DNA from: Sugiyamaella lignohabitans
Lineage: Eukaryota > Ascomycota > Dipodascomycetes > Dipodascales > Trichomonascaceae
Direction of reading: 5' to 3'
DNA length: 64,000 nucleotides
Assembly: GCF_001640025.1 (NCBI RefSeq)
Contig: NC_031672.1
Span: 3,410,001 to 3,474,000, forward strand
The notes under the pieces are model-generated. The model was given only the letters and a program-made list of their open reading frames with translations, did no database searches and had not been told where the DNA came from. Below, one piece after another: positions 1-64,000 of the stretch (its first letter is position 1; each line of letters opens with the position of its first letter). The position numbers and the translations under genes were made by a program.

Positions 1-35
1 CATCTTCAGCAGGTCTTGTTTGCCAAAACGTAAAA

Positions 36-638
36 ATGCCACCAGTGTCACAATTTCCTATGGGACAAGGCCAAGAGCCTTCCTACTTTGAAAAATTTAA
101 GATGGGTGCTATGATGGGAGTAAGTTTTGAGAGGCACTGAATATGTGTAATAGGTCTCAATTTTGGTACTAACAGTAATAATAGTCTACCGTCGGTGCTG
201 TAATTGGTCTTCTTTTTGGTACGGTCGCAATTTTTCAACATGGCCCTGGTCCTAATGGAGTTATGAGAAGTCTTGGACAGTACATGCTTGGATCAGCTGC
301 TACATTTGGGTAAGTATTAGCATTTGCAAGAGAATTTATGGCATTAAAACTGCTAAGAATAGTATTTTGATATGGTGTAGCTATTTATTGCACTTGTGTT
401 GTATATGTTTGGCGTCCCTGAATTGAATGAGAATGGTTACAAATTATTTGGAGTGGTTACTATGCAAGTGGGAGTTATAGTTACTGACACTAACGCATTC
501 AGAATGTTCATGTCTATTGGTTCTATTATTAGATCCGAGTCTGAACGTCCCCAATCCCCTCTACAGTGGCAGATGGCCTATGCCAGAGCCCGTATTGTGG
601 CCAGAGAACAATTCGAGAAGGAGAAGAGAGATAACTAA
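36..638 (+). CDS. MGR2: Mgr2/ROMO1-like subunit of the mitochondrial TIM23 translocase
   Basis: Small inner-membrane protein that in yeast couples Tim21 to the TIM23 complex and gates lateral release of preproteins. I read three exons: 36-119, 185-309 and 503-638, giving 114 residues, close to the 113 of the Saccharomyces protein. Intron 1 has donor GTAAGT and branch CTAAC before AG at 184. Intron 2 has GTAAGT at 310 and CTAAC just before AG at 502. The product keeps the family core: a start like MPPVSQFP, then YFEKFKMGAMMG, a glycine-rich first membrane segment (AVIGLLFGTVAI), the loop GPGPNGVMRSLGQY, and the second segment FMSIGSIIRSESE. The tail is basic and charged. If intron 2 is retained, exon 3 stays open in a longer frame, but that reading loses the conserved join. 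The identification is firm; exact intron ends are by inspection. Confidence 0.9.
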
Positions 639-1229
639 ACTTAATTGAATCCATCGAATTGATTGAACTAAATTAGGGTTAGTTGAGCTTTTTATGTCTT
701 CTTTTCAAGCAAGAAAGTTTAAACTAATGTGTACATATATATTATATTATTAAGACCATTCCTGGACTGTGTGGATGACCAACTGGAACATCTAGTTAGT
801 CCTCGCCATCTCTATCAGTCTCCAAAGCCATATCGTCTGTCTTTTGAATACCTGTGAAGAGCTTGTTGTCTCTGAACACAGAATTTAAAATCAGCAGTTC
901 TCAATCAGAAGGTAAGTATATCAGGGTCGTGAAATATAAACGTTCAAGGGTCGTTAATAGATAGCGGTTAGGGCGATCCCATTGCATACAGGGGTACTTG
1001 AAATGCAGGGAAAAAAATCAGGGGCATTATCAACTCAATCCATGCAATTGGAAAAGGATATTTATAGTAAGAGTACAAGTTTCTTTATATTATACACTTG
1101 AGGGTTCATCTAGCCGGTATTATTTTAATAAATAGGCAGTCGATGGCATTTTTAGGTTTAGTCTTTATACAGCGAGGATAAGTTCTGAAAAGCAGTTAGT
1201 TTGTCATGTCACTTGATATAATGGGTCAT
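639..1229. other. Convergent intergenic region between MGR2 and ERS1
   Basis: This holds the 3' flanks of two convergent genes and no convincing gene. A possible extra ERS1 terminal exon, read on the minus strand from about 870 to 800, follows a plausible acceptor (TTCTGTGTTCAG). Its most protein-like frame does not match the phase of the upstream donor. A strong donor-like GTAAGTAT on the plus strand at about 912 has no coding sequence before it. Confidence 0.5.
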
Positions 1230-2342
1230 TCACCAGGGATAAGAAGATCTTATACTCACATGAAGGTCTATGTTGACAGGAGGGTCTTTAAACAGAATAT
1301 GATGCTGAACCAAAAAGATTGCGTCAAAGAAAATAGTGACCTATGTTCGGTTAGTGTCTGAGACCTGGAAGAGAAAGAGATTTGGTGAAAAAATCGCAAA
1401 CAAATAAAACTAAATCAAATCAGTCGCACATATACTTACAGCCGCCAAAGCCAACTTGACAGAATTATTCCAAATACCAGACATATCATTTCTGTTGTAT
1501 GCATCAAGAACAAGCTGACAGAGAGAAAGAAGACTTCCTGCTATATCATAACGTACTGACGTCATGGACCAGCCCTTAGTTGAACGTCTCTTATGATTGT
1601 AAATGACCTGAGGAATGTATTTAAATGCACTCATGACGACCTTAACATTACCGAGGATGGTAGCCACATCTAGCATTTGCAAATGGTACGGATTGTCGAC
1701 GGTGTGAGATTGGATTCCTAGTGCATACAAGATCATGCCAATAGAAGTTACTGAACCACCTATTAACAAGTACTTTGTGATTCTGCTCAACACCTGTCGA
1801 TGGTGTCTAGTGTAGCCAGCCCAGTAAAGCTGATAAACTGTGTATAGCACGACAGCCAGCCCATGATACGCATATACCACATCATTGAACCTGACTAAAG
1901 GGAACTTGAGTTCTCCATTGTTGGATAAAGTATGTCTTTGAGCATATTCATTGCGAACCACCACACTGAAATACAATAATGACAAACTGAATGCATATGT
2001 TAAGTAGCCAACTGCGTTTAGAATGACAAAATCCACTGACATGCCCTCTACAGACCTCAGCTGTCGATTAAGTAGCACTGGCGGGTACAGTGAAACACTC
2101 TGTAATTATGTTAGAGCCATTGAACAACAAAAATACTCCTATTTAAGACTCCAGACCACGGGATCAATCGCCAAAATAATCTCATTCTTCAGCTCTGACC
2201 GTTCTAACCAGACAGCCGATATTTGATCTGAAAACAAGCTTAACTCGTACAAAACCCTTACAAATCCCAGTAATTATCTTACCCATAGAATGACATATAA
2301 CCAGCCTATCAGGCCCGACAGAACCACTAGAGCGCCTGCCAT
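1230..2342 (-). CDS. ERS1: Cystinosin-like lysosomal/vacuolar cystine transporter (PQ-loop)
   Basis: Proton-coupled cystine exporter family of the vacuole/lysosome; the yeast member is Ers1. Three exons on the minus strand: 2342-2283, 2099-1440 and 1340-1230, giving 276 residues (yeast Ers1 is 260). Exon 1 encodes a first membrane helix, MAGALVVLSGLIGWLYVILW. Exon 2 opens with SVSLYPPVLLNRQLRSVEG followed by SVDFVILNAVGY, the first PQ-loop signature. A second loop, YIPQVIYNHKRRSTKGWS, lies near residue 185. Exon 3 supplies the last helix (VTIFFDAIFLVQHH). Introns use GTAAG donors; intron 2 has CTAAC before its AG. A GTGAGT after the codons for DLH (about 1258) could be a further donor leading to another terminal exon, so the C-terminus is uncertain. 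The family call is strong. Confidence 0.85.
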
Positions 2343-2714
2343 TTGTGCCTGTTTGTGCTGTGGAGCTTAACTCTAACTTGGATCGTTTTTAAAACACACG
2401 TCCGCTGCACATGCACCGGCTCACAGACGCGCTTCGACACCTGGCGTATCGGCACATGCACCCTGCCCATTAAGCCGTGCGAGCTAGTTTTTCCGAGGGG
2501 ACCCTTTGAGTGTCTCCGGCGGCAGGAGCTCTGTCCCAGAAACCGTGGCTCCTCTCGCTACGCTCGAGTCGGTACGTTCACGGTCTCAGTAATCTACTGC
2601 GAAGCAGGAGTCGCGGGGTCTGGGGCAGAACCCCAGCTGTAGGAGGCAGTCAAGAACCCCTGGGTCGGTGCTAAGAGGCATAAATAGATTTTCGCTAGAT
2701 GGACTATATATAAA
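2343..2714. other. Intergenic region between ERS1 and the ADAM gene
   Basis: It holds the ERS1 upstream region and the 3' flank of the ADAM gene. The only clear structure is a degenerate copy of the GC-rich palindromic repeat. Short open frames here come from the GC-rich repeat and show no conserved protein. Confidence 0.6.
2512..2648. repeat. GC palindromic repeat, degenerate full copy (copy 1)
   Basis: The order is left arm, CTCCTCTCGCT module, spacer, CTGCGAAGCAGGAG module, right arm. Both arms carry mutations: GGCAGGAGCTCTGTCCCAG replaces the usual GGCTGGGGCTCTGCCCCAG, and the right end reads CCCCAGCTGTAGGAGGCA. This looks like an old, decaying copy. Confidence 0.8.
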
Positions 2715-5354
2715 TCAATAGTGGTTCGTGGGTATCGTCGGTGGGGGTCGTGGCATGTAGGTGCCGTCGGCCGAGATGAAGCCACGCGAGTTTGGTAGTG
2801 GTGGAGGTGGAGGTGGTGGAGGACGGTATATTGGCGTCATTTGGTAGGCCGGAGGGGGTTGCATGGGTGGATAGGGTGGTGGTTGTTTTTGTGAGTTGAT
2901 GAGGTTTTGAATTCTTCTTCGGTGCATGAAATGTCGTCGGATCCCTGCGAATAGAATTGACGCCAAAAACAAACCTCCAAGACCAGCGGCAATTCCAATA
3001 ATGACGGCCTGGTGTCGTTGTAGCCATCCTTCTCCGAATGGTGTGATGAAGGTGGGGCCTGAATGACCACTACCACCTACACAGTTTCCTCGTTGACATT
3101 GACCAGTTCCTTGGCATGGTGTGCCATCTAGGAAATTTTGACTGGTAGTGAAACAAGTATTGCCAAATCGTGGATCTACACATGACAATTGACACGAGCT
3201 GTCGTCGGCACATGCTTTCGTCACATTGAGCACACTGCCATCAGAAGTCACTGAACTGTTGCCTAACAATGTCACACACTGCTGGTCTCGTGAGGTACAG
3301 TGGCCAGAAATACACGTTTGGCCAGTCAATCCTGGAGCGTCACACGATTGACCATTAGGAGCACGGACGTTTGGAGGACATGTTGACGAATTGCCGGTAC
3401 AGAACTCAGCTGGATCACAAGACCCCTGTGAAGCTCGGCACAAGGTTGTTGAACTAGCAAATTTACAGTCCTGACAGCACGATTCATTAGCAGGGTCACA
3501 TTGAGAGCCAGCTGTGAACTTACAGGTCAGTGGGTCGCAACATGTATTGTTACCACATCCTTCAGGACCACCACAATCGCACTCCTCACCTTCTTCAACA
3601 ATTCCGTTGCCACATTCGTTGCTAGTAACGAGCTTGACACCAGTGTTGGACGTCAAACATGTCGAGTTTACCGAGTTTCGACCAAGGGCTCCACATACGT
3701 TGCCCTGTGTACACTTGCTAAATGAATCCTGAGACTCTGAAGATACCGGGTTCATCAAGAACTGAGCACCAGCATCACATGAAGAGGCTGATAATGGACA
3801 GCATTGAGAAGTCGCTTCCAGATTCTGTGCACAAGTGTCGCTATCACAGTCATGTACTGCACCATATGAATGGCCCAATTCATGTGCAAGTACTCTCCAA
3901 TCCAGTGACGTACGGGAAATTACGTTAGTTCCAGCTGTGAATGTATTGTTACCGGACTCAGAAGCGGTGCTGACACATGCCATACCGAGCCAGGAAATGC
4001 CAACAATAGACCCCTGAGAGCAAGAAGTCAACAAACTCCAAGTGGCAAGCTGGTCATCCGACCTCTGTCCACGCCATTCTGAAAATAGTGACAGTCTGTT
4101 GCCGATGTTGTTATTCTGTGAAGATGAACAGTTGAAGTTCCAGGCATCTTTAGTTCCTCCTGGATTATCAGGACATCCTTGAGAAATATTTACCATATAC
4201 ACCTGACTCAACCCAAGTGTAATATTGAATGCACTTTCAAAAGCGTGCGATGCAGTATTGACAATATTGATAATATGCGAGTTTGCTTCTGAACTGCTGT
4301 TAAAGCCGGCCAGGAAATTGCAGTCAGCAGCAATTCCCATTAGAGCCACTTCTCTTGGAGACGGACATCCTGCTGTGTCGCCAATGCTATTCTGCAAATT
4401 GGCACCACTAGAGAATCCTGAATTACCACCTGTGTCGTTATTTGTATCCGAATCGTTCGATGCTCTAGGAAATATATTGCTCAACACTCTGTCTCCGAGA
4501 AATCCTTTGGTTTGAAAAGAATCAACATCACGCTTCTGATGGTTGGTTAAACGAGTGAAGTCTTTATCGGACAATGTGAAGGTTCTACTAAGTCGCATAT
4601 CAAAATCTCTCCACACAACCAGACGGCTATCTACTGTATCCAGAAGATCGTACTCCTCATCATACCGGTTTCCCAGTGTCTGCTCCATAGCCTCGAGTCT
4701 GTTTAAATGATAAATAGAACTCGGTACACCCAAACCTTCTTCATCGTCGACTTTCCAAGCCCCTTCAACAATTGGATCAATGCCGTCCTCATGAACCACA
4801 ATTCTAGCCCAGCCAACTGGCCTATACTGATGAATGAGATTTCCCGTAGTGGGTGAGATAAATGCTACTCTTCGATATGCTGTGCCTTTAAAAGCCCTGG
4901 CTTTGGTAGACGAACTATCTTCTACAAAGTCCGGATGGGGGACTATTTTCCCTTGTTCGTCCGTAGTTACTACTTGATGACTAGTAACAGCAGTATTCGG
5001 TTCGAGAACCAGTTTAAATTGTAACACATCCTCGGGCACTTCGGGAGCCCCGCTGACTAGAGACTCATTTCTAGTCAGATAACTGTATAAACCTTCCGAC
5101 TCGAATCCAAAAGCTTGTTCATTTGGATCTGTAATGGCCCACCATCGCCGTCTCAAATTGTGCAAGTGGTTAAGAGATGGAATCTCGACCGTCAGAGTGA
5201 ACGGATCATCAGCAGCGACTCTATGATTATCAGTCTCAATTGATATTCTGCTTACTGAAGACAAGTGTGATAAAGGCCGCAGTCGGTCAACTGAGGTCGA
5301 CAACGCCAAATGAACGGAAATAAATAAACATATCAACGATGCCCAAGAGGGCAT
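2715..5354 (-). CDS. ADAM-family membrane metalloprotease (disintegrin/metalloprotease)
   Basis: Predicted type I membrane zinc protease of the adamalysin family (M12B), 879 residues, single exon. Visible parts in order: signal peptide at residues 1-20; propeptide, with a dibasic KR near 274-275 that a Kex2/furin-type protease could cut; catalytic domain with HELGHSYGAVHD at 491-502 (three zinc histidines, catalytic Glu) and Met-turn FLMNP near 531-535; disintegrin domain from ECGNGIVEEGEECDCG (about 580) to about 665; cysteine-rich region to about 760; one membrane helix near 783-805; and a short cytoplasmic tail with polyproline runs and PPPAY-like motifs. The layout matches the ADAMs of filamentous fungi and S. 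pombe Mde10. Saccharomyces cerevisiae has no ADAM. All catalytic residues are present, so it is probably active. Substrate unknown. Confidence 0.93.
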   Translation of the reverse strand: MPSWASLICLFISVHLALSTSVDRLRPLSHLSSVSRISIETDNHRVAADDPFTLTVEIPSLNHLHNLRRRWWAITDPNEQAFGFESEGLYSYLTRNESLVSGAPEVPEDVLQFKLVLEPNTAVTSHQVVTTDEQGKIVPHPDFVEDSSSTKARAFKGTAYRRVAFISPTTGNLIHQYRPVGWARIVVHEDGIDPIVEGAWKVDDEEGLGVPSSIYHLNRLEAMEQTLGNRYDEEYDLLDTVDSRLVVWRDFDMRLSRTFTLSDKDFTRLTNHQKRDVDSFQTKGFLGDRVLSNIFPRASNDSDTNNDTGGNSGFSSGANLQNSIGDTAGCPSPREVALMGIAADCNFLAGFNSSSEANSHIINIVNTASHAFESAFNITLGLSQVYMVNISQGCPDNPGGTKDAWNFNCSSSQNNNIGNRLSLFSEWRGQRSDDQLATWSLLTSCSQGSIVGISWLGMACVSTASESGNNTFTAGTNVISRTSLDWRVLAHELGHSYGAVHDCDSDTCAQNLEATSQCCPLSASSCDAGAQFLMNPVSSESQDSFSKCTQGNVCGALGRNSVNSTCLTSNTGVKLVTSNECGNGIVEEGEECDCGGPEGCGNNTCCDPLTCKFTAGSQCDPANESCCQDCKFASSTTLCRASQGSCDPAEFCTGNSSTCPPNVRAPNGQSCDAPGLTGQTCISGHCTSRDQQCVTLLGNSSVTSDGSVLNVTKACADDSSCQLSCVDPRFGNTCFTTSQNFLDGTPCQGTGQCQRGNCVGGSGHSGPTFITPFGEGWLQRHQAVIIGIAAGLGGLFLASILFAGIRRHFMHRRRIQNLINSQKQPPPYPPMQPPPAYQMTPIYRPPPPPPPPLPNSRGFISADGTYMPRPPPTIPTNHY

Positions 5355-5873
5355 TTTGAAAGATGGTTGATAGTGATGTGATGTCGAATGATAGAAACTC
5401 CGAACTAAGTTTCAAAAATAAATGACGGAGTAAATAACAATAAATAGCTCACTCTACCCCAGACGGGTCATAAGCAGAGTTTATGGATAAATATGGAGAT
5501 GGAACTTTGGCGTACCAGATTTCGCCTCTTCGCTTACCAAAGCGGAAACACTTGAAATTTGAACTCACAACAAACAAACCTTTGCCAGATCAAACTCGTA
5601 AAATATAATCAAGACACAATTCTCATGCAATATAGTCCAATTGCCAATTTCCAATTTCCGGCTTCTGAAAAAATACTTCAGTTGCCAATACACCAGCAAA
5701 TTGAATGGTGACTTAGTCAAAAGCACCAATGCGGATTGAGAGAGAAATGTAGTAGATCTACCACTTGTAAGAAGTCGTTGCAATGAAGAATCTGTCGTGG
5801 TTATCAAAATGCTTTAAACACCCACTGTAAGTTCTAATAAAATGCCCGAACCAATACAACCCAATACCGGAGA

Positions 5874-5894
5874 ACACACACACACACACACACA
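5874..5894. repeat. (CA)n microsatellite
   Basis: An uninterrupted AC/CA dinucleotide run of about 21 nt in the intergenic region. Confidence 0.9.
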
Positions 5895-6764
5895 AAAATC
5901 CTCTCAAAGTATGATCCGGCCCGCAATCTAATAAACAACTTTTTGCCGTATAAACCTATTTATTTATACCCTAAAATTATGGTAAAGGTTGGTAAACCTA
6001 AATTTAACGGTTGAAGCAGATCCGATCGAAATTGGGTTTCAAATTAGATCACTAAATCTTGAATCTCGTATACGGCGGTCACAACCCGATAAAACGACAA
6101 TTCAACGCACAAAGACTGATACAAGCAACGGAGATACTAGCGGTTTAGTAAAAATCTAGATCAAGTCCGTTGTTGATATTTCAGAGAACAGTTCCTATTA
6201 CGGAACGATGCAGGGAGGGGCCAAGAGTGTGCAGCGGAGGGGCAGCCAGTCTCTTGAGGGGAGGATGGGCATGAGGCACAGCAGCATGGAAACCTTGGCG
6301 CTGACGAAGGAATCTGTAACCGCAGTGGGTGTGAATAATCCGGTGGCTCTTGGCTTGGATGAGTAATTGTAGAAACTTCCGGACTAAACAGCCACAATTC
6401 CGCAACCTGGCATTTCCGACATTTGAATCGACAGATTCACTAGCCCTGCTGGAGCCCGCCCCGCCTCAAAAAACCCCGAGCGTGGCTGAGTTAACCTCAG
6501 CCCGCATGACAGCGCCAATTCAGGGTCCGAAATGGCAGTCGATCGTTTCCATACGAACAGTGACGCAATGGACCGATTAGTAGCGGACTTGTCCTGTACG
6601 AGCGACCCCGCCAAGACCACACTGGGCAGTGACCGACACACGACAGCTGCATCGCTAGATATCCAAATGCAGGCTACAACGGCCGACTGACACCCTCTGT
6701 TTCAAATCCAAGCCAAGAAACAAACCCTTTTTCACGGGTTTGGTCATTGGGTGGGTCGGGGGTG

Positions 6765-6901
6765 TGCCTCCGGCGGCTGGGGCTCCGCCCCAGACCCTGG
6801 TTGTGCTCCGCTTCGCGGAGCGGCTGGGACCGTGGCGGTCCGACTCGAGCGGAGCGAGAGGAGCTGCGGGGTCTGGGGCGGAGCCCCAGCCGCCGGAGGC
6901 A
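6765..6901. repeat. GC palindromic repeat, full copy (copy 2)
   Basis: Perfect outer arms, TGCCTCCGGCGGC on the left and GCCGCCGGAGGCA on the right, each followed or preceded by the CTGGGGC-TCC-GCCCCAG hairpin. Inside are a GCTCCGC-TTC-GCGGAGC hairpin on the left and an inverted CTCGAGCGGAGCGAG module on the right. Confidence 0.92.
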
Positions 6902-7207
6902 GTCCTCCGACTGCCCCTCATCTGTCTCGTTCGAATCAATTGTGTATGTTGAGAGACGCCGCACAGACCGCGCATGCCGCTGTCCGATAAGATAAGGCGT
7001 CGGTCGGTACCATAACTGGCTGGATTGAAACCATCAGGCTTGTAAGCACGCTGTGTGTTCTTGATTGGATATATTAAAGAAGGTGGTATCGGGCATATCT
7101 GGTGTTTTGGAAGTGTACATTCTTTTGTAGTTAGCTCGGTTTTGTTGTTGCTACGCTTGTTTTGTTCGATAGACGTTCTCTATGGCTTGAGCTAGCTATT
7201 CACAGCA

Positions 7208-8656
7208 ATGTTCGTCGATTGGATGTTGTTGCCTCTCAGCTGTCTCGGTTATTTATCTGTCGTTCTAGGAGCTACTCCTGATATTTTTGTTAGTACTAGT
7301 GGTGGTGTTAATATTAGTGATTTCAAGTCTTCGTTTCCTCATGACACTATTCCTGATTATATTCTGAAATATGCTCCCGTCGTTCATTTATATTCCGAGG
7401 AGAAATACTTGCCATACGATATAAATGAGTATGTGAAACATTTCGTTGTTCGTGACGAAACTGGCCAAATGGTCGCTCCTGTCCCACCTGTCACTCCGTT
7501 TACTATAGGAGATGTCGTTTATTCGGTAAAGAATGCGCTTGGTGGCCTGTTTTTGTCATCATCACCACAAGTACCCCTGAATACTGCACAAACACAAGGA
7601 GAAGCACAAGGACAAGGACAAGAAGATGAAAAATCTGCTGAAAATGGCGATGAAGATAGTAATCCTCCTGATATATCTCCTTCAAGGCCGTTGTCGGGCC
7701 TGCGTGAGCTGGCGGAAATCTCGCATTCCGTTCAGACTCGCAAGCTCGATCCTAATAATCTCTTTCTGTCTGCAGTTGAAGACTACTCTGTAGACCCCGA
7801 CTGGATCACTGGAAGAGGCAATTTGCCCAGTTTTGAGGATGATAAGATTGCTAATGCTCCTGCTGTGCTTATTGTAGTTGATAAGGGCGATGGGATAGTA
7901 GACGCCTTCTGGTTTTGTTTCTATTCGTTTAATCTCGGTCCGTTTGTCATGGGTGGCGGTCCGTATGGAAATCATATTGGCGATTGGGAACACTCGCTAG
8001 TTAGGTTTAAAGATGGTGAACCTGTGTTATTGTGGATGTCTGCTCATGGCGGTGGTTCGGCTTATGATTTTGGTGCTTTGGAGAAGCTCAACACCGACAG
8101 TAACCGACCTGTGCTCTTCTCTGCTCGTGGGACACATGCTAATTATGCTACTGTAGGCCAGCATTCTCATGATATACCCTATCATATGTTATCTGATTTC
8201 ACGGATAGGGGTCCTTTGTGGGATTTGTCTAAAAATTATTTGGCTTATACATATGACGGACACGAGGTACGACTGGCTAATGGATCGGATCCTGGTCGAG
8301 AAGACGAATATGGCGACTGGCTTAATTATCTGGGTCACTGGGGCGATAAAAAGCTCGCTCCGGAAGACCCTCGTCAGCGCTACCATCCTTTTGAATGGCT
8401 CATGATAGACGGACCCCTGGGACCACTGGCAAAAAATCTGCTGAGACGGGATCCATGCCAAAGATCGAAATGGTGGAACTTCTCGAAATCCTGTCGTATT
8501 AGACACCGACTGCTTATGGGTGAAGGCATCGAAAGTGAAGGAGGCGGATGTGCCCGTGCTCTGGACGCCATCGGACCATACTGGCTGCAATGGCTGCTTC
8601 GTGTGGTTACATCTGGCGGCTTTGGATGCTATTTAGTCGACCGCATTTGGGGTTAG
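7208..8656 (+). CDS. VPS62: Vps62/TDA6-like protein
   Basis: 482 residues with an N-terminal hydrophobic signal sequence (MFVDWMLLPLSCLGYLSVVL), so probably secretory or vacuolar. It carries the Vps62 family core: YAPVVHLYSEEKYLPYDI near residue 57, an acidic low-complexity insert rich in Q, G, E and D at about 130-160, then the most conserved block GGGPYGNHIGDWEHSLVRF (about 250-270), SAHGGGSAYDF and GTHANYATVGQHSH, and a later WGDKK segment. Yeast VPS62 was linked to cytoplasm-to-vacuole protein targeting; its biochemical role is unknown. The sequence after residue about 420 is less conserved. Family assignment is confident; function is not established. A half GC repeat lies just downstream. 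Confidence 0.85.
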   Translation: MFVDWMLLPLSCLGYLSVVLGATPDIFVSTSGGVNISDFKSSFPHDTIPDYILKYAPVVHLYSEEKYLPYDINEYVKHFVVRDETGQMVAPVPPVTPFTIGDVVYSVKNALGGLFLSSSPQVPLNTAQTQGEAQGQGQEDEKSAENGDEDSNPPDISPSRPLSGLRELAEISHSVQTRKLDPNNLFLSAVEDYSVDPDWITGRGNLPSFEDDKIANAPAVLIVVDKGDGIVDAFWFCFYSFNLGPFVMGGGPYGNHIGDWEHSLVRFKDGEPVLLWMSAHGGGSAYDFGALEKLNTDSNRPVLFSARGTHANYATVGQHSHDIPYHMLSDFTDRGPLWDLSKNYLAYTYDGHEVRLANGSDPGREDEYGDWLNYLGHWGDKKLAPEDPRQRYHPFEWLMIDGPLGPLAKNLLRRDPCQRSKWWNFSKSCRIRHRLLMGEGIESEGGGCARALDAIGPYWLQWLLRVVTSGGFGCYLVDRIWG

Positions 8657-9209
8657 TGGCCATTTATTTATTATATTTATTTTATTGGTTGGAGAATATC
8701 TGGTATTTTTGGGAGACTCCCCGTTCTGCCTCCGGCGGCTGGGGCTCTGCCCCAGACCCCGTGGTGCTCGCTTCGCGAGCAGCGACTGTTGGTCCTGTTG
8801 AGTTTATATTTCGCTATTTTAGTACTTCTAAAGTCATACAGCTTCAATTTTGTCGATTGGGGAGAAATTTTATAAGCAGTGGATCTGCGTGGCTATAGTT
8901 ATCACACATCTCTTTTAGGTGGATACTGTGATTTTCAATTAAATAAAGTTAAAAAACGTTGAACCCCACCATGCAGCCTTCCTAAATTAAACAGATGCGT
9001 ATCGCTTGACAGAGATCGACATAGTTTATCTTCTGCCTTCCCAAATTAGCAAGTGGATAGCGAAGTTTCATTCATAACTGTATAATATTAATATATATAC
9101 ATATACATATTTCTCATCCAAATTTCATAACGTGAATATTCAAAACATAATCTCAACTTAGTAACGTACAACAATTCATAAAACAAAAATCTGCTTAGAC
9201 TGCAAACTT
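8657..9209. other. Convergent intergenic region between VPS62 and the sugar transporter
   Basis: It holds the 3' flanks of both genes, a half GC palindromic repeat at 8727-8781 and AT-rich sequence with ATATACAT repeats near 9100. No gene seen. Confidence 0.6.
8727..8781. repeat. GC palindromic repeat, half copy (copy 3)
   Basis: A single left arm: TGCCTCCGGCGGC, the GGGGCTCTGCCCC hairpin, CAGACCCCGTGG, then the TGCTCGC-TTC-GCGAGCA hairpin. No inverted right arm follows within several hundred bases. Confidence 0.88.
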
Positions 9210-10784
9210 TTAAACGCGAGAACCGCCTTGCTCAGCATCCTCGACAAACTCAACATCTTGCTTAGCATCATAAGCGTTTTGAACAGCACTCTCACGAACC
9301 TTGGCATTGTCAATAGCAGTTGGAGCACCAAACAAAGTGTCCATCTCCTCAAGAGCAAGACCGGTAGTCTCAGGAAGGAACCAAACACCAATGCAGTTAA
9401 GGAAGTTGAATCCCATGAAGAGCATGAAAATACCCCATCCAAGAGACTTCAAAGCATAAGGAGAGAATTGGGTAACAACAAAGTTGAACAACCATTGAGA
9501 TGAAGCACAAAGGGCAACGCAGTACTCTCTGATACGGTTGGGGAATATCTCAGAAGCATAGATCCATGGAACTGGGCCCCAACTAAAGCAGTAAGCAGTA
9601 ACATAGAGGTAAATGAAGACAACCATGGCATAAGAAGCAGATGACAAGACAGCAGAATCGGGATTAGGAGGGTGAGTCTTGAGCAAGACACCAATAATAA
9701 GCATGAAAAGACCCATGAAGAAACCACCCACGAGAAGACACATTCTACGACCGAATCTCTCAATAGCGAACAGACAAAGAGCCATAGTCATGACCATCTT
9801 GACAACACCATAGAGACCAGTAGCGAAAAGACCAGTTGAAGTACTAGAGATACCAACAGCTTCGAAAATTTGTGGGGCATAGTAACCGATGGCATTAGTA
9901 CCACTGAATTGTTGAGCAGCCATTAAAGAGAAACCAATGATAGCACGCTTGCGGTTTCCTGGAAGGAACATCTCCTTCCAAGTAACACCTCCAGTAACTT
10001 CAGTCTCGTGAAGAAGAGCTTGGTAAATTTCTTGGTATTCAGCTTGAACTTCAGGGCTTCCAACATCCAATCCTCTCATGTAAGCAAGGTTAGCAAGAGC
10101 CTTGTCATCTTCACCACGCTTAGCCAACCATCTTGGAGACTCCTTCAAGATAATGGTACCCAAAATAAGCAAAACAGCAGGAATCATTTGCACACCCAAA
10201 GGAATACGCCATTGTGAGTTAGGATCATTCACGCGCTCATTGACTCCATAATCAGTCCAGTACGAGATAGTGACACCAGTAACAATCCAGAACTGCCAGG
10301 TACCCATCATAGTACCTCTAATCTTCTTGGGAAGCATTTCAGCAACATAAGTGGGAACACAACAAGTGACACCACCAACACCAAGACCAGCAATAACACG
10401 ACCAACGTAAAAGAGAGGCAAACCACCAGTACCAGCGATTTGCATGACAGCACCACAAAGGAAAACAATAGCAGCGAAGATCATGGATAATCTTCTACCA
10501 AATCTTTGACAGGCAGGAGAGATGAAAAGAGCACCAAAGAAACCACCGGCTTGAAGAAGAGATACGGCATTAGAAGAAACCGCACTAGAGTTAGAAGCTG
10601 TGACATGGAAGTGGTCCTTGAATGATTCTAAACTGAGAATACCAGAGATAACACCCGAATCATAACCCCACATCAAACCACCAGAACAGGCGACACATGT
10701 TGTGATGATAGTACGGATAAGACCCGTTCTATTCAACTTTAAAGTTGTGATATCAAGAGTTGGAGCAGGTTGAATAGGATCCAT
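9210..10784 (-). CDS. Hexose transporter, major facilitator superfamily sugar porter
   Basis: Plasma-membrane sugar permease of 524 residues with the 12-helix sugar-porter pattern. Signatures seen: GYDSGVISGIL in helix 1, RRLSMIFAA after helix 2, KESPRWLAKRG before the central loop, QQFSGTNAIGYYAPQIF in helix 7, ERFGRRMCLL, the helix 10 block YCFSWGPVPWIYASEIFPNRIRE, and FLPETTGLALEEMDTLF at the end of helix 12. The QQFSG.N..GYY block fits monosaccharide transport. It resembles fungal hexose permeases of the RAG1/KHT/HXT kind; whether affinity is high or low cannot be read from sequence. Tails are short, so it is not an Snf3/Rgt2-type sensor with a long C-terminal extension. A TATA-like element lies about 100 bp upstream. 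Confidence 0.93.
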   Translation of the reverse strand: MDPIQPAPTLDITTLKLNRTGLIRTIITTCVACSGGLMWGYDSGVISGILSLESFKDHFHVTASNSSAVSSNAVSLLQAGGFFGALFISPACQRFGRRLSMIFAAIVFLCGAVMQIAGTGGLPLFYVGRVIAGLGVGGVTCCVPTYVAEMLPKKIRGTMMGTWQFWIVTGVTISYWTDYGVNERVNDPNSQWRIPLGVQMIPAVLLILGTIILKESPRWLAKRGEDDKALANLAYMRGLDVGSPEVQAEYQEIYQALLHETEVTGGVTWKEMFLPGNRKRAIIGFSLMAAQQFSGTNAIGYYAPQIFEAVGISSTSTGLFATGLYGVVKMVMTMALCLFAIERFGRRMCLLVGGFFMGLFMLIIGVLLKTHPPNPDSAVLSSASYAMVVFIYLYVTAYCFSWGPVPWIYASEIFPNRIREYCVALCASSQWLFNFVVTQFSPYALKSLGWGIFMLFMGFNFLNCIGVWFLPETTGLALEEMDTLFGAPTAIDNAKVRESAVQNAYDAKQDVEFVEDAEQGGSRV

Positions 10785-10882
10785 TGTGATAGTTTTTCTG
10801 ATCTTCTTATGAGTTGAAAAAGGAGAGAAGAAAACCTGTTTGTCAATCCAAATTTAAAAAAAGACTTGCCAAGGACCTCCTA

Positions 10883-10890
10883 TTTATATA
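10883..10890 (-). promoter_or_regulatory. TATA element of the hexose transporter gene
   Basis: The minus strand reads TATATAAA about 100 bp upstream of the transporter start codon, a normal position for a yeast TATA box on a strongly or conditionally expressed gene. Confidence 0.5.
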
Positions 10891-12600
10891 GATCTAGCAA
10901 TTTGATAAAAGTTGTAACCTACTCAGATGCATCAGATCAGATGGGAACAGGTAATCTCCATGCCGATCTCGAGATGCGTGGGGGAGAAGGTGCGGGGTAT
11001 AGGGTGGGGCAAAGGAAGACGTGGAGGGGCAAAAACAGTACCTACTGTTACCGTTGGCAAAAAAAAAAAAACTACTACTACGACAACCCCACTAGTGCCA
11101 ATATCGTTTTAGTGATAGTTGTTTAAATCCTTGCTTAACAGTTTGTATAGCCGTTTAATACCTGGCTAATTTTCCATGGTGCCGATATCATCGGTGGGGC
11201 TGAGGGGTAATATGAGATCATCCGACCACTCTGGAAGAAATAAATGTCTCAGAATTTAACAACGAGCTTTTCTACCCTATTAGCGATCGTACAAGAATCC
11301 CTCAACCATTGGTTTTGTGGACATTGTCTTAGTCTCATGCGGGGTGCTATGGGCTACCATCATAGAAGCTGATAGCGAATCTTCAGGGATGGTTGATGAT
11401 CAAAATACACTTTTCCAAGGTTTAGGATACTGCCTTGGCCGATATGTGGAAATCTTGTCCCACGGCCCATAAGTGGACTACCCCCTCCTTTTTTCGCTAG
11501 GCCCCCCGCCTGTGTTTCTCATTTTTTTACTAGCCCCCCACGGCCGTGTGATATAAGCAGGCTGTTCTAGTACTGGGGGTTGCAGGTTGCAGTGAACGAA
11601 CACTATCCTGCATGTGCCCCCACGAATCGACCTCAGTTCGACCTGAGAGCCTATAGTCAGTAAACACTGAGACATTATGATATTACCACCATGAGTTTTG
11701 ACTACGTGCATCATTCGAGGGAGGGTACCAAAGTGGGGTTTTGTCGAAGCAAACTGGTTCAGACCTGGTAACTTGACAGCCTGTGTTAGTTCATGTTTGA
11801 CATCTGAGATTGTTCTCTCTATTGACTGCTATCAATAGCATCTAAATAGTTTGCTGTTTACTAGAATTTGTTTACTTATTTAATGTATAATAGTTAGTTA
11901 AAAAAATTGACTCATATCATCACCGGGTTCCGGCCGTTGGTTGATCTGAGATCCTCTGGATCAATAAGCTGGTATAGTTTTTCCATGGATGAGATGGCGG
12001 AAAAATCATCGCCCCCTCTGCACTATTGAAGTGTAACTACGTTATCGATGGCTTCCCCACTTTCCTCGGCGAGGTAATTGGAATGGGCCTACGGATAATA
12101 ATGTATGGATCTGCACCTAGATATAGCGGTCGGATTCCTGTGATGGTTTTGAAACGTGGGAATCAAATCGTGGGGGGCACTTTAACTAAGGGGGTAGGCC
12201 TTCAACCTTTGAACGTCTATGACGCGTAGCTGCTTAAAACTTGATGGTTACACTGTAGATCGGCATCGGCTTTGAGTATGGTCCGTTGAAATCATTGGAC
12301 TTTTGAAAAATGGGGGGGTCAATGATTTCGATAAAATAGATATTTTTGATAGAAATAGATAAAGTCGATATATATCACACGACCAAGCTTTTATACGCTT
12401 TGAACTTTGTTTATGTGAAATTTATTTTTGATTTTAATTTTGTATTTTTGCATTTACATTTAGTAAATCTACAAATTAGCAATGGTACGAAATTTTATTG
12501 TCAGGAATTAAGCCGAATAGCTGAGCACTCTATGAATATCCTCCTGAATGATGGATTGGTTATATTGTTAGTAAGGTTGTTATCGTTCTCATTGATGAAA

Positions 12601-12837
12601 TCTATTGTGACGTTTAAATTTCACTGGTCTCGTCTATGGGATTATTCTTGGTCTATGATTTACGATAACATTGATAAAATCTATTATGACGTTTAAATTT
12701 CACTGGTCTTATCTATGGGATTATTCTTTGTTTATGATTTACGATAATATTGATAAAATCTATTGTGACGTTTAAATTTTATTGGTCTTGTTTATGGGAC
12801 TATTCTTTGTTCATGATTCACGATAACATTGATAAAT
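12601..12837. repeat. 79-bp tandem repeat, three units
   Basis: Three direct units start at 12601, 12680 and 12759. Each begins TCTATTRTGACGTTTAAATT and ends near CATTGATAAAA. The units differ by only a few substitutions, so the duplication is fairly recent. No conserved protein is encoded. Confidence 0.88.
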
Positions 12838-14436
12838 ATCATCATCTCTAGTCGTTCCAAATACACTACTAATCGATGAAAGGAGCTGATGAAGTGGTTG
12901 GTGTAGTGGTTAGAGGTATTTATATTTGGTTTCTAATAGCATTCGAGATGTTGGAACGAAATTATCAACAAAACTTTTTTTAATATTCTCAGTTAATGTA
13001 TCTCAAAAACAGTTACCCCTAGTTCTATATGGTCAAGAAAACATTCTTACTAGCTTCCCATATTTTCTCTTAATACCCAATTTTAATATCCAGGTGTGGT
13101 TGTATGTTATTTTAATTTATTACGATTCCCAGAGGTGACTAAGCATTTTCTTGGTTTTCAGTGACTGCCTAGTGTCGATGTCAAACTTCGTATACTTCCC
13201 GCTGCGATACATAAAAATCAAAGAGCCATGATCCTATTCAAGTTCACTTCCTTGTATTATCTATTCAGCCTACGTTGTTTTCGTATATAACCTTTGAAGC
13301 TTCAAGGTTTGTTCTGCTTGTCAAGCTTACCCTTAACATAAAACTAGCGACTTGTCTAAATTAGGCCAGAAACACATATGCTGTAGATAGTGTTTTCTTC
13401 TCTTATTTTTCTTCTCTTGGCTATAAATACTAGAATTCTAGAACGCTAAAAGATAATAGTTCTCCGTGGCAAATAATGGAAAATGTGGAATTCTACACTA
13501 CTAGACTGAAATGAATACTAAGTATTATAGCCACTCATTTTCGTCTGATTTACTTGACCGACTAAAATCTATTTGTAGCAAATAGTCTAACTTTTTTTTT
13601 TTATTGAGCGAAATTTGACCTAGAACACTGTCTTCGGCTATGGTCAATGCAAAGCTCGGTTGATATGCACTGTACGTATGCGGACTGCAACCTTAACTAA
13701 CAGACTATCCGATTTTGGTGGCGACCACCTTGCATGAATCATGGGGTCGACCGTTAGTGCGAAGGTTAGCAATCTATATCTAAAAACAGCAGTTCGAGGG
13801 TAACTGGTAGGCGATAAGATTATACGGAGTTGATATTTGTTCTTTCGATTAAACTCAATATGCCGTCAACCAACTGTTAGCATACCACTATCAGGACTGT
13901 CGAATTTATGAACAAAACCAGATTTTTAAAATATCGCGAATATATAAAATACGGTTAGCGGAAGCTGGGTAATGGGAATTATCATTGATAAAGTTTAGAT
14001 TGAGGCATGATCGATAGCTCGAAGTCGTCGGCCAAAAGGCTATGCTATATAAAAGAAACGAGGGAGAGAGTCAACTGCAAACAGACTTGGGATGGTCCTG
14101 TGATTAATGTGACCGACCATAGCTAGGTTTTTCTCTTAGATGATCCTGTTAGATTTTTTTCTTGGTTAAAGGGTTCTCTTAGAATGTCCTGTTGAGCTCT
14201 CCTATTAGCTGTCCTTTTGGACTGTCCTGTTAGACTGTCTTAATTTTTAACTTCTTGTCTTGACTTTATACATATGTACCTAAAAAAACTGTGACGGTCT
14301 GCTGTAACTACTAGCTACATAGCCTACCAAACCCAATACCTCATTTCATATATATACTGACCAAATATTATGCCCTTATCCCCTTCCAAAGTCCTACTTC
14401 ACGATTGACCCGCCACGACTCCCGAATTCCGAATAT

Positions 14437-14684
14437 TTAAAAGTGGCTTGGCTTACTAAGAATATTCAAAAAGTCCAGCCCTAGTTGTGGCTCATCACCG
14501 TAAAATTTCATGTGTTTATGCAGTGATGCCCGAATGTCGCCATCTGGAACTGACGCAACATCAGGAAATGACGCTATCACAGCCATACAGCTGCTAATGG
14601 GTGCATAGACCATAGTCATTGGTTGACTTTGCATACATAATGCCCCAAAGCCGTCAATGCAACGATCACATACCAAAATAGAGC
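14437..14684 (-). pseudogene. Possible terminal exon or gene remnant, unidentified
   Basis: On the minus strand an open frame of about 82 codons follows a plausible acceptor (TTATCAACTTTAG). The product starts GSILVCDRCIDGFGALC and ends FLNILSKPSHF, with a middle part YAPISSCMAVIASFPD. It looks protein-like rather than random. It faintly recalls the C-terminal helical region of fungal zinc-cluster regulators, but that is a guess. Upstream, a frame reading MVKPQLNAYIYYLLRYSKLY (about 14962-14860) ends near a GTACGT donor, but the phases do not match. I cannot build a complete gene, so a decayed remnant is the simplest reading. Confidence 0.25.
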
Positions 14685-15049
14685 CTAAAGTTGATAAGAA
14701 AATGTTAAATTAGCGTCCTTTCCTCGCTCCTGCCGTGCGAGGGGGTGTCTATACGAACCCAGCAACCAGATGGAATTAGGCAAGAAATAAGCTATACTAA
14801 GCTCAACGGCTTATTATCTGTCCTTCTGGGTAAGGAGCTGCAAGAGGGGTAGATTGGAGACGTACCCTAGCGGCTTTACTATCAGTGAGTATATATAGTT
14901 TGGAGTACCTCAGTAGATAGTAGATATATGCATTTAATTGTGGCTTGACCATTGTTCGGTCTGAAATTTGATTTTCATTATTCAAATTGAATTGATATCG
15001 ACTTTATAAAAAGTCGTGCGGTTGTAGGTGGAGGGCCGATTTTTTTTTT

Positions 15050-15101
15050 GGCTCCGTTCCGCTATCTGATCGTCAGAAGATAGCAGGGCTGGAACCGAGC
15101 T
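15050..15101. repeat. Imperfect hairpin upstream of the SIS-domain gene
   Basis: GGCTCCGTTCC pairs with GGAACCGAGCT apart from a C-C mismatch and a terminal G-T pair. Inside these arms GCTATCT pairs with AGATAGC. Ten T residues directly precede it. It lies about 430 bp before the start codon of the SIS-domain gene. It could be a structured RNA or a remnant of an inverted-repeat element. Confidence 0.5.
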
Positions 15102-15535
15102 GTATCGGAGGCGTCGAGCATATTAGCATCTGCAGTTTCTACCGAAAGTAATCCTTTTTTTTTGTTGTACCATTAGTTTTCTTTCGACATAAAATTCGAC
15201 GAATTTTCGTGGTTGGTCGACAAGAGTCGAGTATTAACTCGCAAATATTTTTATTCAAAGTTTTGAGGTAAGCCGTGGCAAGGTTTTATTAAGTTTTTAT
15301 CTTATCTTTTAAACTAGCCGCAAATAAGAGGTCCTGGTCATATAGTGAACAATTTTTAGTATTGTTTTTAAGAACTATTGGCATTTTAAGAAATCAAGGA
15401 TCAATACTGAGGGGCATTAGCTGGAAATTGAAATATTATTTTTTGCTAATATCTGTTGAAGTGTTGAAATAACTTCTCGTCACGAGCTGACACTATTTTC
15501 CCTGAGTTTTCAGTTTTAGTGCAGATCCACTCACA

Positions 15536-16597
15536 ATGTATTCGGCAATAACGCCACCATCAGAGGCTTCGCCATCGATATTGGCGACAGCCAAACATTT
15601 TCTCAAAGCTCAGGCTAATGCGCTGATATATTTGTCTTCACTTTATGATTCGGATCAAACAGCTCAGGATCAGTTCTTCTCTTCTCTACAGTACATGTAT
15701 AATGCAATTCTCACAAATGGAAAGATTATCGTGACTGGTATGGGTAAATCATTCAAAATTGCCGACAAACTGGTAGCCACCATGAATTCATTAGGTATCC
15801 ATGCTGCTAGTCTACATCCTTCTGACGCTTTACATGGTGATTTGGGAGTTGTCAGGCCTTCAGATGTGCTGATTATGATTACTTCTTCTGGAACCACCCC
15901 AGAGTTGACGACTTTACTAAATCATATCCCAAGAGGTTTGGTTGTATTATGTTTAACCTGTAGTCCTCAATCTCCACTGGCAAAAGCTTCACATTCTGTA
16001 CTATCAGCTCAGGTGCCGGATCATCTGTCTGAAGTCAATGTATACGGGCTGGCTGCTCCCACAATCACAACGACTGCATGCTTGGCTGTGGGTGACGCTA
16101 TTTGCATTACTTTAGCTGAGATGCTTGTTGCTGATGAGAAAACTAGAAGGCGTAATTTTGGAAAGTGGCACCCCGGTGGGGCTATTGGCCAATCTTATAT
16201 TGAAAATAAGACTTCTGTTGCGAATGGTGGTGTGGTAGTAACGACGGCGGTTTCTTCACCTCCACAATGTTCCTATGTTGATTGGTCTGATATTGGTATT
16301 ATAGACTGTTCTCCAGACCAATGTGATGAGTTGAATCTCTTGCGAGCATGTGCTGGTACAAGTTGGGTGCTGTTTGAATCAACTCATCTTGCTTCATCGT
16401 CGAATCTTCTGGCTGGATTTCGAAATAAAGCTAACTTTGCTCAGCGGCTGTACAATAAGAGTGAATATATCGCTATTTCATCTCTACCGCGGATCTCACA
16501 ATCACAACTACAAGCTGAGCAAGAGAATCTTCTGTCACAGATATATGTCATCACTGATAGTACTGACACGCCCATCGGGGTGCTTGACAGACGATAA
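15536..16597 (+). CDS. SIS-domain sugar-phosphate isomerase, KpsF/GutQ-like
   Basis: 353 residues, single exon. Residues about 40-220 form a SIS (sugar isomerase) domain: GKIIVTGMGKSFKIADKLV, HPSDALHGDLGVVRPSDVL, ITSSGTTPELTTLL, and the closing KWHPGGAIGQ motif typical of D-arabinose-5-phosphate isomerases (KpsF/KdsD/GutQ). In bacteria these interconvert ribulose-5-phosphate and arabinose-5-phosphate. Fungi do not make KDO, so the substrate here is unclear; a pentose or polyol-phosphate role is possible. The bacterial enzymes carry paired CBS domains after the SIS domain. Here the last 130 residues are divergent but end IYVITDSTDTPIGVLDRR, which resembles the end of a CBS repeat, so a degenerate CBS region is likely. 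Converges on NUP120. Confidence 0.82.
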   Translation: MYSAITPPSEASPSILATAKHFLKAQANALIYLSSLYDSDQTAQDQFFSSLQYMYNAILTNGKIIVTGMGKSFKIADKLVATMNSLGIHAASLHPSDALHGDLGVVRPSDVLIMITSSGTTPELTTLLNHIPRGLVVLCLTCSPQSPLAKASHSVLSAQVPDHLSEVNVYGLAAPTITTTACLAVGDAICITLAEMLVADEKTRRRNFGKWHPGGAIGQSYIENKTSVANGGVVVTTAVSSPPQCSYVDWSDIGIIDCSPDQCDELNLLRACAGTSWVLFESTHLASSSNLLAGFRNKANFAQRLYNKSEYIAISSLPRISQSQLQAEQENLLSQIYVITDSTDTPIGVLDRR

Positions 16598-16870
16598 CAC
16601 AATGATACCGGTCAATGGTTGGACAGCTATACAATCTTTGAGAAATTATAATGCGATTTTAAACTGAAATCTTATCCGTCGTGAAGAAAACTTTGTGTGG
16701 CAGAATTTAGCGGCATTTTTGAGGATCCTGCCAATGGTCCTTTGGATCAGTCTTACTCGTGTATCAAAATTATTGGCATATGCTACAGTATTAAAGTCAC
16801 TCGACTCGTCCATCAACGATCATTACACTAAAAGTAGGCATGCTTGCTCATAAATAATATTTATTACTAA

Positions 16871-19800
16871 TTACATAATCATAGTAGTCTTGCTAAGAAC
16901 CTGACTCATTTTATCTACCATTGTACTCCGCTCTGCTTCAATGTCTTTTAATGCCAGTGCCACATTTCTGGTTCGGAATCCAGGGGGTTTAGCAAACAGT
17001 CCCATATCATCTCTGAATCGCTTAGTGTCACTGCTCTTTTCGGGTTCTTTCTCTGGGATGTACTTGTTGGCTATAATCCATCTATCGTCTGGGCTTTGGA
17101 TACACTTCAAAGCATTGATGCAAACAGAATATAGTTCCATGATATAAATATGCTCTGGGTGCAAGTTGTCTGGGTCCTCATTATATGATAATTTAACTTG
17201 TTGTAATTGTGCATAGACAGCTGATGCAGCTTGAAATTGTTAGTCCCTGTTCTTCCAAATAAGATTCATAAACTATTAATATAAACTTACCTCCTTGATA
17301 ATCACCACGTTCCATTTTCCATGAATAAAGCAGTTTATGATATGAAATCCTGGGAATGTCATCCGAATTAATTGCAGCCTTGGCTTCCAAAATCGATGAA
17401 ACTATATGCGTCATGCCTACGAATGGAAGGCGGCAGAGTCTTAAACCGTCTCCATTGGCCATACATTTAATAAACTCTTCCAAATGTTTTTTCATCTCAA
17501 CGGGAGGACATGAATTTAGATCCAGCTCCACAAGCGCATTGTACGCCTCATCATACTCTCTAAGGTGTAGTGCGCTTCTCAACAGAGTTGTAAAAATCTG
17601 ATTCACCAGCTTATCTTCACCAAGAGAGCTAAATGCAAGCCCTTCAGCTGCCAGTTGAGCAAACTCCATGGCTTGTATATGAGCTCCAAGCGCAGCAGCA
17701 ACTTGAGCCACAGCATTGTTATAGCAAACCAATCCATTGAAGAGGTTACCAGGTAACCAATAGACTTCACTAATCTTTTTTGCGATGCTTTTTTGCAAGT
17801 CTGTGATTTGATTATTTTCGGATGACATCCCAAGAGAAGCACTGTGTAAAAGAAGGGCACCCTTAGAAGCATCCCCAACTGCTAACAAAATATTTCCCTT
17901 GACAAATGTCGAAAATGGATCCGATGGCAGATAGATGTTGATAAATTCTATCAAATCATTGGTGTTTGCACTAAGAGACTCTTTAACTTGCAAAAACATA
18001 TCAACTACCAAGTCAGCCATCTTGCTTTGGGTATTGGTGTTTATCCTTTTCCAAATAGATTCAAGATTGATAGAGCTGTTAGCCAGGTTTTGGCGTACAA
18101 TGAATCCTTCTAAAAATGAAAGATTACCGCTGTTGCCATTAACATGACTAGAATCTGTAACTGTCAGCTGCTGAACAGCGTACACAAAAGAATCCTTGAC
18201 CACTTCATCGGTGGAATCAGAAGCACCACTGAATTGGAGGTCCATAACAGCACTCAATGACTTGAAAGTTGATAAATAGCTTGGGTAATTGGCAACATAC
18301 TCGCTGACTAAATCTGGTTGCGAAGAGGACAGTAGCAGTAGGACTATTATGTCAAAGGTGATAATACGGCCAGTAGAGAAAAAGCTATTCAGCATTGTGT
18401 TATGGGCGCTAGCACCCAATCTGGTAAGAGTGAGGGCATCTTCACGTTCGTTTTGCTGTGTATCGTTCGTGAAAAGCTCTAGTACCGATTGGATAACATT
18501 ATCAAGAGCTGGTATATCGTACAGTGCAGTCACTAAGGACTCCAAAGAGTTTTCCGTGACTTTTCCTTCAAGAATGCTCTCATACATATATGCAATACGA
18601 TCAGCAGTGAGGTATGATTCGCGTCTGTTGAATTGTTCTTTTAATGTAAACAATAAATCTGATCGCACTTCCTTAGGAAGGAATTTCCTGAACCTAACCA
18701 ATGCATCAACGGTTCTCAGTATACCTTCTACCAAGGCAACTTCATTTTTTCTCAAAAGCGTAGAAATCACTTCTGTTTCGTACTTAGCAGGGAGTGCTGA
18801 TCGGTTGAAATATATAAGCTCAAGTGCCGTCAAAGGTCTAATTAAAGACACACTTGAAGCCTTGACCAACGAAACTCTATCGGTATGTTCATCATATACA
18901 AGTGACAAAAATTCATGACCCTGTTTTTCCAATTCTGCACACAAGCGATCAAACCGAATCCATTGGAGATGAATATCTCGTTCGTAGGCTTCGAAATCTG
19001 GATTAAACGATCCGCCACTATTTTCTACCGATACTGCAGCTCCAACTACACGACATACTTGACCAATTAATGAGACATTTCTATCGCTCGAGTTCTGGGG
19101 GAAACCTCTATAGTGATCGGCATATACAGGAATGGCTGTTTTTATCGTTTCCTTCGAATATCCTGTAGGACCGAATATTTTGCGAATGAATCCTTCAGAA
19201 TGGCCCTCAGATATAGTTGATTGTGAAGAGACCAAGCACAATCCTTCAAGATCATCTTTATCGTGTTCGCTCTCTGTCAAGCTCCAATATGGAGGGTTTG
19301 ATTCGTCCTTGCCAAGATTTTTAGGAATGGTACAAGAAATAGTAACGGTACTAGTATCACTTTTCCAAGCAACGACAAGCAGCAGTTTATCACTATAAGA
19401 TATGAGTTCGAAATCAGCAACAAACCAAATAGAGCTTTTATCACGTGGGGCTACGGGTACTATCTCGAAATCGGGACCCATCTCAACCAGTGATGGTACT
19501 TCTCCATCGTGATTGAGAGACCAAAACTTAAATAGGCCCTCATTAAAAGGCGTGTAAGTCACTAATAGACTATGCCGTAGCCCATGTGAGTTATCGTTAT
19601 AATGATGGCCGAACGATACATGACGGGGAACTGCCGCAGATTCTAGATATAATGACGAGCGTGCCGGTCCTGGTTCATTCGGTAAATGTGCATCCAGAAT
19701 GTTTTCAGCAACTACTGACATTGAATCCAAAGACCACACTTTGAAAGCTCGGTTAATCGATACCGTTACAATGTAACTTCCGGTATCAATTTTGGAACTT

Positions 19801-20720
19801 CTATTTGGTAGAGAGTCAATGGAAATGATGGTCTTGGCAGACAAGCTTGGATTTCCTGGGACAGTATTGGAGCTATTCCAAGGTAAAAGACTTGATAATG
19901 ATAAGCCACGTCCAGAATCCTGGAATGGGTACCAAGAGATGTCTCCTAGGGGCGAGTCGCGCACAAATTTTGTCAATGCACCATCCACTGTAGATGCAAT
20001 TAGCACTTTAGAACTTATTGCATGTAACAGGTATGGTTTACGAATATCAAATCCATAAGGAAATTTGATGCTTCTCCATAAATGAGAGTTCTCATCTGAG
20101 AGTTGATTAGAGTTGTTGCCAGAAACGATAAACTGATCGAACGGAATCTGTAGTGTGTACAGCAGACCTGGTTTTACCAAAATATCTATAACCAGATAAT
20201 CCTTATCCTCACTCAATGCAATACACCTTTCAAAAATTGGTAATGGAAAATTCAAACGAATAGTCCTTAACACTGGCAATGCAGCTCCTTTGGTTCCAAG
20301 GTCAATAGCACTAAGTTCCAAAGTTGAAGTCTTCTGGAAAACTCGCCATAAAATCGACTGAGGAAATTTCTTGCTACCAATTGGTAAGCCTACATGTTTC
20401 CGCGTGAATACTGATCCAGTGGTAGCAAGCTGATCTCGATAATAGTTTAATTCAACGTCCGATTTGTGATCCTCCGAGTTTTGGCTGTTGGTCGAGTCGA
20501 GTGAACTAATATCCGCATCCGGTTGGGGCAGTTTCAATTCGAGCAATTGATTTGCATCATTGCCCGACTTATATACAACGCTCTCTCTTGAAAGAGTTAG
20601 AGTCATATCTACGAAAGCTTTGCCCACTAATTCCTCGCATAAACTGAAGTGACATATGCCCCGAATGTACGAAAATGTCGTGAAGTGAATTTTAAACTTC
20701 AGCCGTACTATTTTGGCCAT
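16871..20720 (-). CDS. NUP120: Nucleoporin Nup120 (Nup160 family), Y-complex subunit
   Basis: Scaffold nucleoporin of the Nup84/Nup107-160 Y complex of the nuclear pore. Two exons on the minus strand, 20720-17291 and 17229-16871, giving 1262 residues. The 61-nt intron has donor GTAAGT and GACTAAC before AG at 17230. Splicing joins ERGDYQG to AASAVYAQLQQVKLSY, restoring the conserved helical motif and adding the C-terminal block YIMELYSVCINALKCI. Without the intron the protein would stop early. The N-terminal half shows degenerate beta-propeller sequence (for example SLDWRVFQ-type and SVSINRAFKVWSLDS repeats) and the C-terminal half is alpha-helical, the known Nup120 design. Its length is somewhat above the roughly 1040 residues of Saccharomyces. 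The 5' end is divergent from SLI15. Confidence 0.85.
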
Positions 20721-21318
20721 GCAGTTAAGGATTTATGTCGGGCAATATAAGAGCAACAATTAATAGTGCGATTTAAAAGTAAATGAGAAATTTTCTCTCA
20801 ATTGTTCTACTGCTATTGAAACGGTTTTTGTGAGTTTAATTTGCGACTTGTTATAATACTAATTGTTCTCTCTTTGAGAGGAGTGCTAAATACATACTAT
20901 ATAACGGGAATTTAACAACACTGGATGATAAAAGCTAAACTATTCCGTTTCAAGTTATTACAAAGGAAGCTCTTCTTTTCTATAAATCTAACGACTGGGT
21001 TAAAACAATAGTTAAATAATCAATTGGAAGAAATTCTGAACTCTCCATAGGTTGTCACGTGCCAAGTCTAGCGTGAACTTGCGTTGCTGCAGTAACGCGC
21101 ACTCCAAATGTAAACAAACGTTGATCAGCAAACTCATTTTACTTCCTAACCTAGGATTCTAAACATACAAAGGGTAAATTGATTAAGAGCTAGACATAAA
21201 TTCACAACGAAAAGCCAGCTAACTTTTTGAATCGGAGTTTGAATAATACTCACGAAAGTCACATATCGTTGACTGTCGCCAAGATTTATTATTCATTCGG
21301 ACTGTCGCCAGTTCACAG
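20721..21318. other. Divergent promoter region of NUP120 and SLI15
   Basis: A 598-bp spacer between two divergent start codons, with no gene. It contains an E-box-like CACGTG at 21056-21061 and a single ACGCG core at 21095. Confidence 0.6.
21056..21061. promoter_or_regulatory. CACGTG site (Cbf1/bHLH type)
   Basis: A palindromic CACGTG about 260 bp upstream of SLI15 and 340 bp upstream of NUP120. In yeasts this is the core bound by Cbf1 and related bHLH factors. A chance hexamer cannot be excluded. Confidence 0.35.
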
Positions 21319-24300
21319 ATGACATCCGAGGTGGGCTCCCTCGAGTGGGCTCGAAGAGAGTCGTCCTATGCTCAGGACTTGTTATATTCAGAAGTTGAGG
21401 ATTTCACCTATGCCGCGAGACGAGAGATGGAATGGCTCAACGAGCATTTGGCTGATATTGTCTCCAACGATCATGAGTGAGTTTTAGAATTATAATGACC
21501 ATATGTGAGAATACTATCTAACAACATCTAGCAAACTGGCGTCAATTCTTCAGAGTCCAACAAAATTGCGAGGGATGCCGTCTCCTCGTAAAGAGAAGCT
21601 TGCTTTGATGAACCACGATGGCTTGAACTCATCAGCGAATAGTTTTAATCTTCCTAAGCCTCCATCGAGAGGTCTGGTTGGAACCCCAACTAAACATGGC
21701 TCAAAAGGAACGACAAATAATAATAGTGCCACAGCACTTCAGAATATTGGTTTCACTTCTGATAAGGAAAATCTCACTCCTGTTTCTAATACCTTTGCTA
21801 AGACCATGGACAGCAATAAACCTAAAGATGTTTCGTCTGATGCATCGAAACGTCTCAACGTTCTCAGTCCTAAATTTGAAAATGGAATTTACCAACCGAC
21901 TCCTAGTTTTGAGACCACATTGCGTTCGCCCCAGAAATCTAGTACTATTAAGCCAAATACTGTTTCAAACGCAAAATCGTACGGAGGTATGAAGGAAAAT
22001 GGTTATGTTTTACGAGTTGAAAGCGACCAATCTATTTCAAGACCCCAGGGCATTTCACAATTCCACATGCAACAAGTCTCAACCCCGTCCCATACTTCTT
22101 CAGCTAATGAGACTGTCAAAGAAATTCAAACTAGCAAGAGCATTGCTGATATTACAAATAAAGATAATACCAAACCTACAATTAGTGGATCCTCATCTCA
22201 ACAGTCCACTGGTGATCTAATAAACTCTAGTACACCTAAGGTTGCCCCGACAGTTTTCCCCAGTACTGCTTCTGTGGATGACGATGAAGATGAAGATGAG
22301 TTCATTGATGCTAAAGAGGACAATAATGACAGTTCATTTCTTGCAATAAGCCAATCCATCAGAAAGACAAATATTCCAGAGAATAAAGCAATTGAGAGGT
22401 ACAGCTTTTTGTCCATTAAGCAGATAGCCTCAAATCAAGGACCATCATCCACCCAAATGGGAAAATTGGAAGGCCAGATATCTTCTCCAAAACCAGGCTC
22501 ATACGAATCTGACGACTCGTTGGACAGTTCGCCTGTATCCCGAAATACTTTTGCATTTGCAAGTTTACCAGCTAGAGAACCACTTACTAAGAAATCGTTG
22601 TCCAAGATTCTCTCCGATTCACCTGAGTTCTCTAGACACAACTCGATTGCAGCAGAAGCCGACAGAGCCTTGCGATTACAAGCTAGTTCTGAGAGATCTG
22701 AGGGACTGCCAGCAGAGAAGAGCGAGGTTCCACCACCACCCAGCGATGCACCAAAGCGAGAATCTATCCCGACAAAGCCTATTCCAGTAGTGAAACCAAC
22801 CGTCCGCTCTAGTGTTATTAAGAACATTGTAGCCCAAGAAAATATCGGTACCTACTCGGCGATCAAACAATCGACACAAGCGTCTCAGCGTGTAAGTAGT
22901 GTGAATTCCACAAAGTCAGTAACTCAGAGCAGCCAGCCTACTGCTGAATCAGTTTCATCTTCAAAGCTACCTCAAAAAGTCACCGAAACACCAAAGAGAC
23001 AGTTAGCAGAAGTAAAAGCTCCTGATAGTGGCAACAGTCTTATGTCCAGGACTGCTGGAGGTGTTTTGAGATTTGCAAAGCAGCTTTTCTTTGAGCCCTC
23101 GCACGACAAGATTAAGACTTTACCGGAAGTGCAGCCAACTCCAGCACCGTCGTCAAAACAGGATACATGGTCAAGGCTGATGGCACCCACCTATGCCAGT
23201 ACTAGAAAGAATCTCAACACATCTCCAGTAAGAATTCCGTCATCTGAAGCACCCAGTGTCACAGCTCCACCTAGTCCTAGTCCCTCCTTTGGTGGAGCCA
23301 AATCCACAGTTCATGTTCTTCCTCCGTCAACTACGTCAACTACGAAATCATCCAATATTACAGCTGATGCACCTCCATCGCCCACTAAGAGTTTACATCG
23401 AGAACCTTTTAAGCATACGCCGGTGCCGGTGAAATCTCAACCCCCAACGGTAAAACCACCTTCCAAGCCGGTAATACCAGCTTCTGCTGCTAAGCCTGCG
23501 GCAAACATATCTAAAGCAGCTCCAAAAGTATCCACTACAGCATCGGCTGCAACCAGTATTACGGTGACAACGTCATCTCAGGCAGCCGTAGTTAAAGGGT
23601 CGAATGTCAAGCTCACAAAACAGCAACTCCAACCGAAACAACAGCCTTCAAGTCAGCCGAAGGTCACCTTGAAACTTCCTCTTACCGGGAGAAAAGATCC
23701 CATGGCTGAAAATAAAGGAACAAATACAAATACTTCTGTTTCTGGAAACTCAGCTTCTGCATCGCTTAACCTTACAAGTAGCACAAGTTCTAGAGGAAAC
23801 CCGGTTATTGGACCGGGTACTTCTTTGAATCCCAAAGCTCAAAGTAGACCAATAGCACCTGCCACTATCAAAAAAGACATACCGAGCACAACTCATCCAA
23901 AAGTACCGCCATCCTCTAATATTCAGTCGATAAGCAAGCCAACGATTCCAGTATCAGGTGCTGCTGACAGTGCTACTTCGCAACCGAGAATTATACAAAA
24001 AGCTCGCTTTGATCAAGATAAATCAAAGAAGCGTACATCTGATCAAGCCTTTACTACTCCTATGCCGGAGCGTTCAGGCGTCCTAACTTCAGGTGGACTT
24101 AAGAAAGCTAAAACCCCAGGGCTGACTAAGACTCCTTCTACTGCTAGCACCTCTACACTGGGAATGGTAGGCTCTCAACTCAAGAAGCCATCGCATGCCA
24201 CTTCAGGTTCAATGATGAAGTCTACATTACTCCAACAGGCCAAGGTAGTTGCTTCCAATAGTATCCCACAGGTTGAAGGAGTTAAATTTTCAAACGACAA

Positions 24301-24760
24301 AATTCGATTTGGAGGTCAATCATCCACAGCTACGACGCCTGGACAAACTTCCACAAAGACACCAAGTACCCTCAGACAAGTCACAAGCATCAACAGTAAC
24401 AGCAAGCCTCATGGACTTATATTTACTCCCCAAGCTCAGCAACAGCGACAACAGCTGATGCTGCCAGAGACGATCCTACCAGAAATCATGTCAGAGTCGG
24501 AAGATGACGACGATGGTAACATTCTCCAGGATTGGGCCAACTCACCAGAGTTGAGATCAATGCTCATCAGGCAACAAAAGATCGATCCTGATCAGGTATT
24601 CGGACCCATTGCCCCTCTGCATATGGACGAGATTTTTAAACAGTCGCGGGTATCTAGATTTAGACCCCGTAGTTCTTCGGCTAATTGGTCGGGACAAGAC
24701 AGGTTGACTCAGCAAGAGATTGAACGGTATGCTCAAGAAATGGGCTATAGGAAGGACTAG
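21319..24760 (+). CDS. SLI15: Sli15/INCENP, chromosomal passenger complex scaffold
   Basis: Scaffold that binds and activates Aurora kinase (Ipl1) and ties it to centromeres and the spindle. Two exons, 21319-21476 and 21532-24760, give 1128 residues. The 55-nt intron has GTGAGT and CTAAC before AG at 21531. Exon 1 encodes the N-terminal region with EVEDFTYAARREMEWLNEHL, the part that docks survivin/borealin-type partners. The middle, about 850 residues, is disordered and rich in Ser, Thr, Pro and Lys, with many SP/TP sites that a Cdk could phosphorylate. The end is the IN-box: LPEIMSESEDDD, WANSPELRSMLIRQQ, DPDQVFGPIAPLHMDEIF, followed by a basic SRFRPRSSSANW stretch with the serine pair that Aurora phosphorylates. 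The IN-box makes the call reliable although the middle is not conserved. Longer than the Saccharomyces protein (698). Confidence 0.87.
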
Positions 24761-24859
24761 ACCTTGTACTAGGCATTATTTATATAGCTTTTAATATTTT
24801 GGAAATGAAGTCATGAATATATCATTAATAAATGAAAACTGTACATAAGAGCCTAGAGC

Positions 24860-26032
24860 TTATTCGCCTTGCATCAGCTGCTGGGCTTGCTGTTTATTCC
24901 AGCTCGAAGTCCATTCCTCAGCTCTATTTTTCGGCACAACAAAGAACCGTGCAACACCATCCATAACAGGAATAACTGGTGACTTCATTGAAAGTACCTT
25001 GATAATAGAGGATTTCTTACCAACCTTAGCTAAGCCTCCACTTATTGTTTGCACAAAAACTTCTAAGTTGCTCAATTGATAATCTGTCTGATGGCTGCTG
25101 GACTTCGAAAACCATGGTGGCGGATTCTCGAACAGTTGACTCAGGAAAAAATTGATTGGTGCTTCTAAATCAGACTGCTGGAATATATCACTTTCCATTT
25201 CGAGAGGATAGAGAAATAGCAAAGGTACTGATAAGTCCGATCCAGGATTGAGTTCATCCCGAAGTGAGATTTTTAGATCTTGATGCATCGACCTCTGTTG
25301 GTCATCGTTTCCAGCCCCACCAATCGCTGTATTAATTAAGGTGATATTCCTCGATTGCAATGCCACTTCTAGGTTTCTCTTCTTGGTCTCTTTAAGTTCA
25401 ATAGCCTTTTTCCGTTTTTGTTCTAATTCAGCTAATCTATCTCTTCGAGTTTCAGCAGATGTTTTCAAGCTTTTGAGTGCAGCATTATCGGGATCTATAG
25501 ATAAAGCATAATCAGCACAAGCTAGGGCCTCGTCAACTCTATCAACCGCTAAGTATGCTTTAGACGAGCGGAATAATGCCTTGACATTTTTGGGGGAAAT
25601 TTTGAGAGCTAATTTGCAGTCTCCAATGCAGCGTCTATAATTTTTCAGTTCTAAATTACAAGCAGCTCGATTAACATAGCAAGCGACGTTAATCTCATCC
25701 ACTTCACATTTGACATCCAGTGCTTTAGTATAAAACTCAATAGCATCCTTGTAGTTCTTTTGTCTATAGCAGTCGTTTCCTTGTTCTTTGAAATTGGTAG
25801 CAATCTCATCAGGCTCACCATCATAAGCAAGTGCTTTTAATGCTTCGATTTCTACATTATCTTCACCTTCGTCAGCTTCCAGATCTGTCATAAAAAATGG
25901 TAACCGTTTTAGTTCCTTAACAATCTGATCTGGGGAGTAGTCCGAAAACTCTGTGAGCTGAGGCGGTAGAGATGGCATCCCTGGACCAGGGACATATCGC
26001 TTTGGAGGCGTCCAATCAGGATTAGACGACAT
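24860..26032 (-). CDS. CNS1: Cns1/TTC4-like TPR co-chaperone of Hsp90/Hsp70
   Basis: Cytosolic TPR co-chaperone, essential in Saccharomyces, that works with Hsp82 and Ssa1 and supports eEF2 folding. 390 residues, close to the 385 of yeast Cns1. The N-terminal segment has PGPGMPSLPPQL and LKRLPFFMTDLE, typical of this family. Three TPR units follow at about residues 80-195: FKEQGNDCYRQKNYKDAIEF, VACYVNRAACNLELKNYRRC and VKALFRSSKAYLAVDRVDEA. They keep the K, N and R carboxylate-clamp positions that bind the EEVD tail of chaperones. A charged helix (about 200-235) leads to a C-terminal wheel domain with FLYPLEMESDIFQQ and PVMDGVARFFVVPK. The 3' end lies 99 bp from that of SLI15, so the two converge. 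Confidence 0.92.
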   Translation of the reverse strand: MSSNPDWTPPKRYVPGPGMPSLPPQLTEFSDYSPDQIVKELKRLPFFMTDLEADEGEDNVEIEALKALAYDGEPDEIATNFKEQGNDCYRQKNYKDAIEFYTKALDVKCEVDEINVACYVNRAACNLELKNYRRCIGDCKLALKISPKNVKALFRSSKAYLAVDRVDEALACADYALSIDPDNAALKSLKTSAETRRDRLAELEQKRKKAIELKETKKRNLEVALQSRNITLINTAIGGAGNDDQQRSMHQDLKISLRDELNPGSDLSVPLLFLYPLEMESDIFQQSDLEAPINFFLSQLFENPPPWFSKSSSHQTDYQLSNLEVFVQTISGGLAKVGKKSSIIKVLSMKSPVIPVMDGVARFFVVPKNRAEEWTSSWNKQQAQQLMQGE

Positions 26033-26421
26033 TTTTTATGTGAAAGAGTAAAGTATCACAAAAACAATAAAAAGAATATTGTAGAGACATTGCATACAGA
26101 AATTATCTATGATTTTCGTAAGGCTGAATGCAGGTATCAGTGACGATCAGGGTCTGCCTGGACTTTATTTTACCCTTACCCAGACAGTTGTCAAAAGCAT
26201 TTATAACAAAATGAGTTAAAAATGTTTAATGTGAGTTCTAGAAGCATCTTATTTGAAATTCGTGGAGAGATTTTGTTCACAGGATCCTTGTATTTTGTGT
26301 GACAGTCGGAGTGTTGCGAGAGGTAACCAGCTCCACACTGATTTCTTGAAGGTCATTCATAAATCATTACTGCATTCAATATACAAGTATAGACAAAATA
26401 TTATAAAGTAAAATATACAAA
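26033..26421. other. Spacer between CNS1 and MED12
   Basis: 389 bp holding the CNS1 upstream region and the MED12 3' flank. No gene or repeat seen. Confidence 0.6.
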
Positions 26422-29400
26422 TCATGCAGGGTTGTTTCTCTCTGTCGCGCTATCAAACATTGCAAGATTGAGTGGTGCATCATTGACAGACATAACAGGG
26501 TTACCTTCTTCCAAAAGATCGAACGAGCGAACCTTCAGTTCGGAGTAAGTTTCCGATGCTTTGTCAAAAACGACCAAATCCGACAGATAGAACCTTGAAC
26601 CTGGACTCGACATCGGATTTGCTGCCGATGCACCTGTGACAACATTGCTATATAATGATGGCTGGCCAGATGGCGTTGCTATCGACGAACCCGCTTGCGA
26701 AATTCGACTAGCTAGTGGGGACAATGCTGCCGTTCCAGACCTTGGTTGTGGCCTAATGTTGGTCGAAAAGTCCTCACGAATGGCATTAAGTGCATCTAAA
26801 AGTAATCCAGAAAGATCAGGTAAGCTCTTAATTACCGAAGTGTCGTGCAAGACAGAAAATCCATGAATGATTTTATCACGGAGGAGATTGCCCTGTTGAG
26901 ACTGATTCGATGTATTATGAAAATGAATCATCAAAATTTTGACAAACAAAATTACAGCATCGTGAATGTCTGATTTAGAATAATGAACCACTTCCGGGCT
27001 TGCAGTAGAAGGTATTGTGGCTGAAGTTGCAGGTGCAACAGGTGTTTCACCATCCAGTTCAGTATTAGGAACAACCTCCCCACCGTCGACAGCCATGCCA
27101 TCACTACCAAGAGAACCTTCAGATTTACTAGCCGAACGGTCCAATGGCGGTACCGGTACCGCTGCAGGTGGAGTTACATCAACTACTTTCATAGCAGTAC
27201 CTTCCACTTCACTCTCTTCGCACACAGAAACTAGTTTTTCCAAACACTTTTCGATATCAAAAATATGTGAGGAACAAATGTCTTTGGTGCATGAATCCGA
27301 CACCGAATCGACAATTTCCAATAGCACCCCTACAATGTTCTTTTTTCCTTCAGCGGCATCATTTTGTACTATAGGGAACTGACTAGACTTCAGAAATTTG
27401 ACTTCGCACTGGTACAATACCTCTCCTTTGATTGCTTTATGCAAGTGAACAATCAGATCACCAAATACTGTTTTTGGCACTCGTAAATTAATGCCTTTAC
27501 AAGCACAAGATAAAAATAGTCGGCTCGCAGTCTCAATAAACTGTGGCGAGATTTCTGATTCTGATCGGCTTTCCACATCCTCTAAACGTAAGAGTTCCAA
27601 GGTTACCTTGGCTTGAACTTGACAGAGAGCAACATTGAAGTCGTTACAAATAGTAACAATGTTCAAGATATCGTGTTCATATCGATTCTCAACAGAATCG
27701 GAGGCGTCTTGATTGCTTAACTCAGAAGGTTGCTCATCGGTATGATTATCTGTTGATTGAGGAACAAAATTCAAAAGCTTATTAACAATATTTCGCAAGA
27801 ACGAGAGAATTGCAGGGTCTCGCTTTTCAACAATCGGGTCTACAAATCCTGACATGAACAAGTCAAAGTCATTGGTAGATAGCCACACAAGAAAATCAGT
27901 AACAGCTGTTGACCACTCATCATATGTTTCACTGGTAGGCGAATTTATGATTTCCTCCACAATATACCTGAGATAAATGCTGGGATTGGACCTTTCGAAA
28001 CTACGGCGATGAACTTCCAGTAAGAGATCTTCACTAGGTTTCAAGGAAAGTGATGATAAATCTTGAGAAGAAATAACTGTCATCATAAGCTTCGAGTTTA
28101 CCGTTGATCCTGGCAGTCGCACGCTCTTGAGTTGCATAAAAATATCCGCAATCTTCTCCATTGACACGCACTCGTATATAACACAGAATATGAGCAATTT
28201 GGTGAACGCATTCATATTATACAGGAGAGCGGGTTCGACTTGATCTCGCAACCAGGTGGTGAAAATATCATCAAAAACGTGTAGATCCACATCTCTCAAC
28301 TGTTGCAATACCCTGACAGACATCCGTAGCTCAGAGTCGTCAGTATTTTGTCTCTTGCAAGATTCTAATAATAAAGTAGAAGCGGAGTTGAAATATCGAG
28401 GCAAACTTGCAGCGCTGATTACTTCGTCAAGCTGGATACCTAATTTGGTCATTATTGCCATCTCAATTTCACCGTTTACACTACTCTTAGGGGTCTCCAA
28501 AGAATTGGATTCCGACATCGGCGAGAGTGTGATAACTTCCTGAGGGGACTGATGTGAGGAGCCCGAAGACCCGTTTCCAGGTTTGAGCAGAAGCTCAAGC
28601 TCAGATCGTAGTTCGGGTTTGTCGTTAAGACTGCCAAGAGCGACTTGAATCAAATCCCAAAGGCCCTTCGACATTCTTGTTTTTATCTTGAGTGAATGAT
28701 ACTGAGTAATAAATAATTGGATGAGATCATCCAAATGGTTGAGCGCAGATAGTTCGAGCATATGATCCAGCACAGTATTAGCTAAGAAATATAAGTATCT
28801 TCCAGAAGATACTTTTGGCACCAAAACCCAGATTAAGTGACTTAATGCCCTCACTTCCCTCAATTTCTCAAATACTTGTTGCACCACTGCAAATTGAGAC
28901 AAGCTTGGAATATATCTAGAATATGTTGTTAGTACCCTTTATTTGATTTGTCCCGTAAAACAGTAATCAGTCGCTGCTCATTTACACTTACCCTTTCGAA
29001 ATGCTGGAGTCAAAAGCCTCCACGAGATAGTCACTCATTTCGATCTTGGACTCTTTACGCAACCCTTCTAGCATCGAGAGTTCCTCTTTAGTAATTGAGC
29101 TGTCATCTTCATCCTCATGAGGGTTCTCGCTAGTCGTAAATAGAAATTTTAGTCGTTCACGCAGCATGGATTTAGTTTGCTCAAGGTCGTCTTGCGCATT
29201 AATCGTAGAGGAACTACCTTCTTTGCGTAATCCACTTAGCAACATCCTCTGTTGTGAAACATATGAGTCGGTCTTGTCTACGAGGGGCAAATTGTTCAGA
29301 ATTAGCATCTGGGTATTGGCACGTGCTTGAAGCCTACTCACAAAGAGAATACCCGACGAAATAACTTGTCGAAAGTAGCCTCCCAGACTGACAAGCCCGT

Positions 29401-31453
29401 GGTCCACAAACTCGGCTACTAAATCGTACACGTTATCCATATCATAGCAGTCGACATTGCTAATGCCAATTAGGAACGACAAAAAACTTGGTGAAATTTC
29501 CCAATCATGACGCTGTTTCCATTGAATGCATAATCCTAGACAAATAAATATCCGCTCGCGACCTATCCTGCTTCGCGTTGTTGCCCAGGTAAACAAAGTA
29601 TTCAGGATTTCTTGTCGTGTCAGACGACTCACCATCAAATCTGCTGACACAGAATCAAACTTATACGGGGCCGTCAGACCATCCAGTTTTCTAATAAAAA
29701 CTGCTTTGCCGCTTCGTGAAGCTCTTGCCATTGGTGACCCTCCTACTAATAAGGATTCGTTTCTTATTCGGATAGTTTCCAGCAGACTATAAATATCAGA
29801 GTCATCTCTTGCACTGCTACTGTTGATACTATTGCTAACCACACCAGTGTCACTGGTACGTCCATTATTGGCCCCGCTACTAGGCTTTGCTACTTCACTC
29901 AATACGGGACCCAGTATTCGCCAATTTTTGGGCATAACAAACGAGTCACTCGATATGAGCAACAACTCTTTCGCATATTTTGCAATCTTGCCAAGAAGTT
30001 CTTTAAAAACGTTCTGCAGAGATAAATCGGTACTCAATTTTGAGATTGTAGAATACTGGTGAAGCAGGGCCAGAGCCAACAGCTGAGAATAACTACGGTT
30101 GGAAATCAGCTCTTTCCAAAGCATTCGAATAAATATTAGTGCAATCGGTAGCTCCTCAGGCGTTCCATTATGTAATAACTTCAGTGTCCATTTTAGAAAT
30201 ATGTCCTTGTCAAGTAATTGTTCGTAGAAAAGATATGCTGATAACCGGGTCATATATTCGATCTTGAATTTCCAAGCTTGTCTAGGTGAAAGTGATGCGG
30301 TGCTCGTTGCCACTGGTGGAGTTCCTGCTCGAGGTGTTGGAGTTGAGCGTTGAGGGATTCCTGAGGCAGGAGAACTGGCTACTGGTGTCGTACCTCTACT
30401 TCCATTAACCGGATTGCTTGTCGTATTTACATTTGCACTGTTGGTAGCAGTTGAACTGGCTGTAGCATCAGCTGGGAACTCCTTAATAAGCTTTTCAATG
30501 TAGCCAACGACCTCTTCTGACCAATCTCTGATCCAAGCAGCTTCTGCAGCTTGAGATGACCCTCCACTTCCCATTCCTTTTCTCTTTAAACCTCGCAGTT
30601 CATTGGCCCCTACACACCGTGCAAACCATACTGCTCGTGAGATAGGAATACTCTTATTGCAGCAGTGTTCTAAAAGACTTCGATTTCTAATGCCATGAGG
30701 AATTGTTCTTGATAATCTTCGTAATGGTACAGATGGCGAAGCCAGATCTCGTAGCCACGCTTCTCGCTTCTGATCGGTTAATGTTACTCGTGGAGGCGGT
30801 TTGAATGTCCAATTCGATGAGATACGGCAGTTGCGTTCACGTATTTCCATTGCATTCACCAGGAAGAACGACAAGGCTGGTAAACTGGTCCATTGTTTTA
30901 GTAATGGGATCATCGACGCTTTACCAGACCCTGATTCATTTGTTACTTTCGGTTGTTCGTGATGCCCTCGTTGTAAACAGTCCAGAGCCACTGTGTCTTC
31001 CTCTTTAGACCGTCTCCAAGGCTCGAAGTCAGGGTAGATTTTAGGTAAATGGTTTCCATTAGGCAATGGATATACGTCAGTAGGTTCTGTCAGGACATAC
31101 CGCAGCTCAGAAAGATTATCTCGAGCTGACATTGACGAACTTAAATGCTGTCTACCCTGACTTAACCCTCCCGACCCTCCACTGCTACCTCCACTACTAC
31201 CAAGTCTTGGTCCGCCTCCTGATGAAGACGTGAGAAAATTACCATATTTCGACCCGACTCCACCTGAGCTGCCTCCTCCCATTCCACTTCCACCGACACT
31301 TCCTCCCATTCCCCCACTGTTGCCGGCATTTCCTCCGGCCAACGACCCATGTCTTCCATTGGCTCCACTTCCAGCACCACCAACCCTACTACCAGTGCCT
31401 CCACCACCGCTCGGTGGACCACTCGTGCTCTGTATATTCACCCGTCGAGACAT
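26422..31453 (-). CDS. SRB8: Mediator kinase-module subunit Med12/Srb8
   Basis: Subunit that links and activates the Cdk8-cyclin C kinase module of the Mediator complex. Two exons, 31453-28992 and 28915-26422, give 1651 residues. The 76-nt intron has GTAAGT and TACTAAC before AG at 28916, joining SSISKG to YIPSLSQFAVVQQ. The first 105 residues are a Gly/Ser-rich tract with GGMGG-like repeats. Then come TDVYPLPNGNHLPKIYPDFEPW and the Med12 domain: WTFKPPPRVTL, REAWLRDLASPSVPLRRLSR, IPHGIRNRSLLEHCCNKSIP and RAVWFARCVGANELRGLKRKG (about residues 215-290). The remainder is long, helical and less conserved, normal for fungal Med12. Saccharomyces Srb8 has 1427 residues. The 5' region carries a half GC repeat about 130 bp upstream of the start. 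Confidence 0.9.
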
Positions 31454-31583
31454 GAAACTTATTCCTTCTTAGTCCTTTCGGGTATTTTCTCTTTTTGCTC
31501 TCTCTAGGGTTATCGGTCTGTTTCGCTGTTAGCAACGTCTTCTTCATAGCCATATATATCTCCACTAGAACGGGGTCCGTGAC

Positions 31584-31638
31584 TGCCTCCGGCGGCTGGG
31601 GCGCTGCCCCAGGCCCCGTTGCTCCTGCTTCGCAGGAG
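31584..31638. repeat. GC palindromic repeat, half copy (copy 4)
   Basis: A single left arm: TGCCTCCGGCGGC, the CTGGGGC-GCT-GCCCCAG hairpin, then the GCTCCTGC-TTC-GCAGGAG hairpin. The loop variant GCT replaces the commoner TCC. It lies about 130 bp upstream of the MED12 start codon. Confidence 0.88.
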
Positions 31639-32980
31639 TTCTTTCGACTCCCAGAGAATCGGAAACTCTTTTTACAGTTCGGGTTCATTGAGTTCTTTCG
31701 ATGTCTGCCGCTGCTATTTTTCATCTCGCCGAGAGGGATTCTGATGTATCAACCAAAAATATCAACATATGTATCAACCAAATACCAAAAATGTAAATAT
31801 CTGCGAGTAATCTAGAGCCCTCATACAATCTTTTGTAAAATATTTCCAGTCGTTTTGCCCTTAGATTGGCATTCAAATCCCCAACAGCTCGAATCTTAGA
31901 TGTCGAGATTGGTGTCATAACCCCCGAACCTTCACCGGTGACTGATAAGGAGACCAAACAGCCAGATCAATTTTGAATTTCCGAGTCAACACGTAGCTGT
32001 CAGAGCTATCTATCCACCAGTTACCTACCTTTAGTAGCCATTTCTCTTAGTTTTGATCTATACAAAATACCACTAGTAACTTTCCAGCCAACCTACAGTA
32101 CCGACCGTCTCCTGTTCAATGATTCTTTATTGAAAAGTCCGCGATATCTCGTTAGATCTTGCTGTCTACTAATGTTCTATTTCCTGTTGTTCAAAATCCA
32201 AAGATCTATTTTCTTAGTTTATCGTTGTCTTATGTCCTTAGACTGATTCCGGATTTCCTAGCTTTTGACAATCTCTCCAACTAGACTACTTCTCATCAGT
32301 ATTAGTGCATATCATATCTGTACTTCGCTGCTCTCTCTTCGGTGGTACGTAAGGCTGGTGAGCGCCGATCGCGCATAACAGATATCACCGCCCATCCAAC
32401 CCGATCTAGCAACCCCACCATAACTATAATGGAACGGCTACTTTCTCCGCCTGCGGTCACCGGACTAATCGGGTGGGGGTACTTCCTGACCACCAGGAGA
32501 ATCAGTCTGACTTAGAAGAAATGGGTCTAGAATTATTCAAGAAATGGGCTGAGTCAGAACGGGTTTTCTAAGTTATTTCGCTAGGAATAGTATCCAGCCA
32601 GGTTTATTTCTGACGACAAGAGACGGGGTTGTGTGATCAGTGTAGTGTGGCTGTGGTCAGGCTAATATGGCTGTGCGCGTACGAGCTGAGCTGGTAGTAA
32701 AGTTTGTATTAGTGGATTTGATCGAATGATGATGTGAAAATTCTATATATATGTATATATATTTATAGGCTGGATGGGTATGCTAGATTGGGGATTGTAA
32801 GAAGAGTTGGGTGTTTCAGGAGGATTATAAAAGAGGGTCATATATCTAAAATGTCTTTTGACAGTCTGATTCACCTTAGTCCTGAGGTAAAGATTAGACT
32901 AATTGTCAAACTAATAACGAATATAAAGATACCAACTTAATTTATGTCTGAAATCGGTGAATTCCAACAAGTTGTCATTA

Positions 32981-33270
32981 ACGGACATATCATGTCAGTG
33001 AACGAGCATGTCGTGTCAGTGAACGGACATATCATGTCAGTGAACGGGCATGTCATGTTAGTGAACGGGCATGTCGTGTCAGTGAACGGACATATCATGT
33101 CAGTGAACGGGCATGTCATGTCAGTGAACGGACATATCATGTCAGTGAACGAGCATGTCGTGTCAGTGAACGGACATGTCGTGTCAGTGAACGGACATAT
33201 CATGTCAGTGATCAGAGACATATCATGTCAGTGATCAGAGACATATCATGTCAGTGAACGAGCATGTATG
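32981..33270. repeat. 21-bp minisatellite, about 13 units
   Basis: Direct repeats of 21 bp with consensus RRRCATRTCRTGTCAGTGAAC. About eleven units are 21 bp and the last two are 23 bp (GTGATCAGAGACATATCATGTCA type). Variation alternates between GGACATATCATG and GRGCATGTCGTG, which suggests amplification of a two-unit block. Because 21 is divisible by three, both strands stay open through the array (heptads such as MSVNGHV on plus), but no start context or homology supports a gene. Confidence 0.93.
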
Positions 33271-33726
33271 TCCTCGTTCGATAATGTTAGTTTGGACATT
33301 CATCCGTGGTGCAACACCCAAGTTATGAGCTGCACTAGCAGGAAATACAGTCAATCAAATGTAAATACTTCGTAGACACTGACCGTAGGAACCAAGCAAG
33401 ATCAACATGTTAAGTCATTCCACGTTAGCTATAAAGCTAAAGTGCCGATCATGGTGAGATGATCTGGAATATTAGAGATGTAATTGAATGAATCTACAGA
33501 TTTGATGTTGATGGGTCTTGCCGGCCTCGCTGTGCTCTTTTGAATCATTAACTTTTCCAGTTTACTCTCATGATCTCAATATAAAAAAATTACTGTAACT
33601 ATGACCGGAATTACCCGCTAGTAGCGGCCAGTCGGATTTCATTAAATTCCGCATGACGGTCATTTTTTGACATTATTAAGGACATAAATTAAATCTAAAT
33701 AAAATAAAGATCTGGGGTTGCAAATT

Positions 33727-34592
33727 TTACTCTTCGCCCTCACCAATCTTGGGAGCAAAATAGTAACGCAAGTGGCCATTAGGGAGCTTGAACTCGATCT
33801 GACTAGGCAGGTCATCACACAAGTCCAATGTGACGGTTGACGAAAGAGAGCTGGCTTTGCAAATATTGTTAAAGTAAGAAAGATTGAACGACAGCGAAGC
33901 AGGCTCGCCAATGTTGATAATAACAGAGTTATCCTTGTTTTCCAAATCGGTATAAGGCTTGAGATGGATGCTGCCATCACCGAGATCACCCTCGGCGATG
34001 AAAGTAACACCCTCCTTGTCGGCAACAATTTTGATGGACTCGGAGATAGCCTTGAAGTCACGACAGATACGTTGTAAGTCGGCCGAAGGCATAGTAATTG
34101 AGGCAGTATATTCAGCTTCAGGGATTGTAAGGTATTCTTGATCAATGTCCATCAACTTGAGGTTGAACTCAGAGATACGATCCAATTTGTTGTCCTCAAA
34201 AGTCAAAGCCAACTTATTAGCTTGATCTTCAGCGCGAAGTGTGAGAATGTCATCATTATTAGAGCACTTAAGAACAGTAGCTAGAGAGTTGATGTTAAGA
34301 CCTAGAGTCAAGTTACGATCAGTTCTGTATTCAGAAAATCCGTCAGTCCCAAGTAGCAACGACACCAGGACAATGTGTGAACTGTCAAGAGCTTGGAGAG
34401 CAATACCAGATTCAGAGAAATCAAAGTTACAATCGGTGACGAGCTCACGAATAGCGTCAACAATCTATGAAAAGTACGTTAGTATTCAGACAAAAAATCA
34501 ATCTGGGCATTGACTAAGCAATCCCTCGACATCAGCGTTGTGAAACTTACCTTTTTCAAAAGGGCGGCTTGGTCGAGTTTGGCTTCAAGCAT
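33727..34592 (-). CDS. POL30: PCNA, DNA polymerase sliding clamp
   Basis: Trimeric ring that tethers replicative polymerases and many repair enzymes to DNA. Two exons: 34592-34551 encodes MLEAKLDQAALLKK, and 34464-33727 encodes the rest, giving 259 residues (yeast and human: 258 and 261). The 86-nt intron has GTAAGT and TACTAAC before AG at 34465. Exon 2 starts IVDAIRELVTDCNFDF and contains the interdomain region with MDIDQEYLTIPEAEY. It ends YYFAPKIGEGEE, the usual C-terminal strand that takes part in PIP-box binding. The gene is tandem with MCM6, 433 bp downstream of the MCM6 stop, with one full GC repeat between. MCB-type motifs lie upstream, consistent with G1/S expression. Confidence 0.97.
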
Positions 34593-34722
34593 TTTTGTTG
34601 TATATATTTATAATTAGGCTGTTTTTTGAACAGAATTAAGTGCAATTGAAATGCGTGATATGTGTAGTGAGGATAGAACAAATCGACAGACGCTGATTAC
34701 TTTATATCTCTAGCATCTTCGA

Positions 34723-34818
34723 GACGCGACTCTGCCGCGTGGTAATTAGATCGTGCGGCTGAACGTCCACATTAGGCAACCGTCCTGGCGGTCAAACCCA
34801 TACGCGACCGGTACGCGT
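34723..34818. promoter_or_regulatory. MCB-type G1/S motifs upstream of PCNA
   Basis: GACGCGA starts at 34723, ACGCGA at 34802 and a perfect ACGCGT MluI box at 34813-34818, about 130-225 bp upstream of the PCNA start. ACGCGT is the core recognised by MBF (Mbp1-Swi6) at G1/S genes in yeasts, including POL30 in Saccharomyces. Confidence 0.6.
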
Positions 34819-34834
34819 CTGTCTTTCTCACGAA

Positions 34835-34972
34835 GCCTCCGGCGGCTGGGGCTCCGCCCCAGACCCCGTGGCTCCTGCTTCGCAGGAGATGGCTGGCACC
34901 GTCGGTGAAACGACTCGAGCGCAGCGAGAGGAGCTACCAGGGTCTGGGGCGGAGCCCCAGCCGCCGGAGGCA
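34835..34972. repeat. GC palindromic repeat, full copy (copy 5)
   Basis: Left arm with the GCTCCTGC-TTC-GCAGGAG module, a spacer of about 25 nt, then the inverted CTCGAGCGCAGCGAGAGGAG module and the right arm ending GCCGCCGGAGGCA. The outermost base of the left arm is A rather than T. Confidence 0.93.
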
Positions 34973-35025
34973 GTGCACCAGTTCGATGTTCGTCATTAGA
35001 ATATAGTAAAATTACACATGAACAT

Positions 35026-37998
<2,973 letters not shown>

Positions 37999-38088
37999 TC
38001 AAAAAAAAATACCTTTTGGTGTATCTAGAAAACAAATAAAAAAAAAAACAAGAAGCAGCATCCATGTCATGTAACATTTAATTACATC

Positions 38089-38158
38089 TCGCGTCAAGCC
38101 ACGCGTTTTGCACGGCAAAACCCATTACGCTTCCCAATCGGGTAATAACACCGACGCG
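38089..38158. promoter_or_regulatory. MCB-type G1/S motifs upstream of MCM6
   Basis: TCGCGTC at 38089, a perfect ACGCGT at 38101-38106 and GACGCG at 38153, about 105-175 bp upstream of the MCM6 start. The cluster fits control by an MBF-like factor and matches the motifs seen upstream of PCNA. Confidence 0.62.
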
Positions 38159-38243
38159 AACAACGCGCCTCGAGACCGTCTCCAATTCTCCTACCACTGG
38201 AACCCAATTGTGCTACAACGGGTGCTCCAGCTGAGGTGGTTGC

Positions 38244-38382
38244 GCCTCCGGCGGCTGGGGCTCCGCCCCAGACCCTGGTTGCTCCTGCTTCGCAGGAGAT
38301 TGCCGCCACCGGTGATTAAACGACTCGAGCGCAGCGAGAGGAGCTACCAGGGTCTGGGGCGGAGCCCCAGCCGCCGGAGGCA
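38244..38382. repeat. GC palindromic repeat, full copy (copy 6)
   Basis: Same order as copy 5: left arm, GCTCCTGC-TTC-GCAGGAG, spacer, inverted CTCGAGCGCAGCGAG module, right arm. The arms match perfectly through CTGGGGC-TCC-GCCCCAG and its inverse. Confidence 0.93.
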
Positions 38383-38493
38383 GTCCCCCCAAACCGAAAA
38401 GGATACAAAAGGGGACCTCTCTTGCCATTGAAAACTGTCGATATCCACCGGCGGTCGCTGGGATGATCCCCCGAATATGAAGGGACTGGGGAC

Positions 38494-38560
38494 TGCCTCC
38501 GGCGGCTGGGGCTCCGCCCCAGACCCTGGTTGCTCCTCTCGCTGCGCTCGAGTCGTTGCG
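38494..38560. repeat. GC palindromic repeat, half copy (copy 7)
   Basis: Left arm followed by the GCTCCTCTCGCTGCGCTCGAG module and TCGTTGCGTTCGCG. The right half is missing. Confidence 0.88.
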
Positions 38561-38718
38561 TTCGCGAAAGGGCACATTTTTTTCTTCCGCTAGGTTATGG
38601 GTTGATAATCTCAGGGCCGAGGAGATAAGAGCACCCGACACCAAACCCCGGCTCGAAGCCTGATTGGCTGCTTCTACCGCCCCAAACAAATCGAATGCCA
38701 CGGGCGAACGGTCCCGCC

Positions 38719-38773
38719 TGCTCGCGGAGCGAGCACAACAGGGTCTGGGGCAGCGCCCCAGCCGCCGGAGGCA
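38719..38773. repeat. GC palindromic repeat, half copy, inverted (copy 8)
   Basis: Only the right arm is present: TGCTCGC-GGA-GCGAGCA hairpin, ACAGGGTCTGGGG, the loop variant GGGGC-AGC-GCCCC, then GCCGCCGGAGGCA. Confidence 0.88.
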
Positions 38774-38950
38774 GCACCACCGGCCCAGTTGCATGACCAG
38801 AAGCACGATAGCTGATAACGCAAGGCACGGCAGAGATAACCCGATCGGCCAGGCGCCTCGATTCGACGACGGAGTGGTCCTAATCGGCACCGTATCTGAC
38901 GCCATTACTGTCCTGATAAGAGCGGAGCCGGTCCCTTGTCCCGGTGGTGC

Positions 38951-39099
38951 TGCCTCCGGCAGCTGGGGCTCCACTTCAAACCCTGATTGCCCCTGGTTCG
39001 CAGAAGTTTTCCGGGTCAAGAGGGCACCCCTAGTAACGACTCGAGCGAAGCGAGAGGAGCAACCAGGGTCTGGGGCGGAGCCCCAGCCGCCGGAGGCAT
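38951..39099. repeat. GC palindromic repeat, full copy with decayed left arm (copy 9)
   Basis: The left arm has point changes (GGCAGCTGGGGCTCCACTTCAAACC), while the right arm is intact (GGGTCTGGGGCGGAGCCCCAG and GCCGCCGGAGGCA). The central spacer is longer than in other copies. Confidence 0.88.
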
Positions 39100-39215
39100 G
39101 GCCTCCCGTAGCAGAAGTAGTACAGCGGTAGCATTTATTTACATCGGATAGTATAGCGCTAGCAGAGTGCTAGCGGGTGAACGGTCGTTATTGGGATCAT
39201 CAGTCATCAGCGTCA

Positions 39216-39503
39216 TTAAAAGTCTTCTTCAAAGACCTCGTCGTTTCTATCAAACTTGGTTTGAGAGTTCATGTCGGGGTGGTTACCAGTGGTCGAGTTA
39301 GATCGACGACGGGTGTGGTTGAAATTGAACTCGCCAGTTTGCTCGAGGTCCTCGATCTCGTCGCCCTCTTTACCCCAATTGCCTCTGCCGTGACCGTCTT
39401 TCTTGACCTTGTTGGGGTCTTGGTTGTAATGGCCATTCTTGGCAAAGAAACGGGGAAGTTGTTCTTCAGAAGAACCACTGGTAGATCTGGTAGTACGAGC
39501 CAT
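39216..39503 (-). CDS. STF2: Stf2/Tma10 family stress protein
   Basis: 95 residues, single exon. The family core is clear: PRFFAKNGHYNQDPNKVKKD, GHGRGNWGKEGDEIEDL and a basic RRRSNS stretch. Saccharomyces Stf2 (84 residues) and its paralogue Tma10 share this block. Stf2 was described as stabilising the F1Fo-ATPase-inhibitor complex and acts in desiccation tolerance; Tma10 co-purifies with ribosomes. The C-terminal tail here is longer and acidic (NDEVFEEDF). The protein is hydrophilic and probably disordered. STRE-like AGGGG motifs lie some 370-630 bp upstream, which would suit stress induction. The STF2 versus TMA10 choice is arbitrary. Confidence 0.88.
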   Translation of the reverse strand: MARTTRSTSGSSEEQLPRFFAKNGHYNQDPNKVKKDGHGRGNWGKEGDEIEDLEQTGEFNFNHTRRRSNSTTGNHPDMNSQTKFDRNDEVFEEDF

Positions 39504-39870
39504 CTTGATACTGTGTTTGTATTGTGTGACTTGTGAGAGAGAAATGGGTGCTTGTAAAGCTAATGACTTAAGTCGGTCGTGGTTGTTACGATAGTTGGTT
39601 AATAATAGTTGGTTTCGGGGTGTATTCTACTATTGTTGTGCTGTTCTAAATAAATAGAATCAATACTTCAATAATAATATGAATAAAGAAGAAGAAAAAA
39701 AGAGAGAAAGAAATTCGAAATTGTCGACCGATATCGTCTTTATTTATACTTTTTCCACCTGGTAATAATGCCATGTTCCATGCTCTCTTGTCTGATTGCT
39801 TTTTCCTGCTACCCTTTCCTCATTCCCGGTTCAATGTCTCGTTTGAACTAAGTTTATCTGCGTTGGGACG

Positions 39871-40132
39871 AGGGGGAGTGGGGGGGGGAAACCTGTATAT
39901 CGCACTACAGGCATGACGTATTGAGTCTGTCCCTCTCTCTATAAGCCTGCTGGCTACACCAATTTGACCCACCCTCGCAATCTCCCACTTTCCACGCACA
40001 CAATATGGGTAAATTACCCCCTGTAGATAAGTCACGCTCACCCTCCAGCCAGCAGTGTGCCCGCCTTCCTAATCTAGGCTAGATTATGCATGTTAACACT
40101 GCGCCGATGCATGCCAGAATGCGGGGGAGGGG
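39871..40132. promoter_or_regulatory. STRE-like motifs upstream of STF2
   Basis: AGGGG at 39871-39875, CCCCT at 40018-40022 and AGGGG at 40128-40132. In yeasts these are binding cores for Msn2/4-type stress regulators. The distance from the STF2 start (about 370-630 bp) is acceptable; function is inferred only. Confidence 0.4.
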
Positions 40133-40462
40133 GCATTTCTATAGCCCCAGTAGGCCTCTAGCATCAGGCCAGCTAAGCGCTCTCCACCGGATTCCATCAG
40201 TTCTTAACCCCACGGTCTCATTGGATTCATTTCCTTTTTTTATCACTCCTTGCTCAAAAATCCTAAAGATAACAGTAGCCAGTAGCACAACAACAACGAA
40301 ACGAAAAAAGAAAAACAGTCCATTTGACGAGGGCGACTGCCCTGGTCAAATCCGGACCCACATCCCAACAGAACAGAACACACAATGAGACGGGTTGGGG
40401 CACCGATGATGCATTCATGCTGTGGGTTAGGACCCGGATAATGGTCAGGGGATCAGGCGAGG

Positions 40463-40481
40463 GCCGATCGCCGCGATCGGC
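40463..40481. repeat. Perfect 19-nt inverted repeat
   Basis: GCCGATCGC and GCGATCGGC flank a single C. The symmetry fits a dimeric DNA-binding protein site or a small cruciform. Nothing else in the window matches it. Confidence 0.7.
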
Positions 40482-40585
40482 AAGAGTCACTCGAGGTAAC
40501 GCAATAAACAAACATGTTATGATCTGCCGACTCCGGCACCACTCTCGGATTCGAGGCCCTTCTACGGTGCTCTCCCAGGGGTCCG

Positions 40586-40601
40586 GTCGACTCGAGTCGA
40601 C
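40586..40601. repeat. Perfect 16-nt palindrome
   Basis: GTCGACTCGAGTCGAC reads the same on both strands. It lies 105 bp from the preceding inverted repeat, in the same long intergenic region. Confidence 0.7.
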
Positions 40602-40948
40602 AAGTGAGTATATGTGTAACTTCGGAGCGATGTGCCTGTTTGCTGGCCAATCGGGCCGATCCGTACAATCAGCGCTTTTCCCTCAACTTCCACTGCCAGC
40701 AAACGACCCCCACCACTACCCCCACCATATCATCAGTATCATCACATACTCTCCAAACAGCTCACACCCTCTCACCACCAATTGCCTCATAACCCGACCT
40801 CCTCCAAACCCAGAACTGGAACAACTGCCCATACCGGCCGGACACACTGCTGGAATGAGCAGATAACACGGAACCCGGCATGCTGCGAGACACTTACATC
40901 ATCGTCATGCGATGCTGCGGCCCGGTGCAACTCTGCTGTCGGGGAGTC

Positions 40949-41088
40949 TGCCTCCGGCGGCTGGGGCTCCGCCCCAGACCCCACTGCTCCTCTCGCTCCG
41001 CTCGAGTCGTTACGTCACGAACCCCCGTGAAACTCCTGCGAAGCAGGAGCAACCAGGGTCTGGGGCGGAGCCCCAGCCGCCGGAGGCA
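40949..41088. repeat. GC palindromic repeat, full copy (copy 10)
   Basis: Module order is opposite to copies 5 and 6: left arm, GCTCCTCTCGCTCCGCTCGAG, spacer, CTCCTGC-GAA-GCAGGAG, right arm. This is the same asymmetric element in the other orientation. Confidence 0.93.
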
Positions 41089-41212
41089 CGGCCCCCCTCC
41101 CCCTGCACCCCAGCAACGCCAGTGACTCATTAGCACCCCTAACTTACTCCACAGTTGGGTCTGATGCCCGTGTAATCTCGTGTTTCAGCGGCTGCACGGG
41201 AGGTGGTGGCCG

Positions 41213-41270
41213 TGCCTCCGGCGGCTGGGGCTCTGCCCCAGACCCCGTGGCTCCTCTCGCTCCGCTCGAG
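41213..41270. repeat. GC palindromic repeat, half copy (copy 11)
   Basis: Left arm with the loop variant GGGGC-TCT-GCCCC, then CAGACCCCGTGGCTCCTCTC and the CGCTCCGCTCGAG module. It stops at the spacer. Confidence 0.88.
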
Positions 41271-42412
41271 TTGGGTTCCGGAGAAATTGGTCGAGTGTCG
41301 AGTGAGGGGTGACTGGTCTTTTCGGGGTGGCTGGTGTGTTTTTAGATTGGGTCGGGTGGTGGTGACTGATGGTATCGCGCTAAGGCTGTAAACAGCAAAC
41401 TCAGGGGTATGCAGCATGGCGAATGGCGTCAATCGTTTTTACTGCGGGTGTTGCGAGCTGGCCGTGATTCATGTGACTGGTTTCATGTTTCCACAGGGGT
41501 TTATTGGACGTAGGTTCCGTGATGAGATTGAGCTTGTTTTGGACTGATGATCCTGGCACGAAGTGCTCTCATAACACCGTTATTTAAGGGATTTCGTACT
41601 GTGCTTGAAGACTCGTGACGGTCAGTTAGGGCCGATGCAGCACTTTGTCGCCAATAAGTGTGAGCTGGGCTATTGATTGGTGTCCAGCTTTCTTTTTGGA
41701 TTTGACCCAAGGTATGGAAGCTATTTATTAATTAACTTACATTATTGAACAATATGTATATTTGAATTGACTTATATTTCCGACCACTTTCACTCGCAGC
41801 TGTTACCATCCTACTGCACAAAAAATAACTCAGTGTATGAAGAAGAGTCAATAATCTTCTTTTTCATTTCTAGTTCATGGTCATAAATGAATTGTGAGTG
41901 TGCTTATTAGAGTTGAAAAGCAAACTTGTTTTGTTTCAGACCAATTCACTGCAATTTTTATAGTGTGCTTCTTATATAGTAGTTTGGTACATGGTACATA
42001 AAGCATCTTACTTCCATTTGCCCCACTATCTACATATGAAAAATAATATCTCGGTTTTTAAATTATTATTATTATTATTTGCTACGCTGAATAGCTAGTT
42101 CGGGCTATTGAAATTATAACTGTCAAAAGGTTTAATTTTTTATTTTCGCAAAAACTCATTTACTCAGCTCCGTAGTCTGTTACCGAGTTATCGCGGACTT
42201 GATGCTGCAGACTTGAAGTTCTTCTCGCACTTCATGCCGCAGTACCATGAGGTGGCTTGTAACGACAAAAACCGACAATATTGGCTTGGTGGCCTTTTTA
42301 TGAGATTATGACCAAAATATCAATATTCACGAAGAGGATATTTGAGAGATAGAAAAATTATAAAATCATTTTATTTTTCATTTCATATATTCATTATCCA
42401 GCCGAATATTTA

Positions 42413-42676
42413 TTGATATCTCAAGCCGAGAACATTGCTAAGCAGCGATATGATATTACCAGCCGTGCAGTGAAGCAGGACCGGCTGGCAGAAAAATATC
42501 ATGGCCATGCTGCACCGTTTCCTAAACAGTCATCTATAGAGATATATCTCATTTCGTATATTCTGGGCGGTGCTTCTGAAAAGGAGATTACAAACCAGAA
42601 GGATATCGAATTCATTTCGTCAAAACCAGATTTACATACAAATTCATTGAAAACGATAGCCCTGTGGCTGTTCTAG
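42413..42676 (+). CDS. Hypothetical short open frame, doubtful
   Basis: An open frame of about 87 codons opening at a TTG, with no ATG near its start. The product (contains LAEKYHGHAAPFPK and IYLISYILGGASEKE) looks protein-like but I do not recognise it. There is no clear upstream exon. It may be a decayed gene fragment. Confidence 0.15.
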   Translation: MISQAENIAKQRYDITSRAVKQDRLAEKYHGHAAPFPKQSSIEIYLISYILGGASEKEITNQKDIEFISSKPDLHTNSLKTIALWLF

Positions 42677-42894
42677 CATCAAATACACAGACGCACCAGT
42701 CAACTGCGAGGTACTGAGCGAGAGTAAACTATTAATCTACTCACTTGACGCGAATTTCAACAAAAAGCACTACTGGGATTTGTAAACCCCATAACATTGT
42801 TGGCCACGTACCAATAAGAATAATTCGCACCAAAAAAACTACCACTATACTGCAGCGAACAGACTAGATCCAATATCAACATCAGCGCGCCAAA

Positions 42895-43865
42895 ATGGAC
42901 GACAACATGACGACATCGGAGTACTCCGAATATTCAGGTAAGCAAGATCAAACCCACACCGTCTGTCAGATCTCGGATACTTGTCTCGTCTCGTCGTTTC
43001 CCAATAACAGTCGAGGTCGTTCCGTCTCAGATCACGAACCCCACACAGAGATCCCGCGGAGCCATACTCCCCCAAGCCCCGACTCGAGCGAAGCGAGAGG
43101 AGCCACGGGGTCTGGGGCGGAGCCCCAGCCGCCGGAGGCACATCTGTCTATCCATAGAACAAGAACTAACACTGAACAGAAGATTTGTGGATCGACTGGT
43201 TTCTAGGATCGAAAGGAAACGAGTATTTCTGCGATATTGATAATGATTTCATCACAGACAGGTTTAATTTAACGGGCCTGAATACAGAGGTTGACCGGTT
43301 ACAGGAGTCGATTGACATTATCACCGACAACTTTTCGCGATCGGTGGACGATGACGAGCGCGATAGAATAGAAAAGGTGGCCGAGCATTTGTATGGACTG
43401 GTGCATGCTAGATATATCCTAACTACGCGAGGACTACAAAAGATGTTGGAGAAGTACAAGAATTGTGATTTTGGCCGCTGTCCTCGTGTGCACTGTCATT
43501 TACATGCTTTGCTTCCTATTGGTTTGCACGACATGCCCCGTCAGTCCACAGTCAAACTGTACTGTCCCAAGTGTGAAGATATATATAACCCAAAATCGTC
43601 GCGCCACTCGTCGATTGACGGTGCCTATTTCGGTTCCAGCTTCCCCGGCATGCTTTTCCAAGTCTACCCACAACTGGCTCCTAGCAAGTCGTCGGAGAGA
43701 TACGTGCCCAAGATCTTCGGGTTTAAAATCCACGAAAGCGCCAAACTTGCTCGATGGCAGGACAAGCAGCGAATGCTCATGGAGGAACGTCTCAAGGACG
43801 ACAGTTCCACCCACAACCCCACAAACACTACTAACAATAACGGGAGTGTCACCAAAACGACCTAG
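42895..43865 (+). CDS. CKB2: Casein kinase 2 regulatory (beta) subunit
   Basis: Regulatory dimer of the CK2 holoenzyme. Two exons, 42895-42937 and 43180-43865, give 242 residues. Exon 1 encodes MDDNMTTSEYSEYS; splicing joins it to EDLWIDWFLGSKGNEYFCDI, the universal CK2 beta start. The 242-nt intron uses donor GTAAGC and CTAAC before AG at 43179, and holds a half GC repeat. Other family blocks: the acidic loop SVDDDERDRIEKVAE, LYGLVHARYILTTRG, DFGRCPRVHC and LYCPKCEDIY (four zinc cysteines), PKSSRHSSIDGAYFG, and a C-terminal disordered tail rich in Thr and Asn. There is no long acidic insert, so it looks more like CKB2 than CKB1; that choice is tentative. Confidence 0.93.
43081..43140. repeat. 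GC palindromic repeat, half copy inside the casein kinase intron (copy 12)
   Basis: Only the right half is present: GACTCGAGCGAAGCGAGAGG, AGCCACGGGGTCTGGGGCGG, AGCCCCAG, then GCCGCCGGAGGCA. It lies between the donor at 42938 and the branch point at about 43165, leaving both splice signals intact. Confidence 0.92.
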
Positions 43866-44004
43866 ATTCTCCTCTTACACTGTCACTGTAATATTATCCT
43901 CGCCACCCACTCACTCACGTCCCATAGACTCATGCTCCACGTCTGCTAACGAACCTTTTAAGCTAATATTTATATATGCATTCTTGTGTATTTCTGGAGG
44001 GGTC

Positions 44005-44128
44005 TGCCTCCGGCGGCTGGGGCTCCGCCCCAGACCCTGGTTGCTCCTGCTTCGCAGGAGTCTCGTGGGGACCCCGACGAAACGACTGAGCGTAGCCGAG
44101 TTGGGGCAGAGCCCAGCCGCCGGAGGCA
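44005..44128. repeat. GC palindromic repeat, full copy, slightly shortened (copy 13)
   Basis: The left arm and GCTCCTGC-TTC-GCAGGAG module are intact. The right half is mutated and has lost about 13 bp (GACTGAGCGTAGCCGAGTTG, then GGGGCAGAGCCCAG), ending GCCGCCGGAGGCA. Confidence 0.9.
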
Positions 44129-44353
44129 GCACCACGGTCGATGGCTTATCATGCATAATCAGGGTTATCAGCTCGGTTTGGAAATGTCACCTATGGAAGT
44201 GAGCCAACTGTGAATTGGTTCGATTCGGTCGGGTGTTGGGAGTTTGGCCTGTGCTGATATTAGACAGTGAGAGTTAGTCTCTGGCGTTGACTGGATCTGT
44301 GCAATTCTGAATCACTGCTGCATGATGCGGAGTAATGACACATTCAAACAGTC

Positions 44354-44418
44354 AGATCTGAGATCTGAGATCTCAGCAGGATCTTCTTTTCTGCAGCATG
44401 ATAAATATAAATACCCCT
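44354..44418 (+). promoter_or_regulatory. Promoter of the TerD-domain gene: dyad, TATA, STRE-like site
   Basis: AGATCTGAGATCTGAGATCT starts at 44354 and includes the 12-nt palindrome CTGAGATCTCAG at 44365-44376. TATAAATA lies at 44406-44413, followed directly by CCCCT (STRE core) at 44414-44418, 62-74 bp before the start codon. The dyad could bind a dimeric regulator. Confidence 0.45.
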
Positions 44419-44479
44419 GAAATTGACTGTTCTGTACTTGTGAGAGGACAATAGAGTTTACGTATTCAGAAAGGCAGCA

Positions 44480-46588
44480 ATGACTTCTGAAATAAATAAA
44501 TTTGCTTTCTTGAAGCTCAATGGCATTGTCATAAACAAAGAGAATGAAACTAATGCTAAACGTTTGGAGCAGGATACCATCAATGTGATGGTCCTGTCGT
44601 TCTGTCATGAACTATTGAACTATGGTTATGTCGTTACTAATGAACTTTATGATACACTGTCTAGAATAGACCAGTCGTCTTCGCTGTTCACCGAGGTGTT
44701 GGAGATAGCTGCCGCTTCGGTAGGGGCAAATGTAAGGCACGAGCCCTTTTATCCAAACTTCCCTCTCCAGGTGATGAATGCTTCTGAGGCAGAGCTGTGC
44801 CTGAATAGCTTTTTACACTATTGGTCTAACGGGCAACTACTTCCCTTCTATCGGAAGATGCCTAGAATCAAATTACGGAAGGCCTATCCAGTGACGACTA
44901 TCGCGTTAATACCGATTGAGAAGATCAAAGACCGATTCTTCTCGATATTGGCGTCGAAATCCAGTATCCCTGATTCTTTACTGGCATTTGTTGATGAGGG
45001 TATCGCTCTAGGCTGGGCAAACGAGTACGAGGGGGTCATCCCTTTCAAGCTCACCCTTTGTCGAGTCGCTGTCGCCGTGGTAAGAAAGCAGAATATGCCT
45101 ATTAATCATCTGGTGACGACGAGTACTGATGTATTACGAATCATGGCTAGTTTATCTGATGGCGACATTGAACTAATAAAGAAGATAAAGTTCAAATCAT
45201 TTCCAAGGAAGACACGCCGTATTCTTGTGAGTGCTCTTGAAAAGGTTATATCGACTTCAGATATCAAAAGGTACCCCGATCTGTGGAAGAGGGCATTTCA
45301 TAGTCTTCATATCGGCGAATATGGAGGCCGAGCCGCGTCAATTGCATCCAAATTTCGTAATACAAACAACGTCCATACTCCAGAGACAGCAATAGCCGAA
45401 GCTTTGAAGGGAGGTGTCATTCATACCGCAGTTGAGGGACTGGTTCGCCAGCCGTCAGTGTTCGGTCGTACACTCGACAAACTGCTTCGAGACTGCCAAA
45501 ATGAATCTGATTTTGATTACGTTCTAGGTGCATTTTCCAGAGTGGTTTCGTCAGTCGAGACAAAAGTGTTGATTCAATTGTTAGGTCATTTCCAAGGTCG
45601 CCTGGATGACAGTGTCACCACCAGACTTGTATTTACAAAGGGAAGCAAACCAAAAATTCTCGAGGCCCCTAAGTTACCGGCCATAAACCATATTTATGCC
45701 ACCAAATTGCTCCAATTAATTACATCAGCATTGGAATCTTCATTCAAGGAGAGAGCACTTCTAGCTTGTTACGAGGTATATATCTCGCGTGATGTTCACA
45801 ATGTGGTAGTACCGTTACAGTTAGCATCAGCGAATAACAACAAGCGAACAGTTGCACGGGGATCTCGTATCACTCTGGAGGATGATGACAAGCCAATTCT
45901 ACGACTTTTCATACACTGGATTGGGTACGATATCGATTTGAGTGCTGTACTCCTGTCAGGCGACTTGAAAAGAGAGAAAGTTATCAATTTCAGCAATCTT
46001 AGGGCCGGCGATTTTGCAGTACATTCTGGTGATATTACGAGAGCCCCGGGTCCTGAAGGCGCCAGTGAGTTCATCGACATCGACATGGAAAAAGCCATGA
46101 ACGCAGGATTCAGGTATGTTGTGCTCGATGTCCGAGTGTATACAAGTCTGGGAGGCCTGGTTTTCTCAAGTCTTGAGCAGTGCTTTGCGGGATTCATGCT
46201 AAGAGAATCTTTAGAGGCCGGCGAAATTTTCGAGCCAACCACGGTGCGAGCCAAATTCGACCTGACCTCCGACACAAGAGCCGTAAATCCATGCCTTTTC
46301 GATATGGAGACCAAAGAAGTTGTATGGATGGATGTGACCACACTCCATGTATCTGATCATGGCAACTCTGTTAGCCACAACGTTCAAGCGGTTTCTAAAG
46401 TCGTCCAGTCGTGTCTTGAGATGTATAAAACCAAAGTCACCATCCCGCAACTGATAAAACTACACGCGGACGCATCCAACGCCGTAATCACCACCAACAG
46501 ACTACACGCCAACTTCACAGTGGGATTTGGTCCCGAATTCGACCTCGATGTGAACGACTTCGCCGACATCAACTCCCGGTGGGTCTAG
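44480..46588 (+). CDS. TerD-domain protein resembling a bacterial family; candidate horizontal transfer
   Basis: 702 residues, no intron. The C-terminal part, about 440-645, looks like a TerD-type domain: RTVARGSRITLEDDDKPILR, LFIHWIGYDIDLSAVLLSGD, FSNLRAGDFAVHSGDITRAP, GASEFIDIDMEKA, FRYVVLDVRVYTSLGG, FEPTTVRAKFDLTSDTR and KEVVWMDV. The N-terminal part is helical and recalls bacterial proteins that precede this domain: EPFYPNFPLQV near 88-98, FKSFPRKTRRILVSALEKV near 240, FHSLHIGEYGGRA near 273, and LVRQPSVFGRTLDKLLRD near 322. From memory this combination occurs in actinobacterial and myxobacterial proteins (family name MXAN_6230/SCO0854, unchecked). Bacterial TerD proteins bind calcium and belong to tellurite/stress-response clusters. 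Function here is unknown. Confidence 0.72.
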   Translation: MTSEINKFAFLKLNGIVINKENETNAKRLEQDTINVMVLSFCHELLNYGYVVTNELYDTLSRIDQSSSLFTEVLEIAAASVGANVRHEPFYPNFPLQVMNASEAELCLNSFLHYWSNGQLLPFYRKMPRIKLRKAYPVTTIALIPIEKIKDRFFSILASKSSIPDSLLAFVDEGIALGWANEYEGVIPFKLTLCRVAVAVVRKQNMPINHLVTTSTDVLRIMASLSDGDIELIKKIKFKSFPRKTRRILVSALEKVISTSDIKRYPDLWKRAFHSLHIGEYGGRAASIASKFRNTNNVHTPETAIAEALKGGVIHTAVEGLVRQPSVFGRTLDKLLRDCQNESDFDYVLGAFSRVVSSVETKVLIQLLGHFQGRLDDSVTTRLVFTKGSKPKILEAPKLPAINHIYATKLLQLITSALESSFKERALLACYEVYISRDVHNVVVPLQLASANNNKRTVARGSRITLEDDDKPILRLFIHWIGYDIDLSAVLLSGDLKREKVINFSNLRAGDFAVHSGDITRAPGPEGASEFIDIDMEKAMNAGFRYVVLDVRVYTSLGGLVFSSLEQCFAGFMLRESLEAGEIFEPTTVRAKFDLTSDTRAVNPCLFDMETKEVVWMDVTTLHVSDHGNSVSHNVQAVSKVVQSCLEMYKTKVTIPQLIKLHADASNAVITTNRLHANFTVGFGPEFDLDVNDFADINSRWV

Positions 46589-46650
46589 CCCTAACTATCG
46601 CATATGCTATTTATTTAACGAAACGCATCTCCTGTCTATGACCAGCTGCA

Positions 46651-46766
46651 TCCCAGATCCCGCTGCACGTCTCGCTACGCTCGAGTCGTTCCGTCGACGG
46701 TCCCAGCAATCTCCTGCGAAGCAGGAGCCACGGGGGTCTGGGGCAGAGCCCCAGCCGCCGGAGGCA
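46651..46766. repeat. GC palindromic repeat, left-truncated copy (copy 14)
   Basis: It starts inside the left arm at CCCAGATCCCGCTGC, followed by the CTCGCTACGCTCGAG module, spacer, CTCCTGC-GAA-GCAGGAG and an intact right arm. The outer TGCCTCC and left hairpin are gone. Confidence 0.9.
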
Positions 46767-46781
46767 CACAGACCACTCCCA

Positions 46782-46919
46782 TGTCTCCGGCTGCTGGGCC
46801 CTGCCCCAGACCCCACTGTTCCTCTCGCTTCGCTCGAGTCGTTTCATCGAAGGATCCCAGCACTCTTCTGCGAAGCAGGAGCCACGGGGTCTGGGGCAGC
46901 GCCCCAGCCGCCGGAGGCA
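46782..46919. repeat. GC palindromic repeat, full copy (copy 15)
   Basis: The left arm is slightly mutated (TGTCTCCGGCTGCTGGGCCC). Then come CTCTCGCTTCGCTCGAG, spacer, CTGCGAAGCAGGAG and a right arm with loop variant GGGGC-AGC-GCCCC. It has the same orientation as copy 14, 15 bp away. Confidence 0.9.
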
Positions 46920-46974
46920 GCACGGGCCAGACACAGGTCGTTTCCAGAGTGTACATTACAATATAGATGACTAT

Positions 46975-48468
46975 TTACTTGGCAACACCGAACTGTTGGG
47001 CGATATGGGCACCGAAGAGCTCGAGGGCCTTTTCTAGTTTATCAGCAGGGACCGATGCGAATGTGCCTCTGAAATAAATAGCGTTCTTTTCGTCGACGGT
47101 TTCGGCGAGTTCTTTTTGAGGGGGGTTGGTCTTGTCGTTGACGAGGAACCAGTGGCCGGGGACCAGCTGGACGCCGAATTTCAATCCCTCTTCGTAGAGG
47201 TAGTTCTCGATAGCAACGGCATCGTTGTTGAACTCGGCATACTTAGGGTGCTTGCGGGCATCGAGCTTGATCCAGAAGAACATACCGGCATCGGGGGCAA
47301 TGAAATCAATCACCTCCTTGGGAACATACTTCTCAATGGCATCTACAGCCACATCACGCTTGTGCGAGTAGGCCTTACGAAGACCAATGAGCCAGTCAAG
47401 GTATCCCTCTTGGCCCCATCTTTGCAAGAGACCATTGACAATGGCTTGTGAGAAACCACTGGCAACTTGAATCGACACCTCGTGCAAACGCAGGTATCTC
47501 TCGACAAATGCCTCTTGAGCGACAATCCATCCAATACGGGTACCAGGGGCAATGACCTTGGAAAACGAGTCAAGACGGATAACTCTTCCGTCAGTATCGA
47601 CTTCAAGGTAAGAAGACACCAGGGTCTTCAGGAAGTCTTCATGCGAAATGTGTTCATAATCCTTCTTACGTTGCTCGGGATCCTTGGTGTATTCGGGCAT
47701 TTGCAAAAAGTAGTAAGGTTCATCCTCAACAATAAGGAAATCGTGCTTTTGAGCAATCTTGTAAATAGCCTCACGACGTTCACGAGAAAGAGTGCTACCA
47801 GTGGGGTTTTGACCAGTAGGGATCGTGTAAAGAAGCTTGGGCTTAGGGCCAACCCACTCGTCCAATTGCTTGTCTAATTGAACGGGGTCAATACCATTGA
47901 GATCCATCTTGACAGGGACAATATTAACACCCAAACCGTGAACACACTCGGCAGCAGACGAGAAAGTGAACTGTTCAGCGAGAATAGTATCACCACGGTT
48001 GGTGAAAGTACGTAAAGTAGAGTCCCAACCTTGGGTATTACCAACAGTCAGAATGACCTGCCAGTTCTTGTAGGCAACGTCATGAACAATCTCAGTGTGC
48101 TTGGTGATGAAATCCAACAACTGAGGTGCTCCGTTGGAGTGTCCATATTGCAAAGCAGTATTCAAGAAGATGTCATCGTACTTTCCAGTAACAGCCTTGG
48201 TGACATGGACATTAGTAGTCTCCTCGGCGCTGGTAGGAGCAGCATCATTTCCTTTAGCAAAAGGAGGAGCAGGTGATTCGATAGAAAGGTTGTCAAATGG
48301 GAACATGGTTGGCACTGGCAAACCACCACCGAGAGAAATAATCTTGGGATCATGGAAATGCTTGAATGCCTCCTTCAAAGCCGAAGGGTTTCTGCCCTTG
48401 GCCTCCTCAGAAAAGTGGTGTCTAAGATCTTGAGCCAAAGGCTTGGAAGAAGCGTCTGTAGCAGTCAT
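46975..48468 (-). CDS. ARO8: Aromatic amino acid aminotransferase I (Aro8 type)
   Basis: PLP-dependent class I aminotransferase of 497 residues (yeast Aro8: 500). It acts in phenylalanine and tyrosine synthesis or breakdown and, in yeasts, can use 2-aminoadipate in the lysine pathway. Motifs: KIISLGGGLPVPTMFPF near residue 42, LQYGHSNGAPQL near 106, TVGNTQGWDS near 141 (phosphate-binding turn), YTIPTGQNPTGSTLS near 214, VEDEPYYFLQM near 247 (PLP-contacting Asp and Tyr), and DSFSKVIAPGTRIGW near 300 with the Schiff-base lysine at about 304. A region around residues 70-90 is low-complexity. No mitochondrial presequence is evident, so it is probably cytosolic. The 3' end faces that of the TerD gene. 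Confidence 0.93.
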   Translation of the reverse strand: MTATDASSKPLAQDLRHHFSEEAKGRNPSALKEAFKHFHDPKIISLGGGLPVPTMFPFDNLSIESPAPPFAKGNDAAPTSAEETTNVHVTKAVTGKYDDIFLNTALQYGHSNGAPQLLDFITKHTEIVHDVAYKNWQVILTVGNTQGWDSTLRTFTNRGDTILAEQFTFSSAAECVHGLGVNIVPVKMDLNGIDPVQLDKQLDEWVGPKPKLLYTIPTGQNPTGSTLSRERREAIYKIAQKHDFLIVEDEPYYFLQMPEYTKDPEQRKKDYEHISHEDFLKTLVSSYLEVDTDGRVIRLDSFSKVIAPGTRIGWIVAQEAFVERYLRLHEVSIQVASGFSQAIVNGLLQRWGQEGYLDWLIGLRKAYSHKRDVAVDAIEKYVPKEVIDFIAPDAGMFFWIKLDARKHPKYAEFNNDAVAIENYLYEEGLKFGVQLVPGHWFLVNDKTNPPQKELAETVDEKNAIYFRGTFASVPADKLEKALELFGAHIAQQFGVAK

Positions 48469-50750
48469 TTTTTAAAAACTTCAAAAAATTTTCAGAATTT
48501 TTCAGTACTTTTGGATTTAGTTCTTGTACAAGACGAGGTTTTCGGTTTTTTTTTTCAGTTGATTCGACTAATTTGGATTATATTTATTAGATCCAATAAG
48601 GTGTCGTTGTTTCTGATGCCAACAGTTTTAATCTGATCCAAAAAAGAAAACAATCCGACTTAGACTCTCTTCACCACTGTTATATAGCTTATGGCCTATA
48701 CCAGATTTATTTATCTAAAGGTTGTTAGTCAGAAATATTAATCGTGCATAGAACGGCTACATCTGCCGTCGAGATGGTGCTTCCGATGGCTAAGATAGCG
48801 CCATATTCCGACATCGGCACCCGAAAGTGAATGAGTAATGTTTTATGACTTTATCCGGGCCCTAGCCCTGGAAAACGGTCTTACGGCTTATCACCACATC
48901 AATCACCGCGTCCGATAGCGTTTGGGGTTGGCTGGGTAGCTGGGTCGATATTTGGTCTGATTGTTGGTCTGATAGTTGGCTGATAATTGACTGGCTAGTT
49001 TGCTGGATACTTCACTGGTTTGAAAAGGAAGTCAATAATTACAGTAGCAGATCATCACAGTAGAAACCGAGATTTCTTGAGAGTGATTTGATAGAGAGAT
49101 TTGATCTTTTCTGGTCGTCGGTCGTCTGAATCAAAGATGCGGAATGCCCGATCCAATCCGCTAATGCCCAACACTACCATCCCCATTTCGAACTGTAATT
49201 GCCAGAACCGACAAAACGACCCCGTCTTTTGCCAAGCCGATATTCAGTGACATAGGAACATGAATATTCTACAGGAATAAATATCACACATCACATGAAT
49301 ACTATCAACAGCATGGATAGCACGAATCACACAAATCACCCGGTACTTACTGTATATTAAACAATATCAACACTAAAGTCACTTATCACTAGTCACTATT
49401 TGTAGTAGTAATAGTAGTAGTATCTACAGTAGAGATATTATCAGGTCAAGGCGGAAATTGACGGCACTTTATAGTTGATAGGATGCAATGCATTGATGAA
49501 CTCCCAACCCCGACAACAGTAATACAGTCGATCCAGACAACATCAGTAACTGTATCTCGTAGCATCGTTCGCTCTCAGTATCTCTACACTGATGGAAATT
49601 CCGTGCGGGGTCAGCAAAACGACGAGGGTCGAGCCACGAGCCCACCAAATTAGACTTTCGTGCTCTCCGAACATACTCCCTTGTACCTGCAGTTATCCTA
49701 CTTCATCCTACTAACAACCAACTGAGCAATGAATACCTGAGCCAGCTGACTTCTCGTCTCTCAAAGCAGATCTCAATATAACCTGAGAAGCAAATACACT
49801 GAAGAACTAAACTGGCCAAAGTAACAACTCACTGGTGGTTGGTATCTTTTAACGATAACCCTGTAATATTGGCAAACTCGGTAGTCCAGTCAACCCCCAG
49901 CTGCTCAGCAGTGACTCAGTTCTCGTTCAGCTCTTATCAGTTATCAGCCCTCACATACTACCCCTCTCCCCCTGAGTACCTATCGATAGATAAGAGACTC
50001 GCAATCTGCTTTCTCCCGCTAGAAAAATATGCCCTGAGTCAGACATCTCAGCGTATTTGTTCGGTTATCAGCGGCCGTATCACACAAAAACTGGCCCGGG
50101 TTAGGTGACTTGGCACGACAAAACCACCTTCCCCTGCCTGTCAGCTAAAGGTAACCCACAGCGCCGCCTTCATCCAGCGGAGCTCCACGCGAATACACCT
50201 CCGGCTGCAACTCCGTTTCAGCTCTGACACCCCTAATCTCCCCCGGTCCCATATCCTTCTCAGAATCCAAATCCAACTGACCCAGTTCCAGCCAGTCTAA
50301 ATCCTTCTCTGTCCAACCCGGTCCATCCTGGACCCGTGCCGGCCCAACATCCTAACCGTACTCTCTCCTCCAAAACCCCAGCTTGTGCCATTCGCGACAA
50401 CCCTCCTCTACCCCAAGCACGACTCATCCGATCACTGTCGGGCGGTCCGACGCGTAATTTCAGCAGCTCGATCGCCGTCAAACGCGCTTGTCAGGGTCTA
50501 ACACGATTCCGCCAACCTGCCTCCGGCGGCTGGGGCTCCGCCCCAGACCTTGGTTGTGCTCGCTTCGCGAGCATTCCGTGGAGAACAGTCTGTAGGGACC
50601 CCATCGCCGCTCGCGAAGCGAGCACAACCAGGGTCTGGGGCGGAGCCCCAGCCGCCGGAGGCAGGACCCGAAAGAAGAGCATGTCAGTGTTTAAATAGTA
50701 ATAAATAAGAGGGTCGGTTGTTCGTTATCTTCGTTAGAAATCGTAATAAA
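48469..50750. other. 2.3-kb region between ARO8 and CDH1 without a gene
   Basis: It holds the ARO8 upstream region (TATATAA on the minus strand near 48682), a degenerate TGGTCTGAT/TGGCTGAT tandem stretch at about 48925-49020, a TAG/TAGTAA run near 49405 and one full GC repeat at 50518-50663. A frame at 49839-50108 has no recognisable protein. Confidence 0.55.
50518..50663. repeat. GC palindromic repeat, full symmetric copy (copy 16)
   Basis: Both arms carry the TGCTCGC-TTC-GCGAGCA module (inverted on the right), so this copy is a near-perfect long inverted repeat about a spacer of roughly 35 nt. In most other full copies the two halves carry different modules. Confidence 0.94.
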
Positions 50751-52683
50751 TTATCGCAGTTGCTGGAACACATCTAGCAGCGACGAGTTCAGGCGTGTGT
50801 TGGCCCTGTTGTCGTCGAAGATGTTCCAGAACCGCAGTGTCTCGTCGCCAGCACCGGTCACGATAGTTTTGCCGTCGGGACTCAGTGCCAGGTACAGAAC
50901 TCGGTAGGTATGGCCCGTCAGTGCAGCGACCTGTTGCATCGACGGGTATTTCCAGATCATGATTTGGTTTTGCGAGAATCCGTGTGTTGACACAATCTCG
51001 TTCGAGTTCTTACTCCATGCCAGGTTACACACTTGACTGCCTGTATCTATCTCGTTCAGTAATGATCCAGTCTGGGTATTCCAGAACCGGATTTTTCTAT
51101 CGGCAGTACCTCCTCCACTGGCTAGTAATCCTCGTTGGTGCGGACTCCAGGAAATCGCTTTAATTGCTGCTTCATGTGCTTGGAATTTATGTAGTGGTTC
51201 AGTGTTCAATCCGTCCCATACCATCAGCTTATTATCGTTTCCTCCACTAGCAAGTAGGTTTTCCTCGACATTCCACCTTAATCCACACACTTCTTGTCGA
51301 TGTCCACTGAGTCTTGTCACATAATGGTCTGCTACCCTCACATCGCGGTGCAGAATCGTTCTATCTTGGCTTCCTGATGTCAGAATATGTTCATTCCACG
51401 ACAATGCACTAGCTCTCGCTAGATGGCCCGTCATTTTACGAATCCGTTTACAATTCTGAGTATCCCAGATCTGTACTGCGCCCGAACTCGTGCCCACTGC
51501 CAGGTGCGGTCCATGGGTTATCCATGATAACGAGGTGATTCGCTCGTCGTTCAGTGTACACAGACTATCGACCTGTCCACTTTGTGCATTCCACAGATAA
51601 ACAGAGCTTCCTAGACCGACTCCAAGCACATTTGTAGACCCCCAGTCGACCAAATTCAGGTAGAAATCGTCTGCCAAATCCGGCGCATCCAGTACTTTAT
51701 ACGGCACTTTGGACACTGGACGAGGTTGTTTTCTCGGCGATAACAGCAGTCTCTGCGAATCCATTCGCACTGGCGAAACCGAATAGATCTCATGCGAGCT
51801 ATTGGCTGTAAGGTTTCTTCGAGAAGGAGATGACGATGGCGAAGTATGATCTGATGCCAGACCACCAAACAGTCTATCCACGGGTCTATGAACCCCTCCT
51901 GTGGTCTGAACCCCTCCACCTGCCCGACTGCCCCTAGACGGCGATTTATAGTGAAACATATTCTTATTTGGAGTCGCTGGTTCGGATCTGGACGATGCTT
52001 GTGGCGGCGACGTCGTCTTACCACCTCCTAACATCGACTCATCTCCACCACCCATCCCCGACGCGCTTCCAGAACCCACCGTCGACGGCACCGCCGACGG
52101 CACATCATTACCAAACAGCTCCGCTTTGAGCAACGTCGAAAATGTGCGATTGGCCTCTTCCACTACACATTTCTGTTAGTCCAGTTGAATCTCGGTGGTG
52201 AGGACATCCCTCCGGCGGCTGGGGCTGCGCCCCAGACCCCGCTGCTCCTCTCGCTCCGCTCGAGTCGTTCCGTTGACGGTCCCAGCAAACTCCTGCGAAG
52301 CAGGAGCCACGGGGTCTGGGGCGCAGCCCCAGCCGCCGGAGGCACACGGTCACCCCCAGTATCTGCTTACCTCGCTGGTAGTCGAGCTCGCTGGTGGCCG
52401 GGCGTCGCGTCTTTTTTTCCGATTCGTCTTCGCCTGCCAGGCTGAACGCTGCTTGGAGATTGATCCCGCTACGGTTCGGGATGTACCGGTCTCCGTAGAT
52501 TATTCGTCGTTTTTGTGGTGAGCCTGTTGGTGACGACGATGTTGTGGTGATTGGTCGTCGAGGGAGGTTGATTCCGTCGCTGTCGAGGTGTACTTTGCGA
52601 CCGTTGATTCGCACCGGGGTTGGTGACCCCGGTGTTGGCGGAATGTTCGAGCTCGACAGATCCGTGTCTTCGTCATTGCTCAT
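50751..52683 (-). CDS. CDH1: Cdh1/Hct1 (fizzy-related), activator of the anaphase-promoting complex
   Basis: WD40 co-activator that brings substrates to APC/C in late mitosis and G1. Two exons, 52683-52371 and 52162-50751, give 574 residues (yeast Cdh1: 566). The intron (208 nt) has GTAAGC and GGACTAAC before AG at 52163, joining ELDYQR to VEEANRTFSTLLKAELFG; it contains a complete GC repeat. The C-box is DRYIPNR at about 65-71. The N-terminal region has many SP/TP sites for Cdk control. Then come KVPYKVLDAPDLADDFYLNL, typical of Cdh1 rather than Cdc20, and seven WD repeats. The C-terminus ends QLR, the IR-type tail that docks on Cdc27/Cdc16. Confidence 0.94.
52208..52344. repeat. GC palindromic repeat, full copy inside the CDH1 intron (copy 17)
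   Basis: Left arm with GGGGC-TGC-GCCCC and right arm with GGGGC-GCA-GCCCC; these variant loops are exact complements, so the two arms match each other rather than the family consensus. The inner modules are CTCTCGCTCCGCTCGAG and CTCCTGC-GAA-GCAGGAG. It fills about two thirds of the 208-nt intron. Confidence 0.94.
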
Positions 52684-54021
52684 TGTGAACTAGTCTGGCC
52701 TTCTGGCTCTTGGTGATTTGGGTCCTGATCTGTTCCTGTATGTCTCTCTGTCGATCTTGTTCTCGTGACTCTTGATATGTACTCTCTAATTCGTCGAAAT
52801 ACGATATTTCTTGTTCTTACAACGTTACAATACCTCGATGATTGTTATGATTTGTATAGCTTTCAATGGCCAGCGGTTCAATGGTCTACGAATCAAATCA
52901 ATCAAATTCTAGGGCATCTGCAGTTCTGAATCGAGTACTTTGTGGTTGTTGAGATTGTCGATTCCTGGTAGTTACTGCTATTATTTTTAATTATTTTCTT
53001 GCTCTGTTGTCCAATACTTCTCACAATTGATAATTTATAAGGTTGATTACTGATCCTGGTTCATAAGTTTTCTGTGAACTTCTGCAACGGCCGCGATCGG
53101 TTCATACAAATTCCACCTGATTCGATTTACCAAGCACCGGTGAGGCTCACTCTGTTCTATCCGGCTTGAATAAAAACTTCTCAATTATAATTGGTTTCAA
53201 TTAACAAACCAAATAATTCTCTAGTTCCCTCTAATTCAATTCTATGAGTTGATGCTTAGATGTATATGCCAGTTGGTCTGCCCTGCCTATCTGCTGCCGG
53301 CTGTATGTCGTTCCTATGGTTTCAATTCTGATGGTTGGTTTCAAATCCGTTTATATTTTCAGGTTGGTGAATGCATATGCAAGCGACCGTCTGTATGCCG
53401 GGTAAATCTTTGAGATGAGGCATGGCTCGACAGCGACCCTGCCGATCAGCCAGTGTCTTTCGTTACGAACTATCAACTTATATAAAATGAATAAAAAAAA
53501 AGGGATTGAAAGGAGATATTACCAGCCTGCTGTGTTTAGAGTTGGTAGATAAGGAGGCTGTATGGATAACAGGATTAAGTAGCCACTTTAAGTAGGCGGT
53601 TGTGCAAGCCTTTTCAACTGTTATGGGCAGCATCGGGTAAAGTCTAATTACTCGTAGCTAGCGGGAAATTTAAATATGGATAGTTTCTGTGTGAATTCAA
53701 ACAATTACTAGCTTCAGAACAATGTTCGTAGAAACTGAAACGGAGCTTACCTCAATCAACCTAGTGGCCGATCAAAACGCAGGGGGATATGCATGCACGT
53801 AGAGCGTTATCAGCCATACCCTGCATAAGTTTGTTCATATGCTATATTACAGAATAATATATATTTTGTTCTGCGTTTTCCAAATTTTATTTAAAATTTT
53901 GCACGATAAACACTAGAAGATTTATTTTGAGAGAAATACTAGTAACACAGTTTTGCTATTTTACAGTCCTACAACTTAGCAATCCTCGTGTTCAACCCAA
54001 CGGTCGGATAATCTTTTAGCA
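52684..54021. other. Divergent intergenic region between CDH1 and the septin gene
   Basis: 1.3 kb of AT-rich sequence serving as upstream region for both genes. I see no gene, repeat or RNA gene here. Confidence 0.6.
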
Positions 54022-55480
54022 ATGGATAACATTTCGGCAATAAATTATGATGTACGTGATTGTTGAGTTGTCTTTTAAATGTCAGGGTTTGACAGATGTT
54101 TTTAAAAAAAACTTGTGATCAATATTATATATTTCGAAATGACTTTCTAACATTAAGCGTAGAACCGTGCCTCGCCAGAGGAAATGAGACGACGGAGAAT
54201 CGTCAAAAAGGGTTTTCAGCTGTGTTTGATGGTGGTAGGCCAGAGTGGCACGGGAAAGACTACATTTATAAACACATTGTGTGATGGAGATGTCTTGAAA
54301 ATTCCGTTTTCTCCGCCCACAATGGAAATACGCGCTAGAACTGTTCGTAAGTATTAAACTTGGCGATGCAAAACACAGCAGCTTTGGAAATGTGTTAAAA
54401 CGTATCTATGAACTGCTCGCAAGATGGAAAAAGTTTTTTGAAATCACACAGATTTCAAGACAGAAACACCCAACAACTCGTAATGTCGGAACCATTATTA
54501 CTGTTTTATAAAAGTGTCTCAATAAATGTGATACAGTTCTACTGAGGACTTAAAAATTAGTACTAACAAATATATTCAGCGTTGGGAGACAAAGACGGAA
54601 CTACTATTGGGTTGACAGTAGTCGATACTCCTGGATTTGGTGATAATATTAATAATGAAGATAATTGTGACGCTATCCTTAAATATTTGGAAAGCAAATT
54701 CGACGATATCCTTATTAGCGAACAACGTATCGATCGTAAAAATAGAGCCAAAGATGAGAGAGTACACGTAGCACTTTATTTTATTAGTCCCACAGGTCAT
54801 GGGTAAGTTTACTCCAACCATAAGCCTCTAAATTGAACCACTAACACAGCAGGCTCCGCGAACTTGATATCGATTTAATGAGAAATTTGTCTACAAGAGT
54901 AAATGTGATTCCCGTCATAGCAAAAGCAGATACTCTTACCAAAAAAGAGCTCAAACTTAATAAACAGGCTATCATGAATGATATTAATCATTTTAAGATT
55001 CCTATTTATGACTTTCCGGTTGGAATAAATGATGATGTTGAGACAGTTCAGGAGTGCAGAGCATTACAAGCAATGATTCCGTTTGCTGTTGTGGGCCGTG
55101 AAAAAGTTTTCTTCTGCGAGAATGAACATGAATATGTTCATGGCCGTGAATATCCATGGGGTTTCGTTAGAATTGATGACCCTGACCAGTCTGACTTTGC
55201 CGCTCTGCGATCAGTATTATTTGGCTCTCACCTAACTGAATTCAGAGAACTCACGCACGACAGATTATATGAAAAATATCGTACTGAGAAACTGCAGTTA
55301 GTCGGAACCAGAGGCGCTGTTCCCTCATCCCCTGGAATAGACACAAATATTCTCCTCAACGGAGTGACTGGGTCTACGCATACGCTAGGAGATTTAGTAA
55401 AAGACAGAGAATTAGATGATAATAGTCAACTACAGAGGTTTCAGCGTGATTCTGACGACAAAACCCCCACAATGGTTTAA
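54022..55480 (+). CDS. Septin, divergent Cdc11-like, four exons
   Basis: GTP-binding filament protein of the septin family. Exons 54022-54051, 54163-54346, 54580-54802 and 54853-55480 give 354 residues. Introns have GTACGT, GTAAGT and GTAAGT donors, with CTAAC near each acceptor. Motifs: a polybasic stretch RRRRIVKKG, P-loop GQSGTGKTTFINTL, switch II VVDTPGFGD, ALYFISPTGHG, G4 motif AKAD and the septin-unique element ending in YPWGFVRIDDPDQSDF. The C-terminus is short and has no clear coiled coil, which is unusual for Cdc3, Cdc11 or Cdc12. LRELDIDLM and LTHDRLYEKYRTEKL are closest to Cdc11. Having three introns in a genome with few introns, it may be a sporulation or mating septin (Spr28-like). 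The last acceptor is a CAGCAG tandem. Confidence 0.85.
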
Positions 55481-55822
55481 ATGCTTTTTTTTAATTGCTT
55501 ACTATCAGCAAAACATGTGCCCAGCATAGCATGTGCTAATAAAAAAAAATGAGACAACTGACAAAAATCAACGAGATAGAATGAAACCCCAAGAGAATTC
55601 AATAGAGAAACCTTATAATTGACCTCTCTCTATGATATACTTACCAGGTTATAAATTCCAAAAATAAATTATGAATATTATATACAATTCTACCTAAAGG
55701 GATGCATGCAGAGCAATCGGGAAAGGGGTCCGCTCTGGGGGGTTAACTATTTACAAATCGTGTGAGACACTCTCTTGGAGGTGGTCATACTTCTGGAATA
55801 CTGTTACTATTGACAGTCTTTT
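55481..55822. other. Convergent spacer between the septin gene and MSW1
   Basis: 342 bp of AT-rich 3' flanks. No gene or repeat seen. Confidence 0.6.
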
Positions 55823-56962
55823 TTACAGGCCAACCGCACGGTTCACTTGGTCGAGTGTCTTCGAAGCTGATTCTCTTGCTCGCAATGTTCCATTACGAGA
55901 AACTTGCTCAATATAAGACGGGTCATCAAGTAATCGCTTATAATTATCCCTGACAGTCGCTAGAGACTCGACCAAAATATCCGAAACAGCGTCTTTAAAT
56001 TGTTTATGGTCTTTAATGTGCGAGAGTTGAGTTTCTAAGAGCGTTTGAGGCTCTGTTCGTAAAAGCCCTGAAGCCACGACGAGAAGATTCGAAACACCTG
56101 GTCGTTCGATTGGATCAAATGTTATTGGACCTTGAATTGAATCAGTGACGGCTCTTCGAATTTTCTTTTGGATTACCTTTGGTTCGTCTGTTATATAGAC
56201 ACAAGAGTTCTGATCAGGATCCGACTTGGACATTTTCTTTGTGGTGTCTCTTAAAGATGCAATTTTTTTAAAAGGGGCAAAAAGAGTTGAGGGGGTTGGA
56301 AAAATAGGGTTCTTTTTGTCTCCAAATCTATGGTTAAATGTAGATGTGATATATCTTGTAAGCTCCAAGTGCTGTGACTGGTCTTCCCCCACTGGAACAT
56401 AGTTCGCCTTGTGGATCAAAATATCTGCTGCTTGCAAAGCAGGATAAGCAAATAACCCAAGCTGTAAATTTCGTAGACTTTCTTCATTCATGTCACTGAT
56501 AGATGCCAATTCAGAAACATCTGCCTTGGATTTCCACTGAACCATCCTATTTAAATATCCCATTCCTGTGATGGTTGACAGAATCCAGTATAATTGACTA
56601 TGCTCAGCAACTGATGACTGGTGATAGACAATACATCTTTCTGGATCTATACCTGATGCTATTATACTTGCTAAGGCTTGTTGACGCCATTCGCGAAGTT
56701 TAACAGGATCCTTTGGTATCGTCAAAGCGTGCAAATCTGCTACAGCAAAGAACAATTTCGCATCAGTTGGAGCTACATCTGAAATATCTGCCCATGACCG
56801 TACAGCACCTAAATAATTGCCCAGATGAAAGACTCCCGTGGGCTGAATTGCTGAAAACACCGTTGATCCAGGGTCCAACTTCAAGGTTGAAGTAGAAACA
56901 ATGCTGCTTCTGGTTGAGGATTTCAACGAAGCTGTCGACTGAAGTAACCTAGTCAATCGCAT
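55823..56962 (-). CDS. MSW1: Mitochondrial tryptophanyl-tRNA synthetase
   Basis: Class I aminoacyl-tRNA synthetase charging mitochondrial tRNA-Trp; 379 residues (yeast Msw1: 379). The first 30 residues are rich in Arg, Ser and Thr with no acidic residue until about 30, a typical matrix-targeting presequence. The Rossmann core has the HIGH-equivalent HLGN at about 46-49 within SAIQPTGVFHLGNYLGA. The tryptophan-specific region includes YPALQAADILIHKANYVPVG and the acidic pair in EDQSQHLELTR. KMSKS is present at about 243-247. The C-terminal domain is helical (SDILVESLATVRDNYKRLL). Bacterial-type sequence is expected for the mitochondrial enzyme. It starts 1.1 kb from, and is divergent to, the velvet gene. 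Confidence 0.94.
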   Translation of the reverse strand: MRLTRLLQSTASLKSSTRSSIVSTSTLKLDPGSTVFSAIQPTGVFHLGNYLGAVRSWADISDVAPTDAKLFFAVADLHALTIPKDPVKLREWRQQALASIIASGIDPERCIVYHQSSVAEHSQLYWILSTITGMGYLNRMVQWKSKADVSELASISDMNEESLRNLQLGLFAYPALQAADILIHKANYVPVGEDQSQHLELTRYITSTFNHRFGDKKNPIFPTPSTLFAPFKKIASLRDTTKKMSKSDPDQNSCVYITDEPKVIQKKIRRAVTDSIQGPITFDPIERPGVSNLLVVASGLLRTEPQTLLETQLSHIKDHKQFKDAVSDILVESLATVRDNYKRLLDDPSYIEQVSRNGTLRARESASKTLDQVNRAVGL

Positions 56963-58061
56963 TTCATATTCTACTGGCCAAACAAACTAGAAACGTAGTC
57001 GATAAACCGAATCTAATTCACCAACCTATCAGTAAGCTCCAACTTTGTTTTTCTTTTTAACGTTTGGGCTGGATTCGTTCATCCAAACCGACCTCATGTC
57101 GGCATCAGTCTACAAATATGTGACCCAGGTTTTTTTCCTTGCCCAGAGGGGCCGTACCCTATTTCAGGGGTTCTTTGCAGTGGAGATCCATGCGTCGTAG
57201 GTGATCGGCATGTAGAGCTGCTCCATTGTCATTGAACGAAGCACTCCCTCCTAAAGAGAAGGATTTCCAAGATTATGCTTGGAGGAAAGCATTAGGCTGA
57301 TAAGTTAGGTAATGATGGCCGCCTATGCTTGGCTGCCTATGCTCATTAGAGCTCGCCCAAGAACGAGGTCGCGTCTTGTCGTTTTGAATTGTCAGATTTT
57401 CTTAAAGTTCCGTACTGTAAAACGTCTAGTCCGAGAGTAAGACATTGTAAACAGTTCGGTTAGAAAACGAATAGTGGTTCTACACCAAGCTAATAATTAA
57501 CTTTACAATCTGTTTAAGATTATGTTTAATCCGCATCGGTCTACTCGAATTGCGCCCCACATAGACATGGTTTCTAGACTAATTTTCTAAAATGCAAATG
57601 TAGTACTGGTGCTGCTGCACACAACACAGGAACAAGCTTGAAACGAAAATGTTTATAAAAAAGATGCTGCCTATATATTTATTAAAATGACCCAATTAGT
57701 ATGACCCATACCATTGTTCCATATAATATTGTTAAGATCAATGGAACCAGTCCGTGTCTAGTTTCCATGTCTATGGATACCTGCCAGTGAATATGCGGTC
57801 AAGTTTCTTTTTTTACCAAATAATTCGTTAGATTCACTCCTCACGACTCCATCAATGTGGATTATCAACTTTATTTATCGTTAGCATCAAAATACCATAT
57901 TCTCTCAGTTTCTTAACCGACTTTTATGCAAATTATCGATATTTATTATTAATTACAATTTACAACCAAAGCTGTGTATTATTAATTTTTGATTTCTCTT
58001 CCATTTATACCCCTCCTTTTGATACTTAGTATTGTTGTTCTCTGACTAAGATTGTTCATTA
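56963..58061. other. Divergent intergenic region between MSW1 and the velvet gene
   Basis: 1.1 kb. A short GCCTATGCTTGGCTGCCTAT direct repeat lies near 57322-57342. Otherwise only AT-rich upstream sequence; no gene. Confidence 0.6.
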
Positions 58062-58802
58062 ATGGATCAGAACCCCCAAAACTCGTATAACCCCAGCTCC
58101 TCACTGTACAACAATCCTGCTCATCAAAACAGCGACACCATCCACAATAGATTTCGCTTCGAATTAGAAATATCCCAAGAACCAGTCCGTTCTCGCATGT
58201 GCGGGTTTGGTGATAAGGATAGAAGGCTCATATCTCCACCACCGTGTGTTCAGTTAAAGATATATGATAGAGAAACTGGAGCGCCTTACGAGGATATCAC
58301 GCATTTAGATGTTTCGTTTTACGCATTATTGGTAGAGCTGTGGACTGTTGATGAGACTACTAATTTGTCATCAGTTGTCCAAAGCCCAAAAGCCATGTCA
58401 GGCCCAGGGGCCAGTTCTAGAGGTTCCGAAGGGCTTCCTGGCTCAGGTCGGAGCCAAATAGTAAGGAACCTGATAGGAACTTTAGTAGCTACAGCTTTCA
58501 AGCTATATAATTTAGATGATAATCTTGGCATTTGGTTTGTACTTCACGACCTCTCGGTTCGCATAGAAGGTGAATACAAGCTTAAATTTTCATTTGTAAG
58601 GTTGTCTTCAACTCCAGGGTCAAATCCAGCAGTTCCAGTATTATGTGAATCATTTTCTCAGCCTTTTAGATCCTATTCAGCTAAGAAATTCCCAGGTGTT
58701 ATTGACACCACCGAATTAAGCCGCTATTTCGCACTTCAAGGGATAAGAATCCCCATTCGTAGACTTCCAAAGCCTGATTCCGACCTGAAACATAGCAAAT
58801 AG
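58062..58802 (+). CDS. velB: Velvet-domain transcription regulator, VelB-like
   Basis: 246 residues, single exon; nearly the whole protein is one velvet domain. Seen: FRFELEISQEPVRSRMCGFGDKDRRLISPPPCVQL split over the first strand region (about 29-70), ITHLDVSFYALLVELW, a Gly/Ser-rich insert (about 105-130), RNLIGTLVATAFKLYNLDDN, LGIWFVLHDLSVRIEGEYKL, and the VelB-type end SYSAKKFPGVIDTTELSRYF followed by ALQGIRIPIRR. In filamentous fungi VelB dimerises with VosA or VeA, binds DNA through an NF-kB-like fold and links light response, sporulation and secondary metabolism. Ending soon after IPIRR with no C-terminal extension fits VelB rather than VosA or VeA. Velvet genes are missing from Saccharomyces and Candida. 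No other velvet gene is in the window. Confidence 0.93.
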   Translation: MDQNPQNSYNPSSSLYNNPAHQNSDTIHNRFRFELEISQEPVRSRMCGFGDKDRRLISPPPCVQLKIYDRETGAPYEDITHLDVSFYALLVELWTVDETTNLSSVVQSPKAMSGPGASSRGSEGLPGSGRSQIVRNLIGTLVATAFKLYNLDDNLGIWFVLHDLSVRIEGEYKLKFSFVRLSSTPGSNPAVPVLCESFSQPFRSYSAKKFPGVIDTTELSRYFALQGIRIPIRRLPKPDSDLKHSK

Positions 58803-58923
58803 ACACTCAAAACTGACACAACTAATTACAAACCATTTCTATTAATAACTATGTACACGAATAAATTAAAATGGGTCCGTGTCTAAAATTCTGTACTATA
58901 CACCCAGTAACTTCTGTCTCTCT

Positions 58924-60525
58924 TTAAGGCTCCATTCTGAAAGTATTTTGTGAATTCCATCCTCTTCTACCCAATAACCCGCCAATAGGTGCGTCCCCAT
59001 TAGGACCCATAGAGCCAGCTATAAAATTTACATACCCTTCCGGCCCACAGACTACCGCTAGTGAGGGTTTCTCTGGTACAGGTGGGTTATCTGCCACTTG
59101 CTCCAGAATTGAATTGTACCTAAGTTTCGGGTTTTGTGGACTAACATCTTTTGTTGGCGATGCTTTATTTGATGCAACGGTATCTTTTTCACCACTGACA
59201 TTAGCCAATTTCTGCTCCGATACTTGATTCGATATTTCTACAAGAGAAGGCTTTGCTTCTATTCCAAGTTCCTTTTCCTTTCTCATTGCTTCCATCATCT
59301 TTTGAATCTTTACTTCTTGTTCTATCTGGTCGTGGACTTCTGCATTAGCCTGGGCACTGCTGTAGTTTAGCTCTGCAGGTTCTGGGACGTCCTTCAGACT
59401 CACAAACTTGTTTTCGTTGTCCACAAAAATATTAAATTTGGCCCTGCCGACTTTTTCCAGGAATAATAAAAATCTTTGAAAAGGAATTTCATCGCGCGAC
59501 CGAACAGAATAGTATACAGTGGTGAAACCTCTTGGTGGGTTGACCGAGAACAGAGACTGTAAAATAGCCGAAATTCCTGTGCCGCCAGCAAAAAATGCCA
59601 CATTCTCTGGTAATGGAACTCCTTCTGGATGATCATATTCTGGAGCCATTCTGCTTGGCAAATCTAGCATAGGATTCCGAGGTTCTGTGGCATCAATGGG
59701 AGAATATGGGAATTTATAACCAATATGAGGACCTCGAATCTCAACATCACTACCAAGAGGCAATTTGTGGAGATATCGTGAAACTTCACCATCAGAATAT
59801 TTCTTAACCAACATCACAAACCGACCCTCGTCATCATCTTTGCCAAGAAGTCGTAAGAGTCCTTTTGTTTCATCTCCCTCCTTGTACTGCATATAGTACA
59901 TTGGTAAAGGAGTATATTTGCGCACAACCTGGATTTCAGGCTGCTTAACCTCGACACTCCAAATCTTCTTTCCATTCCATAGTCCACCTTTTTTCTTAAT
60001 CAACTCACGGTGGGTATCATACTTTGGGGAAAGCTCCAGCAAGGCTACATCCGGAGAAATGTCTTCCTTGTATGTCAGTTTATAGGTAACAAAATGATCA
60101 GGAGATAGCACATTTTGATCACCCGATTTCTTTTCCGACATGAAATGTCGGTATGCATATATGGCCCATAATACACCTGCCAATCCAGCTAGTAATGGGA
60201 TGTGTCTCTGAAACGGTTTTGATTCCACCGGGATAAATTTTGCTTCCTTTGGTGGCTCAGGATACTCATAGGACACACGGTTATATTCGGCTTGTGGAAC
60301 ATATTCGGATTTTTTAACCGGTGTCGAAGACCAATTGTTCTTAGCAGGGACATCTGGCTTGGGTTTCGAACTGGATTCATCCGACTTTGACGTTTCTGAG
60401 TAGGCTCTGACGCCAACTACCGTAATCTTTGACCAACCACATACCCGTGGGGTCGATGTACGATAAAACACACTCTTTCCGACATGGATTGAGATTCGTG
60501 TAGTCGATAACCACAGAGGAGCCAT
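58924..60525 (-). CDS. CYC2: Cyc2-like mitochondrial FAD oxidoreductase for cytochrome c maturation
   Basis: Inner-membrane flavoprotein that in yeast helps reduce haem for attachment to apocytochrome c by haem lyase. 533 residues; Saccharomyces Cyc2 has 366. The N-terminus is basic with a mitochondrial presequence. A Lys/Ser/Pro-rich segment follows, then one membrane helix (LLAGLAGVLWAIYAYRHF, about 113-130). The ferredoxin-reductase-like domain has LTYKEDISPDVALLELSPKY, the FAD-binding region LPLGSDVEIRGPHIGYKF and the nucleotide-binding glycine motif FFAGGTGISAILQSLFS (about 310-326), ending in VVCGPEGYVNFIAGSMGP. The additional length comes from the N-terminal linker and a charged, coiled-coil-like insert of about 90 residues (EQEVKIQKMMEAMRKEKELG) before the final strand. 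The insert is unusual. Confidence 0.85.
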   Translation of the reverse strand: MAPLWLSTTRISIHVGKSVFYRTSTPRVCGWSKITVVGVRAYSETSKSDESSSKPKPDVPAKNNWSSTPVKKSEYVPQAEYNRVSYEYPEPPKEAKFIPVESKPFQRHIPLLAGLAGVLWAIYAYRHFMSEKKSGDQNVLSPDHFVTYKLTYKEDISPDVALLELSPKYDTHRELIKKKGGLWNGKKIWSVEVKQPEIQVVRKYTPLPMYYMQYKEGDETKGLLRLLGKDDDEGRFVMLVKKYSDGEVSRYLHKLPLGSDVEIRGPHIGYKFPYSPIDATEPRNPMLDLPSRMAPEYDHPEGVPLPENVAFFAGGTGISAILQSLFSVNPPRGFTTVYYSVRSRDEIPFQRFLLFLEKVGRAKFNIFVDNENKFVSLKDVPEPAELNYSSAQANAEVHDQIEQEVKIQKMMEAMRKEKELGIEAKPSLVEISNQVSEQKLANVSGEKDTVASNKASPTKDVSPQNPKLRYNSILEQVADNPPVPEKPSLAVVCGPEGYVNFIAGSMGPNGDAPIGGLLGRRGWNSQNTFRMEP

Positions 60526-61687
60526 TTACTTCCTTCCAACTTTTAGCTTGTCGCGTTTTATAGTACTGCAGTAAAATGGTCCTTCTCTATAAATTTCAGC
60601 CTGTGCGGCTAGATTTGTCGTTGTATGGGCGATCCCCCTGACCATGCAATAGGTACCGGCCCTGCTTGAGGTTGGCACATTCCGTAGACAGCCCACCCGA
60701 AGAGAGATATTTGTTCGGCCATTCAAAATGAAGAGAATAATCAAATCTTCATATAAAAATTGCAATATTTATACTTTCATATAGAATACTAAATGGACCT
60801 GAAATTATTCCGGGTATTCCAATGGAGAATGACTGGCGTCCAATGCCACACGAAGAATTAACATCCCCGTTATCAAAATCTGTCTGCTCCAATTCACTCG
60901 GCCATATCTTTGTACCTGCGTCGGGTAGTTAGTTACCTCTCCATATTTGGGTTCTTTAAATGTTTCTAAGACATGCATAATTTGCTGTTTAGACCGAGGT
61001 GCCCTAGCAAGTCCATTCCGCCCACACCTTTGTTCTGCACTTTAACTAGCCATATACAGGTAACTTTTTCACTTAGGACCAAGATATTTTGCTAATCAGT
61101 TTGGTCCTCTATCATCTGAGATAACTGCATTCTTAGTTCATTTGCTTGGCATAAAATTTCGGCAATTTGGATGTACCTTTGTCCGCCTTGTGCAGATTCC
61201 CTGCAGATCCTCGCAGAGCTAGTTACAAACCTTATATCGAATAACATTTGAATTCCTAATCCATCCATGCGAATTCCAAAATCAGCTAGCAAGAAGAGTC
61301 GAGCAACAAAAACTGATGGGTACGCAAACATTCCAAAAACGTTAGCTTTCCTTATCATGATAGTTTGTTTAAAATTTGCCCTGCTGAGCCTTTCTAGGTG
61401 ATAATAATGTAGCCAGCATTTCGTAGTTTTTAGTTTGCGGTCGAAGGATTAATTCCATCCAGCAAAGAATAAAAATCTGACTGGAATAATCGTTTTGTCC
61501 ACTCATTAAATTCCAACATTAATGTTCTGTTCCTCGGAAATCTACCAGGACCACAGAACCACTATATATTTATATCTAAGTCGTTTTAGAACATCCAATG
61601 CATGTATACGAATCCTGTCGGGCACCCTGCTCAGACCCAGATCCGACATTGAGTTAAGTTGATCTGATATTTTCACATCTTACTAAG
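60526..61687. other. Divergent intergenic region between CYC2 and CIA1
   Basis: 1.2 kb upstream of both genes. The only candidate gene is a doubtful minus-strand frame at 61092-61358. No repeat element seen. Confidence 0.5.
61092..61358 (-). CDS. Hypothetical 88-codon open frame, doubtful
   Basis: It has an ATG start and ends AEILCQANELRMQLSQMIED, a helical amphipathic stretch that could be part of a small coiled-coil protein. The N-terminal half is hydrophobic and unlike the end. I recognise no family. It could be the last exon of a small split gene, but I found no convincing upstream exon. Confidence 0.25.
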   Translation of the reverse strand: MIRKANVFGMFAYPSVFVARLFLLADFGIRMDGLGIQMLFDIRFVTSSARICRESAQGGQRYIQIAEILCQANELRMQLSQMIEDQTD

Positions 61688-62808
61688 ATGGTAAACATGG
61701 AATTTTCAAAAATAGCGACACTGGAAGGTCATTCTGATCGAGTGTGGAGTTTGTCAGTACATCCACATTTACCATTATTAGCGACCTGTTCGAGTGATAA
61801 AACTGCTAGAGTATACTCTTTACAGAATGACCAATTCCCACTACTGGGGGTATTAGAAGATAGTCATAAACGAAGTATCAGGACGGTAGCTTGGAAGCCC
61901 ACTGGAGAAGAGCCTTCGCTCGCACTAGGAAGCTTTGACTCAACTGTCAGTATATGGGGTCGTGAAGGTGATGAATGGAGTTTTTTGGCCACCATTGAGG
62001 GCCACGAGAACGAAGTCAAGCGGGTTGCTTGGTCATTTGACGGAATATTTTTGGCAACCTGCTCTCGTGATAAGAGCATATGGATCTGGGAAGGTAAGTT
62101 TAAGACTGTCTGACGTTTGGATTTGCTAGTAAATAACTAACAAAGTTGCTAGCTGATGATATGAACGAAGAGTTTGAGTGTCTCAGTGTCCTTCAAGAGC
62201 ATACGCAAGATGTCAAGCACGTAACATGGCATCCTAAGGAGATGTTACTGGCGTCAACGTCTTATGATGACACAATTCGCATATGGAAAGAAGATGATGA
62301 TGATTGGACATGTGTAGCCGATATTGCTGGTCATACAGGTACAGTATGGGGTTGCGATTTCGAGACCCCCTCATCAGCTGAAAGCGAAGCCCGCTTGGTT
62401 TCATGCTCTGACGACTTAACTTGCATTGTATGGGCCAGAGTGGGTAGTACAGGTGGATTCGATAGGAACGCCATTCCATCCACATTCCGCTCAGACCAGT
62501 TATCTGAGGAATGGGTCAAGGAAGCAACGCTGCCTGCTGCTCATAGCAGAACAATTTACTCAATTGCGTGGAGCCCTACTAGCAGACGTATTGCTTCTGT
62601 AGGTGCCGATGGCAAGCTTGTAATTTATAGTCAGAAACCCAACAGCACAGAGTGGTCAATTGATCAAATTATAGAAACATCGCATGGTATTTATGAGACG
62701 AACTATGTTGTATGGGCCGCTCCTCGATCCGACGGCAAAGAACTAATACTGACAGGTGGAGACGATGGAAATGTCCACATCTGGCAGGAGTCCAGTTTGG
62801 ATGCGTGA
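61688..62808 (+). CDS. CIA1: Cia1/CIAO1, cytosolic iron-sulfur assembly targeting protein
   Basis: Seven-bladed WD40 protein of the CIA targeting complex, which delivers Fe-S clusters to cytosolic and nuclear proteins. Two exons, 61688-62093 and 62153-62808, give 353 residues (yeast Cia1: 330). The 59-nt intron has GTAAGT and ACTAAC before AG at 62152; it joins WIWEG to [17 protein letters not shown], restoring a WD blade. Blades are visible as [45 protein letters not shown] with [26 protein letters not shown] with [29 protein letters not shown] and [13 protein letters not shown]. The R in [10 protein letters not shown] is the family's conserved surface position. A second ATG at 61697 could also be the start. 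Confidence 0.95.
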
Positions 62809-62956
62809 ATAAAAATTATGATGCGATACATTAATACTAATAAATAGGCATGTTTGAATGCTCGGCCAAGCTGCTCAGCCTCAGATGGGTGGGCTCGGTC
62901 CCAAGCCTCGAGACTACTGCTTTGGAAGATTCAATCATGAAGGACCTGAAGTGAGA

Positions 62957-64000
62957 TCAATCGTCGTCGTCGGAAACTGGTGGATCTTCAACCGGACCGA
63001 GAGACATAGGAATTACAAATGAATCCTCGGTATACTCTCCTCTGTTACGCTCGATTGTTATGACATCGACATCTCCTCCCTCCTCATCAAGCTTTTTCTT
63101 ATTTTCAGCAGCCTCGTCGACAAGATCAAACTCATCTTCTCGCTCTTCGTACTCTATATTCTCTTCAAGTTCAACAAAATCCGGTGCCAGTGCACTCCAT
63201 TTTTGAGGAATCGAATATGTCCAGAGATAGACTGCACCGGTATCTAGTCCAGTCGCTGCCACAGCTGCCTTGTTAGGGTGGAATTCTATATCTACAAGTT
63301 CCTCTTTTGGACCCTCGTATATTTTGACTAGTGATCCCATAGAAGTCTCCCACATATAGATATCATGGGCAGATTCATAAGTAGTAGCAACAACATATTC
63401 ACCGCTAGAACTCATTGCTATCGAGTTCCATTGCAAACGATTTACAACATCATGAAATTTGTGCTCAAGTTCCATATCCCACGATTCAGGCTCCATTCTG
63501 CTAAGATCTGGACTGTTGAAAAGCCGTATTGTACGGTCGGACGCGTTGACTACAATGCTTCGTCCTGAAGAACTGATTCGTATCTGCTTGATATTAGAAC
63601 TGCTGATTTTAAAACTACGCACGAGTTCCAAATCTTTAGTGCGAATAATGTTTAATGCTCCTTTGTTGGTTCCTGACAGAATATAATCTCCTTTTTTTGT
63701 GAATTCTGTTACGAGAGTTACTTGTTTGCCGGCTTTCGATTTCGTGTTGGTTTCGACTTCTGGCTTTTCTTCTACCTCCTGATCAACTTGCTGGTCGGAA
63801 TCTACATCCATTTTATCGGGATCTTCTTCTTTGGCCTTGGACTTTGAAGCTGCTGCCGATAAGGGATCAATCACCGTTGGCATCACTTTAACTATAGGCT
63901 TTTCACCAGTTAAATCGACATACCGTGGATGATCCTCATATAGAGATGCAACAAAAATGTTATTATTATCAGGATGAAGAGATGCATTCCAAACAGGGGC
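62957..64000 (-). CDS. SWD1: Swd1/RbBP5, COMPASS histone H3K4 methyltransferase subunit (partial)
   Basis: WD40 subunit of the Set1/COMPASS complex. The frame stays open to the window edge, so the N-terminus lies beyond 64000; 347 residues are visible. WD-type blades: VWNASLHPDNNNIFVA at the edge, TEFTKKGDYILSGTNKG, SSSNIKQIRISSSGRSIVVN, the signature NRLQWNSIAMSSSGEYV, DIYMWETSMGSLVKIYEGP and ELVDIEFHPNKAAVAATGLD. The RbBP5/Swd1 C-terminal segment then follows, with WSALAPDFVELEENIEYEER. The end is acidic (DPPVSDDDD), also usual for this family. A Lys/Glu-rich insert sits between two blades. Its 3' end is 148 bp from that of CIA1. Confidence 0.93.
   Translation of the reverse strand, partial: APVWNASLHPDNNNIFVASLYEDHPRYVDLTGEKPIVKVMPTVIDPLSAAASKSKAKEEDPDKMDVDSDQQVDQEVEEKPEVETNTKSKAGKQVTLVTEFTKKGDYILSGTNKGALNIIRTKDLELVRSFKISSSNIKQIRISSSGRSIVVNASDRTIRLFNSPDLSRMEPESWDMELEHKFHDVVNRLQWNSIAMSSSGEYVVATTYESAHDIYMWETSMGSLVKIYEGPKEELVDIEFHPNKAAVAATGLDTGAVYLWTYSIPQKWSALAPDFVELEENIEYEEREDEFDLVDEAAENKKKLDEEGGDVDVITIERNRGEYTEDSFVIPMSLGPVEDPPVSDDDD

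Follow-up and report, generated by a model that had tools for sequence, protein, structure and literature searches.

The window, by which we mean the whole 64-kb stretch of DNA analysed here, carries 17 copies of a short palindromic repeat. We read it, at a probability of roughly 0.55, as a yeast nuclear family of selfish non-coding hairpin repeats that is built and behaves like bacterial REPINs. The REPIN-like points observed are a fixed outer end, two successive hairpins, occurrence both as singles and as inverted pairs, extragenic or intronic placement, the lack of a detectable target-site duplication, and several thousand copies. Palindromes of the REP kind occur in bacteria and organelles, where their spread is linked to Y1 transposases or lacks an explanation; with thousands of copies in a small yeast genome, and neither a target-site duplication nor a Y1 transposase found, the multiplication of tiny palindromes would become testable in a eukaryote.

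Architecture, copies and abundance

The repeat unit, or arm, has an outer end TGCCTCCGGCGGC, followed by a hairpin with a variable three-base loop, by the motif GACCC and then by a second hairpin, for which there are three main types. An arm may stand alone or be joined to another in inverted orientation, such pairs being mostly about 138 bp long. A perfect GGGGC-NNN-GCCCC was found in 117 of 136 unique arms, with 10 different loop triplets, so that the stem is kept while the loop varies. An earlier note on this DNA had described a CTGGGGC-NNN-GCCCCAG hairpin joined to the end, in agreement with our count over 100 arms from a 264-kb sample (576 of 600 stem pairs Watson–Crick, 11 G–T and 13 unpaired). 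The tags GTAG and CGTC were absent from the 33 conserved end positions; CGTC is present within the core and, in some B arms, a little way in, at no fixed end. Across 37 unique pairs, the arm types combined as AB (24), BC (6), BB (4) and CC (3), and never as AA or AC; because this pairing is non-random, A–core–B can be regarded as a unit.

All 17 copies claimed in the earlier note were recovered at their positions in the window, where a scan for the 13-bp end (≤2 mismatches) returned 26 sites against 0.53 expected from shuffling. They are GC-rich, as it had said (mean element GC 0.71 vs 0.44 for the window). The size of 125–150 bp that it gave for full copies fits the 11 full or nearly full ones (124–148 bp), whereas the other six are single arms of 55–64 bp. 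Full copies, given without strand, combine A and B arms at 34834..34972 and 38243..38382, B and A arms at 40949..41088 and 52207..52344, a C2 arm, core and B arm at 6765..6901, and two C arms at 50518..50663. Two of these fold as a single long hairpin (40949..41088, RNA z −14.3; 52207..52344, DNA z −11.1). Decay is evident in the remainder: both ends of the B–core–A copy at 2511..2648, the A arm of the A–B copy at 38951..39098, the B arm of the B–A copy at 46782..46919, and, severely, the left arm at 46630..46766, which retains an A arm on the right; the nearly full copy at 44005..44128 joins an A arm to a decayed right arm. Single arms are of type A at 31584..31638 (+), of type B at 38494..38557 (+), 41213..41272 (+) and 43078..43140 (−), and of type C at 8727..8782 (+; inner limit placed by us where the second hairpin finishes) and 38715..38773 (−). 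The number of copies between 34.8 and 52.4 kb is 13 of 17 and not 14 as previously counted, and the copy-free stretches at 8.8–31.5 and 52.4–64 kb are nothing special, given that 6 of 27 10-kb bins are empty in the 264-kb sample. The same note had missed that six of its 17 copies are single arms, that there are several types of second hairpin, that 52207–52344 is intronic, and that the family is genome-wide. No known RNA family was detected in the window by Rfam at gathering thresholds.

In the 264-kb sample, of which the repeat makes up about 2.6%, we called 74 loci, comprising 48 singles and 26 pairs (by a calling rule chosen in this analysis). Arms in pairs averaged 1.19 mismatches, against 1.88 for singles (p = 0.035), a modest difference. 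Single arms keep one end, and most terminate just past the second hairpin; as an alternative origin, they could be deletion derivatives of full copies. Along the sample, copies are over-dispersed (variance/mean 2.31).

The exact 13-bp end matches the 15.93-Mb genome 5,807 times (2,918 + 2,889), with no match for a reversed control, and 33-bp ends with ≤3 mismatches number 6,400. Approximately 1,198 copies, at least one of them counted twice, have both exact 12-bp ends spaced 122–152 bp apart, and we estimate some 5,600 loci genome-wide. The earlier description of the family as dispersed, palindromic, non-coding and nuclear is upheld by copies on all four contigs (2.3–5.9 Mb) and within introns of yeast genes. 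A vector or assembly artefact was considered and rejected on the same distribution, the intronic copies having open exons on both sides. Since the best 40 copies scored are 96–99% identical to a 138-nt query, the spread looks recent. BLAST of this query against plasmids and phages gave no match, and literature searches, whose coverage did not extend to the first publication of the genome (Bellasio et al. 2016), returned no description of this yeast family.

Mode of spread and target sites

Bacterial REPs and REPINs are characterised, in the portions of the literature cited here, as short extragenic palindromic units that occur singly or as inverted doublets, the doublets being better conserved (PMC3116915, PMC3733652, PMC8266576). 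Compared with that account, the yeast family is alike in its palindromic, dispersed, extragenic units, its singles and long-hairpin doublets, the better conservation of doublets, its high copy number and its non-coding nature. It differs in its eukaryotic nuclear location, with no Y1/RAYT transposase detected, at least two hairpins per unit, and a conserved end that lacks GTAG and has its own terminal sequence. REPINs, the closest design to the yeast repeat, had not been considered in the earlier note.

Under the REPIN-like reading, an arm or inverted pair would fold, either in single-stranded DNA or starting from its RNA, and the folded form would then enter a new site beside a G-rich run, by copying or by joining. 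The joining step might fall to an enzyme recognising the hairpin ends or, alternatively, to host repair with template switching, and the full A–B unit would be one spreading unit; insertion itself is a step that we infer. Our search for a mobility enzyme covered two transposase profiles only, PF01797 (Y1_Tnp) and PF14214 (Helitron_like_N). Y1_Tnp had no match in the yeast genome, with a control positive in 5 of 14; Helitron_like_N likewise had none in the yeast, but its control was equally silent, which makes this negative uninformative. Four bacteria contained 2, 2, 0 and 2 matches to PF01797, with the 12-mer near none of these six Y1 loci, and in the bacterium of closest likeness (G003) no Y1 transposase was found. 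These negatives count against the REPIN-like reading.

Strand asymmetry around the copies is strong, the outer flank being C-rich in 89 of 100 flanks, which are not all independent as neighbouring flanks partly overlap. The REPIN-like model does not predict such asymmetry, which therefore counts against it. Decayed arms were examined as a source of this GC skew and discarded, as it persists after profile-HMM masking. Palindromic flank identity beyond composition was weak (2 of 38 at 6–7 bp, vs 0.19 and 0.08 expected). Flanks of different copies shared no homology except for neighbouring-flank overlaps; the two flanks of one copy yielded one inverted match and one 85% match to each other.

A miniature inverted-repeat element (MITE) is a small non-coding element with terminal inverted repeats, high copy number and an expected target-site duplication. 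The yeast repeat might form an ordinary MITE family belonging to a DNA transposon, its duplications decayed or only 0–1 bp long, and the MITE-like form suggested in the earlier note is seen in its inverted ends, small size, lack of coding capacity, thousands of copies and intergenic and intronic positions. No convincing duplication, which a MITE should show, was nevertheless detected: among 37 unique pairs, covering 38 rows, direct repeats of 2 bp occurred three times (2.4 expected), of 4 bp once (0.2 expected) and of 5–9 bp never, so that the shorter ones showed no clear excess, even though the element sequence is often nearly intact. Unpaired arms showed a slight excess of 6–8-bp flank matches (8 of 81 rows, vs 5.4 expected from shuffled pairings), a set of rows in which some loci are repeated and arms from long pairs are included. 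Furthermore, single-armed copies (48 of 74 loci) would not be predicted from a transposase that cuts and pastes two ends, and the repeat has no known transposase partner. We consider a MITE origin unlikely.

Placement relative to genes and introns

As claimed in the earlier note, no copy was seen to interrupt a coding exon. In the 264-kb sample, 16 of 100 arms fall inside open reading frames of at least 150 codons, but these frames are either intron cases or likely spurious. Introns explain the arms in two of them, a gene that we take to be SPT6-like and the frame at 52108–52683 of the window; seven others partly translate the element, have no Pfam match and are likely spurious. In the window, a predicted intron on the minus strand (52163..52370, GTAAGC ... 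CTAACAGAAATGTGTAG) encloses the copy at 52207–52344, and its removal leaves a 574-codon open frame of a CDC20/Fizzy-type gene. For the placement counts, we left out of the gene models eight arm-bearing frames of at least 150 codons, none with a Pfam match; one of the eight is exon 1 of this CDC20/Fizzy-type gene, reading on into the intron.

At distances of up to 150 bp from gene 3′ ends, elements are more frequent than at random (21.9% of 73 elements vs 8.7%; 0 of 2,000 draws), with enrichment within 150–300 bp. Such a position would suit functional elements under selection, acting as bidirectional transcription terminators, insulators or mRNA 3′ structures, as would the very stable hairpins of both copies folded and the A-rich and T-rich runs that flank many of the Acetobacteraceae copies read (see below), in the manner of intrinsic terminators. 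However, some copies are intronic, many are single or decayed, their density is strongly uneven, and a copy is present within 400 bp downstream in only 30 of 82 gene models, leaving most gene ends without one. On balance, selection for such a role appears improbable as the source of the family.

A further explanation is that the repeats are nuclear derivatives of GC clusters from this yeast's mitochondria; the earlier note had compared their form with such clusters. As far as the cited text describes them, mitochondrial GC clusters resemble the nuclear repeat in being GC-rich, palindromic and mobile, in merging units and in having a yeast host; they are, however, mitochondrial, 18–48 nt long and bounded by direct repeats of AG or ACT, and the sequences displayed are dissimilar (PMC4478555). 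The likeness holds in general form only: no AG or ACT direct repeats flank the yeast nuclear copies, which sit in introns and on all four contigs of an assembly in which no mitochondrial genome was seen. The palindromes of Volvox carteri organelles are comparable, according to the excerpted account, in being selfish, short, intergenic and intronic and in occurring to some extent in nuclear DNA; they differ in being organellar and about 50 nt long, with short AT loops and rare nuclear copies held to be inert (PMC2670323). Those nuclear copies amount, in the same account (PMC2670323), to about 0.06%, against about 2.6% of the nuclear DNA sampled here; judged by this abundance, the missing direct repeats and the high stem conservation, the yeast copies have little look of inert relics. 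A mitochondrial origin is accordingly very improbable. Introners, elements that make introns upon inserting, are a very improbable reading: although 5 of 15 strict candidate introns in 264 kb contain an arm, with two further supported introns holding three copies and one more in the window, introns account for no more than about 9 of the 74 elements, and the element brings no splice sites of its own, since these are found beyond its limits and at distances that vary.

Bacterial repeats with the same end

The design of end, hairpin and GAC also forms a dispersed inverted-pair repeat, with about 415 ends, in an Acetobacteraceae genome (MAG H1_MAG_00044), and it recurs in some members of that genus and in Desulfovibrionaceae, Solidesulfovibrio among them. 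Among 299 sampled Pseudomonadota, the repeat family was found in that Acetobacteraceae genome only. Literature searches gave no published name or description for a bacterial repeat ending in GCCTCCGGCGGC. In IMG/VR, an 18-mer search yielded 22 stretches, of which seven are inverted pairs, two consist of a single arm with its hairpin, and 13 lack a hairpin and would seem to match by chance. In the same collection, the 12-mer with its TCC returned 13 stretches (12 contigs), against none when TCC was replaced by TTC or GCC and one when it was replaced by ACC; judged by these raw counts, which are unscaled to word frequency, it seems less likely that genomes converge for general physical reasons on any GCC(NNN)GGC end.

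As a pattern in the sequences compared, the shared end, hairpin and GAC motif in a few bacteria shows what appears to be a recurrent kind of element, and the yeast element may, given the same shared features, have entered from bacteria. More tentatively, and with the odds against it, one hairpin lineage (end, hairpin and GACCC) could have crossed between bacteria and the yeast nucleus and been amplified to thousands of copies without a dedicated transposase; if true, a REPIN-like mobile element would be active in both domains by way of universal replication or repair machinery. An end shared with distant bacteria would mean either that a minimal selfish element was transferred between domains or that a strong rule pushes unrelated genomes towards one sequence, and as far as our searches show, either answer would be new.

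The bacterial repeats have in common with the yeast family the 12-bp end, the hairpin, GAC(C)CC, inverted pairs and single arms. Unlike in the yeast, their core is variable and their outer flanks are purine-rich, with no second TTCG-type hairpin seen in the copies read, and even the stem of the hairpin is variable in Desulfovibrionaceae. Inverted pairs in the copies read measured 89–125 bp in Acetobacteraceae and 144–345 bp in Desulfovibrionaceae. A T precedes GCC in 13 of 17 Solidesulfovibrio arms, as it does in the yeast.

Anatomy and abundance of the repeat family

The GC-rich hairpin element of the Sugiyamaella lignohabitans nucleus is a REPIN-like palindrome, an already known type of element; what is new, so far as the literature searched shows, is a nuclear family with thousands of copies, no detected target-site duplication or known transposase, and an end in common with bacterial repeats. 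Each arm reads, from its outer end inward, TGCCTCCGGCGGC, a TGGGGC-NNN-GCCCCA hairpin, GACCC, a short spacer and a second hairpin of three main types: A (CTCCTGC-TTC-GCAGGAG), B (CTCCTCTCGCTTCGCTCGAGTCG) and C (GTGCTCGCTTCGCGAGCA). The 17 elements listed for the window in an earlier note were all recovered, 11 of them full or nearly full (124–148 bp) and 6 single arms, and the 13-bp end occurred there at 26 sites with ≤2 mismatches, versus 0.53 expected. The note's description of the elements as richer in GC than their surroundings was confirmed (mean GC 0.71; window 0.44), as was the hairpin it gave as CTGGGGC-NNN-GCCCCAG: the first stem was perfect in 117 of 136 unique arms (142 ends minus 2 near a sequence end and 4 duplicates), with 10 different loop triplets. 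Across 45 A hairpins, 293 of 315 base pairs were unchanged, 19 were broken and 3 were double-changed yet still pairing. An arm at C1:3506329 (contig 1, reverse complement) carried an internal tandem duplication of ~20 bp around its first hairpin, as if slippage had replicated the hairpin twice.

Most full copies comprised an A arm, a core and an inverted B arm (~138 bp). Arm types combined as AB in 24 of 37 unique pairs, BC in 6, BB in 4, CC in 3, and AA or AC in 0, and A-core-B is therefore a unit. Arms of the same pair were more alike than those of different pairs (0.939 versus 0.925; 0 of 5,000 permutations as high), which common descent of subfamilies could equally explain. The four BB pairs measured 173–241 bp, a few other pairs measured up to 213 bp, and no middle sequence common to the long pairs was seen when these were compared by eye. 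Single arms kept the outer end and most stopped soon past the second hairpin; second hairpins seldom lacked an outer end nearby, the counts being 0 of 35 matches for type A, 1 of 48 for B and 3 of 15 for C. Two full copies, when folded, each formed one long hairpin (DNA z −11.1; RNA z −14.3).

The genome-wide search proposed in the earlier note found copies on all four contigs. The exact 13-mer occurred 2,918 times in forward and 2,889 times in reverse orientation (reversed control, 0), the 33-bp end with ≤3 mismatches 6,400 times, and facing exact 12-bp ends 122–152 bp apart 1,198 times, with at least one copy double-counted (reversed control, 0). The best 40 copies scored against a 138-nt query shared 96–99% identity and were spread over all four contigs, and 5 of 7 further 8-kb pieces drawn across these contigs held copies. 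The contiguous 264 kb comprising the window and its neighbours (C1:3310001-3574000) contained 100 arms, 84 of them with ≤3 mismatches. Arranged as 26 pairs and 48 single arms, they form 74 elements that occupy 2.6% of the DNA when each single arm is counted as 60 bp; scaled up, this gives an estimate of roughly 7,600 arms at 5,600 loci. The uneven spread reported earlier stood in part: 13 rather than 14 of the 17 elements lay within 34.8–52.4 kb, and the window departed from a uniform model (p = 0.0005, in a test picked post hoc on data already seen), but over 264 kb the elements were merely over-dispersed (variance/mean 2.31).

Genomic setting, introns and flanking composition

The window represents bases 3,410,001–3,474,000 of contig 1 in a genome of 15,932,016 bases on four contigs; a table in PMC5499181 lists 16.0 Mb and 4 chromosomes for S. 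lignohabitans. Pfam matches identified ordinary yeast genes, such as those for Nup120, Med12, MCM6 and a CDC20/Fizzy WD40 protein, and Blastobotrys, Trichomonascus and Magnusiomyces were among the named relatives ranking high for one protein. The ORF at window 2715-5354 (minus strand) encodes M12B reprolysin and disintegrin domains (Pfam), an ADAM-like protein that is an unusual encounter in a yeast. Two tandem arrays were also present: three copies of a 79-bp unit at window 12591-12836 (89–92% identity to the first), and about fifteen 21-bp units at 32938-33252, possibly a coding repeat.

The earlier note placed no element in a coding exon; 16 of the 100 arms in 264 kb lay inside ORFs of ≥150 codons. 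In one long arm-bearing ORF the element sits in an intron, and eight further such ORFs, left out of the gene models, had no Pfam match. The ORF at window 52108-52683 is exon 1 of the CDC20/Fizzy-type gene read through into a predicted intron. Joining the exons across splice sites at window 52370 and 52163 yields a 574-codon open frame, and the full copy at 52207-52344 falls within that intron. The remaining seven look spurious, and therefore no interruption of a coding exon has been shown. Of 10 intron candidates, 8 were spliced; in 5 the frame stayed open for ≥25 codons to either side, and in 3 it did not. Stricter rules gave 15 candidates in 264 kb, 5 of them with an arm inside. Taken together, about 9 of the 74 elements lay within 8 supported, predicted introns. 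From the appearance of the translations, we take the host genes to include those for a myosin, a PP2C phosphatase, a TatD-like nuclease and an SPT6-like protein.

Elements were enriched near gene 3′ ends: 21.9% of 73 lay ≤150 bp from a gene 3′ end, versus 8.7% of random intergenic positions (0 of 2,000 draws), and the same elements and gene models gave no excess near 5′ ends. The 12 nt directly outside each element end were G-rich (42% G), and at 40–350 bp outside, the same strand was C-rich in 89 of 100 flanks in the 264 kb (mean skew −0.154). Coding-sequence skew was −0.151 with an element ≤400 bp downstream (n = 30) versus 0.003 without (n = 52; p = 2.5e−5). Across C1:3310001-3574000, a local GC-skew switch centres on the elements and extends into adjoining coding sequence.

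Bacterial counterparts and proposed mode of spread

The pattern CTCCGGCGGC TGGGGC NNN GCCCCAGA was found at four loci in 84,980 prokaryote species genomes, three in Desulfovibrionaceae (G001, G002, G004) and one in an Acetobacteraceae MAG (H1_MAG_00044, G003). Within each genome GCCTCCGGCGGC was repeated (G001, 318 copies; G002, 135; G003, 416; G004, 132; reversed controls 1, 7, 19 and 8, respectively); the genomes having been picked by likeness to the yeast arm, only these high copy numbers and the layout constitute independent evidence. Copies read in G001, G002 and G003 included both inverted pairs and single arms, in the order GCCTCCGGCGGC, a hairpin followed by GACCCC, or by GAATCCC where the stem differs, then a variable core and the inverse. 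The G003 arm equals the yeast arm except for the loop, usually one additional stem pair, and the base preceding GCC; in Solidesulfovibrio, T precedes GCC in 13 of 17 arms, matching yeast.

The yeast elements resemble REPINs in their long hairpins, extragenic location and inverted doublets, and their paired arms were better conserved than singles (1.19 versus 1.88 mismatches, p = 0.035). Y1 transposases have been proposed as the movers of REPINs (PMC3116915). No Y1 transposase was detected in the yeast genome or seen in the draft G003 MAG, the closest bacterial genome, and in the other three bacterial genomes the repeat lay beside none of six Y1 loci; an unspecified activity or host repair is therefore favoured. 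No direct repeat >4 bp flanked the 38 pair rows (37 unique pairs and one duplicate), with 2-bp repeats in 3 (2.4 expected) and a 4-bp repeat in 1 (0.2 expected). Among 81 rows of arms without a partner within ~160 nt, the outer flank matched the inner end over 6–8 bp in 8, versus 5.4 expected, a slight excess. We infer that a hairpin-forming strand may spread through an unspecified activity, or through host repair with template switching, and that new copies would land adjoining G-rich runs. Hairpin anatomy, copy number and the lack of a duplication are observed features, whereas passage through single-stranded DNA and the enzyme involved are conjectural parts of this proposal. The literature searched, which covered few subscription papers and neither preprints nor the original genome paper, contained no description of the yeast or bacterial family.

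Distribution of the bacterial repeat

The bacterial distribution is sporadic. Among 150 genomes drawn from its family, G003 had 415 matches to the 18-mer (≤1 mismatch) and the other 149 had 0–4; among 299 Pseudomonadota, G003 alone had 434 matches (some arms double-counted), with one stray match elsewhere; and among 198 Desulfobacterota, the 12-mer was in strong excess in three (318, 97 and 76). At least three others of the G003 genus (G655, G656, G664), absent from the other genome draws, had 80–82% matches to the element. At one G003 locus, conserved blocks lay 15–20 bp apart in four relatives, 63 bp apart around a different hairpin in a fifth, and 178 bp apart including the element in G003, so at this locus the element varies between species of the genus. 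At the G003 element site, stretch L092 of genome G661, a relative, has between 2736 and 2800 a different hairpin, of the CGCCTTTGGC...GCCAAAGGCG type; this one spot therefore seems to take unrelated palindromes.

The end sequence proved specific: combined with the hairpin and GAC, it matched 13 IMG/VR stretches, versus 0, 0 and 1 when TCC was changed to TTC, GCC and ACC. Such variant scans argue for a defined family over any stable hairpin, with common descent not proved; should the shared end reflect descent, a hairpin element would have moved between domains. The 18-mer was present in 22 IMG/VR stretches, and 7 of these held the same full elements as the bacterial genomes. The IMG/VR contigs L060 and L062, viral and AT-richer, have single GCCTCCGGCGGCTGGGGC arms with hairpins, and these look like terminators.
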